Part shown: piece by piece, positions 1 through 64,000 of the stretch
How the letters are laid out: the number at the start of each line of letters is the position of its first letter
Position numbering within the stretch: the stretch's first letter is position 1
Origin: Allobosea sp.
Lineage (GTDB): Bacteria > Pseudomonadota > Alphaproteobacteria > Rhizobiales > Beijerinckiaceae
Assembly (NCBI RefSeq): GCF_017308015.1
Contig: NZ_JAFKFW010000009.1
Coordinates: 62,001 to 126,000 of the forward strand
Direction: 5' to 3'
Length of the DNA stretch: 64,000 nucleotides
The notes under the pieces: model-generated
What the model saw: only the letters and a program-made list of their open reading frames with translations
What the model was told of the DNA's origin: nothing
Database searches by the model: none
Program-made: the position numbers and the translations under genes

Positions 1-202
1 CGGCCGCAGTCAGCTCAGAGAGAACGCCGAGCCGGGTGAGTGCCCGTGCGACGTAGCTGTCGGCGACGGCAGCGCCTTGCAGGCTGTTTGCGGCCAGGGC
101 CTGGGCAGCGGCGCCGAGAGGAGCCTCCGCCAGCATGGCGCTGAGCGCGTCGGTGAGGCGCGATGCGGACGGCGTGGCAACGTAACCGAAGATTGTCTTC
201 AT
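1..202 (-). CDS. Hypothetical protein, 5' part only (runs off the left edge)
   Basis: Reading from ATG at 202 the frame stays open to the window edge: 67 codons starting MKTIFGYVATPSASRL, alanine-rich and apparently helical. A good AGGAAG ribosome site precedes the ATG. It is divergent from the relaxase gene, the usual place for an accessory mobilization protein or a regulator of transfer. I do not recognise the family and the C-terminus is missing. Confidence 0.55.
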   Translation of the reverse strand, partial: MKTIFGYVATPSASRLTDALSAMLAEAPLGAAAQALAANSLQGAAVADSYVARALTRLGVLSELTAA

Positions 203-596
203 CTGAGGGTCTTCCTTTCCTGGGGGTGTTCTTCCCTTGGTCCCAAAGGAGCTCTTCCTCAGTCTTCCCTTCGGTTTCGGTTCTCGCGCGCATCTACCGG
301 CAGGGCTTGACCGTGACGTGGCTTGCCCTGTTCTGTGCCGGTGTCGCCGCGTCGCCGACGCCACGAGGCGTGGCGAAAAAATTTCACGCTCCGCCGCGTT
401 GGTTTGCAATGGTGGATAGTAATATGCACCGCCCCCCCGACCGTTCCGGTGCACGCTGCAACACGTCGGCAACCATGACCGCAACTAGGTATCGGCGGCT
501 CGGCGGAAAGCGTGCCCTCGCTCAAATTTTAGCGACGCCGTTCGGCGAAATCCCTACGAGGATGTGCTCGGTTGCGCCGGAGCGGGGGGCTTCGAC
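203..596. other. Intergenic region upstream of the relaxase, candidate oriT
   Basis: This 394-base gap between the divergent partial gene and the relaxase holds no convincing gene. It contains a perfect 7-bp inverted repeat CGCCACG-AGG-CGTGGCG at 359-375, followed by an A-run. Origins of transfer of MobF relaxases often lie just upstream of the relaxase gene and carry such repeats near the nic site, so this is a reasonable but unproven candidate. Confidence 0.35.
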
Positions 597-3206
597 ATGG
601 CCGTTTCTGACAACAAGGCGTTCTCGCCGGCGTATTACTATCAGGATGCGGAACTTGTGGCGGTGCCACGGCTGGCCGAGGGGCAATGGTACGCGCCCGA
701 CGAGCGGATGCGCGTGCCCGACGGCGTCCGCGTCGATGAGGGAGACCTGGACGCGGTGATGCACAGGCGCCTGCCCTGGACAGGAGAGGTCTGGGTCACG
801 GCGGGCAAGCCAGGAACTGGCAAGCCTTCCGCCAGGGACATCGTCTTTTCGGTTCCGAAGACCGTCAGCCTGCTCTGGGCCCTGGGGAATGCCGATACGC
901 AGGCGCGCATCGAGCTGGCGCAGGATCGTGCCGTCAAACAAGCGATGGACCTGTTCTTCCGCCACGTCGTCGTCGAACGTTTCGGCAATTCGAAAAAGGA
1001 GCAGATCCGCCCGGCGGTCTCTTTTTGTGCGCTGTTCATGCATGGCACCGCGCGCAACGTCAAAGGCGAAGGCCGCGGGCATCCGGACCCAAACCTACAC
1101 ACACACGCGATCGTTCCCGACATCGTCCGCTCGCAGGATGGCCAGCTCAAGCTCCTTTATGATCGCAAGCTACGCTATTGGAAGCTCGCCCTGTCGGCTT
1201 GGCACTTTTCGGCATTGGCCTACGAGCTGCGCGACGCCGGGTTCGACATCGAGCGGGTCGAGAACGATGGCCGTTTCCGGGTCGCCGGCGTTCCCGGCGA
1301 GGCCACGCGCCGGTTCAGCAAGCGCACAGCCGCAGCCCGGGACTTCATGAACCGGGGCACGGCGCGGCTTCGCTCCGGCTTGACCGAGAGATTCGCGCTG
1401 TCGCTGACCCGGGGAGCGTGCGAAGCGAAGCAGCTCGGCGAGCTACGCCAGGCCTGGAGGGACGAGGCCCAGGCGGCCGGGATCGACCTGTCCGAAGTCG
1501 AGGCCAAGATCCTGGGTAAGAACGCGAGGCCCCGAAACGCGACGCCGCAGCGGCGCGAGAAAACGGTTGTCCGGGCGATCGCGCGCGCGACCGAGCATGA
1601 GGCCGTCTTCGGCCACCAGCGGATCGCCCAGGTCCTCGCGTCGCAGTTCGTAGTCGACGGCGTCCACGACAGGCCGGATATCGACCTGCTGGACCATGTC
1701 ACGGAAGCTTCCTCACAGTTGCAGCGGGTCACCACCCTGCTCAGGTACGGCCTTCCACAGTGGACGACCGTGTCGATGCTGGCACTGGAAGCCGAGGGCT
1801 TCGAGCTGGCCCTGACCCTTTCGCAAACGCCCTTTGCCTCCGCGCCTGCGATCACGGCCATGATCGAGGAAGCGCCCGGACCGCTCGCCGATGAACAGAT
1901 CAAGGCCGCGAAGACGGCCTGCTCGAGCGCCCGCCTCGTCCTCATCCACGGCGCGCCGGGAACGGGGAAGACGACCTTGCTGAAGCCCGTCGTCGCCGCC
2001 TATCGCGAGGCGGGCTTCAAGGTGATCGCGACCGCGGAGGCCTGGCGGGTCTGCGGGGCGCTAGGATGCGATTGCGGCGTGCCGTTCGCGGCGCTAGCGG
2101 CGATCCTGGGGCGGGGAGAGCTCGACATCGACGACCGGACGGTCGTGCTAGTCGATGAAGTCGCGCTGATCGGCACCGAACGCATGGTGCAACTGCTGCG
2201 CTTTGCCAAGGAGCGCGGCGTCAAGCTCATCATGGCCGGGGATCCCGACCAGTTGCGCCCGATCGCGGCGGGTTCCGGCTACAAGCTCGTTCAGAAGGCA
2301 GCCGCGCAGGCAACACTGAAGACGACCCATCGACAGGTGGGTTGGTACAGGGACGTCATGGCTCACCTGGTGGAGGACAATGTCGCGGCCGCCTTCACGG
2401 AACTTCTCAGTCAGGGACGACTCGCTCACGCCGCCACGCCGGCGGAGGCGGTCGACCAGGCCGTAGCGTGGTTGAACAAGCGCTACGACGGGGGCGGCGG
2501 AGGTCGCGCTGTGGCGATCGTCAAGACCAACGACGAGATCTACGAGATCAGCCGCCGATTCCGTAGGGAGCTCGTCGCAGCCGGCCAACTGACGGGCATC
2601 AGTCATCAGGTCGCGACGGTCAGCCCAAATGGCATCCGGCGCACGATCGCCTTATGTGTCGGCGACCATGTCCGCTTCCTGCGCCGCTCGCGCATCCATC
2701 CGGCGATCGTCAACGGCACGGTCGCGCGGATTGCCGAGATCAACGTCCTGGAAGATGGAGATTTCGCGATACGGGTGACCATCCCTCTCAAGGTCCAGGG
2801 CACGGAGAAGGTCCGCGAGCTGCGGGTGAGGCTCTCGGAATGGCACGACGACAACGGCAACGCCCATATCGTCCATGCCTATGTAAGTACGTTGTTCGGT
2901 TTACAGGGCGCGACTGTCGACCGGGCGCTCCTGCTTCTGGACTGGCAAGGACTCGACCAGCGCGACCTCTATGTCGGGCTAACCCGCGCTCGGGAAGAGA
3001 CGACGCTCGTGCTGCGCGCGGACCGCCGGCGGCCCTGGTACAGCGCGAAGGGAATGGCCGAGATCCCCTTCACGGAACAGCTTACGAGGCGCTACATGAA
3101 CGCAATATCGCGCTCGCCTGGTAAAGCTCTGGCGAGCGACAACGCGCTGCTCGCCAAAGAACCGGATGGCTCGACGCGCATAACGGAGAAAACAGCCACA
3201 GCTTGA
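597..3206 (+). CDS. MobF/TrwC-type conjugative relaxase with C-terminal helicase
   Basis: An 869-residue protein expected to nick oriT, stay bound to the transferred strand through tyrosine and unwind the DNA. The N-terminal relaxase domain has a tyrosine cluster (residues 13-15, AYYYQD) and the metal-binding three-histidine motif HPDPNLHTH near residue 160. The C-terminal superfamily 1 helicase has Walker A GAPGTGKTT near 452, Walker B VLVDE near 515, AGDPDQLRPI, and the late motif VGLTRAR. I chose ATG at 597, preceded by GGAGCGGGG; a GTG at 564 in frame is possible but adds a non-conserved leader. No frameshift is seen, so unlike many neighbours it looks functional. Confidence 0.9.
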   Translation: MAVSDNKAFSPAYYYQDAELVAVPRLAEGQWYAPDERMRVPDGVRVDEGDLDAVMHRRLPWTGEVWVTAGKPGTGKPSARDIVFSVPKTVSLLWALGNADTQARIELAQDRAVKQAMDLFFRHVVVERFGNSKKEQIRPAVSFCALFMHGTARNVKGEGRGHPDPNLHTHAIVPDIVRSQDGQLKLLYDRKLRYWKLALSAWHFSALAYELRDAGFDIERVENDGRFRVAGVPGEATRRFSKRTAAARDFMNRGTARLRSGLTERFALSLTRGACEAKQLGELRQAWRDEAQAAGIDLSEVEAKILGKNARPRNATPQRREKTVVRAIARATEHEAVFGHQRIAQVLASQFVVDGVHDRPDIDLLDHVTEASSQLQRVTTLLRYGLPQWTTVSMLALEAEGFELALTLSQTPFASAPAITAMIEEAPGPLADEQIKAAKTACSSARLVLIHGAPGTGKTTLLKPVVAAYREAGFKVIATAEAWRVCGALGCDCGVPFAALAAILGRGELDIDDRTVVLVDEVALIGTERMVQLLRFAKERGVKLIMAGDPDQLRPIAAGSGYKLVQKAAAQATLKTTHRQVGWYRDVMAHLVEDNVAAAFTELLSQGRLAHAATPAEAVDQAVAWLNKRYDGGGGGRAVAIVKTNDEIYEISRRFRRELVAAGQLTGISHQVATVSPNGIRRTIALCVGDHVRFLRRSRIHPAIVNGTVARIAEINVLEDGDFAIRVTIPLKVQGTEKVRELRVRLSEWHDDNGNAHIVHAYVSTLFGLQGATVDRALLLLDWQGLDQRDLYVGLTRAREETTLVLRADRRRPWYSAKGMAEIPFTEQLTRRYMNAISRSPGKALASDNALLAKEPDGSTRITEKTATA

Positions 3207-3339
3207 TATCGGTCGCTTTCGAAGGCTGTTGATCTGCGGGCACGCCGCCGAAGCAGCCCGGTACCCGTCCGGTGCTAGGCGAATTGAAAGCGCGCAACGG
3301 GGCGCCTTTCCGCTCATCCGCGAGGAAGGGGTTGTTACA

Positions 3340-3568
3340 CCGCGGCAGCTTCTCGCCTTCGAACATCCGGAACAGCTTCCCTTCCTCGACAATCTTGCGG
3401 TCGGTGAGATAGCAGAGGCCGATTCTGATCGCCCGAGGAAAGCGTGGCGATCGCCGATCGCGCGCCCATCATCTCACAGAATTTCGACGCGGGATTCGGC
3501 AGCGCGTCCGCGGCTGCGGGCGCTAACATCGCGAAGACGATTGCGCGGATCGCTCGCGGCGGTCTCAT
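3340..3568 (-). pseudogene. DUF333-type secreted small protein, frameshifted and truncated
   Basis: From ATG 3568 the frame gives a signal peptide ([20 protein letters not shown]) and then [11 protein letters not shown], the start of the DUF333 domain. Near 3430 the similarity jumps to another frame, which reads IGLCYLTDRK and then LFRM, the second half of the domain. That second frame runs on without a stop into the antisense of the relaxase gene, so the 3' end also seems lost. DUF333 proteins are small exported proteins of unknown function. Confidence 0.6.
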
Positions 3569-3689
3569 GACATCGGCTCCGGCTTCAGTTCCAACATCTG
3601 TGTCCGATTCCGCTCCGAGAGCTGACCCTATTGGGGATCAGAGCGCCTGTAGGTCTTCCAGCGGCGCCTTGAACACTGCGAGCACTCTC

Positions 3690-3806
3690 GGCGTCGCGAA
3701 CGTCTTCGGCGACGCCAAGATGACCACCGCGCTCCTCGACCGGCTCATCCATCACTGCGACATCGTCGAGACCGGCAACGAGAGCTGGCGCTTCAAGAAC
3801 AGATGG
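3690..3806 (+). pseudogene. IstB (IS21 ATPase) C-terminal remnant
   Basis: About 38 residues match the end of IstB helper ATPases: [15 protein letters not shown], then [10 protein letters not shown] and SWRFKNR. The N-terminal ATPase part is absent. The remnant stops at 3806, where the IS110 element begins, and what looks like its continuation plus the IS21 terminus appears at 5237-5361, so the IS110 landed inside the tail of istB. Confidence 0.75.
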
Positions 3807-3810
3807 GGTG

Positions 3811-5236
3811 ATTGGGGTCTCAACCTGAGGGTGGCTGCTCCGTTCGGGATGTTGGAACGTGGTCCGTGTTGAGCGGCCCCCAGCATCGGGAAGGAGCAGC
3901 CATGGACTACTATGCCGGACTGGACGTGTCGCTGGAAGAGACCGCCATCTGCGTTGTCGACGGAACGGGTCGGATCGTGAAGGAGGCGCGAGCGGCGAGT
4001 GAGCCTCCCGCTCTGGCCGCGGCCTTGAACCAGCTCGACCTGCCGCTGGAGCGCATCGGGCTTTAAGCGTGCTCGCTGACGGCCTGGCTTCACGACAGGC
4101 TGTGCGCTGCGGGGTTGGCTGCGATTGCATCGAGACACGCCAGGCCAATGCTACGATGAAGACCATGCCCAACAAGACCGACCGCAACGACGCCCGCGCT
4201 CTGGCGCAGATCATGCGGACGGGCTGGTTCCGGCAGGTGCACGTCAAGAGCCGTCAGTGCCGGTTGTGGCGTTCGCTCCTGGTGGCGCGTCGCACGGTTC
4301 TCAACGAGATGCGCTCGATCGAGAACGTGGTGCGAGCGATCCTGCGCGAGGCCGGTCTCAAGCTCGGTACGCCGGGACGGGCAGCCTTCGCCGACCGGGT
4401 ACACAAACTGGCAGGTGACGATACCCTGGTGATGCCGCTTGTCGAACCGCTCCTGTCGGTGCTGGCCGCCATGCTGACGGCCCTCGCCAGGCTGACGAAG
4501 CAGGTCATGGATCTCGTCAAGAAAGAGACGGTCTGTCGGCGCCTGATGAGCGTGCCGGGCGTGGGACCTATCACCGCGCTCGCCTTCCGGGCGACGATCG
4601 ACCGGCCTGATCGGTTCAGGCGGTCGCGGGATGTCGGCGCCCATCTTGGCCTGACACCGGCGCGCTACCAGTCGGGCGAGACCGGCATCCAGATCAGCCG
4701 CTGCGGCGACGAACTCGCCCGTACCGCGCTCTACGAGGCGGCGCACACCTTGCCGGTGCGGAGCCAGAAATGGTCGAGCCTGCGTGCCTGGGGAATGAAG
4801 GTCGCGAGGGCTCGCGGCATGGCCCGCGCCCGCGTCGCGGTTGCCCGCAAGCTCGCCGTTATCCTCCACCGGATGTGGAGCGACAGTGCCGAGTTCCGTT
4901 GGGGGCAAGGACCCCGCTAATGGCGCCACGGCCACAGCATGACGCCGCCGTGCCGAAACGGGAGGACCAAATACGACGCATGATCCCGAAAGGGTGAACC
5001 GGATCGTTCCCGTGGGGACGATGGGCCAGGCGATCTCGTTGAGAGTCCAGAACCTGCGGGCGCAAACCTGCAAGGTCGTGAAACAGATTGAGACGCCGCG
5101 CCCTCCTGATCCCATCATGCGGCGGCCGGCCTTCAACGAGGCTCGCGCCGACCGCCAAGAGAAGCGTGTGATCCACGGGGCGACACGAACCGGAAAGCCC
5201 AGAATGAGCAGCTTGACCTCAACAACCCCAATCAGA
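3811..5236 (+). mobile_element. IS110-family element, decayed
   Basis: The element carries one transposase gene (pseudogene below) and about 300 bases of 3' non-coding sequence. A TGATTGGGGT-like sequence occurs at its left end (about 3811) and inverted near 5230, which I take as the approximate limits; IS110 elements usually lack clear inverted repeats, so the edges are soft. On both sides lies IS21 istB sequence. The 4921-5236 tail holds no gene I can support. Confidence 0.6.
3902..4920 (+). pseudogene. IS110-family transposase (DEDD), two inactivating lesions
   Basis: The start MDYYAGLDVSLEETAICVVD and the later KTDRNDARALAQIM and [13 protein letters not shown] are the DEDD RuvC-like and Transposase_20 domains. 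Reading is broken twice: an in-frame TAA at 4064-4066, where GAA is expected, and a one-base deletion near 4130 that moves the frame just before IETRQANA. Downstream of 4130 the frame is intact to the stop at 4920. Full length would be about 340 residues, normal for the family. Confidence 0.85.
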
Positions 5237-5361
5237 GAAGGCTCTGAGTTCCCCGCACACCACCGATCCCGAGCCGGCGCGGCTGCGCAATCCAGACCAG
5301 CTCCGCCGCGCCGCCTCCTCGCCGCCAAGCATACTCAAGGGGTCAACATTGGACGCCGATC
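5237..5361 (+). other. Tail of istB and terminal repeat of the IS21 remnant
   Basis: One frame reads TDPEPARLRNPDQLRRAASS, typical of the low-complexity C-terminus of IstB, and is followed at about 5335 by a sequence closely resembling the IS21 end at 34070-34093 (CTCAAGGGG then TGGACGCCGATC). It continues the istB remnant at 3690-3806 across the IS110 insertion. The terminal repeat is itself cut at 5361 by the IS3 element and resumes at 6615. Confidence 0.6.
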
Positions 5362-5389
5362 TGGAGTGCGCCCTTGCGGGTAGACAGGA

Positions 5390-6187
5390 TCAGGCTGCGG
5401 ATTTGACCATGAGCCGGGCGTGTTGATCCTCGAACTGCTGCGGGCTGAGATAGCCGATTGCGGAGTGCAGTCGGCTGGCGTTGTAGACCTGATCGATGAA
5501 GCGTGGAAGGTCGGCAGCGACGTCCTCGAAGGTTTCATAGGCCATCGGATAGACGGCTTCGACCTTGAGCGTCTTCATGAAGCTCTCGGCCTTGGCGTTA
5601 TCGTAAGGATTGCCGCGGCGCCCCATCGATCCGACGAGACCATGGTCGGCACGCGTCTGCCGGTAGAGCCCGGCGGCATATTGCGACCCGCGGTCTGTGT
5701 GATGCACGCAACCGGGTGGCGGTCTTCGGCTTTCGATGGCCGAGCGCAGAGCGGCCAGCGTCAGCCTGACATCGATTGAGCGGCCGATGGCATAACCGAC
5801 AACCCTGCGCGACCAGGCGTCGAGGATGACGGCGACGTAGACGAAGCCTGCGGTGATCGCGACGTAGGTGATGTCGGCCACCCAGAGTTGGTTCGGGCCG
5901 TCCGGGACCATGTTCTTCGCCAGGTTCGGGAAGATCGGCAGTTCGTGATCGCTATCGGTGGTGGCGACATAGCGCCGCCGACGACGCGGCTGAAGACCAT
6001 GCTCGCGCATCAGGCGTCGGATTTTCTTGTGATTGACGACAAAGCCGCGGTGCCGCAGCGCTGCCTGCATCCGACGGTAGCCATAGGCCTCGAAACGATC
6101 GGAGATCGCCGCCATCGTCTCGACGAGCGCTGTGTCGTCGATGCTGGTGGCCGGCTTGTCGTAATAGGTCGAGCGCGCGATCCCCAT
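5390..6187 (-). CDS. IS3-family transposase OrfB (DDE integrase core)
   Basis: The 265-residue catalytic part of an IS3 transposase. An HTH_21-like segment ([10 protein letters not shown], near residue 35) is followed by the rve integrase core with the DDE residues in [17 protein letters not shown] and [12 protein letters not shown]. Its ATG overlaps the orfA stop by one base (TGATG). In this family the active protein is usually an OrfAB fusion made by programmed frameshifting, so translation from this ATG alone may not be the main product. Confidence 0.9.
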
Positions 6188-6546
6188 CAGCCGACATCCT
6201 TCTGCGACGGAGATGCCGCGGGGCCGGTGATGACGGATGTAGTCGCGCTTCTCGGCCGCGGTCCGTGCTTTAGAGCCCCCTTTAGGAACTCGATCTCCAG
6301 AGTCTGTCTGCCAACGAGCCGCTCCAGCGCGGCGATGCGCGCCTCATAGGTTTCAATCGTATCGGCGGCCGCCGCCTCGTCGTCGAAGGCGCCGGCTTCG
6401 AACTTCTGGATCCAGATGCGGATCAGGTTGCGCGATAGATCGTGTCGCCGAGCGAGGCTGTGGAGCGTCTCGCCCGCCAGGTAATCCTGGGCCACCTGGC
6501 GCTTGAACTCGACGCGGTGAGAACGATGTCGAACCATGGCTTTCAT
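6187..6546 (-). CDS. IS3-family transposase OrfA (HTH protein)
   Basis: About 119 residues from ATG 6546 ([15 protein letters not shown]). The helix-turn-helix lies around [21 protein letters not shown], followed by a leucine-zipper-like helix ([22 protein letters not shown]) that normally mediates multimerization and fusion to OrfB. A longer start at 6573 is possible but falls outside the conserved region. Same element as OrfB. Confidence 0.85.
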
Positions 6547-6717
6547 CCTTCGAAAGCCCGGCTCTCCGGTCAATTACTCACCGTCACGCTGTCCGCCTCA
6601 AGGGGCGCACTCCAATCGGGGGGCAACTTTGCGGACGATGACGTAATTGCTGTCGTTGCGCCTTTCGGCAAAGCATCAGCGACGGCCCCGGCCGAGGAGG
6701 ATCGGAAGGAGCTCATC

Positions 6718-7515
6718 GTGAAACATTATGTCGGACTGGATGTGTCGCAAAAGGAGAACAGCGTCTGCGTTGTCGATGATGCTGGGAAGATTGTGTTCCA
6801 GGGCAAAGCCAAGTCCGACCCCGGAGCCCTGGCAGAGTTGCTTCGCAAACGCGCGCCGCATGCTGAGAGGATCGGATTCGAGACGGGTGCCATGTCGAGC
6901 TGGCTATGGCACGAACTCCAGCGAGTAGGTCTGCCTGTCGTTTGTATCGATGCCCGCCGCGCGAAAGCGGCATTATCTGTTCGCATGAACAAGAGTGACG
7001 AGAACGATGCCCGGGGTCTGGCCGAACTGGTTCGTGTCGGCTGGTATCGGGAGGTCAAGGTCAAGAGCGGCGCGACCAGGCCATCCGCTCCGTGCTTGTT
7101 GCTCGATCGAGGTTGGTTGCCATCCGCCGCGATCTCGAAAACCAGGTTCGATCGATGCTCAAGGAATATGGGCTGCAGTTCCGCCGATCGATAGGAGCTC
7201 AGTTCCGGCGGTTTGTTCGAGAGCTGCTCAGCGGTGGACACCGGCTTACGTCGGTTGTGGAGGCGCTGCTGGCCGTTCACGAGCAAGTCTGCGAGGAACA
7301 GGACAAGCTGGACCAGCAGGTTCGGTCTCTCGCTCGGGAGGACGTAACGACCCGGCGGCTGATGTCAGTCCCGGGTGTCGGGGTCATCACCGCTCTTACG
7401 TTCCGCCACACGATCGATGACCCCTCGCGCTTCCACTCCGCCAATGATGTCGGCGCCTATCTCGGCCTGACACCCCGACGAAAGCAATCCGGGGAAACCG
7501 ACGTCAACCTACGCC
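6718..7515 (+). pseudogene. Second IS110-family transposase, frameshifted and 3'-truncated
   Basis: From GTG 6718 the frame reads [19 protein letters not shown] and [15 protein letters not shown] (DEDD domain). Near 7075 similarity moves to the frame starting [18 protein letters not shown] and continues through [15 protein letters not shown] and SGETDVNLR. After about 7510 the protein becomes an unrelated arginine-rich tail, so the last 60-80 residues are missing. It is a different IS110 member from the copy at 3902 and lies immediately right of the IS21 remnant. Confidence 0.8.
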
Positions 7516-7673
7516 GATGGCGCGGCGCAAGCGAAGCGAGACGGGCGAGGCTGGCGCGCCATCTTATGGCGGCCAGTGAGTCGCCACCGAGAACTGCGAA
7601 AGGCTGCGGCGGTCGATGTCATTTTGCCGTGGACTTTCTCAGCATAGAATTACATCACCTCACCGCCACCCCG

Positions 7674-7925
7674 CTAGGCATTGGACCGATACGGGGTCCA
7701 TGTCCTCCATGAAGAGATACAGCGCTGTCCCGAGCTGCCGGAGGGCCGCCTCAACATGAAGATATGCAGTAGCTCGTTCATCTTCGCATGGCTCCCAAAA
7801 TCGATCGCGCAGGCGACGGTTCGCGAATCCCCGCCGCGCTCGGAGTAATTGCAGCGGAAGCGCACGGCGACCCACGGATATTCGATGAGCGGTGTCCCAG
7901 GCCCCGGCGGGGGCTTGATCGTCAT
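7674..7925 (-). pseudogene. Small conserved-looking protein, probably frameshifted
   Basis: The N-terminal half (EYPWVAVRFRCNYSERGGDS, then LLHIFM) resembles small alphaproteobacterial proteins in which a V-R-F-R-C-x-Y-C motif opens a zinc-ribbon-like fold; here the second cysteine is serine. After LLHIFM the sequence turns low-complexity, while another frame offers a plausible continuation ([15 protein letters not shown]), suggesting a frameshift near 7780. The assignment rests on pattern memory only. The rest of 7516-8144 shows no gene I can support. Confidence 0.3.
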
Positions 7926-8144
7926 GCCCCGGTGAGAGCGCTTATGTCCGCTGGGATGTTGCCGTATCGAGCAAGAATCACGCGCGGATGGCCTGATTAC
8001 CGCCCCCGGTCGCTCAGGTCATCACGAGAGGCGTCAGCCGCCAATCGACCGCTTATTACCCGAAAGTCAATTGCCGGTTGCCAACCTCTGGCACCACGGT
8101 CCGATTGTTGAGGGTAACTGAGCGAAGACAAGTGGGAATGAAGA

Positions 8145-8315
8145 ATGCAGATAAGCACGCAGCAGGAATACACCGAAGCGGCCACGAAAATACATCGCCT
8201 GGCTGATGCCCAGGAAGGCACCCCGGAGGCTGCCGAAATGGCGAAATTGGTCGCTGCAGTTCGAAATTGGTCGCTGCAGTTCAAGAGTGGGAGGATGATC
8301 ATGCTTCGCCGCTAG
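8145..8315 (+). pseudogene. Small protein inactivated by a 20-bp tandem duplication
   Basis: The frame from ATG 8145 reads EYTEAATKIHRLADAQEGTPEAAEM split over two lines of similarity to the gene at 34957-35178 (YEVATERARQLADFPEGSPEAAEL). A perfect 20-bp tandem repeat (8242-8281) then shifts the frame and leads to a stop at 8315. Removing one repeat unit restores AKLVAAVQEWEDDHA, matching the paralog's SLVQAIMEWDRAHDD. The duplication is therefore the inactivating event. The family looks like a small helical, antitoxin-like protein of unknown role. Confidence 0.65.
8242..8281. repeat. Perfect 20-bp tandem duplication
   Basis: CGAAATTGGTCGCTGCAGTT occurs twice in direct succession (8242-8261 and 8262-8281). 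Twenty is not a multiple of three, so the repeat shifts the reading frame of the small gene around it. Loss of one copy by slippage would restore the frame. Confidence 0.95.
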
Positions 8316-8525
8316 CGCAGGGAAATGCTTCCGCCCCAGGGTATTTCCATATTGCTCAACGGGCGGGGCAGCCCGGAGGAGAGGGTCAACGGCGGCCCGG
8401 GCCGAATCCGCGATCTCCGAATTCCACGGGTCCACACGCTCCCTTCGACCAGGCTAACCCGTCGGGGCTGGCGGCGGAAAAGCACCGATCCCGCGATTAA
8501 TGGGTGACCTGGGAGAAAACGAGCT

Positions 8526-9135
8526 TTGGCGGCGCACGGCCTGGTACACGGTCCGCTCGGTGAAAACTGCATCCACCTCTGCGTCGACATGCAGCGACTT
8601 TTCGGCCCTGGTTATCCCTGGGCCATTCCGTGGCTGGAACGTATTCTCCCATCAATAGAGCAAATAACGCGGCTGCACACGGAACGAACTTTGTTCACTC
8701 GGTTCATTCCCGCCCAACGGCCGGGCGAAGGGGCCGGCGCATGGTCTAGATACTATGAACGGTGGGCGGACGTAACGCTTGAGAAGGTTAGTCCCGAAGC
8801 CGTTCGCCCTCACCCGGTGCTTGAGCGCTTCGTTCCGCCCGCGATGGTCCTAGACAAGCGCGTTTATTTCCCTTGGGCCGAGGGCGCGCTGGATCGGTGG
8901 GTGTCCGACAAGCACGTAAACACCGTCATCATATCCGGCGGGGAAAACTGATGTTTGCGTATTGGCAACTGTGTTGGGAGCCGTCGATCGGGGCCTTCGC
9001 GTGATCCTCGTTACCGACGCGCTTTGCAGCTCAGCCGATGCGACCCATGAAGCCCTAATGGAACTGTGCAGAAACCGCTTCAGCGAGCAGATCGAAGCCA
9101 CTAACACGGCGGGAATGCTGACTAACTGGCGATAA
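8526..9135 (+). pseudogene. Isochorismatase-family cysteine hydrolase, one-base frameshift
   Basis: The first frame reads ENCIHLCVDMQRLF (the aspartate of the D-K-C triad) through NTVIISGGE and stops at 8951. The second frame continues at once with TDVCVLATVLGAVDRGLRV (the catalytic cysteine) and ends at 9135 after SEQIEATNTAGMLTNWR. The break is a run of four A near 8943, where three would keep the frame. Restored length is about 200 residues, normal for cysteine hydrolases of this family. The start (TTG 8526) is uncertain. Substrate unknown. Confidence 0.85.
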
Positions 9136-9139
9136 GCCG

Positions 9140-9337
9140 TCAGTTGGAAAGCGGATCTGCAATCGGTCGACCCGGCTGATGGCGCAGCATCGATGCAATT
9201 GTCGCCCGGTACTCCGACCAGGAAGCTAGCCTTCGCGAGCAGCCCCCGCAGCAGACATCGCTATTGGGTCCGAGATTGTTGGGAATACGGACGCTCGCCG
9301 CTCCGCAAGCGTCACATACAAAGCCTTCCTGACGCAT
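9140..9337 (-). CDS. Small zinc-ribbon-like protein
   Basis: A 65-residue protein starting MRQEGFVCDACGA. Two cysteine pairs, CDAC (residues 8-11) and CCGGC (28-32), could bind one zinc ion. The ATG at 9337 is preceded by a strong AAGGAG at good spacing. An exact EcfG-type promoter (9368-9393) sits about 30 bases upstream, so it is probably expressed in the general stress response. No enzymatic motif is visible; role unknown. Confidence 0.7.
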   Translation of the reverse strand: MRQEGFVCDACGAASVRIPNNLGPNSDVCCGGCSRRLASWSEYRATIASMLRHQPGRPIADPLSN

Positions 9338-9367
9338 GCTGAATCTCCTTGTTTCCGGTGGAGCGAA

Positions 9368-9393
9368 AACGCCTTCGACACAGCTCTGGTTCC
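9368..9393 (-). promoter_or_regulatory. EcfG-type promoter GGAAC-N17-CGTT (zinc-ribbon gene)
   Basis: On the minus strand GGAAC and CGTT are separated by exactly 17 bases, matching the alphaproteobacterial general stress sigma factor consensus. The gene at 9337 starts 31 bases downstream. Confidence 0.75.
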
Positions 9394-9456
9394 GTCGTGT
9401 CCCTGGAACAATGAGGACCGGCGCAAATTTGTCTGGGAAAGCGATAGGAGCCAACT

Positions 9457-9753
9457 ATGACCTCGAACGACAAGCACCGCTTAGACGCTGCACCTGCTGA
9501 TGCCTTGCGTGATTTAGTGCCGGATCCCATCGAAGCGGGCCATGGAACCGAACCGTCAGATAACAGGCGCGTGTCTGATCGTACCAACGTCCATGATGCG
9601 GGAAGCGATGCGAACGATACCACGGACGGATTAACTGAATCGGAGGAAGCCGTCCGCCAAGCGGCCGAGGATATTCCGACAGGCGCCGATCCTGCGGGAT
9701 CGATCGATAGTATACCGGTCTTTGACAGAGCCGGTCTGCCACCGAAGATATGA
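9457..9753 (+). CDS. Hypothetical hydrophilic acidic protein
   Basis: A 98-residue protein with no membrane segment and many D, E, S, T, N and P residues, likely disordered. AGGAG lies just before the ATG. It is divergent from the zinc-ribbon gene. A GGAAC occurs upstream (9404) but lacks the CGTT partner at the right distance. No family recognised; the reading frame and ribosome site are the only support. Confidence 0.55.
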   Translation: MTSNDKHRLDAAPADALRDLVPDPIEAGHGTEPSDNRRVSDRTNVHDAGSDANDTTDGLTESEEAVRQAAEDIPTGADPAGSIDSIPVFDRAGLPPKI

Positions 9754-9876
9754 CCGCGGTCTGATCAAGCGAACAATATCCGAGCTCTGCCGATGGATCG
9801 TTTCAAACTCGGCGCCGTCGCGACCGACGGCCGTGCCCGTCGCCAGGAGCAGCCGGATAAATCCAGATGCTTCGAG

Positions 9877-10658
9877 TTACTGCTGGGGCGCAAGCCAGGC
9901 TAGATCATCCAGCAGCGTGCCATCCCCGCTGTCGCGTTCCACAGAATCGATTTTGACGATCGATCGGCTGTCGCCATCGATCTGGAAGAACGATAGCTCT
10001 TGTTTCGCCCTGATCGATTACGAGAACCGACAATCGGCCCGTCCAGCAGGCGCCCGTGTCCATGGATATCCGATTCTCTGTGACCACCGGCAGCGGAGGA
10101 TTCATGACCGAGTCGCCGTGGACGATGACCCGAGGCAGCTTGCCGTGATGGTTTGAGAAACGGCTCGCGGATCCACATCAGGTCCTCAGGCGATTGCGCC
10201 TTTAGGACAATGCCCGGCTGAATGCCCGCGTGCACGAAGAGAAGCGCGCCCTCCTCGACCATGAAAGTGGAGCGGCGAAGAAGGTCGAGATGGCCAGGAT
10301 GCTGGCTCAGGATGAATCGACGTGCATCGTCGATATCGAGGTCGCAGTAGGAATCTACGGTTTCCCTGCCACCATCATGGAACCAAGTGCGGAGCTGGCG
10401 CCGGTCATTTTCCAGGAATCGGAGAAACCAGTCGTCATGATTTCCACGCAAGAAAACCGAAGCAGGATAGTCCGTTAGGGCACGGCCGACAATTTCGAGA
10501 CATCCCTTTGCATCTCGACCACGGTCGACAAGATCGCCGAGGAAGATAATCCGCGGCGTGCCGCCGCTGCGAGCCCCATCTTCCTCGCAGAATGTGATGA
10601 CTGTCTGAAGGAGGTCAGAGCGACCGTGGACATCGCCTATGGCGTAGGTGAGAAGCAT
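9877..10658 (-). pseudogene. Calcineurin-like metallophosphoesterase, two frameshifts
   Basis: From ATG 10658 the frame reads AIGDVHGRSDLL (GDxHG), then FLGDLVDRG (GDxxDRG) and LRGNHDDWF (GNHD), the metal-binding motifs of PPP-type protein or diadenosine tetraphosphate phosphatases. An extra C near 10155 moves the frame to KLPRVIVHGDSV and MDTGACWTGRLSVLVID, and a second extra base near 10005 moves it to QIDGDSRSIVKID, ending at 9877. The repaired protein would be about 260 residues, the family norm. Confidence 0.85.
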
Positions 10659-10852
10659 GCATACCCACCCTTTTCGCAATCCAAGGTGTCGAGCCCGCCG
10701 GCCGTCTCGTGACGAATGTTGCAGAGGGATGGCGTCGCTCACGGTCGCGTCGACGAACAGCATGCATCTTCGGATCACTCAGAGACGAAAACGGCATGAT
10801 CGAACAATCATAGGCACTGCCGACGGCACGACATAGCGAATTACAGCGCGGC

Positions 10853-11149
10853 TCAAGCAGCAGGATCGATCGTTTCGGCCACCGCCTCCTTCTTTGGGCG
10901 CCGCAGGAGCGTCCTGATCAGGATGAAGGCGGAGAGGACGAAACAAATGCTGTTGGTGATGATCAAAGGCCATTCGCCCAAGCCGAGGCCGTAGGTGGTC
11001 CAGAGCGCAAAACCGGTCACTGTGAGACTGTAGGTCAGCGGAGAGATCGCCTTCGTATCGCGCGTCCTGACGATCCGCCACGCCTGAGGCACGAAGCTGA
11101 TTGTGGAGCACAGTGCGGCCAAAGTGCCCGCGACAGCGATCCAGTTCAT
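10853..11149 (-). CDS. SemiSWEET/PQ-loop small sugar transporter
   Basis: A 98-residue membrane protein with three predicted helices (WIAVAGTLAALCSTISFVP, the LTYSLTVTGFALW segment and LIITNSICFVLSAFIL), the size and layout of SemiSWEET half-transporters, which dimerize to form a sugar facilitator. The PQ motif is at VPQAW (residue 21). It is the last gene of a four-gene operon led by the EcfG-type promoter at 11931-11956. A truncated second copy lies at 32888-33012. Confidence 0.8.
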   Translation of the reverse strand: MNWIAVAGTLAALCSTISFVPQAWRIVRTRDTKAISPLTYSLTVTGFALWTTYGLGLGEWPLIITNSICFVLSAFILIRTLLRRPKKEAVAETIDPAA

Positions 11150-11158
11150 TACAGGAAT

Positions 11159-11404
11159 CTATTTCGACAAACGACGGACGTTCGCCCGCACCTTGCGCCG
11201 ATAGCCGCGGGCGATGCCGACGGGACCCGTGCCCGTCGCCGCCTTTATGGCAGCCGTCTGAGCAGCCGCGACCTTCTCCTTCACCATCAACTGGGCCTCG
11301 CGCTCGCCGGCTGTGCCGCCGGCGGCAATCTTCATGCTTCTGAGCCAGATGGCCTGTTGCGACTCGAAGGCTAGCATCGACATTTCAAGGAAGAGTTTAA
11401 GCAT
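11159..11404 (-). CDS. Phasin-like small protein
   Basis: An 81-residue, mostly helical protein (MLKLFLEMSMLAFESQQ...) ending in the basic tail RKVRANVRRLSK. Such proteins are common in Hyphomicrobiales and are often annotated as phasin-like, but no granule-binding function is shown. It overlaps the upstream gene by 8 bases and is 9 bases ahead of SemiSWEET, so the four genes are probably cotranscribed. Confidence 0.55.
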   Translation of the reverse strand: MLKLFLEMSMLAFESQQAIWLRSMKIAAGGTAGEREAQLMVKEKVAAAQTAAIKAATGTGPVGIARGYRRKVRANVRRLSK

Positions 11405-11711
11405 CTGGCGCCTTTCGGCCTGCGGAGGTCTGTCGCTTTGCGTTCGGTCGCGTGCGCCGAGACGCTGGCTTTCCGCGTGAGGGTGCCGGCCTAGCGCGGC
11501 GTTTCGGGGTAACGTCCCTTGCCGCCATGGCCTGCGCTTCCAGGTTTAGGCGATAAAGCCCGTAGCCGATCGCTCCCGCAACGATGACCGATGTCGGGAG
11601 CCGGGTCGCGAGCAGGGTCAGGGGAACCGCGAACCGTTCGGGGATTTCACCCTGTTGGACATTCCGTGCGATCCATGCGCCGGCCAGACTGGAGAATGCC
11701 GCCCGGATCAT
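11397..11711 (-). CDS. Hypothetical membrane protein with basic C-terminal tail
   Basis: 104 residues. One hydrophobic helix (LPTSVIVAGAIGYGLYRL, about 39-56) is followed by a strongly basic tail rich in R, K and P (VTPKRRARPAPSRGK...). The ATG overlaps the stop of the upstream gene by 4 bases, implying translational coupling. The tail could contact nucleic acid or acidic lipid, which is only inference. Part of the EcfG-led operon. Confidence 0.55.
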   Translation of the reverse strand: MIRAAFSSLAGAWIARNVQQGEIPERFAVPLTLLATRLPTSVIVAGAIGYGLYRLNLEAQAMAARDVTPKRRARPAPSRGKPASRRTRPNAKRQTSAGRKAPDA

Positions 11712-11893
11712 TTCTGCTCCTCGGCACCGCCCGGTGTAATCGGCACCTGCTCAGCCACCGGATCGCTCGCGGGAAAGGTATCCTTGAGCGCTCTTTCGAG
11801 CTTTTGATCGGGGGTCAGCTCGCGCTCTTCTTTGCGTTGGATCTTCTGTTCCTGCCGGAGGCTTTCGACCGCCGGGTTTTGTTCGTTCGCCAT
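11708..11893 (-). CDS. Small hydrophilic protein with DTFPASDP motif
   Basis: 61 residues, charged, with the sequence ALKDTFPASDPVA that recurs in short alphaproteobacterial proteins of unknown function. First gene of the four-gene operon; a GGAGG ribosome site precedes the ATG, and the EcfG-type promoter at 11931-11956 is 38 bases upstream. Confidence 0.65.
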   Translation of the reverse strand: MANEQNPAVESLRQEQKIQRKEERELTPDQKLERALKDTFPASDPVAEQVPITPGGAEEQK

Positions 11894-11930
11894 GCAATCC
11901 TCCTTCGGCCTTCCCGCGAGGCTGAGATTG

Positions 11931-11956
11931 AACGCCCGGGGCTGGGCGCTCGTTCC
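11931..11956 (-). promoter_or_regulatory. EcfG-type promoter GGAAC-N17-CGTT (four-gene operon)
   Basis: Exact match on the minus strand with 17-base spacing, upstream of the operon 11893-10853 (DTFPASDP protein, membrane protein, phasin-like, SemiSWEET). It is back-to-back with the promoter of the ncRNA at 11991-12016. Confidence 0.75.
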
Positions 11957-11990
11957 CGGCGCCGAGTTCGCTGGCTGCTAAAATCTTGCG

Positions 11991-12016
11991 GGAACCGAAG
12001 TGGCGCTTATCTCGTT
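11991..12016 (+). promoter_or_regulatory. EcfG-type promoter GGAAC-N17-CGTT (ncRNA copy 1)
   Basis: Exact match with 17-base spacing. There is no gene downstream, but a structured sequence with its own terminator follows. The same promoter stands in front of the second copy at 34162-34187, although much of the spacer differs. Confidence 0.75.
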
Positions 12017-12021
12017 GTCAG

Positions 12022-12186
12022 CGCGGCATCCTCGGATGCCTGCCTGCTCTCCAGTTGGATGCGTCGTCGCGGATGTACCGGCCGCAACCGACGGGAGGGC
12101 AAAGCCAGTTTCCCGGCGATTGCCGGAACCGCGTAGTCCTGACAGAAGTCAGAGGCCCGTCGCTTCCCAAGCGGCGGGCTTATCAT
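12022..12186 (+). ncRNA. Candidate stress-induced structured small RNA, copy 1
   Basis: About 165 nt between an EcfG-type promoter and an intrinsic terminator, with no plausible ORF. Hairpins seen in order: GGCATC-CTCG-GATGCC (12025-12040); a long stem CTCC-A-GTTGG (12049-12058) with CCGAC-G-GGAG (12088-12097); CCGGC-GATT-GCCGG (12113-12126); CTGAC-AGAA-GTCAG (12139-12152); and the terminator stem (12155-12179). The copy at 34193 keeps all five elements, and three pairs of the first hairpin are changed on both sides. The start assumes transcription begins a few bases after the -10 box. I do not recognise the RNA family. Confidence 0.65.
12155..12183 (+). terminator. Intrinsic terminator of ncRNA copy 1
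   Basis: GCCCGTCGC and GCGGCGGGC form a 9-bp stem around the loop TTCCCAA, followed by a weak T-rich stretch. Confidence 0.65.
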
Positions 12187-12273
12187 GTTATCAAGCTGGC
12201 GGAGACGCCCCTTGGCGCAGCGGTGAGTCGAGCAGAGTTCACGAAGTATCGTTTTCGACGCGCGAGTCCTCGT

Positions 12274-12960
12274 TCAATCCCGACCGAACGGAACGGCCCC
12301 CGACTGCGATAGCTTGCTGTCGAGCCGAGAAACTTTGCCTGGGATCGCCTTTCCTGAGGGTGCTGGCTTGGTGTTCTGACCCGCCAGCGTCCAATAGCCT
12401 TCGATCAGTGCGGCCGCGGCGGAATCGATGTCGGCATCGCTACTCCCGCGACCGAGCGAAAGCCTGACGGCGCCGAGCGCCCTGTCGGGCGAGATGCCGA
12501 GCGCGAGGATGACTGCCGAGGGTTTCGAGCTTCCGGCGTGGCAGGCTGAACCGGTGGATGCCGCGATCGCGGGCGTCGCCTCGAGCAGGTCGTTGCCGAC
12601 CGTTCCGGGAAAGAGCACGCTCAGCGTATTCGGCAGGGTATGTGACCCACCCAGGCGCTTCAGCTCCGGCACGCCCCCGGCAAGCGCTTGCCACAGCCGC
12701 TCCTTCAATGCGGCAATCCGTGTCGCATCCCCCGCCAACCGTTCGCAGGCCATCCGGCAGGCTTGTCCGAGCCCGACGATATAGGGGACGTTCTCGGTCC
12801 CCGGTCGGCGACCGCCCTCCTGCCCTGCCCCGTCGAGAACGCTCGGGATGGCGTGTCCGCTTCGCAGGTAGAGAGCGCCGATCCCCTTGGGCGCGTAGAG
12901 CTTATGTCCGGCGAGCGTCAGCGCATCGATGCCCCAGGCGGCCACGTTGGGCGTGGTGGA
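12274..12960 (-). pseudogene. NifS/IscS-like cysteine desulfurase, 5' part deleted
   Basis: The frame holds the PLP lysine motif LAGHKLYAPKGIGALY and the catalytic cysteine region ASTGSACHAGSSKPS, then the normal C-terminal domain. At about 12958 (NVAAWGIDALT) similarity stops and the frame runs into unrelated sequence, so roughly the first 200 residues are lost. The abrupt junction with an oppositely oriented fragment (12953-13193) suggests a recombination or deletion. Confidence 0.85.
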
Positions 12961-13193
12961 ACGGCGAGGATAAGGCCTGGCAGGTCCCGTTCCGATCGAT
13001 CGAGGAGCTTCGTAAGAGATGGCCGGCGATCGAAGCTGACGCCGAACGCAGCGAGCCGGAAGCTCGAAGGCAACGGCGCGAGGCCGCGAAATCACAGCCC
13101 GAATATGAAGAGGTAAAGGCGACTGTGGCCGAACGCCGGCGCCGGCGGTATCCCGTGCCCGCGAGCGAATTCCCCCGGCCGACCGAGTACTGA
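12953..13193 (+). pseudogene. 3' fragment of an unrecognised gene
   Basis: The last 79 codons read WWNGEDKAWQVPFRSIEEL, then a charged helix (AERSEPEARRQRREAAK) and YPVPASEFPRPTEY. Codon use and composition look coding. The 5' end is cut at the same junction that truncates the cysteine desulfurase. Its TGA overlaps the ATG of the next gene (TGATG), so the two belonged to one operon. Function unknown. Confidence 0.5.
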
Positions 13194-13498
13194 TGTCGCA
13201 TGAACGACCATTAGTCGTCCTTGAGATGCCCGGCGAACTCGTTCCCGCGGACACCGCCCGGCAGCACTATTCGTGGTGCTCAGGACAGCCGGATGACCTG
13301 GGCTGGGCTTTGTGGCGGCGTCCAACTCACGAAGAACTGGTCAGGACCTGGGCTGGACGACGCCCTACCCCGCCGGACGCCCTTCTCCGCGAATGGTGGC
13401 AACCCACCCTCGAGGAACTGCGTTCCGCGCGGCGATCGGCGAAATCCCTGGAGCGTGCTCAGGAAACGCGTCGCATGCCCCGCTCATCCCCAAGCTGA
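13193..13498 (+). CDS. Hypothetical protein, tryptophan-rich
   Basis: 101 residues with repeated tryptophans (YSWCSGQPDDLGWALWRRP, then REWWQPTLEEL). The start overlaps the stop of the upstream fragment. No signal peptide, no membrane helix, no family recognised. With its upstream partner truncated it may no longer be expressed normally. Confidence 0.5.
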   Translation: MSHERPLVVLEMPGELVPADTARQHYSWCSGQPDDLGWALWRRPTHEELVRTWAGRRPTPPDALLREWWQPTLEELRSARRSAKSLERAQETRRMPRSSPS

Positions 13499-13548
13499 AG
13501 CCGTATGCCTGACGCCGTTGGTGGGACGACCGCAACCCGCTGTCGCAG

Positions 13549-13821
13549 TCACTCGAAAGCTATGCCGATCGAGGTCTCATTCCGCCAAACAACCTGTGCT
13601 GGCCTGTCCGTGCCGATTGCGAGAGCGGTAATCAGAACCCTTCCGTCCGGCTCGAAGCCACGCGGGAGCCGCAAGCGCGCACCACCAGGTGAGATTTCGC
13701 GGATCATGCAGCTCCACGCCTGCGCGGCCCCTGGCAGGCGCAGCTTCGCCGCCTGAACCAGGTGGGACCTTTCTTCGCGACGGGGCTGGAGCGCTTGCAT
13801 CACAAACGACACGTAGCTCAC
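13549..13821 (-). CDS. PilZ-domain protein
   Basis: About 90 residues; the core RREERSHLV and then CMIREISPGGARLRLP matches the PilZ fold (R-x3-R near the start, then S-x-G-G-A), a c-di-GMP receptor in many family members. The R-R-x3-R arrangement is slightly atypical, so ligand binding is uncertain. The first seven residues may not be native; a second start lies at MQALQPRR. Confidence 0.65.
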   Translation of the reverse strand: MSYVSFVMQALQPRREERSHLVQAAKLRLPGAAQAWSCMIREISPGGARLRLPRGFEPDGRVLITALAIGTDRPAQVVWRNETSIGIAFE

Positions 13822-13909
13822 GTCAGCTTGCGGAAGAGCTCATTTCACAGCTCAAAGTTTATGGATGGTTGGCGAGATGCTAAATCAGATCGGGTCACCG
13901 CTGGCCTTC

Positions 13910-14287
13910 TTATGAAACCAGTCGTCGCATCGCCGCGGTCATGGCGTGGCGGCTATAGGGCTTGGAAAAGAAAAGCCCCCGCTCCGGCATCTCCTCGGTA
14001 GGAACCGTGCGATGGCCAGAGACGATAATGATCTCGATCGGGGGCCAACGACCGCGAACATACTGGGCAAGCTTCAAGCCATCCATGGAACCCGGCATAT
14101 CGATATCGGTGAGAACGATCCGGATGTCGGCTCGCGATGCCAGAATCTCGATCGCCTGGTCAGCATTCGACGCCTCGAGAGCCTCAAATCCTGCCTCCTC
14201 GACCATGTCGACCGCATCCATCAGCAGAAGCGGCTCGTCTTCGACGATCAGGATGGTCTGTCGGACGTGCGGGCTCTCGTTGACCAT
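13910..14287 (-). CDS. Single-domain response regulator (CheY-like)
   Basis: 125 residues from ATG 14287, preceded by GAGAGCGGA. REC-domain features: acidic pair in ILIVEDEPLLLMD, phospho-acceptor aspartate in VLTDIDMPG, threonine/serine position IIIVSGH, and lysine in FFSKPYS. There is no output domain, so it must act through a partner. No histidine kinase gene is adjacent. It is not PhyR, which has a sigma-like domain. Confidence 0.85.
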   Translation of the reverse strand: MVNESPHVRQTILIVEDEPLLLMDAVDMVEEAGFEALEASNADQAIEILASRADIRIVLTDIDMPGSMDGLKLAQYVRGRWPPIEIIIVSGHRTVPTEEMPERGLFFSKPYSRHAMTAAMRRLVS

Positions 14288-14566
14288 TCCGCTCTCATCA
14301 CTTCGGGCCCGTTGGTAGCAGAAAACCTGGAATCCGGGCCCATCTGGTCGCAACGGAAGACGATCTTCCGGGTTCCTCACTGAGAGAGACGATTTGCCGT
14401 GAACGCCGTTCCGGACGTGTCGAGTTCGCGAGGAGCGCGCCCATAACCGGGGCATTCAAAGACAGGGTCCCTTGGCCGATGCGGTGCTATTACTCGCGGC
14501 AGGTCGGCCCTCCTTACTCCGGCTTCGTCTCAGACGCATTGCGCCCGCAACGGGCGTGCTAAGAGA

Positions 14567-14812
14567 TCACCCGGCCATATAGTGGACCACGATCCAAGCA
14601 AGCCCAGCCAAAATAAGGCCCCCTACGAGCACCGCCAGCACCGGGCGGCCCAGAAATCCCTGACGACCTTCAACCGGCGTCTCCACCGCCGGGTCGGTGG
14701 TCGTATGCGGATCTGGGTGCATTGGTGCGACAACCCCGCCGCCCGAGCCTTCCGTCTGCCTATCGGCTCGGGCGTTGGCCTCGCGAATATCCCGGTCCTG
14801 GCTGTTGGTCAT
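14567..14812 (-). CDS. Small single-pass membrane protein
   Basis: 81 residues: a polar N-terminal half with histidines and prolines (MHPDPHTTTDPAVETP), then GRQGFLGRPVLAVLVGGLIL leading into a C-terminal membrane helix. Similar short proteins sit among stress genes of Hyphomicrobiales. A GGAAC lies upstream (minus strand, about 14870) but the -10 partner is not CGTT. Confidence 0.55.
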   Translation of the reverse strand: MTNSQDRDIREANARADRQTEGSGGGVVAPMHPDPHTTTDPAVETPVEGRQGFLGRPVLAVLVGGLILAGLAWIVVHYMAG

Positions 14813-14937
14813 GGAGCTGCTCCAATTGATCTATGCTGCTAGGGAGACTGCGCCGAGATCCAGAAGTTCCTCCGTCGTCCATACCTTGCCGAGAAACTGA
14901 CCTTGGCTCATGCTGGCCGTCCACTTTGGAGACGAAT

Positions 14938-15147
14938 ATGGCTAGCGGCACTGTGAAATGGTTCAACGAGACCAAGGGTTATGGCTTTATCACCCCGGAT
15001 GGCGGCGGAAACGACGTTTTTGTTCACATCAGTGCGGTGGAACGAGCCGGTCTACGAGGCCTGAACGAGGGCCAGAAGGTCTCTTACGAACTCGTTGCCG
15101 ACAAGAGGTCTGGCAAGCAGTCTGCGGATAACCTGAAAACGGGATAA
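14938..15147 (+). CDS. Cold shock protein (CspA family)
   Basis: 69 residues, one cold-shock domain, binding single-stranded RNA and DNA. The RNP1-like KGYGFITP and RNP2-like VFVHIS motifs are present. The start [14 protein letters not shown] is typical. An intrinsic terminator follows at 15176. The monocistronic layout is usual for this family. Island copies of csp genes are common, and the host will have others. Confidence 0.92.
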
Positions 15148-15175
15148 CGGTCGACGAGTTTGGCCATGTGCGCAC

Positions 15176-15209
15176 GCGTCCGCCGCCATTGAGTGGCGGG
15201 CGCTTTCTT
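15176..15209 (+). terminator. Intrinsic terminator after the cold shock gene
   Basis: GCGTCCGCC and GGCGGGCGC form a 9-bp stem (one T-G pair) around a 10-base loop, followed by TTTCTTTT. Confidence 0.7.
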
Positions 15210-15218
15210 TTGCAAATG

Positions 15219-15371
15219 TCAGACCGCCGCTCGCTGATCAAGACTATCGAACGAGACGATGCGATTTCGCCCGAGACCTTCGGCCGCATAGAGCGCCTTA
15301 TCGGCACGAGCATGCAAACTGAGGGCGACGTCATCGCCTTCGGCCTGAGAGACGCCTGCCGAGAACATGCA
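15219..15371 (-). pseudogene. C-terminal fragment of a GGDEF diguanylate cyclase
   Basis: The frame reads FSAGVSQAEGDDVALSL, then ARADKALYAAEGLGRNRIV, the final helix and strand of GGDEF domains. The GG[D/E]EF active site and everything N-terminal of it are missing. The fragment lies between csp and a micro-gene and is certainly not functional as a cyclase. Confidence 0.75.
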
Positions 15372-15583
15372 GTTGAAATCCGGGCGGCCAGGAAGGGGGT
15401 ACGATCGTCGAACCCTTGTGAGAAAGCACAACCCGCAGCCGTCTGACGGCGATCGAAACTCGCGCTCTCCCAAAGCCGGAGCGCGTTAATGCGGCGTTTC
15501 CCATATCGGTTGCATTTTATCGAAAGCTGGAAACTGCGCGTCCACCTCGGACATTTCTCTCCGACAAACGGAGGTATGACCCG

Positions 15584-15685
15584 ATGCGGTATCTCGTCTC
15601 GCTCGACTTCTGGCTCTGGATCGGCGTCTGGATGAGCGTGAGCCTCATGGCCGTCGCGATGCGGCCGCTCGATTGGATGAGCTGA
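15584..15685 (+). CDS. 33-residue membrane microprotein
   Basis: MRYLVSLDFWLWIGVWMSVS continues as one hydrophobic helix and ends RPLDWMS. A clear GGAGG lies 9 bases before the ATG. Too short for ordinary gene finders; the ribosome site and the hydrophobic, amphipathic-end design are the support. Function unknown. Confidence 0.45.
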   Translation: MRYLVSLDFWLWIGVWMSVSLMAVAMRPLDWMS

Positions 15686-15908
15686 CCGCGGCTCGAAATC
15701 TCGTGGTCCAGCCGACTTCGACCACACGGCTCAATCTCGCCTTGGAGATGATCCAGCAGGAAAGAAGTGAGGAGCTCAGAAGGCCTTGGGCGAAGGCAAC
15801 GACGCTGTGAAGACGTTCGACAAGCCTTGGAACAGGCCGATCTCGGGAAGCCTGCTTTCGCTTGTTGATTGACGATCCCCGACGGCACGTCGCCGGGGAC
15901 CTCTGCGC

Positions 15909-16370
15909 TCAGTCGAGCAAATCAGCCGGGACCTTGCCGCCGTTCTCGGAGAGCTTCTTGATGACTGCCTTGTGCAGCCAGACATTCATCGTCGCCGAGT
16001 CGTTGGTATCACCCGTGTAACCGAGTTCTTGCGCCAGTTCCTTGCGGGCGGTCAGGCTGCTGTCGATCTTGAGTGCCTTGAGCAGGTCGACAATGGACGT
16101 CTTCCAGTTCAGCTGCTGGCCGCTGTCCTTGACCGCCTTGTCGAGGATCGGCGCGACGTCGACCTGCTGCGAGGCCGCCGATCCAGGCGCAGTGCCGATG
16201 TTTGCCGTGGTCTGACCGACGGTCGTCCCTCCCGGCGACGAGGCCGGTGCGGTGGAAGTGCCGGACGATGGGACAACCGCACCGGGTGCGGGAGCAGACG
16301 TTGAAGTGGCGACCGTATCGGCCTTGGCCTCGCCGAAGATGGCCTTCTTGATGCTGTCGAAAATTCCCAT
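15909..16370 (-). CDS. DUF3597 protein
   Basis: 153 residues from ATG 16370. The start MGIFDSIKKAIFGEAKAD and the C-terminal block LNWKTSIVDLLKALKIDSS, LAQELGYTGDTNDSATMNVW and GGKVPADL are diagnostic for DUF3597; an A/S/T/P-rich linker joins them. Function unknown, though the domain has a peptidoglycan-related or LysM-associated context in some genomes. It starts 2 bases after the DUF892 gene, so both share the EcfG-type promoter at 16914-16938. Confidence 0.85.
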   Translation of the reverse strand: MGIFDSIKKAIFGEAKADTVATSTSAPAPGAVVPSSGTSTAPASSPGGTTVGQTTANIGTAPGSAASQQVDVAPILDKAVKDSGQQLNWKTSIVDLLKALKIDSSLTARKELAQELGYTGDTNDSATMNVWLHKAVIKKLSENGGKVPADLLD

Positions 16371-16372
16371 GA

Positions 16373-16876
16373 TCAGGCTGCCTTCTTCGTCGCGGCGGTG
16401 TTGGCGGCGCCGCCGAGCTGCGTCAATGTCTTGTCGGTCTTGGTCTCCTCGGCGAGCGTCGCGTCGAGCAGCGTGACCGCATCCTTGTGGCCGAGCTGCT
16501 GAGCCCACGCTTTGAGGGTGCCGTAGCGGGCCATCTCATAGTGCTCGACGGCCTGTGCCGAGGCCACCAAGCCTGCGTCGATCGCCGGGCTGTCGCCGTA
16601 ATCCTCAATGACCGCCTTGCCTTCCTCGATGATGCCCAGGATGGCGTCGCAGGTCTTGCCGCGCGGGGCCTTGCCGATGAGCTCGAACACCTCGCCGAGG
16701 CGCTCGACGTGACCTTCGGTCTCCTCGCGATGGGTCTCGAAAGCCTTCTTGAGTTCGGGCGACTTGGCCGCCTTCGCCATCTTCGGCAGCGCCTTCAGTA
16801 TCTGCTTCTCCGCGTAATAGACGTCCTTGAGCATGTCATGGAACAGGTCGTCGAGCGGCTTCGGTTCGGTCGCCAT
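16373..16876 (-). CDS. DUF892 (YciE/YciF-type) ferritin-like protein
   Basis: 167 residues forming a four-helix ferritin-like domain. The signature DLFHDMLKDVYYAEKQILKAL is at the start (residues 10-30), with further Glu and His ligand candidates in HREETEGHVERL and AVEHYEMARYG. Members bind a di-metal centre and are stress-induced in enterobacteria. It has an alanine/lysine tail. It is the first gene of a two-gene operon behind an exact EcfG-type promoter, which fits the known behaviour. Confidence 0.88.
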   Translation of the reverse strand: MATEPKPLDDLFHDMLKDVYYAEKQILKALPKMAKAAKSPELKKAFETHREETEGHVERLGEVFELIGKAPRGKTCDAILGIIEEGKAVIEDYGDSPAIDAGLVASAQAVEHYEMARYGTLKAWAQQLGHKDAVTLLDATLAEETKTDKTLTQLGGAANTAATKKAA

Positions 16877-16913
16877 CTAATCCTCCAGCGATTTGGGTGG
16901 TCGATGGCTGCTG

Positions 16914-16938
16914 AACGAACCCTGAGAGCCCATGTTCC
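16914..16938 (-). promoter_or_regulatory. EcfG-type promoter GGAAC-N16-CGTT (DUF892-DUF3597)
   Basis: Exact match, 16-base spacing, 38 bases ahead of the DUF892 start. It is divergent from the promoter at 16952-16977, with only 13 bases between the two GGAAC boxes. Confidence 0.78.
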
Positions 16939-16951
16939 ATTCCGCTCCGCT

Positions 16952-16977
16952 GGAACTTTTGGAGGCAATCTGCCGTT
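16952..16977 (+). promoter_or_regulatory. EcfG-type promoter GGAAC-N17-CGTT (PepSY-like and YflT-like genes)
   Basis: Exact match, 17-base spacing, 46 bases upstream of the start at 17023. Together with 16914-16938 it forms a divergent stress promoter pair. Confidence 0.78.
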
Positions 16978-17022
16978 GGATTGTGCATCGCGGCATCGGC
17001 CGCACGCCCACGGGAGACCATC

Positions 17023-17322
17023 ATGAAGAAGCTGCTCATTGCCACCTTGATCGCCTCCGCGACATCCTTTGGCGCGATCGCACAGACGTCGACGACGTCG
17101 CCGATGCCCGCCCCAAAGGCTGACGCCGACAAGAATGCCCCGCTGCCGGGCGCCAACAGCTTCACCGAGGGCCAGGCCAAGAGCCGCCTCGAGGCCAACG
17201 GCTATTCAAACGTTGGAGCCTTGAAGAAGGACGACAACGGCGTTTGGAAGGGCACCGCGACCCACTCGGGGGCGCAGGTCAACGTCTCGGTCGATTATCG
17301 CGGCAATATCACCCGCAACTGA
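17023..17322 (+). CDS. Secreted PepSY-like small protein
   Basis: 99 residues from ATG 17023. A signal peptide (MKKLLIATLIASATSFGAIA, cut about AQT) precedes a domain reading FTEGQAKSRLEANGYSNV, KKDDNGVWKGTA and VNVSVDYRGNIT, which resembles PepSY/PepSY_2 modules. Expected in the periplasm; possibly inhibitory or binding, which is inference. First gene of a stress operon with the next gene. Confidence 0.7.
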   Translation: MKKLLIATLIASATSFGAIAQTSTTSPMPAPKADADKNAPLPGANSFTEGQAKSRLEANGYSNVGALKKDDNGVWKGTATHSGAQVNVSVDYRGNITRN

Positions 17323-17358
17323 TCCGTGCCTCTCGCACCGCAAAAACTGGAGAACGAC

Positions 17359-17925
17359 ATGACCCGTACGCTGACCCGTTCCTACGATAGCCACGCCACC
17401 GCCCGCTCGGTCGTGGACCAACTCGAGGCCGCCGGCGTTTCCAGCAGCGCCATCAGCATTGTCGGCAGCGACGGCAAGACCGACGAGACCAACGCCGCCG
17501 AAGGTGCCGGAATCGGCGCCGGCGTCGGCGGCGCAGCCGGCCTGCTGACCGGCCTTGGCATCATGGCGATCCCCGGCGTCGGCCCGGTTGTTGCCGCAGG
17601 CTGGCTTGCCGCCACAGCCGCAGGTGCCGTCGCCGGTGCCGCCGCCGGTGGTCTGGTCGGCTCATTCGTGAAGGAAGGCCACGATGAGGACGAGGCGAAC
17701 TACTACGCCGAGACGGTTCGCCGCGGCGGATCGGTCGTATCCGTCCGCACCGAACCCGAGCACGAGGCCACCGTTCAAGCTATCCTTGACGGCGCTACTC
17801 CGATCGACCGTGCGACCCGCGAGGCCGACTATCGAGCCGGCGGCTGGTCGCGCTTCGACGAAAATGCCGATCCTTACGTTCGGGATGCCACCGCGTCCGG
17901 CCGAGTGCCGCCTGCCGTGATCTGA
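17359..17925 (+). CDS. YflT/GSP17M-like general stress protein with glycine-rich middle
   Basis: 188 residues from ATG 17359, following GGAG. The N-terminus (LTRSYDSHATARSVVDQL, then SAISIVGSDG) matches the general stress protein 17M/YflT fold. The middle is a glycine/alanine zipper (GAGIGAGVGGAAGLL...AGAVAGAAAGGLVG) that may insert into membranes. The C-terminus is polar. It lies 36 bases after the PepSY-like gene and ends at a strong terminator, so the two form one EcfG-driven operon. Confidence 0.72.
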   Translation: MTRTLTRSYDSHATARSVVDQLEAAGVSSSAISIVGSDGKTDETNAAEGAGIGAGVGGAAGLLTGLGIMAIPGVGPVVAAGWLAATAAGAVAGAAAGGLVGSFVKEGHDEDEANYYAETVRRGGSVVSVRTEPEHEATVQAILDGATPIDRATREADYRAGGWSRFDENADPYVRDATASGRVPPAVI

Positions 17926-17944
17926 CGGCACGCGCATATTGAAC

Positions 17945-17973
17945 AACGGCCTCGGGCGACCGGGGCCGTTTTC
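17945..17973 (+). terminator. Intrinsic terminator after the stress operon
   Basis: AACGGCCTCGG and CCGGGGCCGTT form an 11-bp stem with a GCGA loop, followed by TTTT. Confidence 0.8.
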
Positions 17974-18148
17974 TGTTGGGCGGTGAGAGAAGCGCGAGAG
18001 CTTCTTTGCATGTTTCGCGGCGGCTTGATTGATCGATCAGGCAGAGGCTCTGAGAGTGATCGAGAGGCAGGTCATCACGCGACGATCTCTACCTCGGTCG
18101 GCAAAAGCGCGCTTTACCAAGAAGCGCAGCAGACGGAGCATGGGAGCG

Positions 18149-18967
18149 TCAGAGCAAGCGTGCCTGTGCAGGTTCGCGGTCGACTTCGTTCTGGCCATTT
18201 CGCCGCTCAAGTTCGGTCTTAGCACTGAACCGAAGATCGACATCACGACTGGCGGCAAGTTCGGAGAGCTCCGGCGCGCTGAGCTGATCCCATGTCTTCC
18301 CTCGATCAGGGCCAGTCGGTACGCGGGGCAACAAGCCGGGCTCTATGCTCCACGCAAGCAATTGGTCGATCGAAGCTTCATTCAACATGTCGCGGAGATG
18401 GTGCGCAGTCACGTACGCATCGGGCATCGCGCGATGAGCGGGCAAGCCAATCTCGTGCACGAGGCCCGCCGGCTTCCGCTGATACCGAAGCATCTGATTT
18501 GAGAACCGGGGCAGCTCCGGCCAGAGGCGCAAGGCGCATTTCCAGGTGCAGATCCATTGAGCACCCGCGCTCAGCCGCGGTCGGCAGTATCGCTGTTCGA
18601 ACGCCGCTCGGTGCGCCGCCAAAGCCAATACTCCGCGCTCCGGCTTCAGGATAGACGGCGCTATATCCTTCCAGTACGGCGCGCCAGCAACGTCCTCATC
18701 CCGAATATGGTGCACTGCCATCGTATCGGCGGAGATGGCGCGGCCGGGATTGACGAGAAGCGCGCCGCGTTCCTCGGTGACTCCCCAGCGTCCATCGGCT
18801 CCTAGCGAGACGTCCTGCCAACCGATTTCACAGACATCATGGGGGCCGTCCCCGGCCGTCTCAAGGTCGATGACCCGAACGCGATTACTGAGCATGGATT
18901 GTAGATCAGCATTTCCGCTGGTCCATACAAGGCAGGAGCCTTTCGATCCCACCGGCAGCCGGATCAC
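18149..18967 (-). CDS. DnaQ-like (DEDDh) 3'-5' exonuclease in the mutagenesis operon
   Basis: 272 residues if started at GTG 18967, which overlaps the dnaE2 stop by 4 bases; ATG 18898 ([15 protein letters not shown]) is the alternative. Exo I is VIDLETAG (D and E), Exo III is HRAMPDA (H-x4-D), and Exo II reads HRAAFEQRY with glutamate where aspartate is usual. The C-terminal part ([14 protein letters not shown]) resembles the tail of exonuclease X-type proteins. Placement at the end of imuA-imuB-dnaE2 suggests it is made with the error-prone polymerase; whether it proofreads, processes ends or is incidental is unknown. Confidence 0.75.
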
Positions 18968-21900
18968 CGAAAATCCCTCGTCTTCACCTTGATCGTGTCG
19001 ATGTGCAGGTCCGGGATGTAGATGTCGCGCGTCCGCATTCCTTTCGGCGGTAGATCGCGCGGGTCCGGAGTTGGCGAGCCATGGTGAAACTCATCGCCGC
19101 GTCCGTGAGGAAGCGGGAATGGCTGATCCCGTTTGCCGACGCCGGCAAGATTGACAGATAGGTCCGTGAGCCTCTGTGCCACCAGGTGCACGACCTCTCC
19201 CTCGCGCTGAATGCGCCCACGCACCGCGATCATCCCGGCCGACAGGATCGTTCGGCGAAAGCGCTCGAACACCTTCGGCCAGACCACGAGGTTGGCGATC
19301 CCGCTCTCGTCCTCGAGGGTAATGAACATGACACCCTTGGCCGAGCCCGGCCGCTGCCTTACCAGCACGATGCCGGCGGCTTCGAGCCAGCGTCCGTCGC
19401 GCGCGTCCATTGCGGCCTGACAGGTGACGATGCCCCTGCGCTGAAGATCCTGCCGTAGGAATGAGACCGGATGATCGCGAAGCGACAGCCCGACATGGCG
19501 ATAGTCCTCGACCACATCTCCTCCGGTCGCCATCGGCCGGAGTGCGATGACAGGCTCAGGCGTTTCATCGGCTTTCCGATCCGCCGCAGCCGCGGCGAAC
19601 AGGGGCAGCGGTTCGTCGCGCAGGACGCGGATCGCCCAGAGCGCCTCTCTCCGCGCCAACCCAAGGCTGGGCCGAAACCCATCGGCTTCGGCGATCTGCG
19701 CCAACGCCGCCAAGGGCACCCGAGCCCGGCGCCAGAGTTCCTCGATCGACTCGAACGGAAGGCGGGCTCGGGCCGTGGCGATCGCGGCAGCGTGAGCATT
19801 GGACAACCCCTTGACCATCCGGAGGCCCAGGCGAACGGCAAACCGCCTCTCGTCTCCGGTCTGCTCCAGCGTGCAGTCCCAGCGGGAGGCGTTTGCGCAC
19901 ACAGGCCGAACCTCGACGCCGTGATCTCGGGCGTCGCGCACGATCTGTGCAGGAGCATAGAAGCCCATGGGCTGGCTGTTCAGCAGCGCGGCGCAGAACA
20001 CGTCCGGATGCCAGCATTTCAGCCAGGCGGAGGCGTAGGCGATCAGAGCGAAGGAGGCCGCGTGGCTCTCAGGGAAGCCGTAGGAGCCAAAGCCTTCGAG
20101 CTGTCGGAAGGTCTGCTCGGCGAACTCGGCCTCGTAACCGTTGGCGACCATGCCGGCGACGAGCTTCTCCTTGAACTTGGACACGCCGCCCGTGAACTTG
20201 AAGGTCGCCATGCTCTTGCGCAGCATGTCTGCCTCGCCGGGCGTGAAGCCGGCGCATTCGATCGCGACCCGCATCGCCTGCTCCTGGAAGAGCGGCACGC
20301 CGAGCGTCTTGCCCAGAACCTTCTCCAGCTCGGGCTTGGGATAGTGGACCGGCTCGCGGCCCTCGCGTCGGCGCAGATAGGGATGGACCATGTCGCCCTG
20401 GATCGGGCCTGGCCGGACGATTGCGACCTGCACGACGAGATCATAGTACGTCCGCGGCTTCAGCCGGGGCAGCATCGACATCTGCGCGCGGCTCTCGATC
20501 TGGAAAGTCCCGATCGTGTCGGCCTTGCGGATCATCGCGTAGGTCCGTGGGTCCTCGGCCGGAATCGAGGCCAGGTCGAGCGCGATACCCTTGTGATCCG
20601 CGAGCATGTCCAGGCCGCGCTTCATGCAGGTCAGCATGCCCAGCGCGAGAACGTCGACCTTCATGAACTTCAGTGCGTCGATGTCGTCCTTGTCCCATTC
20701 GATGACCTGACGATCGGCCATTGCCGCTGGCTCAATCGGGACAAGGTCGTCGAGGCGGTCATGGGTCAGGACAAACCCGCCAGGATGCTGTGAGAGGTGT
20801 CGCGGAGTGCCCTGAAGCTGGCGGGCGAGATCGAGCGCCAGGCGCAGCCGTCTGTCAGCCAGGTTGAGGTTGAGCTCCTCGATGTGTCGCTTCTCGACGC
20901 CCTCCTCGGACCAGGCCCAAACCTGCGACGACAGCGTCCCGATCAGATCCTCGGGCAGGCCCAGCGCCTTGCCAACATCGCGCAAGGCACCTTTGGTTCG
21001 GTAGCGAATGACGGTCGAGCACAGGGCTGCGTGATCACGGCCATAGGTGTCGAACACCCACTGCATGACGATCTCGCGGCGCTCATGCTCGAAGTCGACA
21101 TCGATGTCTGGCGGCTCTCGACGCTCCTCCGAAACGAAGCGCTCGAACAGCAGGTCGTTGCGACCCGGGTCGATCGAGGTGATGCCAAGGACGAAGCAGA
21201 CGGCCGAGTTGGCCGCCGAGCCGCGCCCCTGGCAGAGGATATCCCGCGAGCGGGCGAAGCGAACGATCGAATTCACCGTCAGGAAGTATGGGGCGTAGCC
21301 GAGCCTCTCGATCAGTGTCAGCTCGTGATTCAGGCTTGCCCGGACGCTTTCGGAGAGCCCCTCGGGATAGCGTTGCTCGGCGCCCTCCCAAGTCAACTTT
21401 GCAAGAGTCTCCTGCGGTGTCAGCGTGGGATCGTCGCGCTCCTCCGGGTACTGATAGGCGAGCTCGTCAAGCGAGAACCGGCATCGATCGGCGATCTGCA
21501 GGGTCCGGGCCAAGGCCTCGGGATAGCGGGTGAAGAGCCGATGCATTTCCTCCGGCGGCTTTAGGTAGCGGTCGGCATGGCGCTCGCGCCGATCGCCGAG
21601 GGCGTCGATCGTGACGTTGTGGCGGATGCAGGTGACGACGTCCTGCAGGATCCGCCGCGCCGGCTCGTGGAACAGCACATCGTTGGTCACAATCGTGGGG
21701 ACTTGCATCCGCGTCGCCAGGTTCGACAGCTCATGAAGGCGAAGCTGGTCGTTCGGTCGGCGCCGCAGCGACAGTGCGAGATAGGCGCGGTCACCAAAGA
21801 CTTCGCGAAGTCGACGCAGGCGAAAGGCACAGTCCTCGTCGGCGAAGTCCGGCACGAGCACCGCGACCAGGCCATCGCAATGCGCAACGACGTCCGACCA

Positions 21901-22227
21901 TTCGAGATGGCATCGCGCCTTGCCGCCTCGCTTTTTGCCGATGGAGAGCAGCCGGCACAGGCGGGAATAAGCCGGCCTATCTGTCGGATAGACCAGCAGC
22001 GACATGCCGTCAGCGAGATCGAGGCGGCAGCCAACGATCAGCCTGACGCCGGTTGTCTTCGCCGCCTCGTGCGCCCGGACGATGCCGGCCAGCGAGTTGC
22101 GGTCGACGAGAGCGAGCGCCTCGATGCCGAGCAGCGCCGCCTGCGCGAACAGCTCATCGGCCGAGGAGGCGCCGCGCAGGAAGCTGAAATGGCTGGTGAC
22201 CTGAAGCTCAGCATACCGGGCGCTCAT
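18964..22227 (-). CDS. dnaE2: Error-prone DNA polymerase DnaE2 (ImuC)
   Basis: 1087 residues from ATG 22227, the usual DnaE2 size. The PHP domain begins [15 protein letters not shown]. The polymerase carboxylates are in [13 protein letters not shown] (about residue 372) and [10 protein letters not shown] (about 520); a C-terminal OB fold ([19 protein letters not shown]) follows. It performs translesion synthesis with ImuA and ImuB in the SOS response. The ATG overlaps the imuB stop (ATGA). No lesion is visible. Confidence 0.95.
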
Positions 22228-23747
22228 CCGAAAACGCCATGCAGGAACCAGCGATGCGACCCCGTGGCGACGTCTTCGCCGTCGCCCGCGCGATAGAGCC
22301 AGTAGCGCTCGCCGGCATCGTCCTCGACCCGGAAGTAGTCGCGCACGGCGACCATCTCCGCCTCGCGCTTCCACCACTCACCGAACACACGCTCTGGGCC
22401 ATCTGCGCGCCGGACCCGGCGGCGGATGCCGCGCCAGCTGAACCAGGCCGGTGGATGGTCCGGCAGCAGCGCCATGGTCTCGACCGGTTCCGGTCTGGGT
22501 AGCAGCCTCGCCGGGCGGGGCCAGTGACCTGGCCAGACCGCTCCGGTCTCCTCAGTCAATGCCGCGACACGGCGCACAGAACGCTCGGGTACATCGCTGG
22601 CAACCGGAGCCATGCGATAGACCGCCCGCTCACCAACACGATTGGCGAGGATGTCGATGAGGCCGGACACGTCCGCGCTGGTTTCCTCCACCAGTGAGCT
22701 GACCGCCTGCTTTCGTTCGAGGGGCTCAGCTAATGTCGCTGCCAGCGTCATGATCTCGATGCCGAGGCCAGGCTCGATCGCCTCGATCTTCTCGCAGAGG
22801 AGCCGGGTCAGTCGTTTCACGTCACAAACAGGCTTGGCGAGCCCAACGCGGACTGTCTGAAGTCCGCGGTCGACGCGATGGCAGATGAGATCCAGGCGCC
22901 GAGCGCCAAGACCGCGCGCCTCGAGGCGATCGCAGAGCTGGACGACCAATTTGCCGATGTAGCGAGCGATTGTCTCCGGCGCGCCGATCGGCTCGGCGAA
23001 GGCGCGGCGAACTTCGATGAGATCAGGCGGGCGGATAGCGATGATGGGCTCGGCCACCTCTCCGAGTGCCTGGGCCAATCGGCGGGCGATTTCCGGCCCA
23101 AAGCGCAGCGTGAGCGGCGAGCGCGGCTGGGCAATTATGTCGCCGGCTGTCTCGAAGCCCAGAACGCGCAGATCATTCGATATCTTGGCGGGCAACCGCA
23201 AGCATTCCAGCGGCAACGGCATTAGCGGCTGCGCCTGATGCCCAGCCATCGTAACGACAGTCGACTGAGATACGTATCGGGCGAGTGCATGGGCGGCGCC
23301 CCAGCTATCGGCAATTGCGGCCCGGGCCTCGACGCCGGACATCGCCAGGCGCCCGACGATGGCATCGAGCATGTCGCCCTCACCGCCATGGAGATGGTCG
23401 GCACCGGTCGTGTCGATGACGATGCCATGGGGCGGATCTGGCGCAACGATCGGGGCGACGCGCTGGTGCAGCCAGATCGCCAGCCGCTCAAGCTCTAGTG
23501 CGTCGGCGGCTGTGTCCGCTTCCTCGACCAGCAAGCCAGGCACGAGCGCTTGCGCCTTCGTAGCCGGCAAGCCGACGCGAAGCCCGGCGGCCTGCGCAGC
23601 GGCGTTCGCCGCCTGCACTAACCTCCTGCTTCCGTCGCGAGCGATGAGGACGAGCGGGACCTCAGGCGGAGGCGCCGCGTCGCCAGCCATCCGCCGGAAC
23701 CGATCGATCGACCAGTTCGGGAGGAAGACCGAGACGACCCGTGTCAT
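22224..23747 (-). CDS. imuB: ImuB, catalytically inactive Y-family polymerase subunit
   Basis: 507 residues from ATG 23747 ([20 protein letters not shown]). It has Y-family little-finger-like regions, but the N-terminus lacks the DxD/DE metal ligands of active polymerases, as is typical of ImuB, which acts as a scaffold linking DnaE2 to the sliding clamp. It overlaps imuA by 86 bases and dnaE2 by 4. No frameshift. Confidence 0.93.
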
Positions 23748-24414
23748 CGCATGCCTCCAACTCGAAATCCGCACTTTCGCCCGCCCGGGCCCTGATCAGT
23801 TCAACAAGCCAGCGTGACCGCCCTACCCCCGGCACCGGCAAGGCCGTCGATGGAAGAACCGAGACACGCCATCGGGTCATCGCCGCTGTAGGCTGGCCGA
23901 AGTCAGCGGCGTCGACCTCGCGCCGCCATCGCCGTAGCGCGATGCCGATCGAGCCAGTTCCTTCAGCTGCCAGTTGAAGGCGCCGAGAGGCGGTCATGGA
24001 GAGGCGGGCTACCTCGCCGACGACGGAGCCCAGCCCGCCATGGCGCAGGCCCTCTTCCATGCAGGCGAGCACCGTCTTGTCATCGCCGGCCTCGACATAG
24101 ATCACGCGGTCAGGGAACAACCCCGCCTGCGCCATCGCCGGCGCGAACAGATCGGCTCGGGTGAGGCACCAGAGCACCTTGCCGCGACTCCTCGCGGCAA
24201 CCCCGGCGCTGAACAATGCCGCCGCTGCACCGTCAATCGCGCCGTTGCCGCCGCCCGCGACCTCATGCAGTGCTCCTAGCGCGAGGCCTCCACCAGGCAA
24301 GCGTGAGTCGACCGTCGCGATACCGAACGGCAGCACTGTCCGACCGCGGGCGCCTCGGCCCTCGATCCGCTCGATCTGGTCGCGGAGCGACTGAAATAAC
24401 GGCTGTGGCCGCAA
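23662..24414 (-). CDS. imuA: ImuA, RecA/SulA-like SOS mutagenesis protein
   Basis: 250 residues. LPFGIATVDSRLPGGGLALGALHEVAG is typical of the N-terminal half of ImuA, a RecA-fold protein without a complete Walker A. The most upstream in-frame start is TTG 24414 with AGGTAAAG in front; a stop codon lies just before it. First gene of the operon imuA-imuB-dnaE2-exonuclease, 30 bases downstream of the LexA box. Confidence 0.9.
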   Translation of the reverse strand: MRPQPLFQSLRDQIERIEGRGARGRTVLPFGIATVDSRLPGGGLALGALHEVAGGGNGAIDGAAAALFSAGVAARSRGKVLWCLTRADLFAPAMAQAGLFPDRVIYVEAGDDKTVLACMEEGLRHGGLGSVVGEVARLSMTASRRLQLAAEGTGSIGIALRRWRREVDAADFGQPTAAMTRWRVSVLPSTALPVPGVGRSRWLVELIRARAGESADFELEACDDTGRLGLPPELVDRSVPADGWRRGASA

Positions 24415-24444
24415 CGGACTTTACCTGCTAGAACGACACTTGAT

Positions 24445-24459
24445 GTTCCTCTTATGTTC
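24445..24459. promoter_or_regulatory. LexA (SOS) operator GTTC-N7-GTTC
   Basis: GTTCCTCTTATGTTC is a perfect direct repeat of the alphaproteobacterial LexA type. It lies 30 bases upstream of imuA, and 101 bases upstream of the divergent gene at 24561, which could also be affected. Confidence 0.88.
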
Positions 24460-24560
24460 TCAGCGAGAGGCTGAGAGTCAAGCTCGGTGTTTGGCGGGAA
24501 CACAGCAACGCGACGGGAGGTTGCCGAGAAGCAGCCTCTGCATCCGAGCAGGAGAACCAA

Positions 24561-24878
24561 ATGTCCGAGGATCCAACCGAAATCGTCCAGCAGTCATACG
24601 AGGTGGTCGCTTGGCGAGGGCTGGCGCTAGCCCTTCTGGCGCAGATCCTGGTTCCAGCGCCGGAGAACGAGGAGGAGTGCTCCCAGTTCCTTCACACCGT
24701 GCTGGCAGATATTCTCGATCAGACAGTCAACAGCGAGGCAATGCCAGCCGAACTCGAGCTAGGCGCGTTGCGGGCCGAACTGGAAGGTGTGAACGAGCGC
24801 CTTCGCGAGGAACTCGCTGAAGCGCGGCTCGATCGGAAAAAGCTCCGAAATGAATGGCTGAAATCGGGAGCCAGCTGA
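24561..24878 (+). CDS. Hypothetical helical protein
   Basis: 105 residues. The second half is a long charged helix (LGALRAELEGVNERLREELAEARL) likely forming a coiled coil; the first half has a short hydrophobic stretch (GLALALLAQILVPAP). GGAG precedes the ATG. A near-match to the EcfG promoter (GGAAC-N17-GGTT, 24497-24522) lies about 39 bases upstream, and the LexA box is on the other side of it. Family not recognised. Confidence 0.55.
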   Translation: MSEDPTEIVQQSYEVVAWRGLALALLAQILVPAPENEEECSQFLHTVLADILDQTVNSEAMPAELELGALRAELEGVNERLREELAEARLDRKKLRNEWLKSGAS

Positions 24879-25024
24879 TCGCCCACCGAGTATCGGCCAC
24901 CTTCAGGACGCCCACGCACTAGGGAGCAACCGTACGTGCCGCACGACAAGGAGCGTAGAAGCTGGGAACACGCGATCGATCCGTGCAATTAGTCCCAGAC
25001 CCGCAAACCTGAACAGAGCATTAT

Positions 25025-25639
25025 GTGAAGCGCACCTCAACGCAGCTCGCTGAGTGGCCTCTTCCATCAACGGCCACCCTTGGATCGTCGATCCGCGCCA
25101 AGGGAATCGAGCGGGAAATCAAGCGGCGGCTTCCTTGGTCGACGCGGAAGCACCTGACGGTCGAAACTGGCAAAGCGATCCTTCACATGCCGGACGCCGA
25201 AACTGCTGAGTTTGACGCTCTATCTGCGATCGTAGCGGATATGTTGGCCGAAATTGCCGAATTACCCATCCTCCCCAGCGAGGCTGAGGATATTCTCTCC
25301 ATCTCATCTCGCGAGCGCCACAAGTGGCTCGACGACGGCCGGCTCCAGAGCGCGGGGACAAAGACAGTTAAGCTACGTGGCCGGGCCAAGGCGGTCACTT
25401 TCCACGTGTTCACCCCGCGTTTCATTGAACATGTCCTCGACAGCGGCCTGCCCGAAATCTGGCGGGAAGAGGATATCGCGACGACAGCGGAGAACCGGCG
25501 GCGAGCAGCTGGAAAAGCGGCTTTGACGCGCGCGGGAAAGCGCTCAGCCAAACCTCGTGAGGCAGCGCCCGGCCCGGACGAACAGGAAACTGGCCTCGAT
25601 GGCTGGGACGAGTTTGAGGCTGAAGGTCTGCTTCGGTGA
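25025..25639 (+). CDS. Putative DNA-binding protein, intact copy of a three-copy family
   Basis: 204 residues from GTG 25025. The middle reads LPSEAEDILSISSRERHKWL, then DDGRLQSAGTKTVKLRGRAK and VTFHVFTPRFIEHVLD, which has the order of an excisionase/MerR-like winged helix-turn-helix. The C-terminus is basic and ends DEFEAEGLLR. Damaged copies lie at 26503-26846 and 34396-34534. A regulatory role is inferred from fold pattern only. Confidence 0.55.
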   Translation: MKRTSTQLAEWPLPSTATLGSSIRAKGIEREIKRRLPWSTRKHLTVETGKAILHMPDAETAEFDALSAIVADMLAEIAELPILPSEAEDILSISSRERHKWLDDGRLQSAGTKTVKLRGRAKAVTFHVFTPRFIEHVLDSGLPEIWREEDIATTAENRRRAAGKAALTRAGKRSAKPREAAPGPDEQETGLDGWDEFEAEGLLR

Positions 25640-25777
25640 GGTATGCCGTCCGAACGGGCGGGAGAATCGGCTGAACCTGTCGACATGGCAACACGCTGTC
25701 TGTTCAAAGCCTCCATGGGGCAGGATCGCAGTCTCTTTCACGGAGCGCCCCGGAGCCATGTCCAACCGAGGTCGGCC

Positions 25778-25802
25778 GGAACGGTTAGTGATGAGGAGCG
25801 TT
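25778..25802 (+). promoter_or_regulatory. EcfG-type promoter GGAAC-N16-CGTT (PRC-barrel gene)
   Basis: Exact match, 16-base spacing, 20 bases upstream of the ATG at 25822. Confidence 0.78.
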
Positions 25803-25821
25803 TTCCTAGCGAGGAAAGCAC

Positions 25822-26115
25822 ATGGCAGAAAATGAAACGAAGCAGCGTCCGGACCTGGGGGGCGCAATCCTGGATGGAGCGCCGCTGTTTGGGTCTGGGG
25901 ACACAAGGGTCGGCACCATCGTCCAAATCCACGGTGCCGGGCCATCCATGCAAGTGATCGTTAGCATGGGAGGCATTCTTGGAATCGGCGAGACGGTTGT
26001 CGTCGTCACTCACGAGCACATTAAATTTACTCGGGCCGACGATGGCTCTTTGCGAGCGACAACCACGCTTTCAGTGGGCGAGCTCAAAACGATGACCCCG
26101 CATTCCCCCGAATGA
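25822..26115 (+). CDS. PRC-barrel-like small protein
   Basis: 97 residues. GAPLFGSGDTRVGTIVQIHG, MQVIVSMGGILGIG and IKFTRADDGSLRATT match PRC-barrel modules and the C-terminal half of the island protein at 39106-39666. Start ATG with a nearby GAGGAAAG. Preceded by an exact EcfG promoter and convergent with the small gene at 26120. PRC-barrels bind RNA or proteins; many stress proteins of this group are of unknown role. Confidence 0.75.
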   Translation: MAENETKQRPDLGGAILDGAPLFGSGDTRVGTIVQIHGAGPSMQVIVSMGGILGIGETVVVVTHEHIKFTRADDGSLRATTTLSVGELKTMTPHSPE

Positions 26116-26119
26116 GCGT

Positions 26120-26296
26120 TCACTCATCCAACCGTTTTGCTGCCTTCATAAGGTTGCGAAGCTGCTCGAAAAGCGCAGGCCCTGAATGCTGCTGCAGTGA
26201 AAATCCTTCCGCAGAATGGGCGCGCTGCAACTGCTTCAGCGTCTCAAATTTTCCCGATCGTGCCAGCTCAAAAGCTCGCTCCAAAGTCGTCTTCAT
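26120..26296 (-). CDS. Small conserved-looking protein, 58 residues
   Basis: MKTTLERAFELARSGKFETL continues with KQLQRAHSAEGF and ends NLMKAAKRLDE. The pattern F-E-L-A-R-S-G-x-F, then L-Q-R-x(4)-E-G-F, recurs in small alphaproteobacterial proteins of unknown function. Ends 4 bases after the convergent PRC-barrel gene. Confidence 0.55.
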   Translation of the reverse strand: MKTTLERAFELARSGKFETLKQLQRAHSAEGFSLQQHSGPALFEQLRNLMKAAKRLDE

Positions 26297-26502
26297 CGAT
26301 CGATAAGAGCACCTCAGTCATCGTAGCGCGTTAGCATTTGACGGGTCGGCTCGATCAGGAAGTAGCCCTCGTCCTCAGAATGTACGGGCGTTCCTGTCTT
26401 CCAAGGTGTAGCAGATCAGGCTTGTGCCGGGCGCCTCCCCCCAAACATGACGGTGTAGGGGTTGCCATTTTCGTCGCTGCATCGCTTCGATATTGGCTAG
26501 GC

Positions 26503-26846
26503 ATCGCTGCGTTGCCTGTTCTCCTCAGCGAAGCTGAGGATATTCTAGCCATCTCTCTCGCGAGCGCCACAAATTGCTCGACGACGGTCGCCTTCAGAGT
26601 GCGGGAACCAAAACGATCAAGCTGCATGGCCGCGCCAAGGCCGTCACATTCCACGTATTCGAGCCTCGCTTCATTGAGCATGTCCTTGACAGCGGCATGA
26701 CAGAGATCTGGCGGGAAGAGGATATCGGCGCGGCAGCGGAGAACAGGCGGCGTGCCGCGGGAAAGGCGGCGCAGACCCGCGCGAGCGAACGGTCTGGCAA
26801 AGCGCGGAAGGCCGCTCGGAGGACAGGAACCTCGTCCTCGCCTTGA
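26503..26846 (+). pseudogene. Second, damaged copy of the putative DNA-binding protein
   Basis: IAALPVLLSEAEDILAIS matches the intact gene at 25025, then a CT dinucleotide insertion near 26557 shifts the frame; the continuing frame reads LDDGRLQSAGTKTIKLHGRA and IEHVLDSGMTEIWREEDI. The 5' third is missing and the C-terminus is altered after RSGKARKAA. The ACT near the stop differs from the intact copy, so this is a diverged paralog and not a fresh duplication. Confidence 0.75.
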
Positions 26847-26914
26847 GGCGCGGCTGCGTGGGCGAACGAACTCCAGCCCATCGAGATTGCGGCGAGAAGA
26901 AGAAGCGATTTCAT
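26835..26914 (-). pseudogene. 5' fragment of a secreted-protein gene
   Basis: From ATG 26914 the minus frame gives MKSLLLLAAISMGWSSFAHA, a convincing signal peptide, followed by only a few residues before it enters the antisense of the damaged copy above. The mature part is gone. An AGGT-type ribosome site is present. Confidence 0.4.
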
Positions 26915-27021
26915 GCGGAGACCTCGAAGGCGGGACAGATCACAACCGGCCGCCTCAGTCAGAGTTCCCCTCGCCCGTCAGCAGCATCCGCCGCGGCTCG
27001 AAAATTCGTCTGCGGGCTCTG

Positions 27022-27046
27022 GGAACCAGCGTTTTCCCGCCGCGTT
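27022..27046 (+). promoter_or_regulatory. EcfG-type promoter GGAAC-N16-CGTT (small membrane gene)
   Basis: Exact match, 16-base spacing. The ATG of the next gene is 25 bases downstream, with GGAGG in between. Confidence 0.78.
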
Positions 27047-27070
27047 CATGCGCTCAAAGCGGAGGCAAAA

Positions 27071-27235
27071 ATGTTGCGTCTTTCGTTTCTTTCGGCGCTG
27101 TTCTCCATAGTCGGCATCACCTCGGTCCTGGCATCCCCCGCGATGCGCGCTCCTTGGGTCGGCGATCTGGCGTGGCTTATCATCGCGGCGACTTGCGTCG
27201 TCGCCGTTATGGCTTCCGAGAGTGAGAGCGCGTAA
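27071..27235 (+). CDS. Small two-helix membrane protein
   Basis: 54 residues: MLRLSFLSALFSIVGITSVL, a short polar turn (AMRAPWVGD) and LAWLIIAATCVVAVM. A perfect GGAGG lies 6 bases before the ATG and an exact EcfG promoter stands ahead, so it is probably a real stress-induced membrane microprotein. Its 3' end overlaps the convergent PAP2 gene by 29 bases. Confidence 0.65.
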   Translation: MLRLSFLSALFSIVGITSVLASPAMRAPWVGDLAWLIIAATCVVAVMASESESA

Positions 27236-27743
27236 CCCACCTGGTGCAACGCTCGACAACCACGCCGCCGACGAACCCCAGCGCTACGCCCGAGGGCCAA
27301 TGCGCGAGCATGCCCACCCGGGCTGACGCCAAACCCAAAGCAGCTGACCACAGAGAAGCGGGATAGGCCACGCGGTCAGCGAAGAAGGCCGCCATCGCAC
27401 CGGCATGCATCGCATGGCCCGAAGGCATCGCGTCAAGCGCTCGGCCGGTCTTCAATCGCCCGGATCCAATCACCCGGTCAGGCCGTATCTGGTCGACGAT
27501 CTGCTTGATGCCGTGATGCAAGGTCGTCGTGGCCGCAATAGTCGACAGAAAGCGAACAGCATGACTGCGGGCAGCGCTTTGGCCCGGCGTCGTCAGAAGC
27601 CAAAGTGCACCCCCTCCCAGCAGCACGCGCGCATCGGCTACCCACCCGAATGAGAACGCGACACGCGCACCCGGCGAAGGCAGACGGGCGGCTCGCGTGA
27701 CTGCGCGATCAATCTCAGACACTGGCAGTGCAATGCGCCGCAC
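27207..27743 (-). CDS. PAP2-family phosphatase-like membrane protein
   Basis: 178 residues. Motif 1 is KQIVDQIRPDR (K-x6-RP), motif 2 PSGHAMH, motif 3 ARVGMLAHWPSG. In motif 3 the catalytic histidine is present but the first residue is A where S is usual and the trailing aspartate is S, so activity may be weakened. Several hydrophobic helices fit an integral membrane phosphatidate or undecaprenyl pyrophosphate phosphatase. It starts 8 bases after the DUF2934 gene and is likely cotranscribed from the EcfG promoter at 27996. Confidence 0.75.
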   Translation of the reverse strand: MRRIALPVSEIDRAVTRAARLPSPGARVAFSFGWVADARVLLGGGALWLLTTPGQSAARSHAVRFLSTIAATTTLHHGIKQIVDQIRPDRVIGSGRLKTGRALDAMPSGHAMHAGAMAAFFADRVAYPASLWSAALGLASARVGMLAHWPSGVALGFVGGVVVERCTRWVTRSHSRKP

Positions 27744-27751
27744 CTGGCGAC

Positions 27752-27964
27752 TCAGCTCTTTTTCGTACGCGGCTTGCGAATGGGCGTTTCAGGGTCGGCA
27801 CCGGCTTGCTGCTCGCTTACAGCGTGCAGCCCGTGCCTCTGCATGGCCCACGCAGCTTTTGCTGCGGCCCAGTGTTCTCGGTCTCGCCCGTCTGGCTGCC
27901 CCTCCTTCAACCAAATTTGGTAGGCCAGTCTGCGGATTTCTGCGTGGTCAGCGTCGTGGTTCAT
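27752..27964 (-). CDS. DUF2934 small protein
   Basis: 70 residues from ATG 27964. EIRRLAYQIWLKEGQPDGRD followed by REHWAAAKAAW is the DUF2934 signature (I-R-x-R/L-A-Y-x-I-W-E/K-x-E-G). The tail is basic. DUF2934 genes are frequent on stress and plant-associated islands. Behind an exact EcfG promoter and followed by PAP2. Confidence 0.85.
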   Translation of the reverse strand: MNHDADHAEIRRLAYQIWLKEGQPDGRDREHWAAAKAAWAMQRHGLHAVSEQQAGADPETPIRKPRTKKS

Positions 27965-27995
27965 CGGTGTCGTCTCCGGGGGCTTCGCGGCGGAA

Positions 27996-28021
27996 AACGC
28001 CCTCGGTCGACCTGCAGTTCC
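27996..28021 (-). promoter_or_regulatory. EcfG-type promoter GGAAC-N17-CGTT (DUF2934-PAP2)
   Basis: Exact match on the minus strand, 17-base spacing, 32 bases upstream of the DUF2934 start. Confidence 0.78.
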
Positions 28022-28570
28022 GCCTGCGTTGCCCACTTGCCGACCAGTTGCGAATGCAGCGCGCCCAGGTGCTCCCCAGATCTTCCTTACCGCGCTTCAC
28101 CTCGCGCGTCCCTGACGGCCATCTGCCGGGACTGCCTAATCCCGCTCGCGGGGCGCCCGTCGTTTCGCGCCCGGCGGCCTTGTCGAGCGACGGTGGCGGA
28201 CGGCGACCCTTTCGCTAGGCTCTAAGCAGACCGGAACTGGAGCGGAACGGCGACAGTTGACCTGTTTCAGGGGATCGAACGATTCCCGGAGCATTCGGCC
28301 GCCGCCAGGACACCAGTGAGGACCATCGAATTGGCCGAGGAAGAAGCCCCAAAACTGCCCAGAGACCTTCATTGGGCGGCCCGCGATTTTCCCCTCTGCG
28401 TGGCGTGCTGAAATTGCTCGTCGAGGCAGACGGTTCCCGTGTGGGCTGAGCCACCTGCGAGCGGCCACCATTTTGGTCGCGGCTCTGTCGGTCTTTGCAT
28501 TCCTCGGATACCAGCCGACCTTTTTCCACTGCAAGCTCGTGGTCGTCGACGACGCCTGGGCCTCGGTGGG
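28022..28570. other. No supported gene
   Basis: About 550 bases with only arginine- or glycine-rich frames on both strands, no ribosome site of note and no family similarity. Probably debris. Confidence 0.5.
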
Positions 28571-28714
28571 CTCGACAGCGATGTCTTGGCCCATTTCCCG
28601 CATGGAGGGCTAGGCTATCAGAATCGGATCAACGAGGCGCTTCGGAAGGGGATGCCGGCCCCGGCAGACGAAGGGCTTAGGCCCGAGGATCTCAACTCGT
28701 CGAATGACGGTTGA
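28571..28714 (+). pseudogene. BrnA-like antitoxin C-terminal remnant
   Basis: LDSDVLAHFPHGGLGYQNRI then NEALRKGMPAP follows the ribbon-helix-helix end of BrnA antitoxins (L-D-x-D-V-L-x-x-F, G-x-G-Y-Q-T-R-I-N). Only about 48 codons remain; no start and no BrnT toxin gene are adjacent, so the module is a relic. Confidence 0.55.
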
Positions 28715-28861
28715 TCGCGGCTCCCCGATCTTGGAGCGCTTCGAGGCAACGTGAGGCGGCGGCGCCACAGCCGGCAAATTTTACGGCGCGAATATGGTTA
28801 GCGATTTCCTAATAATCCGCCCCCGATAACCTGTAGCGGGGGAATCGCTGGGAACGCTGCC

Positions 28862-29452
28862 ATGTGCCGTGCGCTGACTTGCCTTGCCTTCGCCCTGTGT
28901 CTTCTGATTGGCGCTCCTTGGGAAGCGAGCGCGGCTGACCTCGCCAACCCTCTCGCATATGCCCCGCCCGTCGTAGCCCGTTCTCTAATCTCCGAAATTC
29001 GCGGAGGAGTGTTCGCCCATGCCGTTGGGACTCGCGAGGATGGATCAGTCGACATCAACGGCGAGATCCTGTTCTCGAAGCCGCTAATGCCGGCCGACCC
29101 GCTCATGGCTTTTCTTGTGCCGCGGCTCCACCTTGGCACCACGATCAACACCGCCGGCGATACGAGCCAGTTTTACGCCGGTTTCACCTGGACCTACGAC
29201 CTCACGTCCAAGGTCTTCGTCGAGGCCAGCATTGGTGCGGCCTTCCACACCGGGGAGACCGGGCGCTTCCGTGTGCCAGATCGACTGAGCCTCGGCTGCT
29301 CGCCTTTGATCCGAGGGACTGGCTCGGTCGGCTACCGCTTCAACGAAAATTGGTCGATCATGGCGACCGTCGAGCACATCTCGAACGCCAATCTCTGTCA
29401 TGCCAACCAAGGCATGACGAATTACGGCGTCCGCGTCGGCTATACCTTCTAG
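28862..29452 (+). CDS. PagL-like lipid A 3-O-deacylase (acyloxyacyl hydrolase family)
   Basis: 196 residues. A signal peptide (ALCLLIGAPWEASA, cut about residue 23) precedes an outer-membrane beta-barrel with alternating strands. The C-terminal catalytic motif VEHISNANLC gives the His-Ser of PagL (H-x-S-N), and the last residue is F as needed for barrel assembly. It removes the 3-linked acyl chain of lipid A, altering LPS. Start at ATG 28862; no frameshift. It is followed by two more envelope genes on the same strand. Confidence 0.82.
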   Translation: MCRALTCLAFALCLLIGAPWEASAADLANPLAYAPPVVARSLISEIRGGVFAHAVGTREDGSVDINGEILFSKPLMPADPLMAFLVPRLHLGTTINTAGDTSQFYAGFTWTYDLTSKVFVEASIGAAFHTGETGRFRVPDRLSLGCSPLIRGTGSVGYRFNENWSIMATVEHISNANLCHANQGMTNYGVRVGYTF

Positions 29453-29510
29453 ACCGGGTTCGTAACCATTCGTCGCTAGGCTTCGTATCACAGCGCCAAG
29501 GCGCAGGGAG

Positions 29511-30155
29511 ATGGCAATGGTTATGGCGTCGAGCGTAGCCGCACCCATCTTCGGAGCCATGCTCTGCATCACCGCAGGACCAGTGAGCGCTCAGCAGGCG
29601 CCACTCCCCGCGGGAGCTCAAGCCTGCAAGTTTCACGCATTCATCGTCGATGGCGAAGGCAAGACAAATGTGCGATCGGCGCCGTCCGCTCGGGCGGCCG
29701 TTGTCGGCACGTTGCCGGCTGCAAGCAAGCGCCTGCAAAGCCCGAACGAGGGCGCGCAGGTCGACGTCATCGCGACCAGGGACGGCTTCTTCCTGATCGA
29801 GAATGCCAACGTCGATGACATCGAGACCGCCGACGAGAAGCGGAAGCTGGGGAAATGGCATCGAGGCCGAGGCTGGGTGCATGGGTCGCGGCTCGACTTC
29901 CACATTCAATCTGGCGACGGCCTGCGAGACACTCCCTCAGCAGAAGCCCGAGTCTCAGTTCCCTTCCCGGGCGGAGATGGCGAACCAGGCATTCATGTCG
30001 CCGTCATTCACGCTTGCCGAGGGAAGAACGTCGATGTGACTATAAACGCCCTCGAAGGGAAGCCGCTCGGGAGGGGCTGGATTGTACCCGGTGCCGCGTC
30101 CGGCAGCTCTCCGCCCATCACTATCTGCTCGGCGCAGTTGACCACTTGCAGCTGA
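29511..30155 (+). CDS. Secreted protein with a bacterial SH3-like domain
   Basis: 214 residues. A signal peptide ends near SAQQA (residue 28). EGKTNVRSAPSARAAVVGTL is the opening of an SH3b module, continuing with DGFFLI and GRGWVHGSRL. The C-terminal 70 residues are a second, unrecognised region with a conserved-looking Cys pair (ACRGK...ITIC). SH3b modules usually bind cell wall peptides. Start among ATG 29511, 29517 or 29523 is uncertain. Confidence 0.7.
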   Translation: MAMVMASSVAAPIFGAMLCITAGPVSAQQAPLPAGAQACKFHAFIVDGEGKTNVRSAPSARAAVVGTLPAASKRLQSPNEGAQVDVIATRDGFFLIENANVDDIETADEKRKLGKWHRGRGWVHGSRLDFHIQSGDGLRDTPSAEARVSVPFPGGDGEPGIHVAVIHACRGKNVDVTINALEGKPLGRGWIVPGAASGSSPPITICSAQLTTCS

Positions 30156-30257
30156 TCTAGCCACACGCGGCGAGTTGAAAGGGATCCGAGCTGCGCTCTC
30201 ACACGTAATGCTCGTGAGGCGCCGCGAGAAAGGCCGCCCGGCGCCAGGGAGGCCACT

Positions 30258-30808
30258 ATGAAATCTGTGCTGCTCGTTGCCGTCGCCACCGTTTCGCTCG
30301 CCGGTTGCGCTGGTCCCTCGTTCACTGAGACGCAGAAGGCGCCAGAGCCGCGCAAGCGGATCGATGTTCAGCGCTTCTATACGGGGACTTGGCACGAGAT
30401 CGCGCGGCGCCCCATGACGATCACGGATGGCTGCGTCGCCGGCGCTACGGAATACTGGCCGATCGGGACCGGCGGCATCCAGGTTCTTGACTCCTGTCGG
30501 ATGCGTAGCCCGGGCGGCGAGCTGAAATCAGTCGGCGGGCCCGGCACGATCCTCGATCCCGGCATCAACGCCAAGCTTCGGGTCGACTACAAGCTCTACG
30601 GCTTTGTGTGCAGCGCGAATACTGGGTGCTGGACCGGGCGAACGACTACAGCTGGTTCATATCGGCCGACCCGACTCTGCGCGATCTGTATATCTTCACG
30701 CGCGATCCGCGGATTAGTCCGGCGCAGCGCAACCAGTTGGTCGCGCGGGCGATTGCGCTGGGATATGACGTTAGTAAGCTCGAATTTCCCGAGCAACCGC
30801 GGAACTAG
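30258..30808 (+). pseudogene. Bacterial lipocalin (Blc-like) lipoprotein, frameshifted
   Basis: The first frame has a lipobox (VSLAGCAG, Cys about 17) and the lipocalin GxW region FYTGTWHEIARRPM. Near 30608 a duplicated GT moves the reading to another frame with YWVLDRANDYSWFISADPTL and YIFTRDP, the typical Blc C-terminus, ending at 30808. Without the extra GT the protein would be about 180 residues. Lipocalins of this type sit in the outer membrane and handle lipids under stress. Confidence 0.85.
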
Positions 30809-30910
30809 TTGAAAAGGGGCAACCGGAAGTGCGGAGTCGGGCGAATTCGCGGCGACGCGGCCGTAGCCTACAAGCCGGGAATACCTTTTACGCCGCGCCC
30901 TGTCGCACCA

Positions 30911-30994
30911 CTACAGCAGCCAGCGGCGCGAAGCGACCCAGGCGATCGCAGCTATCGCCATCATCCCCGCAGCAACGACGAGCGGGTCTTCCAT
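30911..30994 (-). CDS. 27-residue membrane microprotein (second of a pair)
   Basis: MEDPLVVAAGMMAIAAIAWV then ASRRWLL: a single hydrophobic helix with a basic C-terminal end. AGGA occurs 8 bases before the ATG, inside the last codons of the preceding micro-gene. The two start 82 bases apart on the same strand and look translationally coupled. Confidence 0.45.
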   Translation of the reverse strand: MEDPLVVAAGMMAIAAIAWVASRRWLL

Positions 30995-30998
30995 CGGA

Positions 30999-31076
30999 TC
31001 ATTCCTGCGGATCGGTGATGTAAAAGCCGAAAGCCGATGCACAGGCCAGAACGACGCTAATCTCAAGCAATCCCAT
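30999..31076 (-). CDS. 25-residue membrane microprotein (first of a pair)
   Basis: MGLLEISVVLACASAFGFYI then TDPQE. A strong GGAGG lies 6 bases before the ATG. A near EcfG promoter (GGAAC-N17-TGTT) stands about 30 bases further upstream. The remainder of 30809-31211 holds nothing else I can support. Confidence 0.5.
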   Translation of the reverse strand: MGLLEISVVLACASAFGFYITDPQE

Positions 31077-31105
31077 TGTTGCCTCCTACCTGACGATGGA
31101 GAAGC

Positions 31106-31131
31106 AACAAGCTGAGGGTTGCCATTGTTCC
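31106..31131 (-). promoter_or_regulatory. EcfG-like promoter with one mismatch, GGAAC-N17-TGTT (microprotein pair)
   Basis: Same box and spacing as the exact sites but TGTT at -10. Positioned 30 bases upstream of the 25-residue micro-gene. Confidence 0.4.
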
Positions 31132-31211
31132 GCCATGAGTATGACCACGTCGCGGCTGGCTGTCAGGGCTGCCAATAGCGTTCCAAGCAACGCTCGATCA
31201 GCTCCTGCTCG

Positions 31212-31370
31212 TCATGCTGGCACCAGCGACGCGATAATGAAGGTGAGCCGGGCATGCTCGCGTTCCAGATCGGGATCATCGAGCAATGGCTTCAGAAGCC
31301 GCCAAGTGGCTTCGAGCGCACCCTGTGCGCGGGAGAGGTCAGCGGGTTCCTTGAACGAGAACAGCGGCAT
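31212..31370 (-). CDS. Small hypothetical protein, 52 residues
   Basis: MPLFSFKEPADLSRAQGALE continues as a charged helical protein (LLKPLLDDPDLEREHARL) to TFIIASLVPA. After the stop, another frame reads DEQELIERCLERYWQP, so the native protein may have been longer and be frameshifted near 31214. A GGAAC-N16-GGTT near-promoter lies at 31421-31445. No family recognised. Confidence 0.4.
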   Translation of the reverse strand: MPLFSFKEPADLSRAQGALEATWRLLKPLLDDPDLEREHARLTFIIASLVPA

Positions 31371-31385
31371 CGTGACCCCATGCAT

Positions 31386-32003
31386 TACCGTTCGCGAGCC
31401 CTAGCGAAAGGCGCCTGACGAACCGTTGACGCAAGACCAAGTTCCTTCGCGAAGACAAAACCCGCCGGGATCTCCGACGGGTTTGTGGGCCTCCAGCCCT
31501 TTGCTCTGCCGCGAGGACGAGCACTACCGAATTTCGCGCCAGCCGTAGATCGGGAGCTGCCGGTACGTCCGCGGCTCGCTTTCCGATCGGGGCAGAAGAA
31601 GCGAGCCGGCCGGCTGGGGGAAGTTACGCCGGCTCGCTTCTGGTGGTCATCTTGGCATAGGGTCCACCGCTGTCGTCGATGGATGCAACGACGATCGCGG
31701 CTTACAAACCAGCTTGTGCGTCTTGAGTTCCGCCGCGTGGCAAATAGTTCGCCACCCAATGCGCCGGGCTGGCTTGGAGACAGGCTGAGACGAAGCACCT
31801 GCGCTATTGGCGCAGAGGAACGATGCCAAAGCGGCCGGCCACGGCACCGATGATGAGGAGCTTCAGCTATTACGCGGCAGGAAAACATCCCGGTCGGTAG
31901 ACCGAATTCACCATCATGTGCAGGAGGCGGGAGACGTCGGCTTCGAAACTGCGGTTCTTAGTGGTGGCGGCGGTCGTTGGTACGGTCCAGGGAGGTTCCC
32001 GCG
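31386..32003. other. No supported gene; two long inverted repeats
   Basis: No frame here looks coding. There is a hairpin around 31457-31485 (AAACCCG/CGGGTTT) with a T-run on the minus strand, and a 14-bp perfect repeat at 31597-31641. They may be terminators of lost minus-strand genes. Confidence 0.45.
31597..31641. repeat. 14-bp perfect inverted repeat with 17-base loop
   Basis: AGAAGCGAGCCGGC (31597-31610) and GCCGGCTCGCTTCT (31628-31641). On the minus strand it is followed by TCTGCC rather than a T-run, so the terminator reading is weak; it could be a transposon scar or a cruciform site. Confidence 0.6.
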
Positions 32004-32198
32004 ATGAGTGACGCGAATTTAGGTTCTGTGCCCGGGCGGCGAAAGTGGCATCCGAGCCAGACGCGGGCGACTGAGGGAGCGTCGGCGTGGAATTGCCCCC
32101 ACCCCGAACCGGCGCCCCCCATCGAGCAGAGAACCAACGCAGCAGAGGAGCGTTACAAGCCGGGATGCGCCGCGACGCGCAAATTGCAGAGGTTTGAT

Positions 32199-32315
32199 AT
32201 GATCAGATTGATCTTGGCTGGCGCCGCTGGGTGGATGCTCGCGACACGCCCCGAATTCCGTGAACGGGTATTCGGCGTAGCGAGGGATATCTTCCAGCGA
32301 CTAACCGCCCGCTGA
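32199..32315 (+). CDS. Small membrane-associated protein, 38 residues
   Basis: MIRLILAGAAGWMLATRPEF then a basic amphipathic stretch (RERVFGVARDIFQRLTAR). AGAGG precedes the ATG at 32199. A longer start at 32004 adds a proline- and charge-rich leader that looks non-coding. Lies just ahead of the MOSC gene on the same strand. Confidence 0.4.
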   Translation: MIRLILAGAAGWMLATRPEFRERVFGVARDIFQRLTAR

Positions 32316-32328
32316 GTGGCCAACTATC

Positions 32329-32832
32329 GTGCCCTTTAACCCCTCATCCTCGCTCACGAAGCTTCTGAATGCACAGGTGAGATCGGGGCAGGTTGTTTGG
32401 CTTGGTGTCCGCCCCGGCCGCCGAGAACCCATGCTGGCGATCGAGAGCGTAGATCTCCATGTCGAACGAGGGCTTGTCGGCGATCGTTACACTCGCCCGG
32501 CCGGCAGCCGCCAAGTTACTTTGATCCAGGCTGAGCACTTGGCAGCTATCGCCAGTCATTTGGGCCGCGATCAGATTCTGCCCGCAGATTTGCGGCGCAA
32601 TATCGTTACCCGGGGTATCAACCTGTTTGCTCTCAAAGAGAAGTGCTTCAGGCTGGGCTCCGCCATTTTGGAGACGACGGGAGAGTGTCATCCGTGTTCT
32701 CGAATGGAAGAGATACTCGGCGTGGGCGGTTACAATGCTGTTCGGGGTCTCGGCGGTATCACAGCGCGGATCATCCAAGGTGGAAGAGCCGATGTCGGCG
32801 ACGACCTCGTCGCTCTGCCCTCGGACACATAG
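32329..32832 (+). CDS. MOSC-domain protein (YiiM-like)
   Basis: 167 residues from GTG 32329. GLVGDRYTRPAGSRQVTL, LRRNIVTRGINLFAL and the cysteine motif GECHPCSRMEEILG followed by GGYNAVRGLGGI are the MOSC fold used by sulfur-carrier domains of molybdenum cofactor sulfurases and YiiM/MARC proteins. A stand-alone MOSC of this size may handle sulfur or N-hydroxylated compounds. The reading frame is intact. Confidence 0.87.
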   Translation: MPFNPSSSLTKLLNAQVRSGQVVWLGVRPGRREPMLAIESVDLHVERGLVGDRYTRPAGSRQVTLIQAEHLAAIASHLGRDQILPADLRRNIVTRGINLFALKEKCFRLGSAILETTGECHPCSRMEEILGVGGYNAVRGLGGITARIIQGGRADVGDDLVALPSDT

Positions 32833-32887
32833 GCAGCTTTCCACGCCGACGTGTTGCGGCCGATCACGCCTCAGGCGATTGTCGACA

Positions 32888-33012
32888 TCAGGAACGTGGA
32901 TCGACAGTGTCGGCCACCGCCTCCTTCTTAGCTCGGGCAGCAGCGTCATCATGAGGATGAAGGCTGACAGCACGAAGCATATGCTGTTCGTGACGATCAA
33001 CGGCCACTCGCG
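32888..33012 (-). pseudogene. SemiSWEET C-terminal fragment
   Basis: EWPLIVTNSICFVLSAFILM matches the last helix of the intact SemiSWEET at 10853-11149 (EWPLIITNSICFVLSAFIL); a frameshift near 32945 leads to the matching tail KKEAVADTVDPRS. The 5' two-thirds are replaced at about 33012 by a truncated IstA gene. So the island once held two SemiSWEET genes. Confidence 0.82.
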
Positions 33013-34019
33013 ATGACCGAGTACTTGTTGTTGTCGAAGCGCACGAGGCAGGTCTTCGATACCGAGGCTGGCAGTGAGTGGAAGCCATCGAACCGCCCCG
33101 CGTAAGGCACCAGGCTCGGGCGCTCGGCTTCGAACATCTCCCAGATCGTGCGGTCACGCTGTTCGGGATGGCGGTGGGCCTTGGCGTAGCGAAGCACCTG
33201 GTCCAGCAGCCAGGCGTTCAACTCGTCGTAGTTCTTGACCCGCAGGCGCGGGGCGAAGAAGCGCTCGCGCACGAGCCCGACCTGGTTCTCGACCTGCCCC
33301 TTCTCCCAGCCCGAGGCCGGCGTGCAGGCGACAGGGTCGACCAGGTAATGGCTGCACATCTGCTGGAAGCGGCGGTTATAGGCCCGCTCCTTGCCGACGA
33401 AGATCGTCTCCATCGCAGTCTTCATGTTGTCGTAGATGCCGCGCGTGCAGGCGCCCTTGAAGAAGGCGAAGGCCCGGTCATGGGCGTCGAAGACCATCTC
33501 CTGGCTCTCGCGTGGATAGGCCCGCACGAACAGCATGCGCGAGTGACAAAGCCGGACATGCGCCACCTTCACCTGGGTCGTGGCGCCATTGATGACGACG
33601 ATCTCGTGGCTCCAGTCGAACTGGTAGGCCTCGCCGGGCGCGAAGCTCAAAGGCACATAGGCGTCGGCTGTAACGGCGGATTGCTCGCGGCGCCAGCCTC
33701 GCGCATAGCGACGAACGGCATCGTATCCGCCCTCGTAGCCGAGATCCCGCAGCTCTTCGAAAAGACGGATCAGCGTCAGGCGCTCGCGGGCAGGCTTGCC
33801 GTCGTTCACCATCAGCAGCCGATCCAGCTCAGGGCGCCAGGGCCCTATCTTCGGCTGCGGCTGAACCTTCCGCTCATACTCGAACGACGTCGCGCCAGAG
33901 CGCAGCACCTTGCGCACCGTGTTCCGAGAGACGTGCAGCTCGCGGGCGATCTCCTTGATCGTCTTCCCCCGGATCGAAAACTCGCGCCGGATCCGCGCAA
34001 TCGTATCCACGCTCTTCAT
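33012..34019 (-). pseudogene. IS21-family transposase IstA, 3'-truncated
   Basis: From ATG 34019 (MKSVDTIARIRREFSIRGKT): HTH (IKEIARELHVSRNTVRKVL), then an rve-type DDE core with AYQFDWSHEI, IYDNMKTAM and EKGQVENQVG, and the C-terminal part up to NNKYSV, where native sequence ends and five foreign residues follow. About 150 residues are missing. A fragment carrying exactly this missing part, from another element, lies at 42790-43180. Confidence 0.85.
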
Positions 34020-34100
34020 CCCCCGCCCGCCCATCCGAAACCAGGACGGGCAGTCTCACCGAAGCCGGCTCAAGGGGGTCAAAGTTGGACGCCGATCCCC
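33012..34100 (-). mobile_element. IS21-family remnant with one terminus
   Basis: Carries istA without its C-terminus and no istB. The surviving end (34060-34120) shows tandem IS21-type terminal repeats, GGTCAAAGTTGGACGCCGA and GGTCAAACTTGCACGCCGA. The other end was lost in the fusion with SemiSWEET at about 33012. Confidence 0.75.
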
Positions 34101-34161
34101 CGCTTCACAGGGTCAAACTTGCACGCCGAAACACACGAAGATCGCCGCTCGTAGCCTTGTC

Positions 34162-34187
34162 GGAACCAAACCCGCGCTTATCTCGTT
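34162..34187 (+). promoter_or_regulatory. EcfG-type promoter GGAAC-N17-CGTT (ncRNA copy 2)
   Basis: Exact match, 17-base spacing, in front of the second copy of the structured RNA. The first half of the spacer differs from that of copy 1, while both boxes and GCGCTTATCTCGTTGTC are kept. Confidence 0.75.
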
Positions 34188-34192
34188 GTCCG

Positions 34193-34356
34193 CGCGGTGC
34201 CATCGGGGCACCGGCTGCTCTCCAGTCGGATGCGTCGCCGCGGATGTACCGGCCGCAGCCGACAGGAGCGCAAAGTCAGTTTCCCGGCGATTGCCGGAAC
34301 CGCCTAGTCCTGACAAAAGTCAGAGGCCCGCCGTTCTCCGAGCGGCGGGCTTTTAT
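34193..34356 (+). ncRNA. Candidate stress-induced structured small RNA, copy 2
   Basis: The same layout as copy 1: hairpin GGTGCC-ATCGG-GGCACC (34196-34212), long stem CTCC-A-GTCGG with CCGAC-A-GGAG, CCGGC-GATT-GCCGG, CTGAC-AAAA-GTCAG, and the terminator. In hairpin 1 three of six pairs differ from copy 1 (C-G to T-A, A-T to G-C, T-A to C-G) with pairing kept, and the T-G of the copy 1 terminator and long stem become C-G. That pattern argues for selection on structure. No ORF, no match to a family I know. Confidence 0.65.
34326..34356 (+). terminator. Intrinsic terminator of ncRNA copy 2
   Basis: GCCCGCCG and CGGCGGGC form an 8-bp stem with the loop TTCTCCGAG, followed by TTTTATTT. Confidence 0.8.
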
Positions 34357-34395
34357 TTCCCCTACACAGCCCAAATGCGATGCTGAACAGTAGAA

Positions 34396-34534
34396 CCGAT
34401 GGCGAACTGCGGGAAAGGCGGCATTGACGCGCGCTGGAAAGCATCCGGCTAAGCCGCGCAAGGCCGCCCCACCGGATGAAGAAGCGACCGGCTTGGAACG
34501 GTGGGAGGAGTTCGAGGCTGAAGGCTTGCTTCGG
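34396..34534 (+). pseudogene. Third copy of the putative DNA-binding protein, C-terminus only
   Basis: GKAALTRAGKHPAKPRKAAP then ERWEEFEAEGLLR matches the end of the gene at 25025. The stop codon that ends the intact copy after GLLR is TGC here, so reading continues into unrelated sequence. About 45 of 204 residues remain. Confidence 0.72.
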
Positions 34535-34557
34535 TGCGCCCGCCCAACCGCCACGAG

Positions 34558-34887
34558 TTACTCAGCTATCGCCTTGAGCGCCTTATCCATGCTGAACAGT
34601 ACCAATGCCCCGGTTGGCGTCAAAACCGCGTAGGCTTTGACGGCTTGGGCGTAGTTTCCGCCCGGACGCTGTTTCTCATCCATGACTATCGTTACCTCGG
34701 CGGCGGCCTCAGCGGTGTGCCCAACCGCCAGACAGTACCTCTGGTAGATGTCGATGACGTCTGACCGTTCGGGCTCGGCTAGCAGAGATTTGAGCGGAGT
34801 GCGCTCCCTCAGCCCGCTGAAATAGGCCTTTGCCGACGTTACTGGCTTAAACTCACGCCCGCTCAGCAATATTACGCGCTTCGCCAT
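34558..34887 (-). CDS. Hypothetical protein, 109 residues
   Basis: From ATG 34887 (MAKRVILLSGREFKPVTSAK) the protein reads AYFSGLRERTPLKSLLAEPE, SDVIDIYQRYCLAVG and ends in a short beta-rich segment. The spacing of K-x-A-x-x-Y-F and D-V-x-x-I-Y loosely recalls DUF3223 modules, but I am not sure. Ends inside nothing else; the next gene upstream is 70 bases away on the same strand. Confidence 0.5.
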   Translation of the reverse strand: MAKRVILLSGREFKPVTSAKAYFSGLRERTPLKSLLAEPERSDVIDIYQRYCLAVGHTAEAAAEVTIVMDEKQRPGGNYAQAVKAYAVLTPTGALVLFSMDKALKAIAE

Positions 34888-34956
34888 TCGTATATCAATC
34901 CGAGGCGGGGCGCCGACAGCTGCACGAGATATCGCCAAGTCCGTGCCGATTGGACC

Positions 34957-35178
34957 TCAATGCCATGAAGTCGCATCGTCGTGAGCTCGGTCCCATTCCA
35001 TGATCGCTTGGACCAAGCTTGCGAGCTCGGCGGCCTCGGGGGAGCCTTCAGGAAAATCTGCAAGCTGCCGCGCGCGCTCGGTCGCGACTTCATAATCATC
35101 CAGATTCTCGATACGAGCCGCGTCTTTCGTTCGGGGGAGCGCTGTTGGAAGCGGCGTTGTCACATGTTCGAACGGCAT
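34957..35178 (-). CDS. Small antitoxin-like helical protein, intact member of a three-gene family
   Basis: 73 residues. YEVATERARQLADFPEGSPE and AAELASLVQAIMEWDRAHDD align with the damaged gene at 8145 and loosely with 41791. AAAGGAG sits at ideal distance before the ATG. A GGAAC-N17-TGTT near-promoter (35205-35230) is 27 bases upstream. The family resembles helical regions ahead of helix-turn-helix antitoxins, but has no DNA-binding motif itself. Confidence 0.6.
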   Translation of the reverse strand: MPFEHVTTPLPTALPRTKDAARIENLDDYEVATERARQLADFPEGSPEAAELASLVQAIMEWDRAHDDATSWH

Positions 35179-35204
35179 CGTTGATCTCCTTTCGCTGCTG
35201 ATCC

Positions 35205-35230
35205 AACAGAGCTACGACACTCGCTGTTCC
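35205..35230 (-). promoter_or_regulatory. EcfG-like promoter with one mismatch, GGAAC-N17-TGTT
   Basis: Upstream of the small gene at 35178. One -10 base differs from the exact sites. Confidence 0.4.
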
Positions 35231-35323
35231 CGTGCGGCTCCACCCCGATCGCTATGCGCGATAGTTCATGATCGTGCCCTGCCAGCGAAAGTCGGACGGC
35301 GAATAGATTTGAGGAGGGTAGCG

Positions 35324-35734
35324 ATGCCTGCGGAGGCGACCGTATTTGCCAGATCCTATTTTCACGGCACCAAGGCGGACCTGAGGCCTGGCGATCTGGT
35401 TGCCGTCGGGTATCAATCCAACTTCAAAGCTGGTCAGCTTTCCTGGGTTTATTTTGCAGGCACGCTAGATGCCGCGATCTGGGGTGCTGAGTTGGCGGCC
35501 GGTAACGGTCGGGAACGAATCTATGTGGTGGAACCAGGCGGACCGATTGAGGACGACCCAAACCTCACAGACAAGAAGTTTCCCGGCAACCCGACGCTGT
35601 CCTATCGATCTCGGCATCCACTGCGCATCATTGCAGAGGTCACGAACTGGAACGGGCACACGCCCCAACAACTGCGTGACATGAAAGATGGACTCGCCCG
35701 ACTTTCCGCAGAAGGGGCCAGCATCCTCGACTGA
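35324..35734 (+). CDS. arr: Rifampin ADP-ribosyltransferase (Arr)
   Basis: 136 residues from ATG 35324, after GAGGAGGG. YFHGTKADLRPGDLV, SWVYFAGTLDAAIWGAELA, YVVEPGGPIEDDPN and FPGNPTLSYRS are diagnostic for Arr, which transfers ADP-ribose from NAD to the ansa-bridge hydroxyl of rifamycins and so inactivates them. The frame is complete and of normal length (about 140). It is monocistronic, with no integron sequence seen around it. Environmental Arr proteins are common in soil bacteria. Confidence 0.93.
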   Translation: MPAEATVFARSYFHGTKADLRPGDLVAVGYQSNFKAGQLSWVYFAGTLDAAIWGAELAAGNGRERIYVVEPGGPIEDDPNLTDKKFPGNPTLSYRSRHPLRIIAEVTNWNGHTPQQLRDMKDGLARLSAEGASILD

Positions 35735-36328
35735 GCTTGCTGCCGCGTCGGCGTCAGATAATCGCTTGTGCTACGGGTGATACCGTACGCATTCCGGGGG
35801 GGCGGTTAGCGGCAGGATGCCCCCGCGCGTGCCGGACGATGGCCGACAAGGTGGGACGTTAAATGGCTGGCGCGCTCATCTGCTGGAGCGCTGCCAGCTC
35901 TGCTTTGTTCGTTCCCCTGATTCCGCAAAATGGCTCGGGTCAGAGTTTCAAGGCAATCCAACCATGGTTGCAATTGCTAGAGCCCCCCTTTCGTTGCAGC
36001 TCCATCGCCCAGGGCTTTGGGAGAGGATGGGCTACTCGGTCCGCGCTCATTGCATGGGCTGGTCATCCAAATAGCGGATTGCGATTGTGGCTAAGCACTC
36101 CATATCCAGTGAACGGTTCGCTGGCCGCTCCGGCCCCCTCCCGTCGGTGTCTGATCGCATCCGTTCCCCTCGAGGCTTTTGGCGTATTGCCTAGGCTTCT
36201 CCTTGGCCGGCTCCCTCTGGGAAGCCGGCCTTTTTTCTGAATCGATTCCTGCCGCTCTGATCTCTGTGTGAACTCTTGCCGAGGCCGTTCGTTAAGTCGG
36301 CGTCCGCTGCTGGGATGGGAGATGCAGA
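35735..36328. other. No supported gene; ends at a strong terminator
   Basis: 594 bases without a convincing frame; the 125-codon plus-strand frame here runs through a terminator hairpin and is rejected. A transcript coming from the left would stop at 36236. Confidence 0.55.
36205..36236 (+). terminator. Strong intrinsic terminator
   Basis: GGCCGGCT and AGCCGGCC form an 8-bp stem followed by TTTTTT. It lies 470 bases downstream of arr with no gene between, so it may end a long arr 3' UTR or an RNA encoded in the gap. Confidence 0.85.
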
Positions 36329-36661
36329 GTGATCAAACCGAGCATCCTGAGACGTTGGGCGTCTAGAATCCGCACCAAGGATCGTGCCGCCTACGTCGAG
36401 TATGTCCGCTCGACCGGCGGAGATGACTACAGTAGCACTCCGGGCAACTTGGGCTTCCAGATGCTGCTTCGGGATGTGCCGGATGGAACCACTGAGATCG
36501 AGACTCTGAGCTGGTGGGCCTCCGTCGAGGCCATCATCGCATTCGCCGGCGAGGACTATAAGAAGGCCCGCTACTACCCCGAGGACGATCGCTTTCTGCT
36601 CACGAAGCCCGAGTTCGTGACGCATTTCGAAGTGATGGTCGACGCCCGCCATGACAGATAG
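36329..36661 (+). CDS. Antibiotic biosynthesis monooxygenase-like (dimeric alpha/beta barrel) protein
   Basis: 110 residues from GTG 36329. RTKDRAAYVEYVRSTGGDDY, GFQMLLRDVPDGTTEIETLS and AFAGEDYKKARYYPEDDRFL follow the small ferredoxin-like ABM fold, in which two subunits form a barrel. Substrate unknown. Overlaps the next gene by 11 bases. A TGAAC-N16-CGTT site lies upstream (36271-36295), one base off the EcfG consensus. Confidence 0.65.
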   Translation: MIKPSILRRWASRIRTKDRAAYVEYVRSTGGDDYSSTPGNLGFQMLLRDVPDGTTEIETLSWWASVEAIIAFAGEDYKKARYYPEDDRFLLTKPEFVTHFEVMVDARHDR

Positions 36662-36989
36662 GTCCGCCTATCCCACAACACCCGACGGCCGTTACTTTCT
36701 CGTCGGGGGCAGGCTCTGGCGCGCGACCAATCCGGCACTTCCAGAAGAGCAACGTCATCAGCTTGTCGCTGAACTCATGGATGCTCGGCGAGCTGTCAAA
36801 GATGCAAAGCGCGGACGCGGCGAACTGGATGTCGCCCGTGCTCGTGTCGATTCCGCCAAGGTGAAGCTGGGTGAGCGAGGTCCTGCATGGTGGACCGATG
36901 GCGCACCGGACCTCAATCGCCACCTCGTCAAAAACACCGGTTATGCCGAGTGGGCTTTGCGGTTGAAGACGGCGGAAAGGCAAGCGTAG
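36651..36989 (+). CDS. Conserved-looking hypothetical protein
   Basis: 112 residues. PDGRYFLVGGRLWRATNPAL, then a charged helix (ELMDARRAVKDAKRGRGELD) and GPAWWTDGAPDLNRH. Proteins of this design are frequent in Hyphomicrobiales, sometimes misnamed as transport proteins; no membrane helix is present. Translationally coupled to the upstream gene. Confidence 0.6.
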   Translation: MTDRSAYPTTPDGRYFLVGGRLWRATNPALPEEQRHQLVAELMDARRAVKDAKRGRGELDVARARVDSAKVKLGERGPAWWTDGAPDLNRHLVKNTGYAEWALRLKTAERQA

Positions 36990-37253
36990 CGTGAAGCGAT
37001 CCGCAGCAAAGACCTTCGATCCTGACCATACAGGAGCTTCAGCGCCAGACCTCCGACCAGGGAGTGCACGACCAACGTAACCTCCCGAGGCCGCTAGACC
37101 GCCGACGATCTTTCGTTCCCGGCTTTGCGATAGGAACTCCGCGCCATTGCTAAGGTATCGAACAGGAGCGGCAACCGTTTGGCAAAATTACAAGATCGTC
37201 GATCAGCCACGGAAAGAGGCCATCAAGACCATCTGAAAGCCCTCGCTGCGCGG

Positions 37254-37400
37254 TCAATCGAAGAAGTGTTTCGCTACCCACGCCTCTTCGCTCATCGGGC
37301 GCGGCAGATCGAAAGGCTCGCGCTCGTCATCTTCCGGGAGATAACCGAGAACGACATAACGCACTCCGCCGTGACCATTTTTGACACGCTCTAGCGCCAT
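37254..37400 (-). CDS. Small hypothetical protein (third of three)
   Basis: MALERVKNGHGGVRYVVLGY then LPEDDEREPFDLPRPMSEEA to VAKHFFD, 48 residues; a TTG at 37427 would add nine. The frame is well balanced and opens right after the stop of the next small gene, in the same operon. No family recognised. Confidence 0.45.
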   Translation of the reverse strand: MALERVKNGHGGVRYVVLGYLPEDDEREPFDLPRPMSEEAWVAKHFFD

Positions 37401-37447
37401 GAGGCGGCGTTTCAGTTCAGGGCTCAAAGCGCGCCATCCTGGTCAAG

Positions 37448-37624
37448 TTAACTCAGCGTGCGATGCCCTTCCGGGTCATTGGTAGCCAACCACTGGCGCC
37501 AGCCTGGGTTATGCTCTTCCTCCAGCTTGGCATTGCACGCCCTGATGGCCGCCATCAGCTCGGCATCTGTCGTGCGCTCGATCTGCTTTTCTATGTTCCG
37601 GTCGGCGTGATGCTTTGCCTCCAT
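37448..37624 (-). CDS. Small hypothetical protein (second of three)
   Basis: 58 residues: MEAKHHADRNIEKQIERTTD, AELMAAIRACNAKLEEEHNP and GWRQWLATNDPEGHRTLS. Charged and helical. The ATG lies 30 bases downstream of the stop of the first gene. No family recognised. Confidence 0.45.
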   Translation of the reverse strand: MEAKHHADRNIEKQIERTTDAELMAAIRACNAKLEEEHNPGWRQWLATNDPEGHRTLS

Positions 37625-37653
37625 TCTGGCCAGCCGTCGCTGCAGTTATCCCC

Positions 37654-37836
37654 TCACTCTGCAAGCGCCTGCTCGCCAAGCCGAACGATAACGCAGACGA
37701 TGTGGAACGCGTCGGGGTCGAAAGCCTCAATCGCTGCCAGCCGTTCCGGCCGCTTAGCAGGAGCGCAGTTCACAACGTGACGCAGAATCCGCCGTAGGCA
37801 TAGCTTGGCACCCGCTGCTCGCTCCAATTTCGCCAC
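37654..37836 (-). CDS. Small hypothetical protein (first of three)
   Basis: 60 residues from GTG 37836: MAKLERAAGAKLCLRRILRH then VVNCAPAKRPERLAAIEAFD and FHIVCVIVRLGEQALAE. It opens a run of three small genes on the minus strand (to 37254) with 21-50 base gaps. No family recognised. Confidence 0.4.
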   Translation of the reverse strand: MAKLERAAGAKLCLRRILRHVVNCAPAKRPERLAAIEAFDPDAFHIVCVIVRLGEQALAE

Positions 37837-38081
37837 TCGCTCGCTCAGTCTTTATGGTGCTCCCAAGATTGCTGGCTGATAGCCGGCGGGCCAATTGATG
37901 CGGATGATGGATTCGCGTGCTGAGATGCGACCTCCAGCGAAGGCACGGAGGCATGCGGCTTCATTCTCCTCGGCTGTCGCGTAGAGGATCAAGCAGCGCA
38001 AAGGAACACGCGCGCGCAGCGCGGCCTCCAAGCGATTATCAAGCGCGTTCGCGAGATCGAAGCCTCGGCGAGGGCACCAGC

Positions 38082-38258
38082 ATGAGCCCGATCAGGATCA
38101 AACACCGCCAGGACAGGGCCAAGCCCGCCCGCCGCACCTACAGCGTCAACCCGGTCACCCTCCCGACCTATTCGTTCTATCGCCACCTGCCGGTTGTTTG
38201 CGTAGATGGGGAACCGGTCATTGGCTGCCGCGTCATCCCGCTGGATCCGCGCCGATGA
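38082..38258 (+). CDS. Small basic hypothetical protein
   Basis: 58 residues: MSPIRIKHRQDRAKPARRTY, then SVNPVTLPTYSFYRHLPVVC and PVIGCRVIPLDPRR. GAGGG precedes the ATG. Its stop overlaps the next start (ATGA), so the two genes are coupled. No family recognised. Confidence 0.5.
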   Translation: MSPIRIKHRQDRAKPARRTYSVNPVTLPTYSFYRHLPVVCVDGEPVIGCRVIPLDPRR

Positions 38259-38467
38259 GCTTGACCGATCGGCCGACGGCCGATCTGTTCGGCCCGCTGG
38301 GCATACTGGACCACGATGACGGCCCATTCGGAGATGGCATTGCCCTGTCCGGGGTCGAGCGTCACGAGGTTCTTTCCATCCTCCTCAACGACGCCCAGCG
38401 CCTTACCGACCACGCCCTGTCTATCGACAGCATGCGCCGCCGGCTGGGGGCCCTCGGGAATTGCTAA
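38255..38467 (+). CDS. Small acidic hypothetical protein
   Basis: 70 residues: MSLTDRPTADLFGPLGILDH, then FGDGIALSGVERHEVLSILL and QRLTDHALSIDSMRRRLGAL. Acidic, the partner of the basic protein just upstream, which would suit a complex; this is inference only. Confidence 0.5.
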   Translation: MSLTDRPTADLFGPLGILDHDDGPFGDGIALSGVERHEVLSILLNDAQRLTDHALSIDSMRRRLGALGNC

Positions 38468-38979
38468 TCGGGGTGGCCAATGCGCTCGACGGAGACCCCG
38501 ACCTTGAAATGGCGCCCGATCAGGAGGCCGCAGTGCGAGGACGAGGGAAGTCCCCACGACAATGGCTTGGCGGGTGCCGATCGCGCTGCCGAGCAAGGGT
38601 TCCTCTGCGGCGGCGTTTCTGCGAGGACGATTCCAAGAAGGTGACCGACATCACCGATGCCATTGCCGGCGGCGACCGCGCGACGATGCGCTAGGGCTTC
38701 GAACACTGGTCGATCCGAGAGAGGATTCGGTTGAACCGTTGTCACCCGGCTTGCTGGTCCTCGCGCTCAACCGGCTTTGGGTCGCCTTGGCTGAAGGCAG
38801 GGCGATGATGCCGGATGAGACGTGCGTTGCGCTCGATCTGTCGCCGGGCGGGGTGTGCTCCAAAGGCGCAACGCAAGCGAGACGCGACGGAGCGCGCTTA
38901 GCTCACCATATGATGACAAATTGAGAAGGCTTCAAAGCCTCCCGAGGAATCTGCATTCGCAAGCCTCGCCACATGCTTG
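38468..38979. other. No supported gene
   Basis: Several overlapping frames on both strands, none with a ribosome site or a recognisable domain. A plus-strand stretch (PLSPGLLVLALNRLWVALAE near 38730-38800) looks coding-like and could be debris. Confidence 0.45.
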
Positions 38980-39004
38980 GGAACTGATATCGAGGCGATA
39001 CGTT
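38980..39004 (+). promoter_or_regulatory. EcfG-type promoter GGAAC-N16-CGTT (two-domain PRC-barrel gene)
   Basis: Exact match, 16-base spacing, 102 bases upstream of ATG 39106. The longer leader distinguishes it from the other sites. Confidence 0.7.
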
Positions 39005-39105
39005 TCATATATCTTCCTCGCCCGACAGAATGGTGAGCGTGACGCCAGGGTCGCCCTCGTCACGAATTTGGCTGCGTTAGCCTCCAAGGTAGCCGGAGTA
39101 TTACC

Positions 39106-39666
39106 ATGCCTCACCGCTACAAAATTGGCGACCGTGTCGGCTTGGCCTTTGGCTTTCATGATCAAGACGCCATAGGCCTCTACGAGGTGACAGCTTTACT
39201 GCCGACGCGCCCGGACGGGGAGCCGCAATATCGCGTCAAAGGTAGTGACGATCGAGAGCGCGTCATCGGAGAGAAACAAATCGGAGCTCCGAAGAAGTCA
39301 GAGCCTGAGACGCGCACTCACAGGCCGCATAATCCAATCACAAGGGAACTGGATCGGCTCCGGGAGGCGACACCTCCGGAGAACCGACCACTATCGCGCG
39401 GCGATTTGCCAACTGACAAGTTGTATGGGGCCCCCGTCTATGACGCATCGAACAAAAAAATCGGGGCGGTCGTTCAAATTCATGGTGTCCGTGAGACACT
39501 CGAGGTCATAATCGATATAGGCGGGTTTCTCGGAATCGGTGCCCGTTCAATCGCCCTTCGTTCCGATGAAATCAGCTTCAGCAGGGCTGATGATGGGTCC
39601 ATTCGCGCGGTCACCAGGCTGGATGAGATCCAGTTGAAAGAACGGGCGACGCATATGGAGACCTGA
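39106..39666 (+). CDS. PRC-barrel protein with an extra N-terminal domain
   Basis: 186 residues. The N-terminal part (MPHRYKIGDRVGLAFGFHDQ, IGLYEVTALLPTRPDG, YRVKGSDDRERVI) looks like a small SH3/KOW-type beta domain. The C-terminal part (LYGAPVYDASNKKIGAVVQI, LEVIIDIGGFLGIGAR, ISFSRADDGSIRAVT) is the PRC-barrel also found at 25822-26115. RBS weak. Both PRC genes carry an EcfG promoter. Confidence 0.72.
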   Translation: MPHRYKIGDRVGLAFGFHDQDAIGLYEVTALLPTRPDGEPQYRVKGSDDRERVIGEKQIGAPKKSEPETRTHRPHNPITRELDRLREATPPENRPLSRGDLPTDKLYGAPVYDASNKKIGAVVQIHGVRETLEVIIDIGGFLGIGARSIALRSDEISFSRADDGSIRAVTRLDEIQLKERATHMET

Positions 39667-39946
39667 GACTTCTGGAGTTAGCCTGCGTCTCAGCTTGTTT
39701 TCAAAAAGAGGCCCGATCGGATTGCGAGTTCACCGATCGGGCCGGCCCGTTTGAGCGACGAGAAGGCGGAGCCAAGCCTCGGGGCTTAGATGGACTCTAA
39801 TACAAAAATTGTTCCAGAGAATTTCATGAACCTTTTCAACGTTATATACTGAAGGGTAGTACGTGATTTGAGGAGCTTGGAACCGATGAGTTCGTGGCCG
39901 AGTTGGAAGCCCATCGCACAACCTGTGCGCAACCGGAGGAACCAAC

Positions 39947-40264
39947 ATGAAACGGACGATTCTTGGAATGGTCGCGGCGTCTGCGCTGGTCGCCAGTTCC
40001 GCTGCTTTCGCTCAGAGCACCACCATCACCATCAGCCAGCCCGAGCGGACCAAGATCAAGGAATATGTGGTCAAGGAGAAGATGAAGCCCGTCATGCTCA
40101 AGGAGAAGGTCACGGTTGGCGCGACCCTCCCGGCCGACGTCCAAATCCATACTGCTCCCGCAGATTGGGGCACGAGCGTCAGCAAGTACAGCTACGTCTA
40201 CACTGACAACCACGTCGTGCTGGTGGAGCCTTCCAGCCGGAAGATTGTTCAGATCATTGAATGA
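39947..40264 (+). CDS. DUF1236 secreted protein
   Basis: 105 residues. Signal peptide MKRTILGMVAASALVASSAA, cut near AFAQ. The domain VKEKMKPVMLKEKVTVGATL, ADVQIHTAP and YTDNHVVLVEPSSRKIVQII is DUF1236, common in multiple copies in Hyphomicrobiales. Periplasmic, function unknown. GGAGG lies 8 bases before the ATG. Confidence 0.87.
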   Translation: MKRTILGMVAASALVASSAAFAQSTTITISQPERTKIKEYVVKEKMKPVMLKEKVTVGATLPADVQIHTAPADWGTSVSKYSYVYTDNHVVLVEPSSRKIVQIIE

Positions 40265-40323
40265 TAGAGACGATCAGAGCCGGGAGTCCGTCCGGCTCTG
40301 ATTCACGACCGGGCGAACACTAT

Positions 40324-40653
40324 CTATTCAGCCGCAGCGCTTACCGCCGCCAGATCGCCGCTGCTACCGCCGCCTCGGGCTTTCTCCTCGACAAATTTCA
40401 GCCGTACAGCCGCGGTGTTCGGCAGTTGTCGCTCCTCAAGCCAAGCGAAGAACTCAGCAGTTCGGATCGTCACGATTTGCAGCGCCCGTCCGCGCGCGAG
40501 CCAGGTGGTCATCACTTCCACGGCGTTGGCATGCCAGTCCTCATAATTGCTCGGCATGTCATCTTTATCGTGGGCGAGTTCCCATATGCGCTGAAATTCC
40601 GCGCGCTCGTACCACGGCAGAACTGCCGTGTACGTCTCGATGGTCGGTTTCAC
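40324..40653 (-). CDS. Hypothetical protein, 109 residues
   Basis: MKPTIETYTAVLPWYERAEF, then WELAHDKDDMPSNYEDWHAN and WLEERQLPNTAAVRLKFVEE. Soluble, alpha-helical by pattern, with several tryptophans. Its alanine-rich tail ends beside the convergent DUF1236 gene. Family not named here. Confidence 0.55.
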   Translation of the reverse strand: MKPTIETYTAVLPWYERAEFQRIWELAHDKDDMPSNYEDWHANAVEVMTTWLARGRALQIVTIRTAEFFAWLEERQLPNTAAVRLKFVEEKARGGGSSGDLAAVSAAAE

Positions 40654-40821
40654 TGTCTTGGCCGATCGTTCGCGTGCGACGCGAAAAGTGAGGGCTTGCG
40701 TCAGCAGATGGCTGACTTCGAAATCAGAGTGAATGCGCTCCAGCCCCGCACGTCAATCCGCCGCTTACTTATAAACCACCGTTTGAGCCTGCGAATCTGT
40801 CTTGAGGGGGCGGGCCGTATT

Positions 40822-41115
40822 TCAACGCGCTCGCCGTCGAGCAAGCAGAAATGCCGAGAGCGAGGAACGCAACCAGCTTCGGAGCGGTTTCAGCCTATCG
40901 TCGGCGCGCGCGGCATTTGCGTCGACTGTGCCAGCTGAACGATAATGCTCCTCTGCCTCGGCTGTCAGCTGAACCTGGCTTCCGACCCGCCGCGCCATCC
41001 GCTGGGCAGCCTCCACGACATCCGTAATATCGGTTGAGCGAGCGTACTCGGCGCCCGTCACATCCCGGAAGCACCACTCCGTATCGATGCGGCACACCGT
41101 CAAGATTTGAACCAT
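40822..41115 (-). CDS. Small hypothetical protein, DUF2188-like size
   Basis: 97 residues: MVQILTVCRIDTEWCFRDVT, STDITDVVEAAQRMARRVGS, then VQLTAEAEEHYRSAG and a basic tail. One beta-rich half and one helix suggest a small alpha/beta fold. No family confirmed. Confidence 0.5.
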   Translation of the reverse strand: MVQILTVCRIDTEWCFRDVTGAEYARSTDITDVVEAAQRMARRVGSQVQLTAEAEEHYRSAGTVDANAARADDRLKPLRSWLRSSLSAFLLARRRAR

Positions 41116-41162
41116 TGTCGTTCCTGAGCGAGACGGCTTTGAACGCCATAAGGAAGCCGAGG

Positions 41163-41398
41163 TTACCGCGCAGTTATGAATGCAGGAAGCAGGCCGTCGA
41201 TGGCAGAAACGACTCTCGCTTCCTCATCTGCAGTGGCAGGCAGTTGTGAGAGGCGTAGCTTCCAGTTGTCAAATACCCATTTCTTGAGCTTCGTATCATC
41301 CGCCAAACTCAATTCGTTCGGTGATATCGTCGGGGCGGCGGCTTTTTCGTTGAGATGTCTTGCGCAAGAAGCTCGCTTAACTCTTTCCGCTGCGTCAT
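41163..41398 (-). pseudogene. Small gene with a poly-A frameshift
   Basis: From ATG 41398 the frame reads MTQRKELSELLAQDISTKK and soon stops. Skipping one base in the run of five A near 41341 gives AAAPTISPNELSLADDTKLK, KWVFDNWKLRLSQLPATADE and a natural end at 41163. The restored product is about 78 residues. A simple A-run deletion explains the break. Confidence 0.55.
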
Positions 41399-41451
41399 AA
41401 CCCTACCGGATGAGAAGACGCGCTCTCCTCCCTCATCGCGCCTCTGGGGAG

Positions 41452-41712
41452 CTACCGCTTGTAGTCGGGGGACAGGCCCTCGTTGGGCTTCTTGCCCTCC
41501 GCCTCGGTCTCTTTCCCGTATTCGAGGTTCTGCTGGGAATTTGCGCCGCCCTGAGCCTCTGGGCGGCTTGCGTCAGGCTTTCGCTCTCGTTGTGTTTCCG
41601 GCGAGTCCGGCTTGGCGCCGAATCCTTCCCGCGTTGGCGGATGGATGGATTGAGCGACCACGCTTCCAACCATGAGCATTGAGGCCGCGATTGCCAGGGC
41701 AAGGTGTTTCAT
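41452..41712 (-). CDS. Small secreted hydrophilic protein
   Basis: 86 residues from ATG 41712. Signal peptide MKHLALAIAASMLMVGSVVA, cut at VVAQS; the mature part is rich in E, K, P and Q (ETQRERKPDASRPEAQ). ACGGAG precedes the ATG and an exact EcfG promoter stands 25 bases upstream. Likely a stress-induced periplasmic protein of unknown role. Confidence 0.68.
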   Translation of the reverse strand: MKHLALAIAASMLMVGSVVAQSIHPPTREGFGAKPDSPETQRERKPDASRPEAQGGANSQQNLEYGKETEAEGKKPNEGLSPDYKR

Positions 41713-41736
41713 CTGCTGCTCCGTTGATCTGGAGCA

Positions 41737-41762
41737 AACGCAGGCCCTGGAGGTGGGGTTCC
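41737..41762 (-). promoter_or_regulatory. EcfG-type promoter GGAAC-N17-CGTT (secreted small protein)
   Basis: Exact match on the minus strand, 17-base spacing. Confidence 0.78.
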
Positions 41763-41790
41763 TCCGGCCTGAATCTGGTGGAGGTAGCAT

Positions 41791-42000
41791 CTATTCCGAG
41801 CCCGTGCCGCTGGAGACGTCGTCGCTGGTTTTCTGCCTGCTCCGGCTAGCGGCCGTCGTTACGGCGAGCGATTGTTCGTAGAGCTTCACCGCGGCGTTGG
41901 TCGCCTCGAGCTCGCGCTGCTCTTCGTCACCCTTGTCGACGCCGGCGAGATAGATCGCGCGGTCCAGGGACGCGTTCAATTCGTCTTCATTGCGGATCAC
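41791..42000 (-). CDS. Small protein distantly like the 34957/8145 family, 5' end uncertain
   Basis: From GTG 42000: VIRNEDELNASLDRAIYLAG, then DEEQRELEATNAAVKLYEQS and a polar tail. The pattern of two helices with an acidic linker resembles the 8145/34957 family. An ATG at 42084 is in frame but lies antisense to UvrD-like sequence, so the native start may have been lost at the junction near 42050. Confidence 0.45.
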   Translation of the reverse strand: MIRNEDELNASLDRAIYLAGVDKGDEEQRELEATNAAVKLYEQSLAVTTAASRSRQKTSDDVSSGTGSE

Positions 42001-42054
42001 GAAACGGGCCAGATCGCGCGGAAGGTGCTTGGCGACGGTGAGGGTGTCCTGGCC

Positions 42055-42744
42055 GATGCCCTGACTTGGGCCGGCACCTTCCATGGCATCGGCGCGCGAT
42101 TGTTGCGCGACTATGCCGAACAGCTAGGCCTCGATCCCGTTTTCACGATCCATGATCGCGAGGACTCGGCCGACCAGATGAACTTGGTTCGGCATGATCT
42201 CGGCTTCTCCAAGATAGAGGCGCGGTTTCCGACGAAAGGCACTTGCCTTGCGATCTGTTCGCGCTGCGTGAACGCCGAGCTGCCGATCGAAGAGGTTTTT
42301 CGTCTGTCCCACCCATGGTGTGCCGCCTGGGCGGCCGAGCTGAAAGAGCTCTTTGCGGCCTACGTCGAGGCCCAAGCAGAGCCAGAACGTCCTCGATTAC
42401 GACGACCTGCTGTTCTGCTGGACGCAGGCCGTGACCGATCCCGATATTGCCGCGGACATTGGCGGTCGTTTCGACCACGTCATGGTCGACGAGTACCAGG
42501 ACACCAACCGTCTCCAGTCCCGGATCTTGCTTGCCCTCAAGCCTGATGGCCGCGGTCTGACGGTCGTGGGGGACGATGCCCAATCGATCTATTCGTTCCG
42601 CGCAGCCACGGTTCGAAATATCCTCGATTTTCCCGACAGCGTTCGTGCCGCCGGCCGAAATCATCACACTCGATCAGAACTACCGCTCGACGCGCCTTTC
42701 TCTCTGCGGCGGACGCCGTGATCGACCTTGCAGCCGAGCGCTGA
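42055..42744 (+). pseudogene. UvrD/Rep-type DNA helicase fragment with three frameshifts
   Basis: Segments in successive frames: LTWAGTFHGIGARLLRDYAE; then LDYDDLLFCW, VMVDEYQDTNRLQ (motif II, DEYQD) and VVGDDAQSIYSFRAA (motif III); then ITLDQNYRSTR (motif IV); then SAADAVIDLAAER. Shifts lie near 42371, 42640 and 42695. Both the Walker A N-terminus and the C-terminal half are missing. A dead helicase relic. Confidence 0.87.
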
Positions 42745-42789
42745 ACAGCTGGCGGGCGGACTGCTGTATCACACACGCCAAGGCGACGC

Positions 42790-43180
42790 GGCATCCAGAA
42801 TTCGGGATCGAACCGTCTGGGACGTCTATCAGGATGAGAAGCTCTCCCTGAGGCAGTTGCCAACCGTCGCCTTCGACGGCTTCCATGCGCTGCCGGCAGC
42901 GGTCTCCAAGACCCTGCTCGTGCGCTTCGACTACAATAAATACTCGGTCGAGGCTCGCGCGGAGGACCGGCCGGTGGAGATATGCGCCTATGCCGGTCGG
43001 ATCGTCATCCGGCAGGAGCGCGAGATTGTGGGCGGACACCTGCGCCGCTTCGGGCGCAACAGCATCGTCTACGATCCCTGGCACTATGTTCCTGTGCTGC
43101 AACGAAAGCCCGGCGCGTTAAGGAACGGCGCCGCCTTCACGCAGACGGTGCTGCCACCCGCCGATGCCCGCGTTGCCTGA
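42790..43180 (+). pseudogene. IstA C-terminal fragment of a third IS21 element
   Basis: RDRTVWDVYQDEKLSLRQLP, ALPAAVSKTLLVRFDYNKYS and IVYDPWHYVPVLQRKPGALR are the end of IstA. It covers the part missing from the copy at 33012-34019, in the opposite orientation and with enough differences to be another element. No terminal repeat or istB is seen. Confidence 0.82.
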
Positions 43181-43453
43181 CGCCTGCCGCTTCGCGTGGG
43201 ACACGATATGCCATTGAGCGCTTCAACCCCCTGACAGACGATGATCCGAAGGAGCTCGAGGCCCATTTGGATACTCGGCCTATGGCTTCAACGCCGCCTG
43301 GCGCCGTTCGGTCGCCAACGAGATCTACTTCTTCTGGCCCAAGACCGACGACGTCGATCGCCTGATCCAAATCATCGAGGTCATCATCCACCGCCGTTTC
43401 ACGCGGTCCGATGAGCACCAATGTGAACTGGCTGTCTCGCGGCCAAGGCCTTA
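43181..43453 (+). pseudogene. Fragment of an unrecognised gene
   Basis: IERFNPLTDDDPKELEAHLD in one frame and YSAYGFNAAWRRSVANEIYF, then FWPKTDDVDRLIQIIEVIIH in another look like one protein split by a frameshift near 43270. It has no start codon of its own and follows the IstA fragment directly. Function unknown. Confidence 0.4.
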
Positions 43454-43508
43454 AGAAAGAAAAGCCCGTCTGATCCGCGTAGGCGCTCAGATTCTGGCCG
43501 ATACAAAA

Positions 43509-45431
43509 CTATCGGCGCTGCCGCGGAGCAGCCGCAGAGACTATGGCACGGAGATGCTTCTCGATCTTCGGGCCATAGTCCAGCGCCTGGACTGCAGAGT
43601 TGAGCGTTGGCAGATCGAAGCCCGATCCATAGCCGCTGGTCGTGTCGGAAACATCGTGGCCGAGCACCTCCTGCATGACTGCGTAGAGCGGCTTGGCCTG
43701 GTTGCGGAACTGATCGGTGACGCGATGACGAAAGCTGTGAAAGGTCTTGTTTTCTTCCACGGGTACAAACTTTCGCGCGTAGCGTCCCCACCACTTGCTG
43801 AACCCGTGCGTGATCTTCCCGCGATAGGGAGTCAACAAGGGAAAGAGCCGAACCGCCCCGACCTTCCGTTGCGCAGCAACGTAAGTCAACAACCCAAGCT
43901 CGATCAGACGCTGGTGGACAGGGACCTTGCGCCGGGATGACTTGGTCTTCCGATGCGTCTCCTGGCCAGGCGTGTCGTCGATCGTCTCCATGTCGAAGTA
44001 GTGGATTCCGTCTTGGCTGCGGATATCGGCTGTCCTCAGCTGGCCGATCTCTTCCAATCGGGCTCCGCTGTACATCGAGATCAATGGCAGCCACTTCTGT
44101 GCCTCACCTCCGCCCGCTGAATATCGCTTCCCTTTCGCAAAGACGGCCGAAAGCAAGAGCTTCTCTAAATCTCGATCGGCATAGGGCTGACGCTCAATGA
44201 TCTCGCCTTCCTTGAGCTTGAATTTTGTCCCAGCGCAGGGGTTAGATGGGATTTCATCGTGATTCAGCGCGACAGCGAGGATCGCGGAAATCGCACCAAT
44301 TGCTTTGTCGTTGATCGTGCTCCGCGACAAGAGCTTCGCCCGTTTCTTCGCCGCCCATTCCTGGATGGCTTCGACATTGGCCTCCCGGAGGTCGGCCGGC
44401 ACATTCCGCGGGAAGAGGCTCAACCCGTCGCGATAGGCAAGAACGTGCTTCTTCGTGATAGAGCGGGTCGACAGATTTCCGTTGATGGCGATGAAACGCT
44501 CGACATAGACGCCATATTCCTCTGCCGTCTTGTCGGCGGGCTTCTGCTGAACTTTCCAAGCCTTGTAGGCATCCCGCAACTTCGAACCTTCGTCTGGGTC
44601 GGGAAGCTTCAGAGGCGCGATCGGAACCGGTGTCTGGACGGGCTTGCCATCCAGTCGCGCGAGCACGTCCTGATGGGCTTCCATGCCTGACCTTAAGAGG
44701 GCAAGGACAAGCCGTCGGCGATCCGGATGCACGCGCGGGATGGTGACGCCGTTTTCGGCGAGAACGGCGTCGATCTCGTTCTCTCCGACAGCATCGTCGA
44801 GCATCTGCCTGATCGCGCGAGCGCTGGCCTCCGAATGCCCATCGGCGGTCAGCGAGGCGAGCCTCGGAACAAGAGACGAGCTGTCGTAGTCGAAGGCCTT
44901 CATGTCCTCCAAGCCGCGCGTTAGCGCTCCGAGTTCGCGCTCATGCGCTTCTCGCCGCGCCGCCCGGATGGCGCCCGGATCGGACTTCGACCAGCCAGCC
45001 TCCTCCAAGACGATCTCCGTCTGGTCGGCGAGCGTGTCGTCCCTCAACACCTCGTCATCATCGCGGCTCAGAATCTGCTGGTAGTACCGCTTCGCCATCG
45101 TCTCGATATCCGACGGGGACAGGCCAGTCACCGCGCGGGGCGTTTCGGGACGCTTCGATCGGACCTGCCGAAGGCGCGCGACCTCGATGATATCCTCGAC
45201 TTGCGGATGAATGTCGAACCAGCGCTTGCGCGCGAGGGCGATGTCACGCGTGCCCAGCGCGATCTTGATCGTGGCGCGTCCGCCAACCGCACGTCGCTCG
45301 CCCGTCCATGGCAACGCGACCTCTCCCGCTGCAGCAGCCCGAAGCGCAGGCGGGATGTTGCGGAAATAGGTGAAACCGCCTTCGGCGCGTTCGACGAGGA
45401 ATGGATTTCCGTTGGCGTTGATGCGGCCCAT
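43509..45431 (-). CDS. Tyrosine recombinase (phage-type integrase) of the island
   Basis: 640 residues, the long form typical of island integrases with extended N-terminal arm-binding and SAM-like domains. Catalytic residues: R in MYSGARLEEIGQL (about 455), H-x-x-R in FHSFRHRVTDQF (about 565), then VLGHDVSDTTSGYGSG with the H and nucleophile tyrosine (about 597). It starts 119 bases from the tRNA-Glu gene and reads away from it, as expected for an integrase next to att. The frame is intact. It should cut within the tRNA 3' half and drive integration and, with an excisionase not seen here, excision. Confidence 0.93.
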   Translation of the reverse strand: MGRINANGNPFLVERAEGGFTYFRNIPPALRAAAAGEVALPWTGERRAVGGRATIKIALGTRDIALARKRWFDIHPQVEDIIEVARLRQVRSKRPETPRAVTGLSPSDIETMAKRYYQQILSRDDDEVLRDDTLADQTEIVLEEAGWSKSDPGAIRAARREAHERELGALTRGLEDMKAFDYDSSSLVPRLASLTADGHSEASARAIRQMLDDAVGENEIDAVLAENGVTIPRVHPDRRRLVLALLRSGMEAHQDVLARLDGKPVQTPVPIAPLKLPDPDEGSKLRDAYKAWKVQQKPADKTAEEYGVYVERFIAINGNLSTRSITKKHVLAYRDGLSLFPRNVPADLREANVEAIQEWAAKKRAKLLSRSTINDKAIGAISAILAVALNHDEIPSNPCAGTKFKLKEGEIIERQPYADRDLEKLLLSAVFAKGKRYSAGGGEAQKWLPLISMYSGARLEEIGQLRTADIRSQDGIHYFDMETIDDTPGQETHRKTKSSRRKVPVHQRLIELGLLTYVAAQRKVGAVRLFPLLTPYRGKITHGFSKWWGRYARKFVPVEENKTFHSFRHRVTDQFRNQAKPLYAVMQEVLGHDVSDTTSGYGSGFDLPTLNSAVQALDYGPKIEKHLRAIVSAAAPRQRR

Positions 45432-45549
45432 CCGGCACCTCCAGAGCGCCGGATTCTAACCAGGATTCTTACCAGAATTCCTACCAGCCGTCGCAACGAG
45501 GCCAAACCTCGCATAAAAACGCTGAAAATTCAAGGATTTCCGGCAAAAA

Positions 45550-45625
45550 TGGCGCTCCCTAGGGGACTCGAACCCCTGTTTTCGCCGTGAGAGGGCGACG
45601 TCCTAGACCGCTAGACGAAGGGAGC
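45550..45625 (-). tRNA. tRNA-Glu (anticodon CTC), island integration site
   Basis: 76 nt on the minus strand. Acceptor stem GCTCCCT/AGGGAGC, anticodon stem TCGCC/GGCGA with loop CTCTCAC (anticodon CTC), T arm AGGGG-TTCGAGT-CCCCT, discriminator G and encoded CCA (45550-45552). The 3' end faces the integrase, so the island is inserted at the T-arm/acceptor side while the tRNA stays complete. Confidence 0.95.
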
Positions 45626-45947
45626 AGCGCGGGCCGAGGGCGCCTATGTAGTCGGACAACCGCGCAGCCGCAACAGCTTTTTGCACTCCTCCCACATAAA
45701 GATGTCCGAGAGGCTCAAAAACCTCGGAAAGGCCGCCCAGTACCTTGATAAGCGCATGAAATCTCCCTTCTGGCGGATGTCCATGAGCGCTGGGGGCCCT
45801 GTCCCCCGCTTGCGGCACACGGCCTCGCTCGGAAAACAATCCCATCGCAACCATCTCCAGGTTGCCCTTCACGTTGCGAAGACCGATGCTCGCGCAATTC
45901 CGGCCGGCACGAGTTCGGCCGCTTGGGGGATCGGGCAGCGGCACACC
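45626..45947. other. No supported gene between tRNA-Glu and comF
   Basis: Frames on both strands are short or compositional shadows. Probably the comF promoter and leader. Confidence 0.5.
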
Positions 45948-46829
45948 ATGGCGGAGTGGCGGATCGACATCCCGGAGGGCGAGGCCGCAACCGGATCCGG
46001 ATGCGCCTCGCCTGCCGCCGGCACCACCGCGATCTCCCGATCGGCCGCGGCGCTCCTCCGAGAAGCCGCGACACGCACACGCCACTCCTTCCGAACCGGC
46101 CTGCGCGGATTGATCGGCATCGTCTATCCGCCAACCTGCATCGCCTGTCAGGCCGCAACCGGCGATGCACAGGCTCTGTGCCCGGCTTGCTGGCGTGGCA
46201 TCGGCTTCATCGAGCGCCCCTATTGCGAAAGGCTGGGCACGCCCTTCCCCGTGGATCTCGGCGCCGGCCTGCTCTCGCCGGCCGCGATCGCCGATCCACC
46301 GGTCTTCGCCCGCGCGCGCGCCGTCTGCCGCTTCGATGGCACGGCGCGCGAACTCGTCCATCGCCTGAAATATGGCGACCGTGTCGAGCTGTCGCTGACG
46401 CTCGGCCGGATGATGGCGCAGGCCGGACGCGAACTCGCCGCCGATGCCGACCTTGTCCTGCCCGTGCCGCTGCATCGGACCCGCCTCTGGCGCCGGCGTT
46501 TCAACCAGGCCGCCGCCCTGGCGCGGGTCGTTTCCCGCGAAACCGGCCTGCCGCTCGCGACGACGCTCCTGACGCGGATCAGGCGCACCCGCCAGCAGGT
46601 CGGGCTGACGCGCACCCAGCGCGCCGATAATTTGCAAGGCGCCTTTCATGTGTCGACGGCGATGCGCGGACTGGTCGAGGGCCGGCGCATCCTGCTGGTC
46701 GACGACGTGCTGACCACGGGCGCAACGGTCAACGCCGCCTCGCGCGCCCTGCTCCGGGCCGGCGCCAGCGCCGTCGACGTGCTGACCTTCGCGCGGGTCG
46801 TGACGGATGGCCGGGAAGTCACTACATGA
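45948..46829 (+). CDS. comF: ComF-family phosphoribosyltransferase-like protein
   Basis: 293 residues from ATG 45948. An N-terminal zinc-like four-cysteine cluster (YPPTCIACQ...ALCPACW) precedes the PRTase fold with VLPVPLHRTRLWRRRFNQA and the PRPP loop ILLVDDVLTTGATV. ComF is linked to DNA uptake and to recombination or recovery functions. The 45-residue leader ahead of the fold is non-conserved, so the true start could be nearer. First chromosomal gene after the island. Confidence 0.88.
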   Translation: MAEWRIDIPEGEAATGSGCASPAAGTTAISRSAAALLREAATRTRHSFRTGLRGLIGIVYPPTCIACQAATGDAQALCPACWRGIGFIERPYCERLGTPFPVDLGAGLLSPAAIADPPVFARARAVCRFDGTARELVHRLKYGDRVELSLTLGRMMAQAGRELAADADLVLPVPLHRTRLWRRRFNQAAALARVVSRETGLPLATTLLTRIRRTRQQVGLTRTQRADNLQGAFHVSTAMRGLVEGRRILLVDDVLTTGATVNAASRALLRAGASAVDVLTFARVVTDGREVTT

Positions 46830-46858
46830 GGGGCATCGCAACCTAGAGACGCCTCCTC

Positions 46859-47116
46859 ATGCCGCCGGTCACGATCTACACCACCTCCTGGTGCCCTTAC
46901 TGCAAGGCCGCCAAGGCCCTGCTGACGCGCAAGGGCGCGGCCTTCACCGAGATCGATGTCGACGGCAAGCCGGAGTTGCGCCAGACCATGACCGCCCGCG
47001 CCGGCGGACGCACCTCGGTGCCGCAGATCTTCATCGGCGAGCAGCATGTCGGCGGCTCGGACGACATCCACGCGCTCGACGCCCGCGGCGAACTCGACAA
47101 GCTCCTCGCCGCATGA
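46859..47116 (+). CDS. grxC: Glutaredoxin 3
   Basis: 85 residues: VTIYTTSWCPYCKAAKALL has the dithiol CPYC active site; the conserved TSVPQIFI cis-proline and GGSDD glutathione site follow. It reduces disulfides using glutathione in the cytosol. The start lies 29 bases after comF, so it is probably cotranscribed. Confidence 0.95.
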   Translation: MPPVTIYTTSWCPYCKAAKALLTRKGAAFTEIDVDGKPELRQTMTARAGGRTSVPQIFIGEQHVGGSDDIHALDARGELDKLLAA

Positions 47117-47170
47117 CGCTCTCGGCAGACCCGATTGCTTTGGCGGCTCCATGCCACCATCTATGACGAC

Positions 47171-47647
47171 ATGATCCGCTACGCCCTCATCTGCGACAAC
47201 GCCCACCAATTCGAGAGCTGGTTCGCCTCCTCGGCCGGCTTCGAGGATCAGGTCAAGCGCGGCTTCGTCACCTGTCCTGTCTGCAACAGTGCAAAGGTCG
47301 AGCGCGCGATCATGGCACCCAATGTCGCCCGCAGCGATCTCGGCCCGAAGGCGCCGCAGCCGGCGCCGGAAGCGTCCGCCCCCGCGGCAGCGGCGCCTGC
47401 ACCGGTCGCGCTGATGAGCGAGAAGGAGAAGGCGTTCCGCGAGATGGTGACCGCACTGCACCGCCATGTCAGCGAGAATGCCGAGCATGTCGGTAAACGC
47501 TTCGCGGACGAGGCGCTGAAGATCCATCACGGCGAGGCTGAAGAGCGCGCGATCTATGGTGAGGCGACGCCGGACGATGCGCAGATGCTGCACGAGGAGG
47601 GCGTCGATTTCCTGCCGCTGCCGCGCCTGCCGGGCTCCGGGAACTGA
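47171..47647 (+). CDS. DUF1178 protein
   Basis: 158 residues from ATG 47171 (MIRYALICDNAHQFESWFAS). The N-terminal CD...H and later VTCPVCNSAKVERAIMAP are DUF1178 hallmarks (zinc-ribbon-like), then a proline/alanine linker and a helical tail. It stands 54 bases behind grxC, as in many alphaproteobacteria, where a nitrilase-like gene often lies between; that gene is absent here. Function unknown. Confidence 0.9.
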   Translation: MIRYALICDNAHQFESWFASSAGFEDQVKRGFVTCPVCNSAKVERAIMAPNVARSDLGPKAPQPAPEASAPAAAAPAPVALMSEKEKAFREMVTALHRHVSENAEHVGKRFADEALKIHHGEAEERAIYGEATPDDAQMLHEEGVDFLPLPRLPGSGN

Positions 47648-47960
47648 CACGCGCCCTCGCCGGTTCTGATCACGAAACCGCGCTTGCATCGACTTTTGCC
47701 GGTGCCGACATGACGGTCTTGATAGCTTTTGCGAGGTCGCCCGGACGAAAATTTTCGGCGCGGCGTCTTAGCCTTTTCCGTTTTGGAACAAGGCGCTATC
47801 AGCCCGGCATCTCCCTCAGGGAGGCGCAGATAAGTCGCCTATGCGCCCTGCCCTCTTCCGTCCCGGATTAACTTTCTGTTAAGGAATTCGCGGTTCCTTG
47901 CCGGCAATCCCGGTTTGCCGCCTTCGGCGATCATGGGTCCGGAACTCTGGAGGTTGCCGC

Positions 47961-48881
47961 ATGAAGCGGACCGCGATCGCTGCGCATGGTCTTTTCTCCG
48001 GTGAGAAATCCCGGCATGGCAGCAAGGCGATCCCGCTACTGATTGCGCTGGCAGCCCCGGCGCTCGGCGCCTGCAGCCTGTCTCCGGTCGAGACGGCCGC
48101 GACCTCCGCCGCCGCCGCTCCCGCCGTGAAGGAGCCCGCCAAGGCCCGCCGGCACGCGGTCGCGCTGGCCAAGGCCGATCCGCGCGAGAAGGAATGCCTC
48201 GTCCGCGCGATGTATTTTGAATCGAATCGCTCGAGCGAATCGGGCTTGCTCGGCGTCGGCACGGTCGTGATGAACCGGGTCGAATCGGCGAAATATCCCG
48301 AGACGATCTGCGGCGTCGTCGGCGCTCCCCGCCAGTTCGCCGCCGGCGTGCTGACCCGTCCGATGACGGACAACGTCTTGCCGAAGGTCGAAGCCATCGC
48401 GGAGGACATCCTCAATGGCCGCCGCAACGACGCGGTCGGCGCGGCCAAGCATTTCCACATGGCCGGCCTGCGCTTCGGCTACAAGAACATGCATTACGTA
48501 ACAGTAGCCGGCGGCAACGCCTTCTACGTGAAGGGCGAGCGTCCGGAGCGCCGCCGCATCGAGGAGCCGGCGATCCAGCTCGCCTCGGCTTCCACCACCA
48601 TCCCGCTCACGACGGCGTCCTCGTCGGCAACAACGGCGACCTCCTTCGCCTCGGCCCCGCTCGCCTTCGCGCCCGAGGCGCCTGCGCCGAAATTACCCGC
48701 GCTCGAGAGCCCGATCGCCACGCTGATCAAGAACGCGCCGCTGCCGCCCGGCCGCCCGCTCGATCTCGACCTGCCGAAGGCTTCCGCCCGCGCCTTCGTG
48801 GCGCCGCCCAGGGACGACCGCCGCGTGGCGCTGCTGTCGACGGCGGATATCCGCGGCAGCCTCTCCTCGCGTTCGCGCTGA
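47961..48881 (+). CDS. SleB-like cell wall hydrolase, probable lipoprotein
   Basis: 306 residues from ATG 47961, after GGAGG. A lipobox-like stretch (LIALAAPALGACS) suggests outer-membrane anchoring. The Hydrolase_2 domain reads CLVRAMYFESNRSSESGLLG and GVGTVVMNRVES with the catalytic glutamate in YFE, then QFAAGVL and AAKHFHMAG. The C-terminal third is low-complexity (S, T, A, P). It likely cleaves peptidoglycan in division or remodelling. Confidence 0.9.
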   Translation: MKRTAIAAHGLFSGEKSRHGSKAIPLLIALAAPALGACSLSPVETAATSAAAAPAVKEPAKARRHAVALAKADPREKECLVRAMYFESNRSSESGLLGVGTVVMNRVESAKYPETICGVVGAPRQFAAGVLTRPMTDNVLPKVEAIAEDILNGRRNDAVGAAKHFHMAGLRFGYKNMHYVTVAGGNAFYVKGERPERRRIEEPAIQLASASTTIPLTTASSSATTATSFASAPLAFAPEAPAPKLPALESPIATLIKNAPLPPGRPLDLDLPKASARAFVAPPRDDRRVALLSTADIRGSLSSRSR

Positions 48882-49057
48882 GGGCCTCCGAGGCCACGGA
48901 ATCAGTCAACGCGCTTCGTCCCAAGATGCAGCCTGAGCGGGGGGCCAGCCCAAAAGGACCTTCGTCAGCCTAACGTCGCACGGGACATCGCAGAAGCTCT
49001 GGCGTTATCTTCGCCGCAGTGCAACATTCAGATTGCTCTGCAATACGGGGAAGCGCC

Positions 49058-51046
49058 ATGACCGCGACGGAACGAGGCGGCCGGGAAACGGCCCAGCGCG
49101 ACAAGCCATGGATATTCCGCACCTATGCGGGCCATTCCGACGCGGCGGAATCCAACAAGCTCTACCGGACCAATCTCGCCAAGGGCCAGACCGGGCTCTC
49201 CGTCGCCTTCGATCTGCCGACCCAGACCGGCTACGATCCCGATCATGTCCTGGCGCGCGGCGAGGTCGGCAAGGTCGGCGTGCCGATCTCCCATCTCGGC
49301 GACATGCGGGCGCTGTTCGACCAGATCCCGCTGGCGCAGATGAACACCTCGATGACGATCAATGCGACGGCAGCCTGGCTGCTCTCGCTCTACATCGCCG
49401 TCGCCGACGAGCAGGGCGCCGATCGCAAGCTTCTGCAGGGCACGACCCAGAACGACCTCGTCAAGGAATACCTGTCGCGCGGCACCTATGTCTTCCCGCC
49501 GCGCCCCTCGATGCAGCTCACCACCGACATCGTCGTGTTCACGGCCAGAGAATTGCCGAAATGGAACCCGACCAATGTCTGCTCCTATCATCTTCAGGAG
49601 GCCGGGGCCTCGCCGGTGCAGGAACTCTCCTTCGCGCTGGCGACGGCGATCGCCCTGCTCGATTCGATCCGCGTCCGGCCGGAAGTCTCCGCCGAGGAGT
49701 TCCCCGGCACGGTCGGCCGCATCTCCTTCTTCGTGAATGCCGGAATGCGCTTCGTCACCGAGCTCTGCAAGATGCGGGCTTTCGTCGAGCTCTGGGACGA
49801 GATCACGCTCGGTCGCTATGGCATCGCCGACGAGGCGATGCGGCGCTTCCGCTACGGCGTGCAGGTCAATTCGCTGGGGCTGACCGAGCCGCAACCGGAG
49901 AACAATGTCTACCGCATCCTGATCGAGATGCTGGCGGTGACGCTGTCGAAGAAGGCGCGCGCACGCGCCGTGCAGCTCCCCGCCTGGAACGAGGCACTGG
50001 GTCTCCCCCGTCCCTTTGACCAGCAATGGTCGCTGCGCATGCAGCAGGTGCTGGCCTATGAGACCGACCTGCTCGAATTCGGCGACATTTTCGACGGCTC
50101 GACCGTGGTTGATGCCAAGGTGGCGGCGCTCAAGGCCGCCGCGCTGGAGGAGCTCGCGAAGATCGACGACATGGGCGGCGCACTCGCCGCCGTCGAGAGC
50201 GGCTACATGAAGCAGGCGCTGGTCGAGAACGGCGCACGCCGCATCGAGGCGATCGAGCGCGGCGAGCAGGTCGTCGTCGGCGTCAACAAGTTCACCAACA
50301 GCGAGCCCTCCCCGCTTTCGGCGGGCGACGGCGCCGTCGTCACGGTGCCGGATTCAGTCGAGATCGAGGCCATCGCCCGGCTGAAGGCCTGGCGCTCGGC
50401 CCGCGACGCGAAGGCGGTAGAGGCGGCGCTCGCCGCGCTCGCCATCAGCGCACGCGAGAATCGCAACGTCATGCCGGCCTCTATCGCCTGCGCCAAGGCC
50501 GGCGTCACCACCGGCGAATGGGCGCAGACTCTGCGCGAGATTTTTGGCGAGTACCGCGCGCCGACCGGTGTCGACACGGCGAAGCTGGGTGACGCGACCG
50601 GCCTCGCCACGGCGAAGGCGGCGGTCGAGAAGGCCACAGAGCGCCTCGGCCGCGCTCCCCGGTTCCTCGTCGGCAAGCCCGGCCTTGACGGGCACTCCAA
50701 CGGTGCCGAGCAGATCGCCGTGCGCGCCCGCGATGCCGGGATGAGCGTCAGCTATGGCGGCATCCGCCAGACGCCGGAAGAGATCGTCAGGGAGGCCCGC
50801 GAGCAGCAGGCCGACATCGTCGGCCTCTCGATCCTCTCCGGCTCGCATCTGCCGCTGGTGCGCGACGTCACCGCCCGCCTGCGTGTCGCCGGCATGGACG
50901 TGCCGGTCGTGGTCGGCGGCATCATCCCGCCCGACGACGAGAATGCGCTGCGCAACATGGGCGTGGCACGGGTCTATACGCCCAAGGATTTCGCGCTGGA
51001 CGGAATCATCGCCGATGTCGCTGGGCTGGCGGCGAAAAGCAGCTAA
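49058..51046 (+). CDS. ecm: (2R)-ethylmalonyl-CoA mutase, B12-dependent (MeaA-type)
   Basis: 662 residues from ATG 49058. The N-terminal mutase barrel (IFRTYAGHSDAAESNKLYRT, FDLPTQTGYDPDH, MNTSMTINATAAW) is followed by a B12-binding domain with KPGLDGHSNGAEQIA (the D-x-H-x-x-G cobalamin lower ligand). In the ethylmalonyl-CoA pathway it converts ethylmalonyl-CoA to methylsuccinyl-CoA, allowing growth on acetate or C1 carbon. The fused mutase and B12 domains and this size separate it from the two-chain methylmalonyl-CoA mutases. No adjacent pathway genes are seen. Confidence 0.9.
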   Translation: MTATERGGRETAQRDKPWIFRTYAGHSDAAESNKLYRTNLAKGQTGLSVAFDLPTQTGYDPDHVLARGEVGKVGVPISHLGDMRALFDQIPLAQMNTSMTINATAAWLLSLYIAVADEQGADRKLLQGTTQNDLVKEYLSRGTYVFPPRPSMQLTTDIVVFTARELPKWNPTNVCSYHLQEAGASPVQELSFALATAIALLDSIRVRPEVSAEEFPGTVGRISFFVNAGMRFVTELCKMRAFVELWDEITLGRYGIADEAMRRFRYGVQVNSLGLTEPQPENNVYRILIEMLAVTLSKKARARAVQLPAWNEALGLPRPFDQQWSLRMQQVLAYETDLLEFGDIFDGSTVVDAKVAALKAAALEELAKIDDMGGALAAVESGYMKQALVENGARRIEAIERGEQVVVGVNKFTNSEPSPLSAGDGAVVTVPDSVEIEAIARLKAWRSARDAKAVEAALAALAISARENRNVMPASIACAKAGVTTGEWAQTLREIFGEYRAPTGVDTAKLGDATGLATAKAAVEKATERLGRAPRFLVGKPGLDGHSNGAEQIAVRARDAGMSVSYGGIRQTPEEIVREAREQQADIVGLSILSGSHLPLVRDVTARLRVAGMDVPVVVGGIIPPDDENALRNMGVARVYTPKDFALDGIIADVAGLAAKSS

Positions 51047-51108
51047 CCGCGGTCATCCCGCACGCGCTGCGGCGAATGACGTTGCTGCGCAGACGCGGGA
51101 TGGCGTCC

Positions 51109-51726
51109 TTAGACCATCCCCACGCTCTTGAGCTGCTGATACGCCTTCAGGATCTCCTGAAGCGTGCCCTCACGCGAGCGATCACCGCCATTTGCATCCG
51201 GATGGAAACGCTTCACCAATTCCTTGTAGCGCGCCTTGATCGCAACGGAATCGGCAGTTTCGTCGAGGCCGAGCGCGTCCAGCGCCTTGCGCGCCACGAT
51301 GCCAACGCGTGATTCCGGTTGGGCCGCCTGCTGCTTGTTGCGCGCGCCGAAGAGATTGAAGGCATCGTGCATGTCGGCGCCGGCTTCGCCATTGGCCTTG
51401 CGTCCACGCTGCGCCATCCGCGCCGCCTTGGAATTGACACCGAGCTTCCAGGTCGGCCGGTGGCCGATCTCCTCCTGCTTCTGATAGGCGGCCAGCGCCT
51501 CGTCATCCATGCCGGCGAAATAATTGTAGGTCGCGTTATAGGCCTTCACATGATCCATGCAGAACAGGAAGAACTGACCCTCGCGGCCACGGCCCTTGGG
51601 TGCCCGGAACTCGCCACCGCGCACGCAACCCGAATGATCGCAGCGCGGCGCATCGCTTTCCAGCGGGGCTTCCGCCTCGGAAGCCCCGATTCTGATGCTG
51701 TCGAAAAGGCGTGAGTTGATGTTCAT
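51109..51726 (-). CDS. J-domain (DnaJ-like) protein
   Basis: 205 residues from ATG 51726. The J domain is at the C-terminus: ALDALGLDETADSVAIKARY then KELVKRFHPDANGGDRSREG, with the HPD that stimulates DnaK. The N-terminal half has two possible zinc cysteines (CDHSGC, FCMDH) and reads MNINSRLFDSIRIG. Such alphaproteobacterial J proteins sit next to bolA, as here (divergent, 95 bases between starts). Confidence 0.9.
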   Translation of the reverse strand: MNINSRLFDSIRIGASEAEAPLESDAPRCDHSGCVRGGEFRAPKGRGREGQFFLFCMDHVKAYNATYNYFAGMDDEALAAYQKQEEIGHRPTWKLGVNSKAARMAQRGRKANGEAGADMHDAFNLFGARNKQQAAQPESRVGIVARKALDALGLDETADSVAIKARYKELVKRFHPDANGGDRSREGTLQEILKAYQQLKSVGMV

Positions 51727-51821
51727 CGTCGACGGGTTATGAGACGCAGAGAGTGGGCCGGCAAGTGCGATGCGATGCACCGCCGAACCGACAGAACAAT
51801 CATGGCAACGGTGGCGCGATC

Positions 51822-52094
51822 ATGACCTCGATCAGTGAAAGAATCACGCAAAAGCTGACCGCGGCCTTTGCGCCACAGGCGCTGAGGGTCATCGATGAAT
51901 CGCACCAGCATCAGGGTCATGGCGGCTGGCGCGAAGGCGGCGAGACTCACTTCAGGGTCGATATCGTGTCGGAAGCCTTCCTCGGCAAGTCCCGGCTCGA
52001 ACGCCACCGCCTCGTCAACGCTGCGCTGGCGCAGGAACTGGCAGACCGGGTGCATGCCCTGACGATCGCTGCAAAGGCGCCCGGAGAGGGCTGA
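51822..52094 (+). CDS. bolA: BolA family protein
   Basis: 90 residues from ATG 51822. LRVIDESHQHQGHGGWREGG and the helix RLERHRLVNAALAQELADRV with VHALTIAAKAP are the BolA class II-like fold. With monothiol glutaredoxins it handles Fe-S clusters; some members regulate transcription. Ends 2 bases from the convergent transporter gene. Confidence 0.92.
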   Translation: MTSISERITQKLTAAFAPQALRVIDESHQHQGHGGWREGGETHFRVDIVSEAFLGKSRLERHRLVNAALAQELADRVHALTIAAKAPGEG

Positions 52095-52095
52095 A

Positions 52096-53304
52096 CTATG
52101 GCGGCGCGGAAGCGGCGGCCTTCGGCTCTCCCGGTGCTGCGACGTAGATGGCCAGCGCCACGGCGAGCGTGACCCCCATGAAGGCAAACAGCCAGCCGAA
52201 GGTCGCCTGCGCGCCGTAGCCATGCCCGTCGAGAGCGTTCACCAAGCGGCCCGATAGCCATTGCATCACGCCCGCCCCGCCCATGAAGACGAAATTCATG
52301 AAGGTGACGCCGCGGCCGATCTCCTGCGGCGTCATGAAAACGCGCGCATGCGCCATCACCACGGCATAGGTGACGCCGAACAGGCCGATGACGATAAGCA
52401 GGCCGACCGCAAGGCGGGACGATGCTTCCCCCCACAGAGCCAGTGCGAAGCAGGCGAGAACGACGGCCACGGCACAGGCGATGACCGTAGGTTTGGCGCC
52501 GATCCGCCGGTAAAGCGGCAGCACCAGCAGAGCCCCCACCGCGATGATGCCTCCCATGGCCATCGCCGCATAGCTCGTCGCCGCAAGATCGAAGCCGTGC
52601 ACCCTCTGGAGATAGGGCGCGATCCACAAGCCGCGAATCGAGATCGTCACGCCGTAGCTGACGAAGGTGAAGGGGAAGATCAGCCAGAGCGGCCGCTTCA
52701 CCACGATCTGCTTGATCCCGCCCAGCAGCGAGACATGCTGTTGTGGCGCGTCGGGCAGCGGCGGCGGGTCTTTCAGCAGCAGCAGCACCAGCAAGGCGAT
52801 GAACGCCACGATCCCGGACAGGCCGAACACGGTCGCGCGCCAGCCATAGGCTGCGAGGAAATAGGCGAGCGGCGCACCGCTCAACGGATCTCCGATCGAC
52901 CCGAACCCGATCAGGAAGGACGACATCGTCGCGAAATGCCGGGGCGAATAGAGCCGCGCGGCTAGATAGAAGCCGGACATCAGGATCGGTGCGCAACCGA
53001 TGCCGATCAGCGCGAGCGCCGTCAGGGCGGATAGATAGCCGCGCGACAGGCCGAAGATCATCGTCCCGGCGAAGGCGACCAGCAGGAAACCGGCCAGCGT
53101 CCGTCGCGGCCCGATCCGGTCGAGCGCATAGCCGACCGGGAATTGCGAGAGCGCGAATGCGATCAGCCAGGCTGCCTGCAGGCTGCCGAGCTGGCCCTGG
53201 TCGAGGCCGAGATCCCGCGTCAGGTCACCCGAGATCACCGCCAGGAAGGCGCGGAAGAACTGGCTCAGGATATAGGCCAGCAGCAGGACGACGAAGCTCG
53301 TCAC
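52096..53304 (-). CDS. MFS transporter
   Basis: 402 residues with twelve predicted helices. The A-like loop reads GYALDRIGPRRTLAG (between helices 2 and 3), and FLIGFGSIGDPLSGAPLAYF is typical. Substrate not predictable. The ATG starts MTSFVVLLLAYILSQFFRAF; it faces bolA tail-to-tail. Confidence 0.85.
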   Translation of the reverse strand: MTSFVVLLLAYILSQFFRAFLAVISGDLTRDLGLDQGQLGSLQAAWLIAFALSQFPVGYALDRIGPRRTLAGFLLVAFAGTMIFGLSRGYLSALTALALIGIGCAPILMSGFYLAARLYSPRHFATMSSFLIGFGSIGDPLSGAPLAYFLAAYGWRATVFGLSGIVAFIALLVLLLLKDPPPLPDAPQQHVSLLGGIKQIVVKRPLWLIFPFTFVSYGVTISIRGLWIAPYLQRVHGFDLAATSYAAMAMGGIIAVGALLVLPLYRRIGAKPTVIACAVAVVLACFALALWGEASSRLAVGLLIVIGLFGVTYAVVMAHARVFMTPQEIGRGVTFMNFVFMGGAGVMQWLSGRLVNALDGHGYGAQATFGWLFAFMGVTLAVALAIYVAAPGEPKAAASAPP

Positions 53305-53497
53305 GAAGCGTCGCTTTCGCTGAGATCATCGCGCGGCCTGTCGGACGCGATATCGATGATCTATCACATTGTCATCGCATCGGATCTGTCCGAAAAGCGG
53401 CTTTCGCTTCTCGGTCCGGCGCTATAGCGGCCTGCGCTTCGGCAAGACCCAGTTCGCAAGACAGGATCCTGGACGTTATCCGCCCTGGAAGCCCGCC

Positions 53498-54667
53498 TCA
53501 CTTGATCCGTTCGAGCACGGAAACGTAGTTGGCGACCGCCGCTCCGCCCATGTTGAAGATGCCGCCGAGGCGTGGGCTGTCGAGCTGCATGCCTTCCGGC
53601 GCCTCGCCGGTGAGCTGCATGGCCGAGAGCACATGCATGGATACGCCGGTGGCACCGATCGGATGGCCCTTGGCCTTGAGGCCGCCGGAGACGTTGACCG
53701 GCAGCTTGCCGTCCTTCTGGGTCCAGCCTTCCTTGATCGCACGGGCGCCGTCGCCTTCCTTGGTCAGGCCCATCGCCTCGTATTCGATCAGCTCGGCGAT
53801 GGTGAAACAGTCATGTGTCTCGACGAAGGAGAGATCGTCGAGCGTCACGTTCGCCTTGGCCAGGGCCTTCTTCCAGGCGAGCGCGCCGCCCTCGAACTTC
53901 AGGATGTCGCGCTTCGACATCGGCAGGAAATCCTGGACATGGGCCATGCCACGGAAGCCGACGGCGCGGCGCATCCTGAGCGCGGTCTCCTCGTCGGCCA
54001 GCACCAGCGCGGCGGCGCCGTCCGAGACCAGCGAGCAATCGGTGCGCTTCAGCGGCCCGGCGACATAGGGGTTCTTCTCGCTCTCCTCGCGGCAGAAGGC
54101 GTAGCCCAGATCCTTGCGCATCTGCGCATAGGGGTTCGCGACGCCGTTCTTGTGGTTCTTCGCCGCGATCATCGCGAGCGCGTCGGACTGGTCGCCATGG
54201 CGCTGGAAATAGCCGGCCGCGATCTTGCCGAAGACGCCAGCGAAACCGCCCTGCACCTCACCATCCTCAGGCAGGTAGGAAGCCTTCAGCAGGTTCTTGC
54301 CGATCTCGGGGCCAGGCGTCTTGGTCATCTGTTCGACGCCGACGACGAGCACGACCTTGGCGTCGCCCGCACGGATCGCCCGCACGCCCTGATGCACCGC
54401 CGCCGTGCCGGTCGCACAGGCGTTCTCGACGCGGGTCGTCGGCTTGAAGCGCAGCGCGGGATCGGCCTGTAGCACCAGCGATGCCGTGAAATCCTGCGCC
54501 GAGAAGCCGGCATTGTAGTGGCCGAGCACGATCTCGTCGACCTCGGCGGCGGTGATGCCGGCATCGACCAGGGCGTCGGTCGCCGCCCGCACGATCAGGC
54601 TTTCGACGGTCTCGGCATCCTGCTTGCCGAACGGTGTATGGGCCCAGCCGACGATCGCAGCGCTCAT
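53498..54667 (-). CDS. SCP2-type thiolase (acetyl-CoA acetyltransferase family)
   Basis: 389 residues. Nucleophile cysteine in TRVENACATGTAAVHQGV, histidine region VETHDCFTIAELIEYEAMGL, and the C-terminal GHPIGATG loop. The first residues (MSAAIVGWAHTPFG) fit SCP2/SCPx-type thiolases, which act in sterol, fatty acid or acetoacetyl-CoA metabolism. No fatty acid oxidation operon surrounds it, so the substrate is open. Confidence 0.88.
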   Translation of the reverse strand: MSAAIVGWAHTPFGKQDAETVESLIVRAATDALVDAGITAAEVDEIVLGHYNAGFSAQDFTASLVLQADPALRFKPTTRVENACATGTAAVHQGVRAIRAGDAKVVLVVGVEQMTKTPGPEIGKNLLKASYLPEDGEVQGGFAGVFGKIAAGYFQRHGDQSDALAMIAAKNHKNGVANPYAQMRKDLGYAFCREESEKNPYVAGPLKRTDCSLVSDGAAALVLADEETALRMRRAVGFRGMAHVQDFLPMSKRDILKFEGGALAWKKALAKANVTLDDLSFVETHDCFTIAELIEYEAMGLTKEGDGARAIKEGWTQKDGKLPVNVSGGLKAKGHPIGATGVSMHVLSAMQLTGEAPEGMQLDSPRLGGIFNMGGAAVANYVSVLERIK

Positions 54668-54805
54668 GGCGAAATCTCCCTTACTGTGCAGCTACACGTT
54701 ATCTTGGCAGCCTCGCGCCGCCGGGCAAGCCGGTATCCGCGCATGGTGGCCGTGCATGGATCGGCTCGCGACGCCTTTATCCTCAGAACTAGCCGGCCCC
54801 CTGCC

Positions 54806-55708
54806 TCATCGCAACGCCAGTGAGAGCAGCAGCCCGACCCCGCCGACGATCATCGCCATACCCAGCATTTCGCGCCGGCTCGTGCCCTCCGCGAAGAGTT
54901 TCCGCGAGGCGATCTGCGCCAATGGCACCTCGATCAACGCGAGCGTCCGGACATTGGCCGCAGTGGTCAGCGAAAAGCCGATGAACCAGAACTGCGAGGC
55001 GGCAGCGCCAAGGAAACCGGCCGAGAGCGAGCGGCGCCAGCTCTTCAGGCTGAGGATCAGCGCCTGCCGGTCGGCAACGAGCATGTAGACCACCAGCAAC
55101 AGGGTCTGGAGCCCGAGACCGAGCACGAGGATCGTGGAGGCGCGGATCAGGAACTCGCCCTCCGGCAGGGCCTGGATGCCGCCGCGGAAGCCGATCGCCG
55201 AAAGCGCGAAGAAGGCGCCGGAGACGATGCCGAGCACGGCCGGCCGCAAGCCCGCACGGGTCAATTTTTCGCCGGGCTTCCACGACACCACGATCACGCC
55301 TGCCGTTGCGATCGCGATCGCCAGGAACTTCATCGGCGTCAGCGCGTCGCCGAGCAGCAGCGCGCCGAACAGCGCAACCTGCACCGGCTCGGTCTTGGTA
55401 TAGGCGGTGGTGACCGCGAAAGAGCGCTCGCGCATCGCCGCCAGCATCAGGGCGGTCGCGGCGATCTGCGTCAGCGCGCCCCAGAGCGTATAGCCGAGAG
55501 AAACCATGCCGATTGCAGGCGGTAGGCGCTGCAGGCCGAGGCAGGCGAGCGCCAGGAACAGCATCGCGAAGGGCAGGCCGAACAGAAAACGCACCTGCGT
55601 TGCGCCGACGACGCCGATGATGTCGGTGAGCGAGCGCTGCGCCAGGTTGCGCGCGGTCTGCAGAAGCGAGGCGGCGATGGTCGCCGGAATCCAGAGAAGG
55701 CCGAACAC
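54806..55708 (-). CDS. EamA/DMT-family transporter
   Basis: 300 residues, ten predicted helices in two EamA repeats. Second repeat: ALIEVPLAQIASRKLFAEGT and GMAMIVGGVGLLLSLALR. Such proteins export small metabolites or amino acids. Neighbouring genes give no substrate clue. Confidence 0.85.
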   Translation of the reverse strand: MFGLLWIPATIAASLLQTARNLAQRSLTDIIGVVGATQVRFLFGLPFAMLFLALACLGLQRLPPAIGMVSLGYTLWGALTQIAATALMLAAMRERSFAVTTAYTKTEPVQVALFGALLLGDALTPMKFLAIAIATAGVIVVSWKPGEKLTRAGLRPAVLGIVSGAFFALSAIGFRGGIQALPEGEFLIRASTILVLGLGLQTLLLVVYMLVADRQALILSLKSWRRSLSAGFLGAAASQFWFIGFSLTTAANVRTLALIEVPLAQIASRKLFAEGTSRREMLGMAMIVGGVGLLLSLALR

Positions 55709-55923
55709 GCGACAAAGCCTCGGAAAAGCGAAGGAACCCGACGCTTGTGGACCGGCCGCCGCAGCTAGGCAAATCGCTCCGCAAGGGGTAGGTATGCATT
55801 CACGGGCGGGCGATTGTGGCGGCCGTCTCGAAATTGCCGCATGCGTCGCGTTGAACCCTGCGCCATCGCTATCGGCAAGATGCTATCCGCCCGCTTCGAG
55901 CAAGACAGGTTCAGACCCGCCCG

Positions 55924-57510
55924 ATGATCGCTACCCGCCTCGCAGCCGCCCTTGTCCTCGGTACCGCCTTGATCGGACCGGCCTATGCCGGCACCAGCCT
56001 CGTGGTCGATGCCTCCAGCGGCGCCGTCCTGTCGAGCGAGAACGCGAACCAGGCCTGGCGCCCGGCCTCCACGACCAAGATGATGACGATCTATCTCGCG
56101 CTGAAGGCAGTGCGGGAAGGGCGCCTTGGGCTGGAAACCGCGATCCCCGTCTCGAAGCTTGCCGCCAGCCAGCCGCGCGTGAAGGTCTATGCCCGGCCGG
56201 GTTCGGAGATCACGCTCGACAACGCACTGCGCATCATGATGGTGAAATCGGCCAACGACATCGCCTATGTCGTGGCCGAGGGTGTCGGCGGCGACGTCCC
56301 GACTTTTGTCGCCATGATGAATGCGGAGGCGCAGCGCCTCGGCATGCGCGACACCCGTTTCGTCAATCCCAATGGCTGGGACCATCCCGACCAGCAGACC
56401 AGTGCCCGCGACCTCGCCGTGCTCGCTATGGCGCTGATGCATGATTTCTCGCAGTATTCCGACTACTGGGGCACCTCGGCCGTGCAGCTCGGCAAGCAGG
56501 TGATGCACAACACCAACGGGCTGGTCGGCCGCTATTCCGGCATCGGTGGCATGAAGACTGGCTTCACCTGTGCGTCCGGATTCAACGTGGTCGCAACTGC
56601 GAGCCGCGGCGGCCGCACGCTCATCGCCGTCGTTCTGGGCTCGACCTCGGGCACCGACCGCACTGTCAAGGCGGCCCAGCTCCTCGACGAGGGCTTCGCC
56701 GCTTTGGGCGGCACTGGCTACGGCGTCGCTTCAATGCCGCCGAGCGGCACCCGCGCGCCCAATATCTGCGACGAAGTCCGCAACCGCGGCGGCGGCGTCG
56801 CTCTCGCCGATGATGCCGACATCTCCGGCCCGATCGCCGCCGGGGCTTCCGCAGGCGACGCCAACTCGCCCGATGGCGGCCGCTTCGCCATCTTCAATAC
56901 CCAGTCGGCCCCGCAATCCTCCGGTTCGGTCGCGACCCGTTCGCCGCGCGGACGCGTCGTGCTCGGCCCTCGCGCCGAGACTGTCCCGGTGCAGGTGTCC
57001 TTCGGCCGCAGCGCCGGCTCGGCTTCTGCCCCGCTCGCGGCCAACGCGACGGCGCAGCCGAGCTCGCGCGTCGCCCGCAGCACTCCCACCATCGAGCCGG
57101 AAGCGCCCGTGGCCGCCGGCCTCGTCGTGCCCCCGACCCGTCGGACCGCGTCCAGCAATGGCGCGATCCCCCGCGGCACCACCGCCTTCGCGCCGGCAAC
57201 TGCGCCGATCCAACCGTCGACAGACGCCTTTGGTGACGGCCCGCTGCGCCTGCAGGGCTCCGTGCAGCCCGGTGCGGCCAATGCGGCAAGCTTGCGCCCC
57301 GGAGCAGCTGCCGGCATCAAGCCGGCTACGCGCAACGCCGGCCCCGAGAAGGCGCAGGCGGCCAAGACGCGACCGGCGAAGGCCCAGCCTCTCAAGACTC
57401 CGCCGGCTCGCACCCAGCCGGCCAAGCCCAGGCCCTCACAGGCTGCCGTGAAGCCGCCTGCGGCCAAGCCGGCTGCCGGCGCCAAGGCCAAGCCCGCCAA
57501 CGGCGCCTGA
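55924..57510 (+). CDS. D-alanyl-D-alanine carboxypeptidase (PBP5/6-like) with long P/A-rich tail
   Basis: 528 residues. A signal peptide ends near AYAG (about 23). The S-x-x-K motif PASTTKMM, the S-x-N motif KSANDIAYV and K-T-G in GGMKTGFTC define a class C penicillin-binding protein that trims pentapeptides. After residue 250 come about 270 residues of A/P/S-rich sequence, in place of the usual C-terminal amphipathic anchor, perhaps a cell wall or periplasm spacer. Confidence 0.92.
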   Translation: MIATRLAAALVLGTALIGPAYAGTSLVVDASSGAVLSSENANQAWRPASTTKMMTIYLALKAVREGRLGLETAIPVSKLAASQPRVKVYARPGSEITLDNALRIMMVKSANDIAYVVAEGVGGDVPTFVAMMNAEAQRLGMRDTRFVNPNGWDHPDQQTSARDLAVLAMALMHDFSQYSDYWGTSAVQLGKQVMHNTNGLVGRYSGIGGMKTGFTCASGFNVVATASRGGRTLIAVVLGSTSGTDRTVKAAQLLDEGFAALGGTGYGVASMPPSGTRAPNICDEVRNRGGGVALADDADISGPIAAGASAGDANSPDGGRFAIFNTQSAPQSSGSVATRSPRGRVVLGPRAETVPVQVSFGRSAGSASAPLAANATAQPSSRVARSTPTIEPEAPVAAGLVVPPTRRTASSNGAIPRGTTAFAPATAPIQPSTDAFGDGPLRLQGSVQPGAANAASLRPGAAAGIKPATRNAGPEKAQAAKTRPAKAQPLKTPPARTQPAKPRPSQAAVKPPAAKPAAGAKAKPANGA

Positions 57511-57517
57511 GGCCGGA

Positions 57518-58429
57518 TTGGACCTGAGGCGCCTTGACCGGGGTCGAACGAAAGAACGCCAGGGCCTTCTCCTGGCGCTTGCCTCGGCCGCTGCTTTCGG
57601 CACCAATATCGTCAGCGCCCAGATCGCCGGCCAGGCCGGCCTGAGCGGGCCGCTCCTCGTCTTCTACCGCGTCCTGCTGATGCTGGCCCTCGCCGGTGGC
57701 GTGGCTCTCGCCTGGCGCGCCTCGCTCGCCCTGAAGCGCGACGAGCGGCTGCCTGTCCTGGTTTTCGGCCTTGCGACGGCGCTGGTCGGGATCGGCTATC
57801 TCTCCTCGGTGGCCTTCGTCCCCGTCTCGGTCGCGGCCGTCGTGTTCTACACCTTCCCGATCCTGATCGTGCTGGCCGAACCGGTGCTGACCGCAGCTCC
57901 CTTCCGCGTCGACAGGCTCGCGGTCGCGCTCGCCGCCTTTCTCGGTATCGCCCTCGTGGTGGGACCCGATCTGCACGGTCTCGATCCGCGCGGTCTGGCG
58001 CTCGCGATGCTCGCGAGCATCAGCGCGGCCGCGCAGTTCTTTGCCGCCGCGCGCTGTGCGGACACGCCGACCTTGCCCAAGCTGTTCTGGTCGCATGTCG
58101 TCATCCTGCCGGTAACAGCGCTGGTGCTGCTCGCCACCGGCGGCTTTCTGCCACCGCAAACCTTCCTGCTCGCGCCCATCGCCGTCGCCATCACCTATGG
58201 TGGGTATGTCGTCGGCTTCCTCTTCCAGATTCTGGCGCTCGCCCGCGTCGCGCCCGGCCCAGCCGGCCTCGCCTTCTGCGCCGAGCCCGTCTTCGCCGTG
58301 ATCATCGCCGCCTTCGTCCTCGCCGAGCGACTGGGCGCGCTGCAATATGCCGGTTGTGCCCTTGTCATCGCCGCAATCGCCATTAATGTAATATTAGAAC
58401 AAACGAGGCGGAGCACCGTGCCTGCCTAG
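57518..58429 (+). CDS. EamA/DMT-family transporter
   Basis: 303 residues with about ten helices and two EamA repeats (SAAAFGTNIVSAQIAGQAGL; GPAGLAFCAEPVFAVIIAAF). It begins at TTG 57518, 7 bases after the carboxypeptidase stop; no ATG is near the start, and it may be cotranscribed. Substrate unknown. Distinct from the transporter at 54806. Confidence 0.82.
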   Translation: MDLRRLDRGRTKERQGLLLALASAAAFGTNIVSAQIAGQAGLSGPLLVFYRVLLMLALAGGVALAWRASLALKRDERLPVLVFGLATALVGIGYLSSVAFVPVSVAAVVFYTFPILIVLAEPVLTAAPFRVDRLAVALAAFLGIALVVGPDLHGLDPRGLALAMLASISAAAQFFAAARCADTPTLPKLFWSHVVILPVTALVLLATGGFLPPQTFLLAPIAVAITYGGYVVGFLFQILALARVAPGPAGLAFCAEPVFAVIIAAFVLAERLGALQYAGCALVIAAIAINVILEQTRRSTVPA

Positions 58430-58518
58430 ATCATCCCGCGCCGTTCAGGCACGGAAAAGGTGGTCGACCCCTTTGATAGGCCATCGGCGGGATCCGATGC
58501 CCTAGAGGCTCTGCGAAC

Positions 58519-59610
58519 ATGTCCGGCGACCCTGCCCGCCCCCTCCCCGTTCCGCTGACCCTGCTCACCGGCTTCCTCGGCGCCGGCAAGACCACCTTGC
58601 TGAATCGCCTGCTCAAGGACCCGTCGCTGGCCGGCACACTCGTACTCGTCAACGAGTTCGGAGAAATCGGCCTCGACCACCTGATGATCGAAGGCGTCGA
58701 GGAGAACATGATTCTCCTCGAATCCGGCTGCCTGTGCTGCACCATCCGCGACGATCTCATCGTCACGCTGGAGGATCTGCTGCGCCGCCGCGACAACGAC
58801 CGCATCACGCCCTTTTCGCGCCTGGTCATCGAGACGACCGGCCTTGCCGATCCCGCCCCGATCCTCAACGTCCTGATCAACCACCCCTATCTCGCCATGC
58901 GCTTCCGACTCGACGGGGTCGTGACACTGGTCGATGCGGTCAACGGGATGGCGACGCTCGATTCCCATGAGGAGGCCCGCCGCCAGGTCGTTGCCGCCGA
59001 CCGGCTCGTGCTGACCAAGGCCGAGCTCGCCACGCCCGAAACCGCCGCCGCCCTGCGGCAACGGCTCGATAGCCTCAATCCGGGAATTGCCATCCTGCAG
59101 CCGGACGCTCCTGCCGCCGACCTGATCGGCGCCGGCCTCTACGATCTCGCGAAGCAACCGCACGCACTGCGCCACTGGCTGGCCGAGGACGCGCTGCCCT
59201 GCCACGGTGACCACGACCACCACCATGGTCACGATCATCACCATGCCCATGACCAGAACCCGCATGACGTCAACCGCCACGACGCCTCGATCCGCGCCTT
59301 CGTCCTCGCCGCCGAACAGCCGATCGCCCGCACCACCTTCGACCTGTTCTGGACGCTGCTGCGCTCCATCCACGGCCCACGCCTGCTACGATTGAAGGGG
59401 CTGGTGGACATTGCCGGAGAGCCCGGCCGGCCACTGCTCGTTCACGCCGTCCAGCAGATCCTGCACCCCCCCATCCAGCTCGATAGCTGGCCGGATGCCG
59501 ACCACCGCTCCCGCCTCGTCCTGATCGTCAAGGATATCGAGGAGGACACCGTACGCAAGCTCTGGTCGGCTTTCCTCGGGCAGATGTCCGCACAACCGCA
59601 GACCGCCTGA
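58519..59610 (+). CDS. CobW/COG0523-family GTP-dependent metallochaperone
   Basis: 363 residues. Walker A GFLGAGKTTLLN (residues 18-29), the C-x-C-C metal motif GCLCCT (about 72), Walker B VIETTGLADP, and a histidine-rich loop (CHGDHDHHHGHDHHHAHD, about 232-250) before the C-terminal domain. Such proteins deliver zinc or cobalt to client enzymes, often when zinc is scarce. The His loop suggests metal binding. No Zur box was recognised. Confidence 0.92.
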   Translation: MSGDPARPLPVPLTLLTGFLGAGKTTLLNRLLKDPSLAGTLVLVNEFGEIGLDHLMIEGVEENMILLESGCLCCTIRDDLIVTLEDLLRRRDNDRITPFSRLVIETTGLADPAPILNVLINHPYLAMRFRLDGVVTLVDAVNGMATLDSHEEARRQVVAADRLVLTKAELATPETAAALRQRLDSLNPGIAILQPDAPAADLIGAGLYDLAKQPHALRHWLAEDALPCHGDHDHHHGHDHHHAHDQNPHDVNRHDASIRAFVLAAEQPIARTTFDLFWTLLRSIHGPRLLRLKGLVDIAGEPGRPLLVHAVQQILHPPIQLDSWPDADHRSRLVLIVKDIEEDTVRKLWSAFLGQMSAQPQTA

Positions 59611-60838
59611 ACCTCGGCCCGTTTCTTGAACCCGGCCCTGCGAGCTGGCAGGCGCGCCCGCGCGCCTGGCCATTCCGGTACAGCCATGTGCCGGAGCGAT
59701 CCAGAAAGGTACGGGCAGATGAGCACGATGACGGCTCTGGCGACGACCGACGGCATTGCAGCCATGGCTCGGCCACCCCTGCCGCTCCCTCGTCCGGATG
59801 CAGCGATCTACAGCGAGCTTCGCCCGCTGGGCGCCTGCGATTCCATCCGCCCGGAATGGGCCGATCTCGCAAGCCGCGCGCTTGAGACCAATCCCTGTCT
59901 CGAGCCGGGCTTCGCGCTGGCTGCCGCGCAACACCTCGTCTCGTTCCACGATACCGAACTGATGCTGCTCTGGCAGGGCGACCCGGGCTCGGAAAGGCGG
60001 CGCCTCGTCGGGCTGGTTCCCTGCCGAACGAGACGCCGGCTCTTCGCCTTCGATACGCTGGAAGGTTTCGCCGATCCGCGCTTGCTGAACGGTACGCCGC
60101 TGCTGGACCGCACCTTCGCTGCCCCCGCGCTTGCCGCCTTCCTGCGCGGTTGGCACAGGCATAGCCATCCCTACGAAGCGTTTTCCCTGTCTGGAATCGA
60201 TCCGGCCGGCGCATTCGCCACGACCCTTGCCCGCGTCGCCGACAGCCATGGCGTCGCGCTCGACTGGAAACCTCTCGTCGGGCGCCGGCTCGAACTGCCT
60301 CCCACCGCTCGCATCGCCACCTCCGACGAAACCCTGCGAGACAAGGGCCGCCTGGTCCTCGCCGAGGCCATGAACCAGGCCGACCGGCGCGACGCCGTCG
60401 AGATACTGCTCGCAATCGAGGCGTCCGGCGCGCGCGGCCGGGCAGGCAAGGCGACATTGCAGGACACTCGCGAGGTTGGCTTCCTGCGCAGCATGAGCCG
60501 CGATCTCGGAAGGCAGAGGCTCTGCCGCATCGCAGTTCTGGTGTTGGACGAGCGGCCGATCGCTGCCGCGCTCACGCTCGGCAAGGGCGCGACCTGCTGG
60601 CTCTATCACGGCGTCGGCGACGAGGCCTTCGCCGCGCTGGAGCCCTTGCCGATGTTGCTCGCCATGATGCGCAAGCAGCAACCCTCCCGGCAGATCCTGC
60701 TGCCCGGCGGTCTGCCCTTGTTCGGCGCTCGCAACGAGGCCTTCGGCACGATCAGCCTGACCCGGCGCCGGGCGCGAGGAACGCGCCGGCCGGCCGACCT
60801 TGCCGCCCGCATGCGCGAGAAGCTCGCGCACTCGCTGT

Positions 60839-62458
<1,620 letters not shown>

Positions 62459-62551
62459 AATAACTGTCCGGTGGGAGGCGCGGCACGATAGGCAGGCCGC
62501 CTCCCCCTGTCACGCGTGTCTTGCGTATCCTCTCTCAGCGTAAGGATGCGC

Positions 62552-63613
62552 TCAGAACATGCGTTCGCCTGCCGGCGGCAGATAGGCATCCGTAAAAGCA
62601 TCGCCCGCCCGCACCTTGTCGCGGAAGCTCCCCGCCAGAGCGAGCTGATCCAGCGCCTGCACCCAGCGCGCGCGGTCGACCCCACCCAGACCATGCGCGC
62701 GTACATAGGGCGTCAGGATGTTGCGTTCGATGACGGCGGCGAGCTTGTCGCGCTCCACCTCGATCTGAGCGCTCTCGTTGCGGCGCAGAACACCTTGCGC
62801 GGCGACACCCGGATTGACGACGGTATCGCGGATACCACGCATGACGGCGCGCACGAGCCCCCGCACCGCTTCGGGCTTGGCGTCAGCGAACTTTCCGGAG
62901 ACGACCACCACGCTGCCATAGAGCACGATGCCGTGATCGGCCATTTCCATCAGCACGATATCATCGGCCGGTACGCCGCGCGCTCTCAGCGAGACGGCGG
63001 TGGGAGGGCCGAACGCGAAGAGGGCATCGATCTCCCCTGAGGCGAGCATCGGCTCACGAACCGGCAGGCCAATGGTCTCGATCCGGATCTTGCCGTCGTC
63101 GATCTTGTTGAAGCTCTTGAAGATGGGCCATTGCGCGAAACTGGCATCGATGCTCGCCGTGCCGAGCTTGCGGCCTTCCAGGCTCGTTGGCGCGGTCGTG
63201 ATCCCCCGGCTCTTGCGGCCGACCAAGGCATAGCCCGGCCGGTCATGGACGATCATCACCGCCTTGAGATCGGCGCTCGGATTCTCGTCGCGGAAGCGAA
63301 TGAGCGCATTGAGATCACCAAAGCCGGCATCCTGCTCACCGGCTGCCAGGCGCTGCAACATGGCGCGTGTGCCATTCCCGGGCTCGATCACGGCATCGAG
63401 CCCTTCGGTGCCGAAATAGCCCTTGTCCTGCGCCACCAGAAACGGCGCGGTCAGCGCATCGAACCGCCGATCCAGCGCGAAGCGGACGGGGGTGTTACCC
63501 TCGGCCTGAGCCGCCGCGCCCCCGGCGAGGCAGGCAACCGCGGCTCCTGCCGCCAATTGTCCGAACCCGCGCCGGGATGGCACCGAGAGACGAGAGGGCG
63601 AAACGATCGGCAT
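62552..63613 (-). CDS. ABC-type substrate-binding protein (NMT1/ThiY-like), Tat-exported
   Basis: 353 residues from ATG 63613. A twin-arginine signal (VPSRRGFGQLAAGAAVACLA) precedes the binding fold: LTAPFLVAQDKGYFGTEGLD, AVIEPGNGTRAMLQRLAAGE, DAGFGDLNALIRFRD, the pattern of taurine, nitrate or pyrimidine-precursor binding proteins. Permease and ATPase genes are not adjacent in this window. Confidence 0.87.
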   Translation of the reverse strand: MPIVSPSRLSVPSRRGFGQLAAGAAVACLAGGAAAQAEGNTPVRFALDRRFDALTAPFLVAQDKGYFGTEGLDAVIEPGNGTRAMLQRLAAGEQDAGFGDLNALIRFRDENPSADLKAVMIVHDRPGYALVGRKSRGITTAPTSLEGRKLGTASIDASFAQWPIFKSFNKIDDGKIRIETIGLPVREPMLASGEIDALFAFGPPTAVSLRARGVPADDIVLMEMADHGIVLYGSVVVVSGKFADAKPEAVRGLVRAVMRGIRDTVVNPGVAAQGVLRRNESAQIEVERDKLAAVIERNILTPYVRAHGLGGVDRARWVQALDQLALAGSFRDKVRAGDAFTDAYLPPAGERMF

Positions 63614-63795
63614 GTCTAGCCTCCGGCGCCTTGCTGGCTTCAGCACGGGATGATCGTGCGTCCAGTCTTCCTGACATCATAAGATGTTGAAATGCCGTCA
63701 ACACGATGGAAGTTCCGTTACGTTTTCGGGCCAGCGCCGGTCCTGCCCCCTTCCGATGGAAGCCCACACCAATTTTGCAGCGGATGGGTCTCAAT

Positions 63796-63817
63796 CCCTC
63801 CTGCAAACGAAGGAGGG
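63796..63817 (-). terminator. Possible terminator of the right-edge gene
   Basis: CCCTCCT and AGGAGGG form a 7-bp stem downstream of the stop at 63865 (minus strand). The T-tract is poor. Confidence 0.35.
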
Positions 63818-63864
63818 CCGAAAAGCCTCTCTTCCTGCCGCTTCGCTTGCCGAAGGAAGAAGGC

Positions 63865-64000
63865 TCAGGCGGCACGATAGCGCGCCAGCCAATGCGCATA
63901 GGGCGCCGGCAGCGTCGCCCAGGCCGGGTTCTCGACGCCGAGCGCCTGCGCTGCGGCATAGGGCCAATGCGGATCGGCCAGCAACGGCCGGCCCAGCGTC
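63865..64000 (-). CDS. C-terminus of a probable NADH:flavin oxidoreductase (Old Yellow Enzyme family)
   Basis: 45 codons run off the right edge: GRPLLADPHWPYAAAQALGV, then PAPYAHWLARYRAA. The R-x-L-L-A-D-P-x-W-P block is typical for the end of the NADH:flavin oxidoreductase barrel. The rest is outside the window, so this call rests on the tail only. Confidence 0.6.
   Translation of the reverse strand, partial: TLGRPLLADPHWPYAAAQALGVENPAWATLPAPYAHWLARYRAA

Follow-up and report, generated by a model that had tools for sequence, protein, structure and literature searches.

What do two similar blocks in a Bosea genome encode, and what could their products do? Both blocks lie in a 64,000-nucleotide stretch of DNA, which was analyzed as a whole and is called the window below.

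Structure of the two window copies

Five ordered hairpins (H1–H5) with a terminator at the end, preceded by the motif GGAAC-N17-CGTT, had been described for both blocks in an earlier sequence-only reading, and all of these elements were seen again. The following elements were delimited:

12022–12186, plus strand: sRNA copy 1 (model match at 12023–12180; fold, covariation)
12025–12040, plus strand: H1, first hairpin of copy 1 (fold)
12045–12101, plus strand: H2 of copy 1, the long hairpin bearing the shared loop (fold, arm-swap folding test)
12070–12078, plus strand: fixed apical loop CGGAUGUAC of H2, copy 1 (loop-word sites, 22-copy alignment)
12113–12126, plus strand: H3 of copy 1 (fold)
12139–12152, plus strand: H4 of copy 1, with the linker AGUCCU before it (fold, 22-copy alignment)
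12155–12179, plus strand: H5, terminator hairpin of copy 1 (fold)
34193–34356, plus strand: sRNA copy 2 (model match at 34194–34351; fold, covariation)
34241–34249, plus strand: fixed apical loop CGGAUGUAC of H2, copy 2 (loop-word sites)

The copies aligned with a mean column identity of 88% (240-nt windows). Their folding energies were −84.7 kcal/mol (z −5.07) for copy 1 and −87.7 kcal/mol (z −5.00) for copy 2; none of 200 shuffles was equally stable in either case. As had been claimed, three of the six pairs of H1 were altered on both sides (GGCAUC/GAUGCC in copy 1 and GGUGCC/GGCACC in copy 2, i.e., C-G to U-A, A-U to G-C, and U-A to C-G), and U-G to C-G changes were present in the long stem and the terminator. 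The statement that the blocks contain no open reading frame was too strong: chance frames run across the two copies, one of them (59 aa) at 12007–12186 on the minus strand. A kept frame is nevertheless argued against by 22 homologs, whose matched stretches range from 147 to 160 nt and vary by single-base steps. Judged from their sequences, both window copies are nearly certain to be RNA genes.

Distribution and covariation of the family

Two copies proved to be an undercount. The same genome contained a further copy with 74% identity (G000:C33:47911-48046) and a 3′-end piece (C42:25033-25077), and the window itself contained a distant relative:

31459–31619, minus strand: third, distant member with the loop CGGACGUAC, a 15-mer at 31560–31574 (model match, loop, close counterparts)

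The score of this member alone (21.9 bits, E 0.029) was not significant, but the loop was present, as were close counterparts. The family model also matched the terminator region of copy 1 on the wrong strand (12154–12263, minus, 22.3 bits), so hits scoring near 22 bits are not always genuine.

Searches of alphaproteobacterial genomes, proposed together with the first description, revealed full-length relatives (at least 90 bits) in 13 of 67 Bosea genomes, with 22 copies; sites within the genus share kinship, and such counts are not independent. Covariation among these 22 homologs was evident: 12 pairs were doubly changed, a level reached by none of 500 shuffles. A full-model search of 397 genomes of the order gave matches in eight: the host genome, one congener, and six others. 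The latter six were taken as chance (at most 29.6 bits, matches without the loop). The linker AGUCCU was kept in 20 of the 22 copies and was found again in a 177-nt Bosea RNA type. The window copies belong to a family of Bosea in which a genome has several members.

The fixed loop of H2 and its link to cold-shock genes

The H2 loop read CGGAUGUAC in 18 of the 22 copies, and its identity (98%) was slightly higher than that of the H2 stem (94%). This loop and the linker AGUCCU, neither of which had been discussed before, are more conserved unpaired parts than the terminator loop. The latter read CAUCGA, CAUCA, CACUG, or CACACCA in 5 of 22 rows; it is pyrimidine-rich in many copies yet not conserved, which makes the suggested pairing of the terminator loop with Shine–Dalgarno sequences doubtful.

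CGGAUGUAC also occurred in other Bosea RNAs. In an arm-swap folding test (79 sites, 5000 shuffles), the sites' own arms averaged −30.6, versus −23.1 for swapped arms (sd 0.44; best −24.7). Own arms folded better than swapped ones, and hence the arms vary together around the loop. A pairing test with no room for a bulge next to the loop was negative, with 3.22 of 8 positions paired versus 3.39 in shuffled sets; it was replaced by the folding test because the stems carry a bulge beside the loop. Sites L086 and L126, whose own arms ranked badly in folding, were set aside as chance, and sites L169–L171 were judged likewise. The order sample contained 23 matches to the loop word and about 59 to a reversed control word; therefore, bare word counts outside the genus prove nothing, and the evidence lies in position, folding, and neighbours. 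In a full-text literature search for the loop sequence, the matches listed looked unrelated.

Among 118 named sites of one 18-mer form, 67 lay no more than 200 nt after a cold-shock (csp) gene, and 51 had no csp gene within that distance. A csp gene also preceded the loop word in 8 of the 11 other genomes of the class having the word. In the host genome the hairpin was found at two of eight csp genes, and the csp gene of the window was without it. The A-U form of loop closure was dominant in csp 3′ ends, and G-C closure was found in the window RNAs; two classes of site are thus possible.

EcfG-type promoter motifs

Motifs of the EcfG type were located as follows:

11991–12016, plus strand: EcfG-type promoter motif GGAAC-N17-CGTT of copy 1 (window motif count, positional enrichment)
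34162–34187, plus strand: EcfG-type promoter motif GGAAC-N17-CGTT of copy 2 (window motif count)
11931–11956, minus strand: divergent EcfG-type motif before a small-protein gene at 11708–11893, minus strand (motif scan)

Relatives of a small protein encoded nearby were not found in viral contigs. The window contained 13 strict motifs, versus 0.93 expected. In a 14-copy set the motif preceded 13 copies. It was upstream of 39 of 58 loop sites that are not of the csp type, 32 of the 39 falling inside a 7-nt position range, and it was missing from the remaining 19; in the comparison sets it was absent from all 7 csp-type sites and present in 7 of the 174 distant windows. The gene encoding NepR gave a single match in the genome, on contig C23, while the sRNA copies are on C8 and C33. 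The earlier reading of a selected, stress-induced small RNA is upheld in two respects: selection on a structured RNA is reflected in the covariation of the homologs, and a stress promoter before each copy appears likely from the motif statistics and the presence of NepR.

Comparison with known systems

No Rfam family was found at gathering thresholds anywhere in the window; the Rfam match that had been sought for copy 1, and likewise for the third member, did not emerge above cut-off. The CC1840 family (RF01521) was rejected, with 19.7 bits at copy 1 and 17.3 bits at the third member against a cut-off of 50.

A close likeness in the loop was seen with ar35 (RF02346), which we take to be the smrB35/SmelB053 RNA of S. 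meliloti. Its consensus hairpin, GACC-aCGGAUGUACu-GGC, has the same nine-base loop as the window RNAs. The latter differ from ar35 in H1, H3, H4, and the promoter, and their loop is closed by G-C, whereas that of ar35 is closed by A-U. The ar35 model gave no window match at the gathering cut-off of 45 bits and no match to 11970–12210 up to an E of 10; in the host genome, none of the matches listed (four of five) was at the window copies. A csp 3′ end of the host genome (G000:C33:61866-62003) scored 49.1 bits with this model, above the cut-off. As stated in PMC2873474, smrB35 is SmelB053, for which a 144-nt transcript was observed.

Caulobacter GsrN, too, is a small RNA of an alphaproteobacterium with a promoter of the sigma-EcfG type, and its BLAST matches are described as confined to Caulobacteraceae (PMC5869019); for the window RNAs the likeness concerns the motif only. 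The conserved C-rich 5′ loop of GsrN was absent from the window family, in which the 22 copies have 15 different H1 loops, not C-rich. The typical, though not universal, location of GsrN beside ecfG, nepR, and phyR also differs from that of the window copies, which are not beside nepR.

CsrA-titrating sRNAs such as RsmZ are multi-copy RNAs that present a fixed loop word to a protein in repeated GGA loops. The window family would resemble them, as proposed below, in offering a fixed loop word to a protein from many copies, and it differs in having one loop per RNA and no repeated GGA loops. Rhizobial genomes are described as lacking a recognizable CsrA (PMC7143759).

Proposed function and alternatives

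Our preferred reading, to which we assign a probability of about 45%, is that sigma-EcfG drives these RNAs and that they act in regulation through a portable hairpin, recognised by a factor with a second role at csp messages. Each copy would yield a noncoding RNA of about 160 nt, with EcfG, the general stress sigma factor, directing its transcription and its own terminator ending it. H2 would serve as the portable module, a stem of free sequence presenting the fixed loop, and would be bound in trans by the factor, for which an RNA-binding protein is the likeliest candidate and a partner RNA the alternative. The same factor would bind the same hairpin in ar35 sRNAs and where csp messages end at 3′. 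When stress sets in, the RNAs may dock to the factor and compete with csp-type messages for it, or divert it from them; other messages could be met via unpaired stretches such as AGUCCU.

A conventional trans-acting, EcfG-driven base-pairing sRNA, is a credible alternative that we nevertheless doubt. Its seed would lie in an open part (the H2 loop, the terminator loop, or AGUCCU) and would pair close to ribosome-binding sites, in the manner of GsrN with katG. The csp 3′ hairpins would then be 3′-UTR-derived sRNAs with the same seed. The retention of AGUCCU and its recurrence in the 177-nt RNA type favour such pairing, as does the statement that pairing is the established or supposed mode of action of GsrN and further EcfG sRNAs (PMC5869019), together with the report of sigma-E2 motifs before 23 sRNAs in S. 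meliloti (PMC3616915). However, the 18 sites of the 9-mer in the host genome (complement included) point to no conserved target, and a constant nine-letter loop on free stems exceeds the usual need of a seed.

It is rather unlikely that the hairpin is a passive 3′-end cap, whose very stable loop shape shields upstream RNA from exonucleases and is used by the sRNAs for stability only. The hairpin does stand directly after csp genes and genes of PstS-type binding proteins, and 3′ stabilisers are common at such gene ends; TTTT followed within 110 nt at 61 of the 67 csp-type sites and at 48 of the 51 remaining named sites. This explanation, however, leaves the EcfG promoters of the Bosea RNAs unaccounted for, and H2 is in the middle of these RNAs, not at their 3′ end.

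That the block belongs to a mobile element, for example as an IS110 bridge RNA or as the transposon end considered earlier, is very improbable: an IS110 transposase gene begins 456 bp after the copy on a Bosea plasmid, an IS21-like gene (32997–34034, minus strand) ends 158 bp before copy 2, and the family is patchy among genomes, but flank similarity among the 22 copies is confined to small groups with different neighbours, with no constant place in one element. In four other genomes, copies have more than 1 kb of upstream sequence in common with copy 1; copy 2 corresponds to a copy in genome G012, which it matches at 96.6% across 1190 bp on the downstream side, and IS21-like sequence has taken the place of the kilobase upstream; and the single IS110-type ORF among 20 window ORFs scanned is 4.3 kb from copy 1.

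Implications

In the literature searched, no sRNA study for the genus Bosea was found, and EcfG-type sRNAs, csp 3′ ends, and ar35 sRNAs were nowhere connected. The present data add a multi-copy stress-type sRNA family to Bosea, and the loop ties these three groups together. A bolder extension, in our estimate unlikely, is that csp messages in Alphaproteobacteria are controlled by an unrecognised RNA-binding regulator for which the hairpins are binding sites, and that EcfG-driven decoys with this site have multiplied in Bosea. If true, the general stress response would titrate a csp regulator as RsmZ does CsrA, with another protein and another loop. The fixed loop would be a ready bait for identifying the factor, and it may bear on the retention of csp hairpins in several alphaproteobacterial groups.

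Structure of the RNA Genes

Two sequences of the window had been described from sequence alone as copies of one structured RNA. They aligned closely, and each folded far more stably than shuffled sequences. The GGAAC-N17-CGTT motif reported ahead of both was present, ending 6 nt before the start positions assigned in that sequence-only reading, and a strong terminator hairpin closed each copy, also in agreement with it. The compensatory changes claimed for the first hairpin (H1) were recovered: three double changes distinguish the copies, with pairing preserved. The copies represent a conserved structured RNA with a promoter motif and a terminator, and are almost certainly genes of transcribed noncoding RNAs, as predicted here. 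The features considered were as follows:

12022-12186 (+), copy 1 of the small RNA
14833-15147 (+), cold-shock-domain (csp) gene, 2.6 kb after copy 1, with no fixed-loop hairpin at its 3' end
31459-31619 (-), third member, a distant relative of the two copies
32997-34034 (-), IS21-like transposase ORF
34193-34356 (+), copy 2 of the small RNA

The host genome (4.89 Mb, 56 contigs) belongs to the genus Bosea. DNA search at E 0.01 gave matches in 12 of 61 relatives: 11 of the genus, the host genome counted, and one outside, where the match was 26 bases long. One copy was located on plasmid NZ_CP102773.1 (580,662 bases) of Bosea sp. NBC_00550, in the same place as in contig C2 of relative G078. 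At E 0.1, a covariance model of the window RNA type, built on 11 copies, had matches in 33 of the 67 genomes of the genus, and 13 of these genomes carry 22 copies of at least 90 bits; no convincing match beyond the genus was found with it in the order sample of 397 genomes. After realignment of the 22 copies to the model, which biases the alignment towards the structure it was fitted to, pairing was preserved in 97.0% of cells, and 12 of 46 pairs had changes on both sides. Pairing, double changes, and covariation score each exceeded all 500 shuffles; the count of further pair types did not (147/500). At three sites, L004 (G000:C42:25033-25077, host genome), L018, and L029, the 3' part occurred alone, as a AGUCCUGAC-type stretch and terminator without the remaining RNA.

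Promoter Motif and Genomic Surroundings

The window contained 13 strict EcfG-type motifs (positions 1-64000) versus 0.93 expected from shuffles, and reads like a general-stress island. Of 20 ORFs scanned, some close to the copies matched the cold-shock domain, DUF892, DUF3597, lipocalin, and response-regulator families. Small ORFs lie back to back with copy 1; the first encodes a 61-aa protein and has its own EcfG-type motif at 11931-11956. Copies in four other genomes likewise have the upstream kilobase of copy 1 next to them. Copy 2 has IS21-like sequence in place of the upstream kilobase (about 1 kb) retained by its counterpart in relative G012. The motif GGAAC-N15..18-GTT occurred 130 to 30 nt upstream of the loop word, the fixed nine-base apical loop of the long hairpin, at 39 of 58 sites not of csp type, a class defined by a crude protein regex and including a few chance sites; in 32 of the 39 it fell inside a 7-nt position range. 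The corresponding values were 0/7 for csp-type sites, 7/174 for distant upstream windows, and 0.35% for mono-shuffled sequence. A NepR gene is present on contig C23 of the host genome. We infer that transcription of the window RNAs depends on EcfG.

Distribution of the Loop Word

The 9-mer CGGATGTAC occurred 18 times in the host genome versus 14 for its reversed control and is therefore not enriched as such. At seven of these sites it occupies the loop of a clearly formed hairpin: in each of the two window copies, in RNAs on contigs C33 and C55, at the 3' ends of two csp genes, and at a possibly coding site on C18. An eighth candidate hairpin site, on C5, may be coding. The hairpin was present at two of the eight host csp genes.

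Across the 67 Bosea genomes, CCGCGGAYGTACCGG was found 66 times, in 33 genomes (open position T in 64, C in 2), versus 17 for the reversed control. These sites could be sorted into several types of RNA. Besides the window type there is an RNA of 177 nt, which shares the AGUCCUGAC hairpin with it and has terminator loops rich in CUCC; further types, to which the third member belongs, have a different 5' hairpin; and a last group consists of hairpins located between a csp gene and the gene for ribosomal protein S21. At L159, L110, and L140 the order was csp, fixed-loop hairpin, terminator-like stretch, and S21 gene, the last being called at L110 by reading only.

The loop word closed by G-C was present in 18 of the 397 order-sample genomes, at 23 sites. 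Of the 19 non-Bosea sites among these, at least seven were downstream of a csp gene (six by motif, one by ORF), and three (L074, L075, L096) were downstream of PBP_like_2 proteins, PstS-type phosphate-binding; the two of these proteins compared with TIGR02136 both scored under its cut-off. With A-U closure allowed, the word was found in 12 of 289 class genomes, the host counted; a csp gene was upstream in 8 of the other 11. GACCACGGATGTACTGGC gave at least 122 named sites in at least 119 stretches, 118 with enough upstream DNA. Among the matches listed, 67 of the 118 had a csp ORF within 200 nt upstream, 51 of these at 20-39 nt from it, and the remaining 51 had none within that distance; TTTT followed within 110 nt at 61/67 and 48/51 sites, respectively. 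L091 carried two fixed-loop hairpins in tandem with differing stems.

The ar35 consensus (RF02346) has the same loop as the window RNAs. Matches above the ar35 cut-off were found in 7 of 67 Bosea genomes, including a host csp 3' end (G000:C33:61866-62003). The loop module is common to the window RNAs, csp 3' ends, and ar35.

Possible Role of the Loop

The loop is probably a specific recognition element (probability about 0.65). Own arms folded at a mean of -30.6 kcal/mol versus -23.1 for swapped arms (sd 0.44) over 79 distinct sites, which are not 79 independent events because sites within the genus share kinship; in the order sample (23 sites, 4 from Bosea) the values were -28.7 versus -20.0. 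Alternatively, the loop may serve in seed pairing. A hairpin acting as a passive cap is less favoured than a bound factor, because the loop is constant while the stems that carry it are interchangeable.

Small RNAs of the ar35 and EcfG types are kinds already known. In the open-licence papers searched we found no description of these Bosea RNAs or of the loop's link to csp 3' ends, and nothing on Bosea small RNAs with EcfG or on ar35/Smr35 by name.

Recognition of the loop by a factor is part of a fuller model, which we hold tentatively and at somewhat short of even odds: EcfG would drive transcription of the RNAs, a trans factor would bind the fixed loop, and the stress RNAs would compete with csp 3' ends for that factor.
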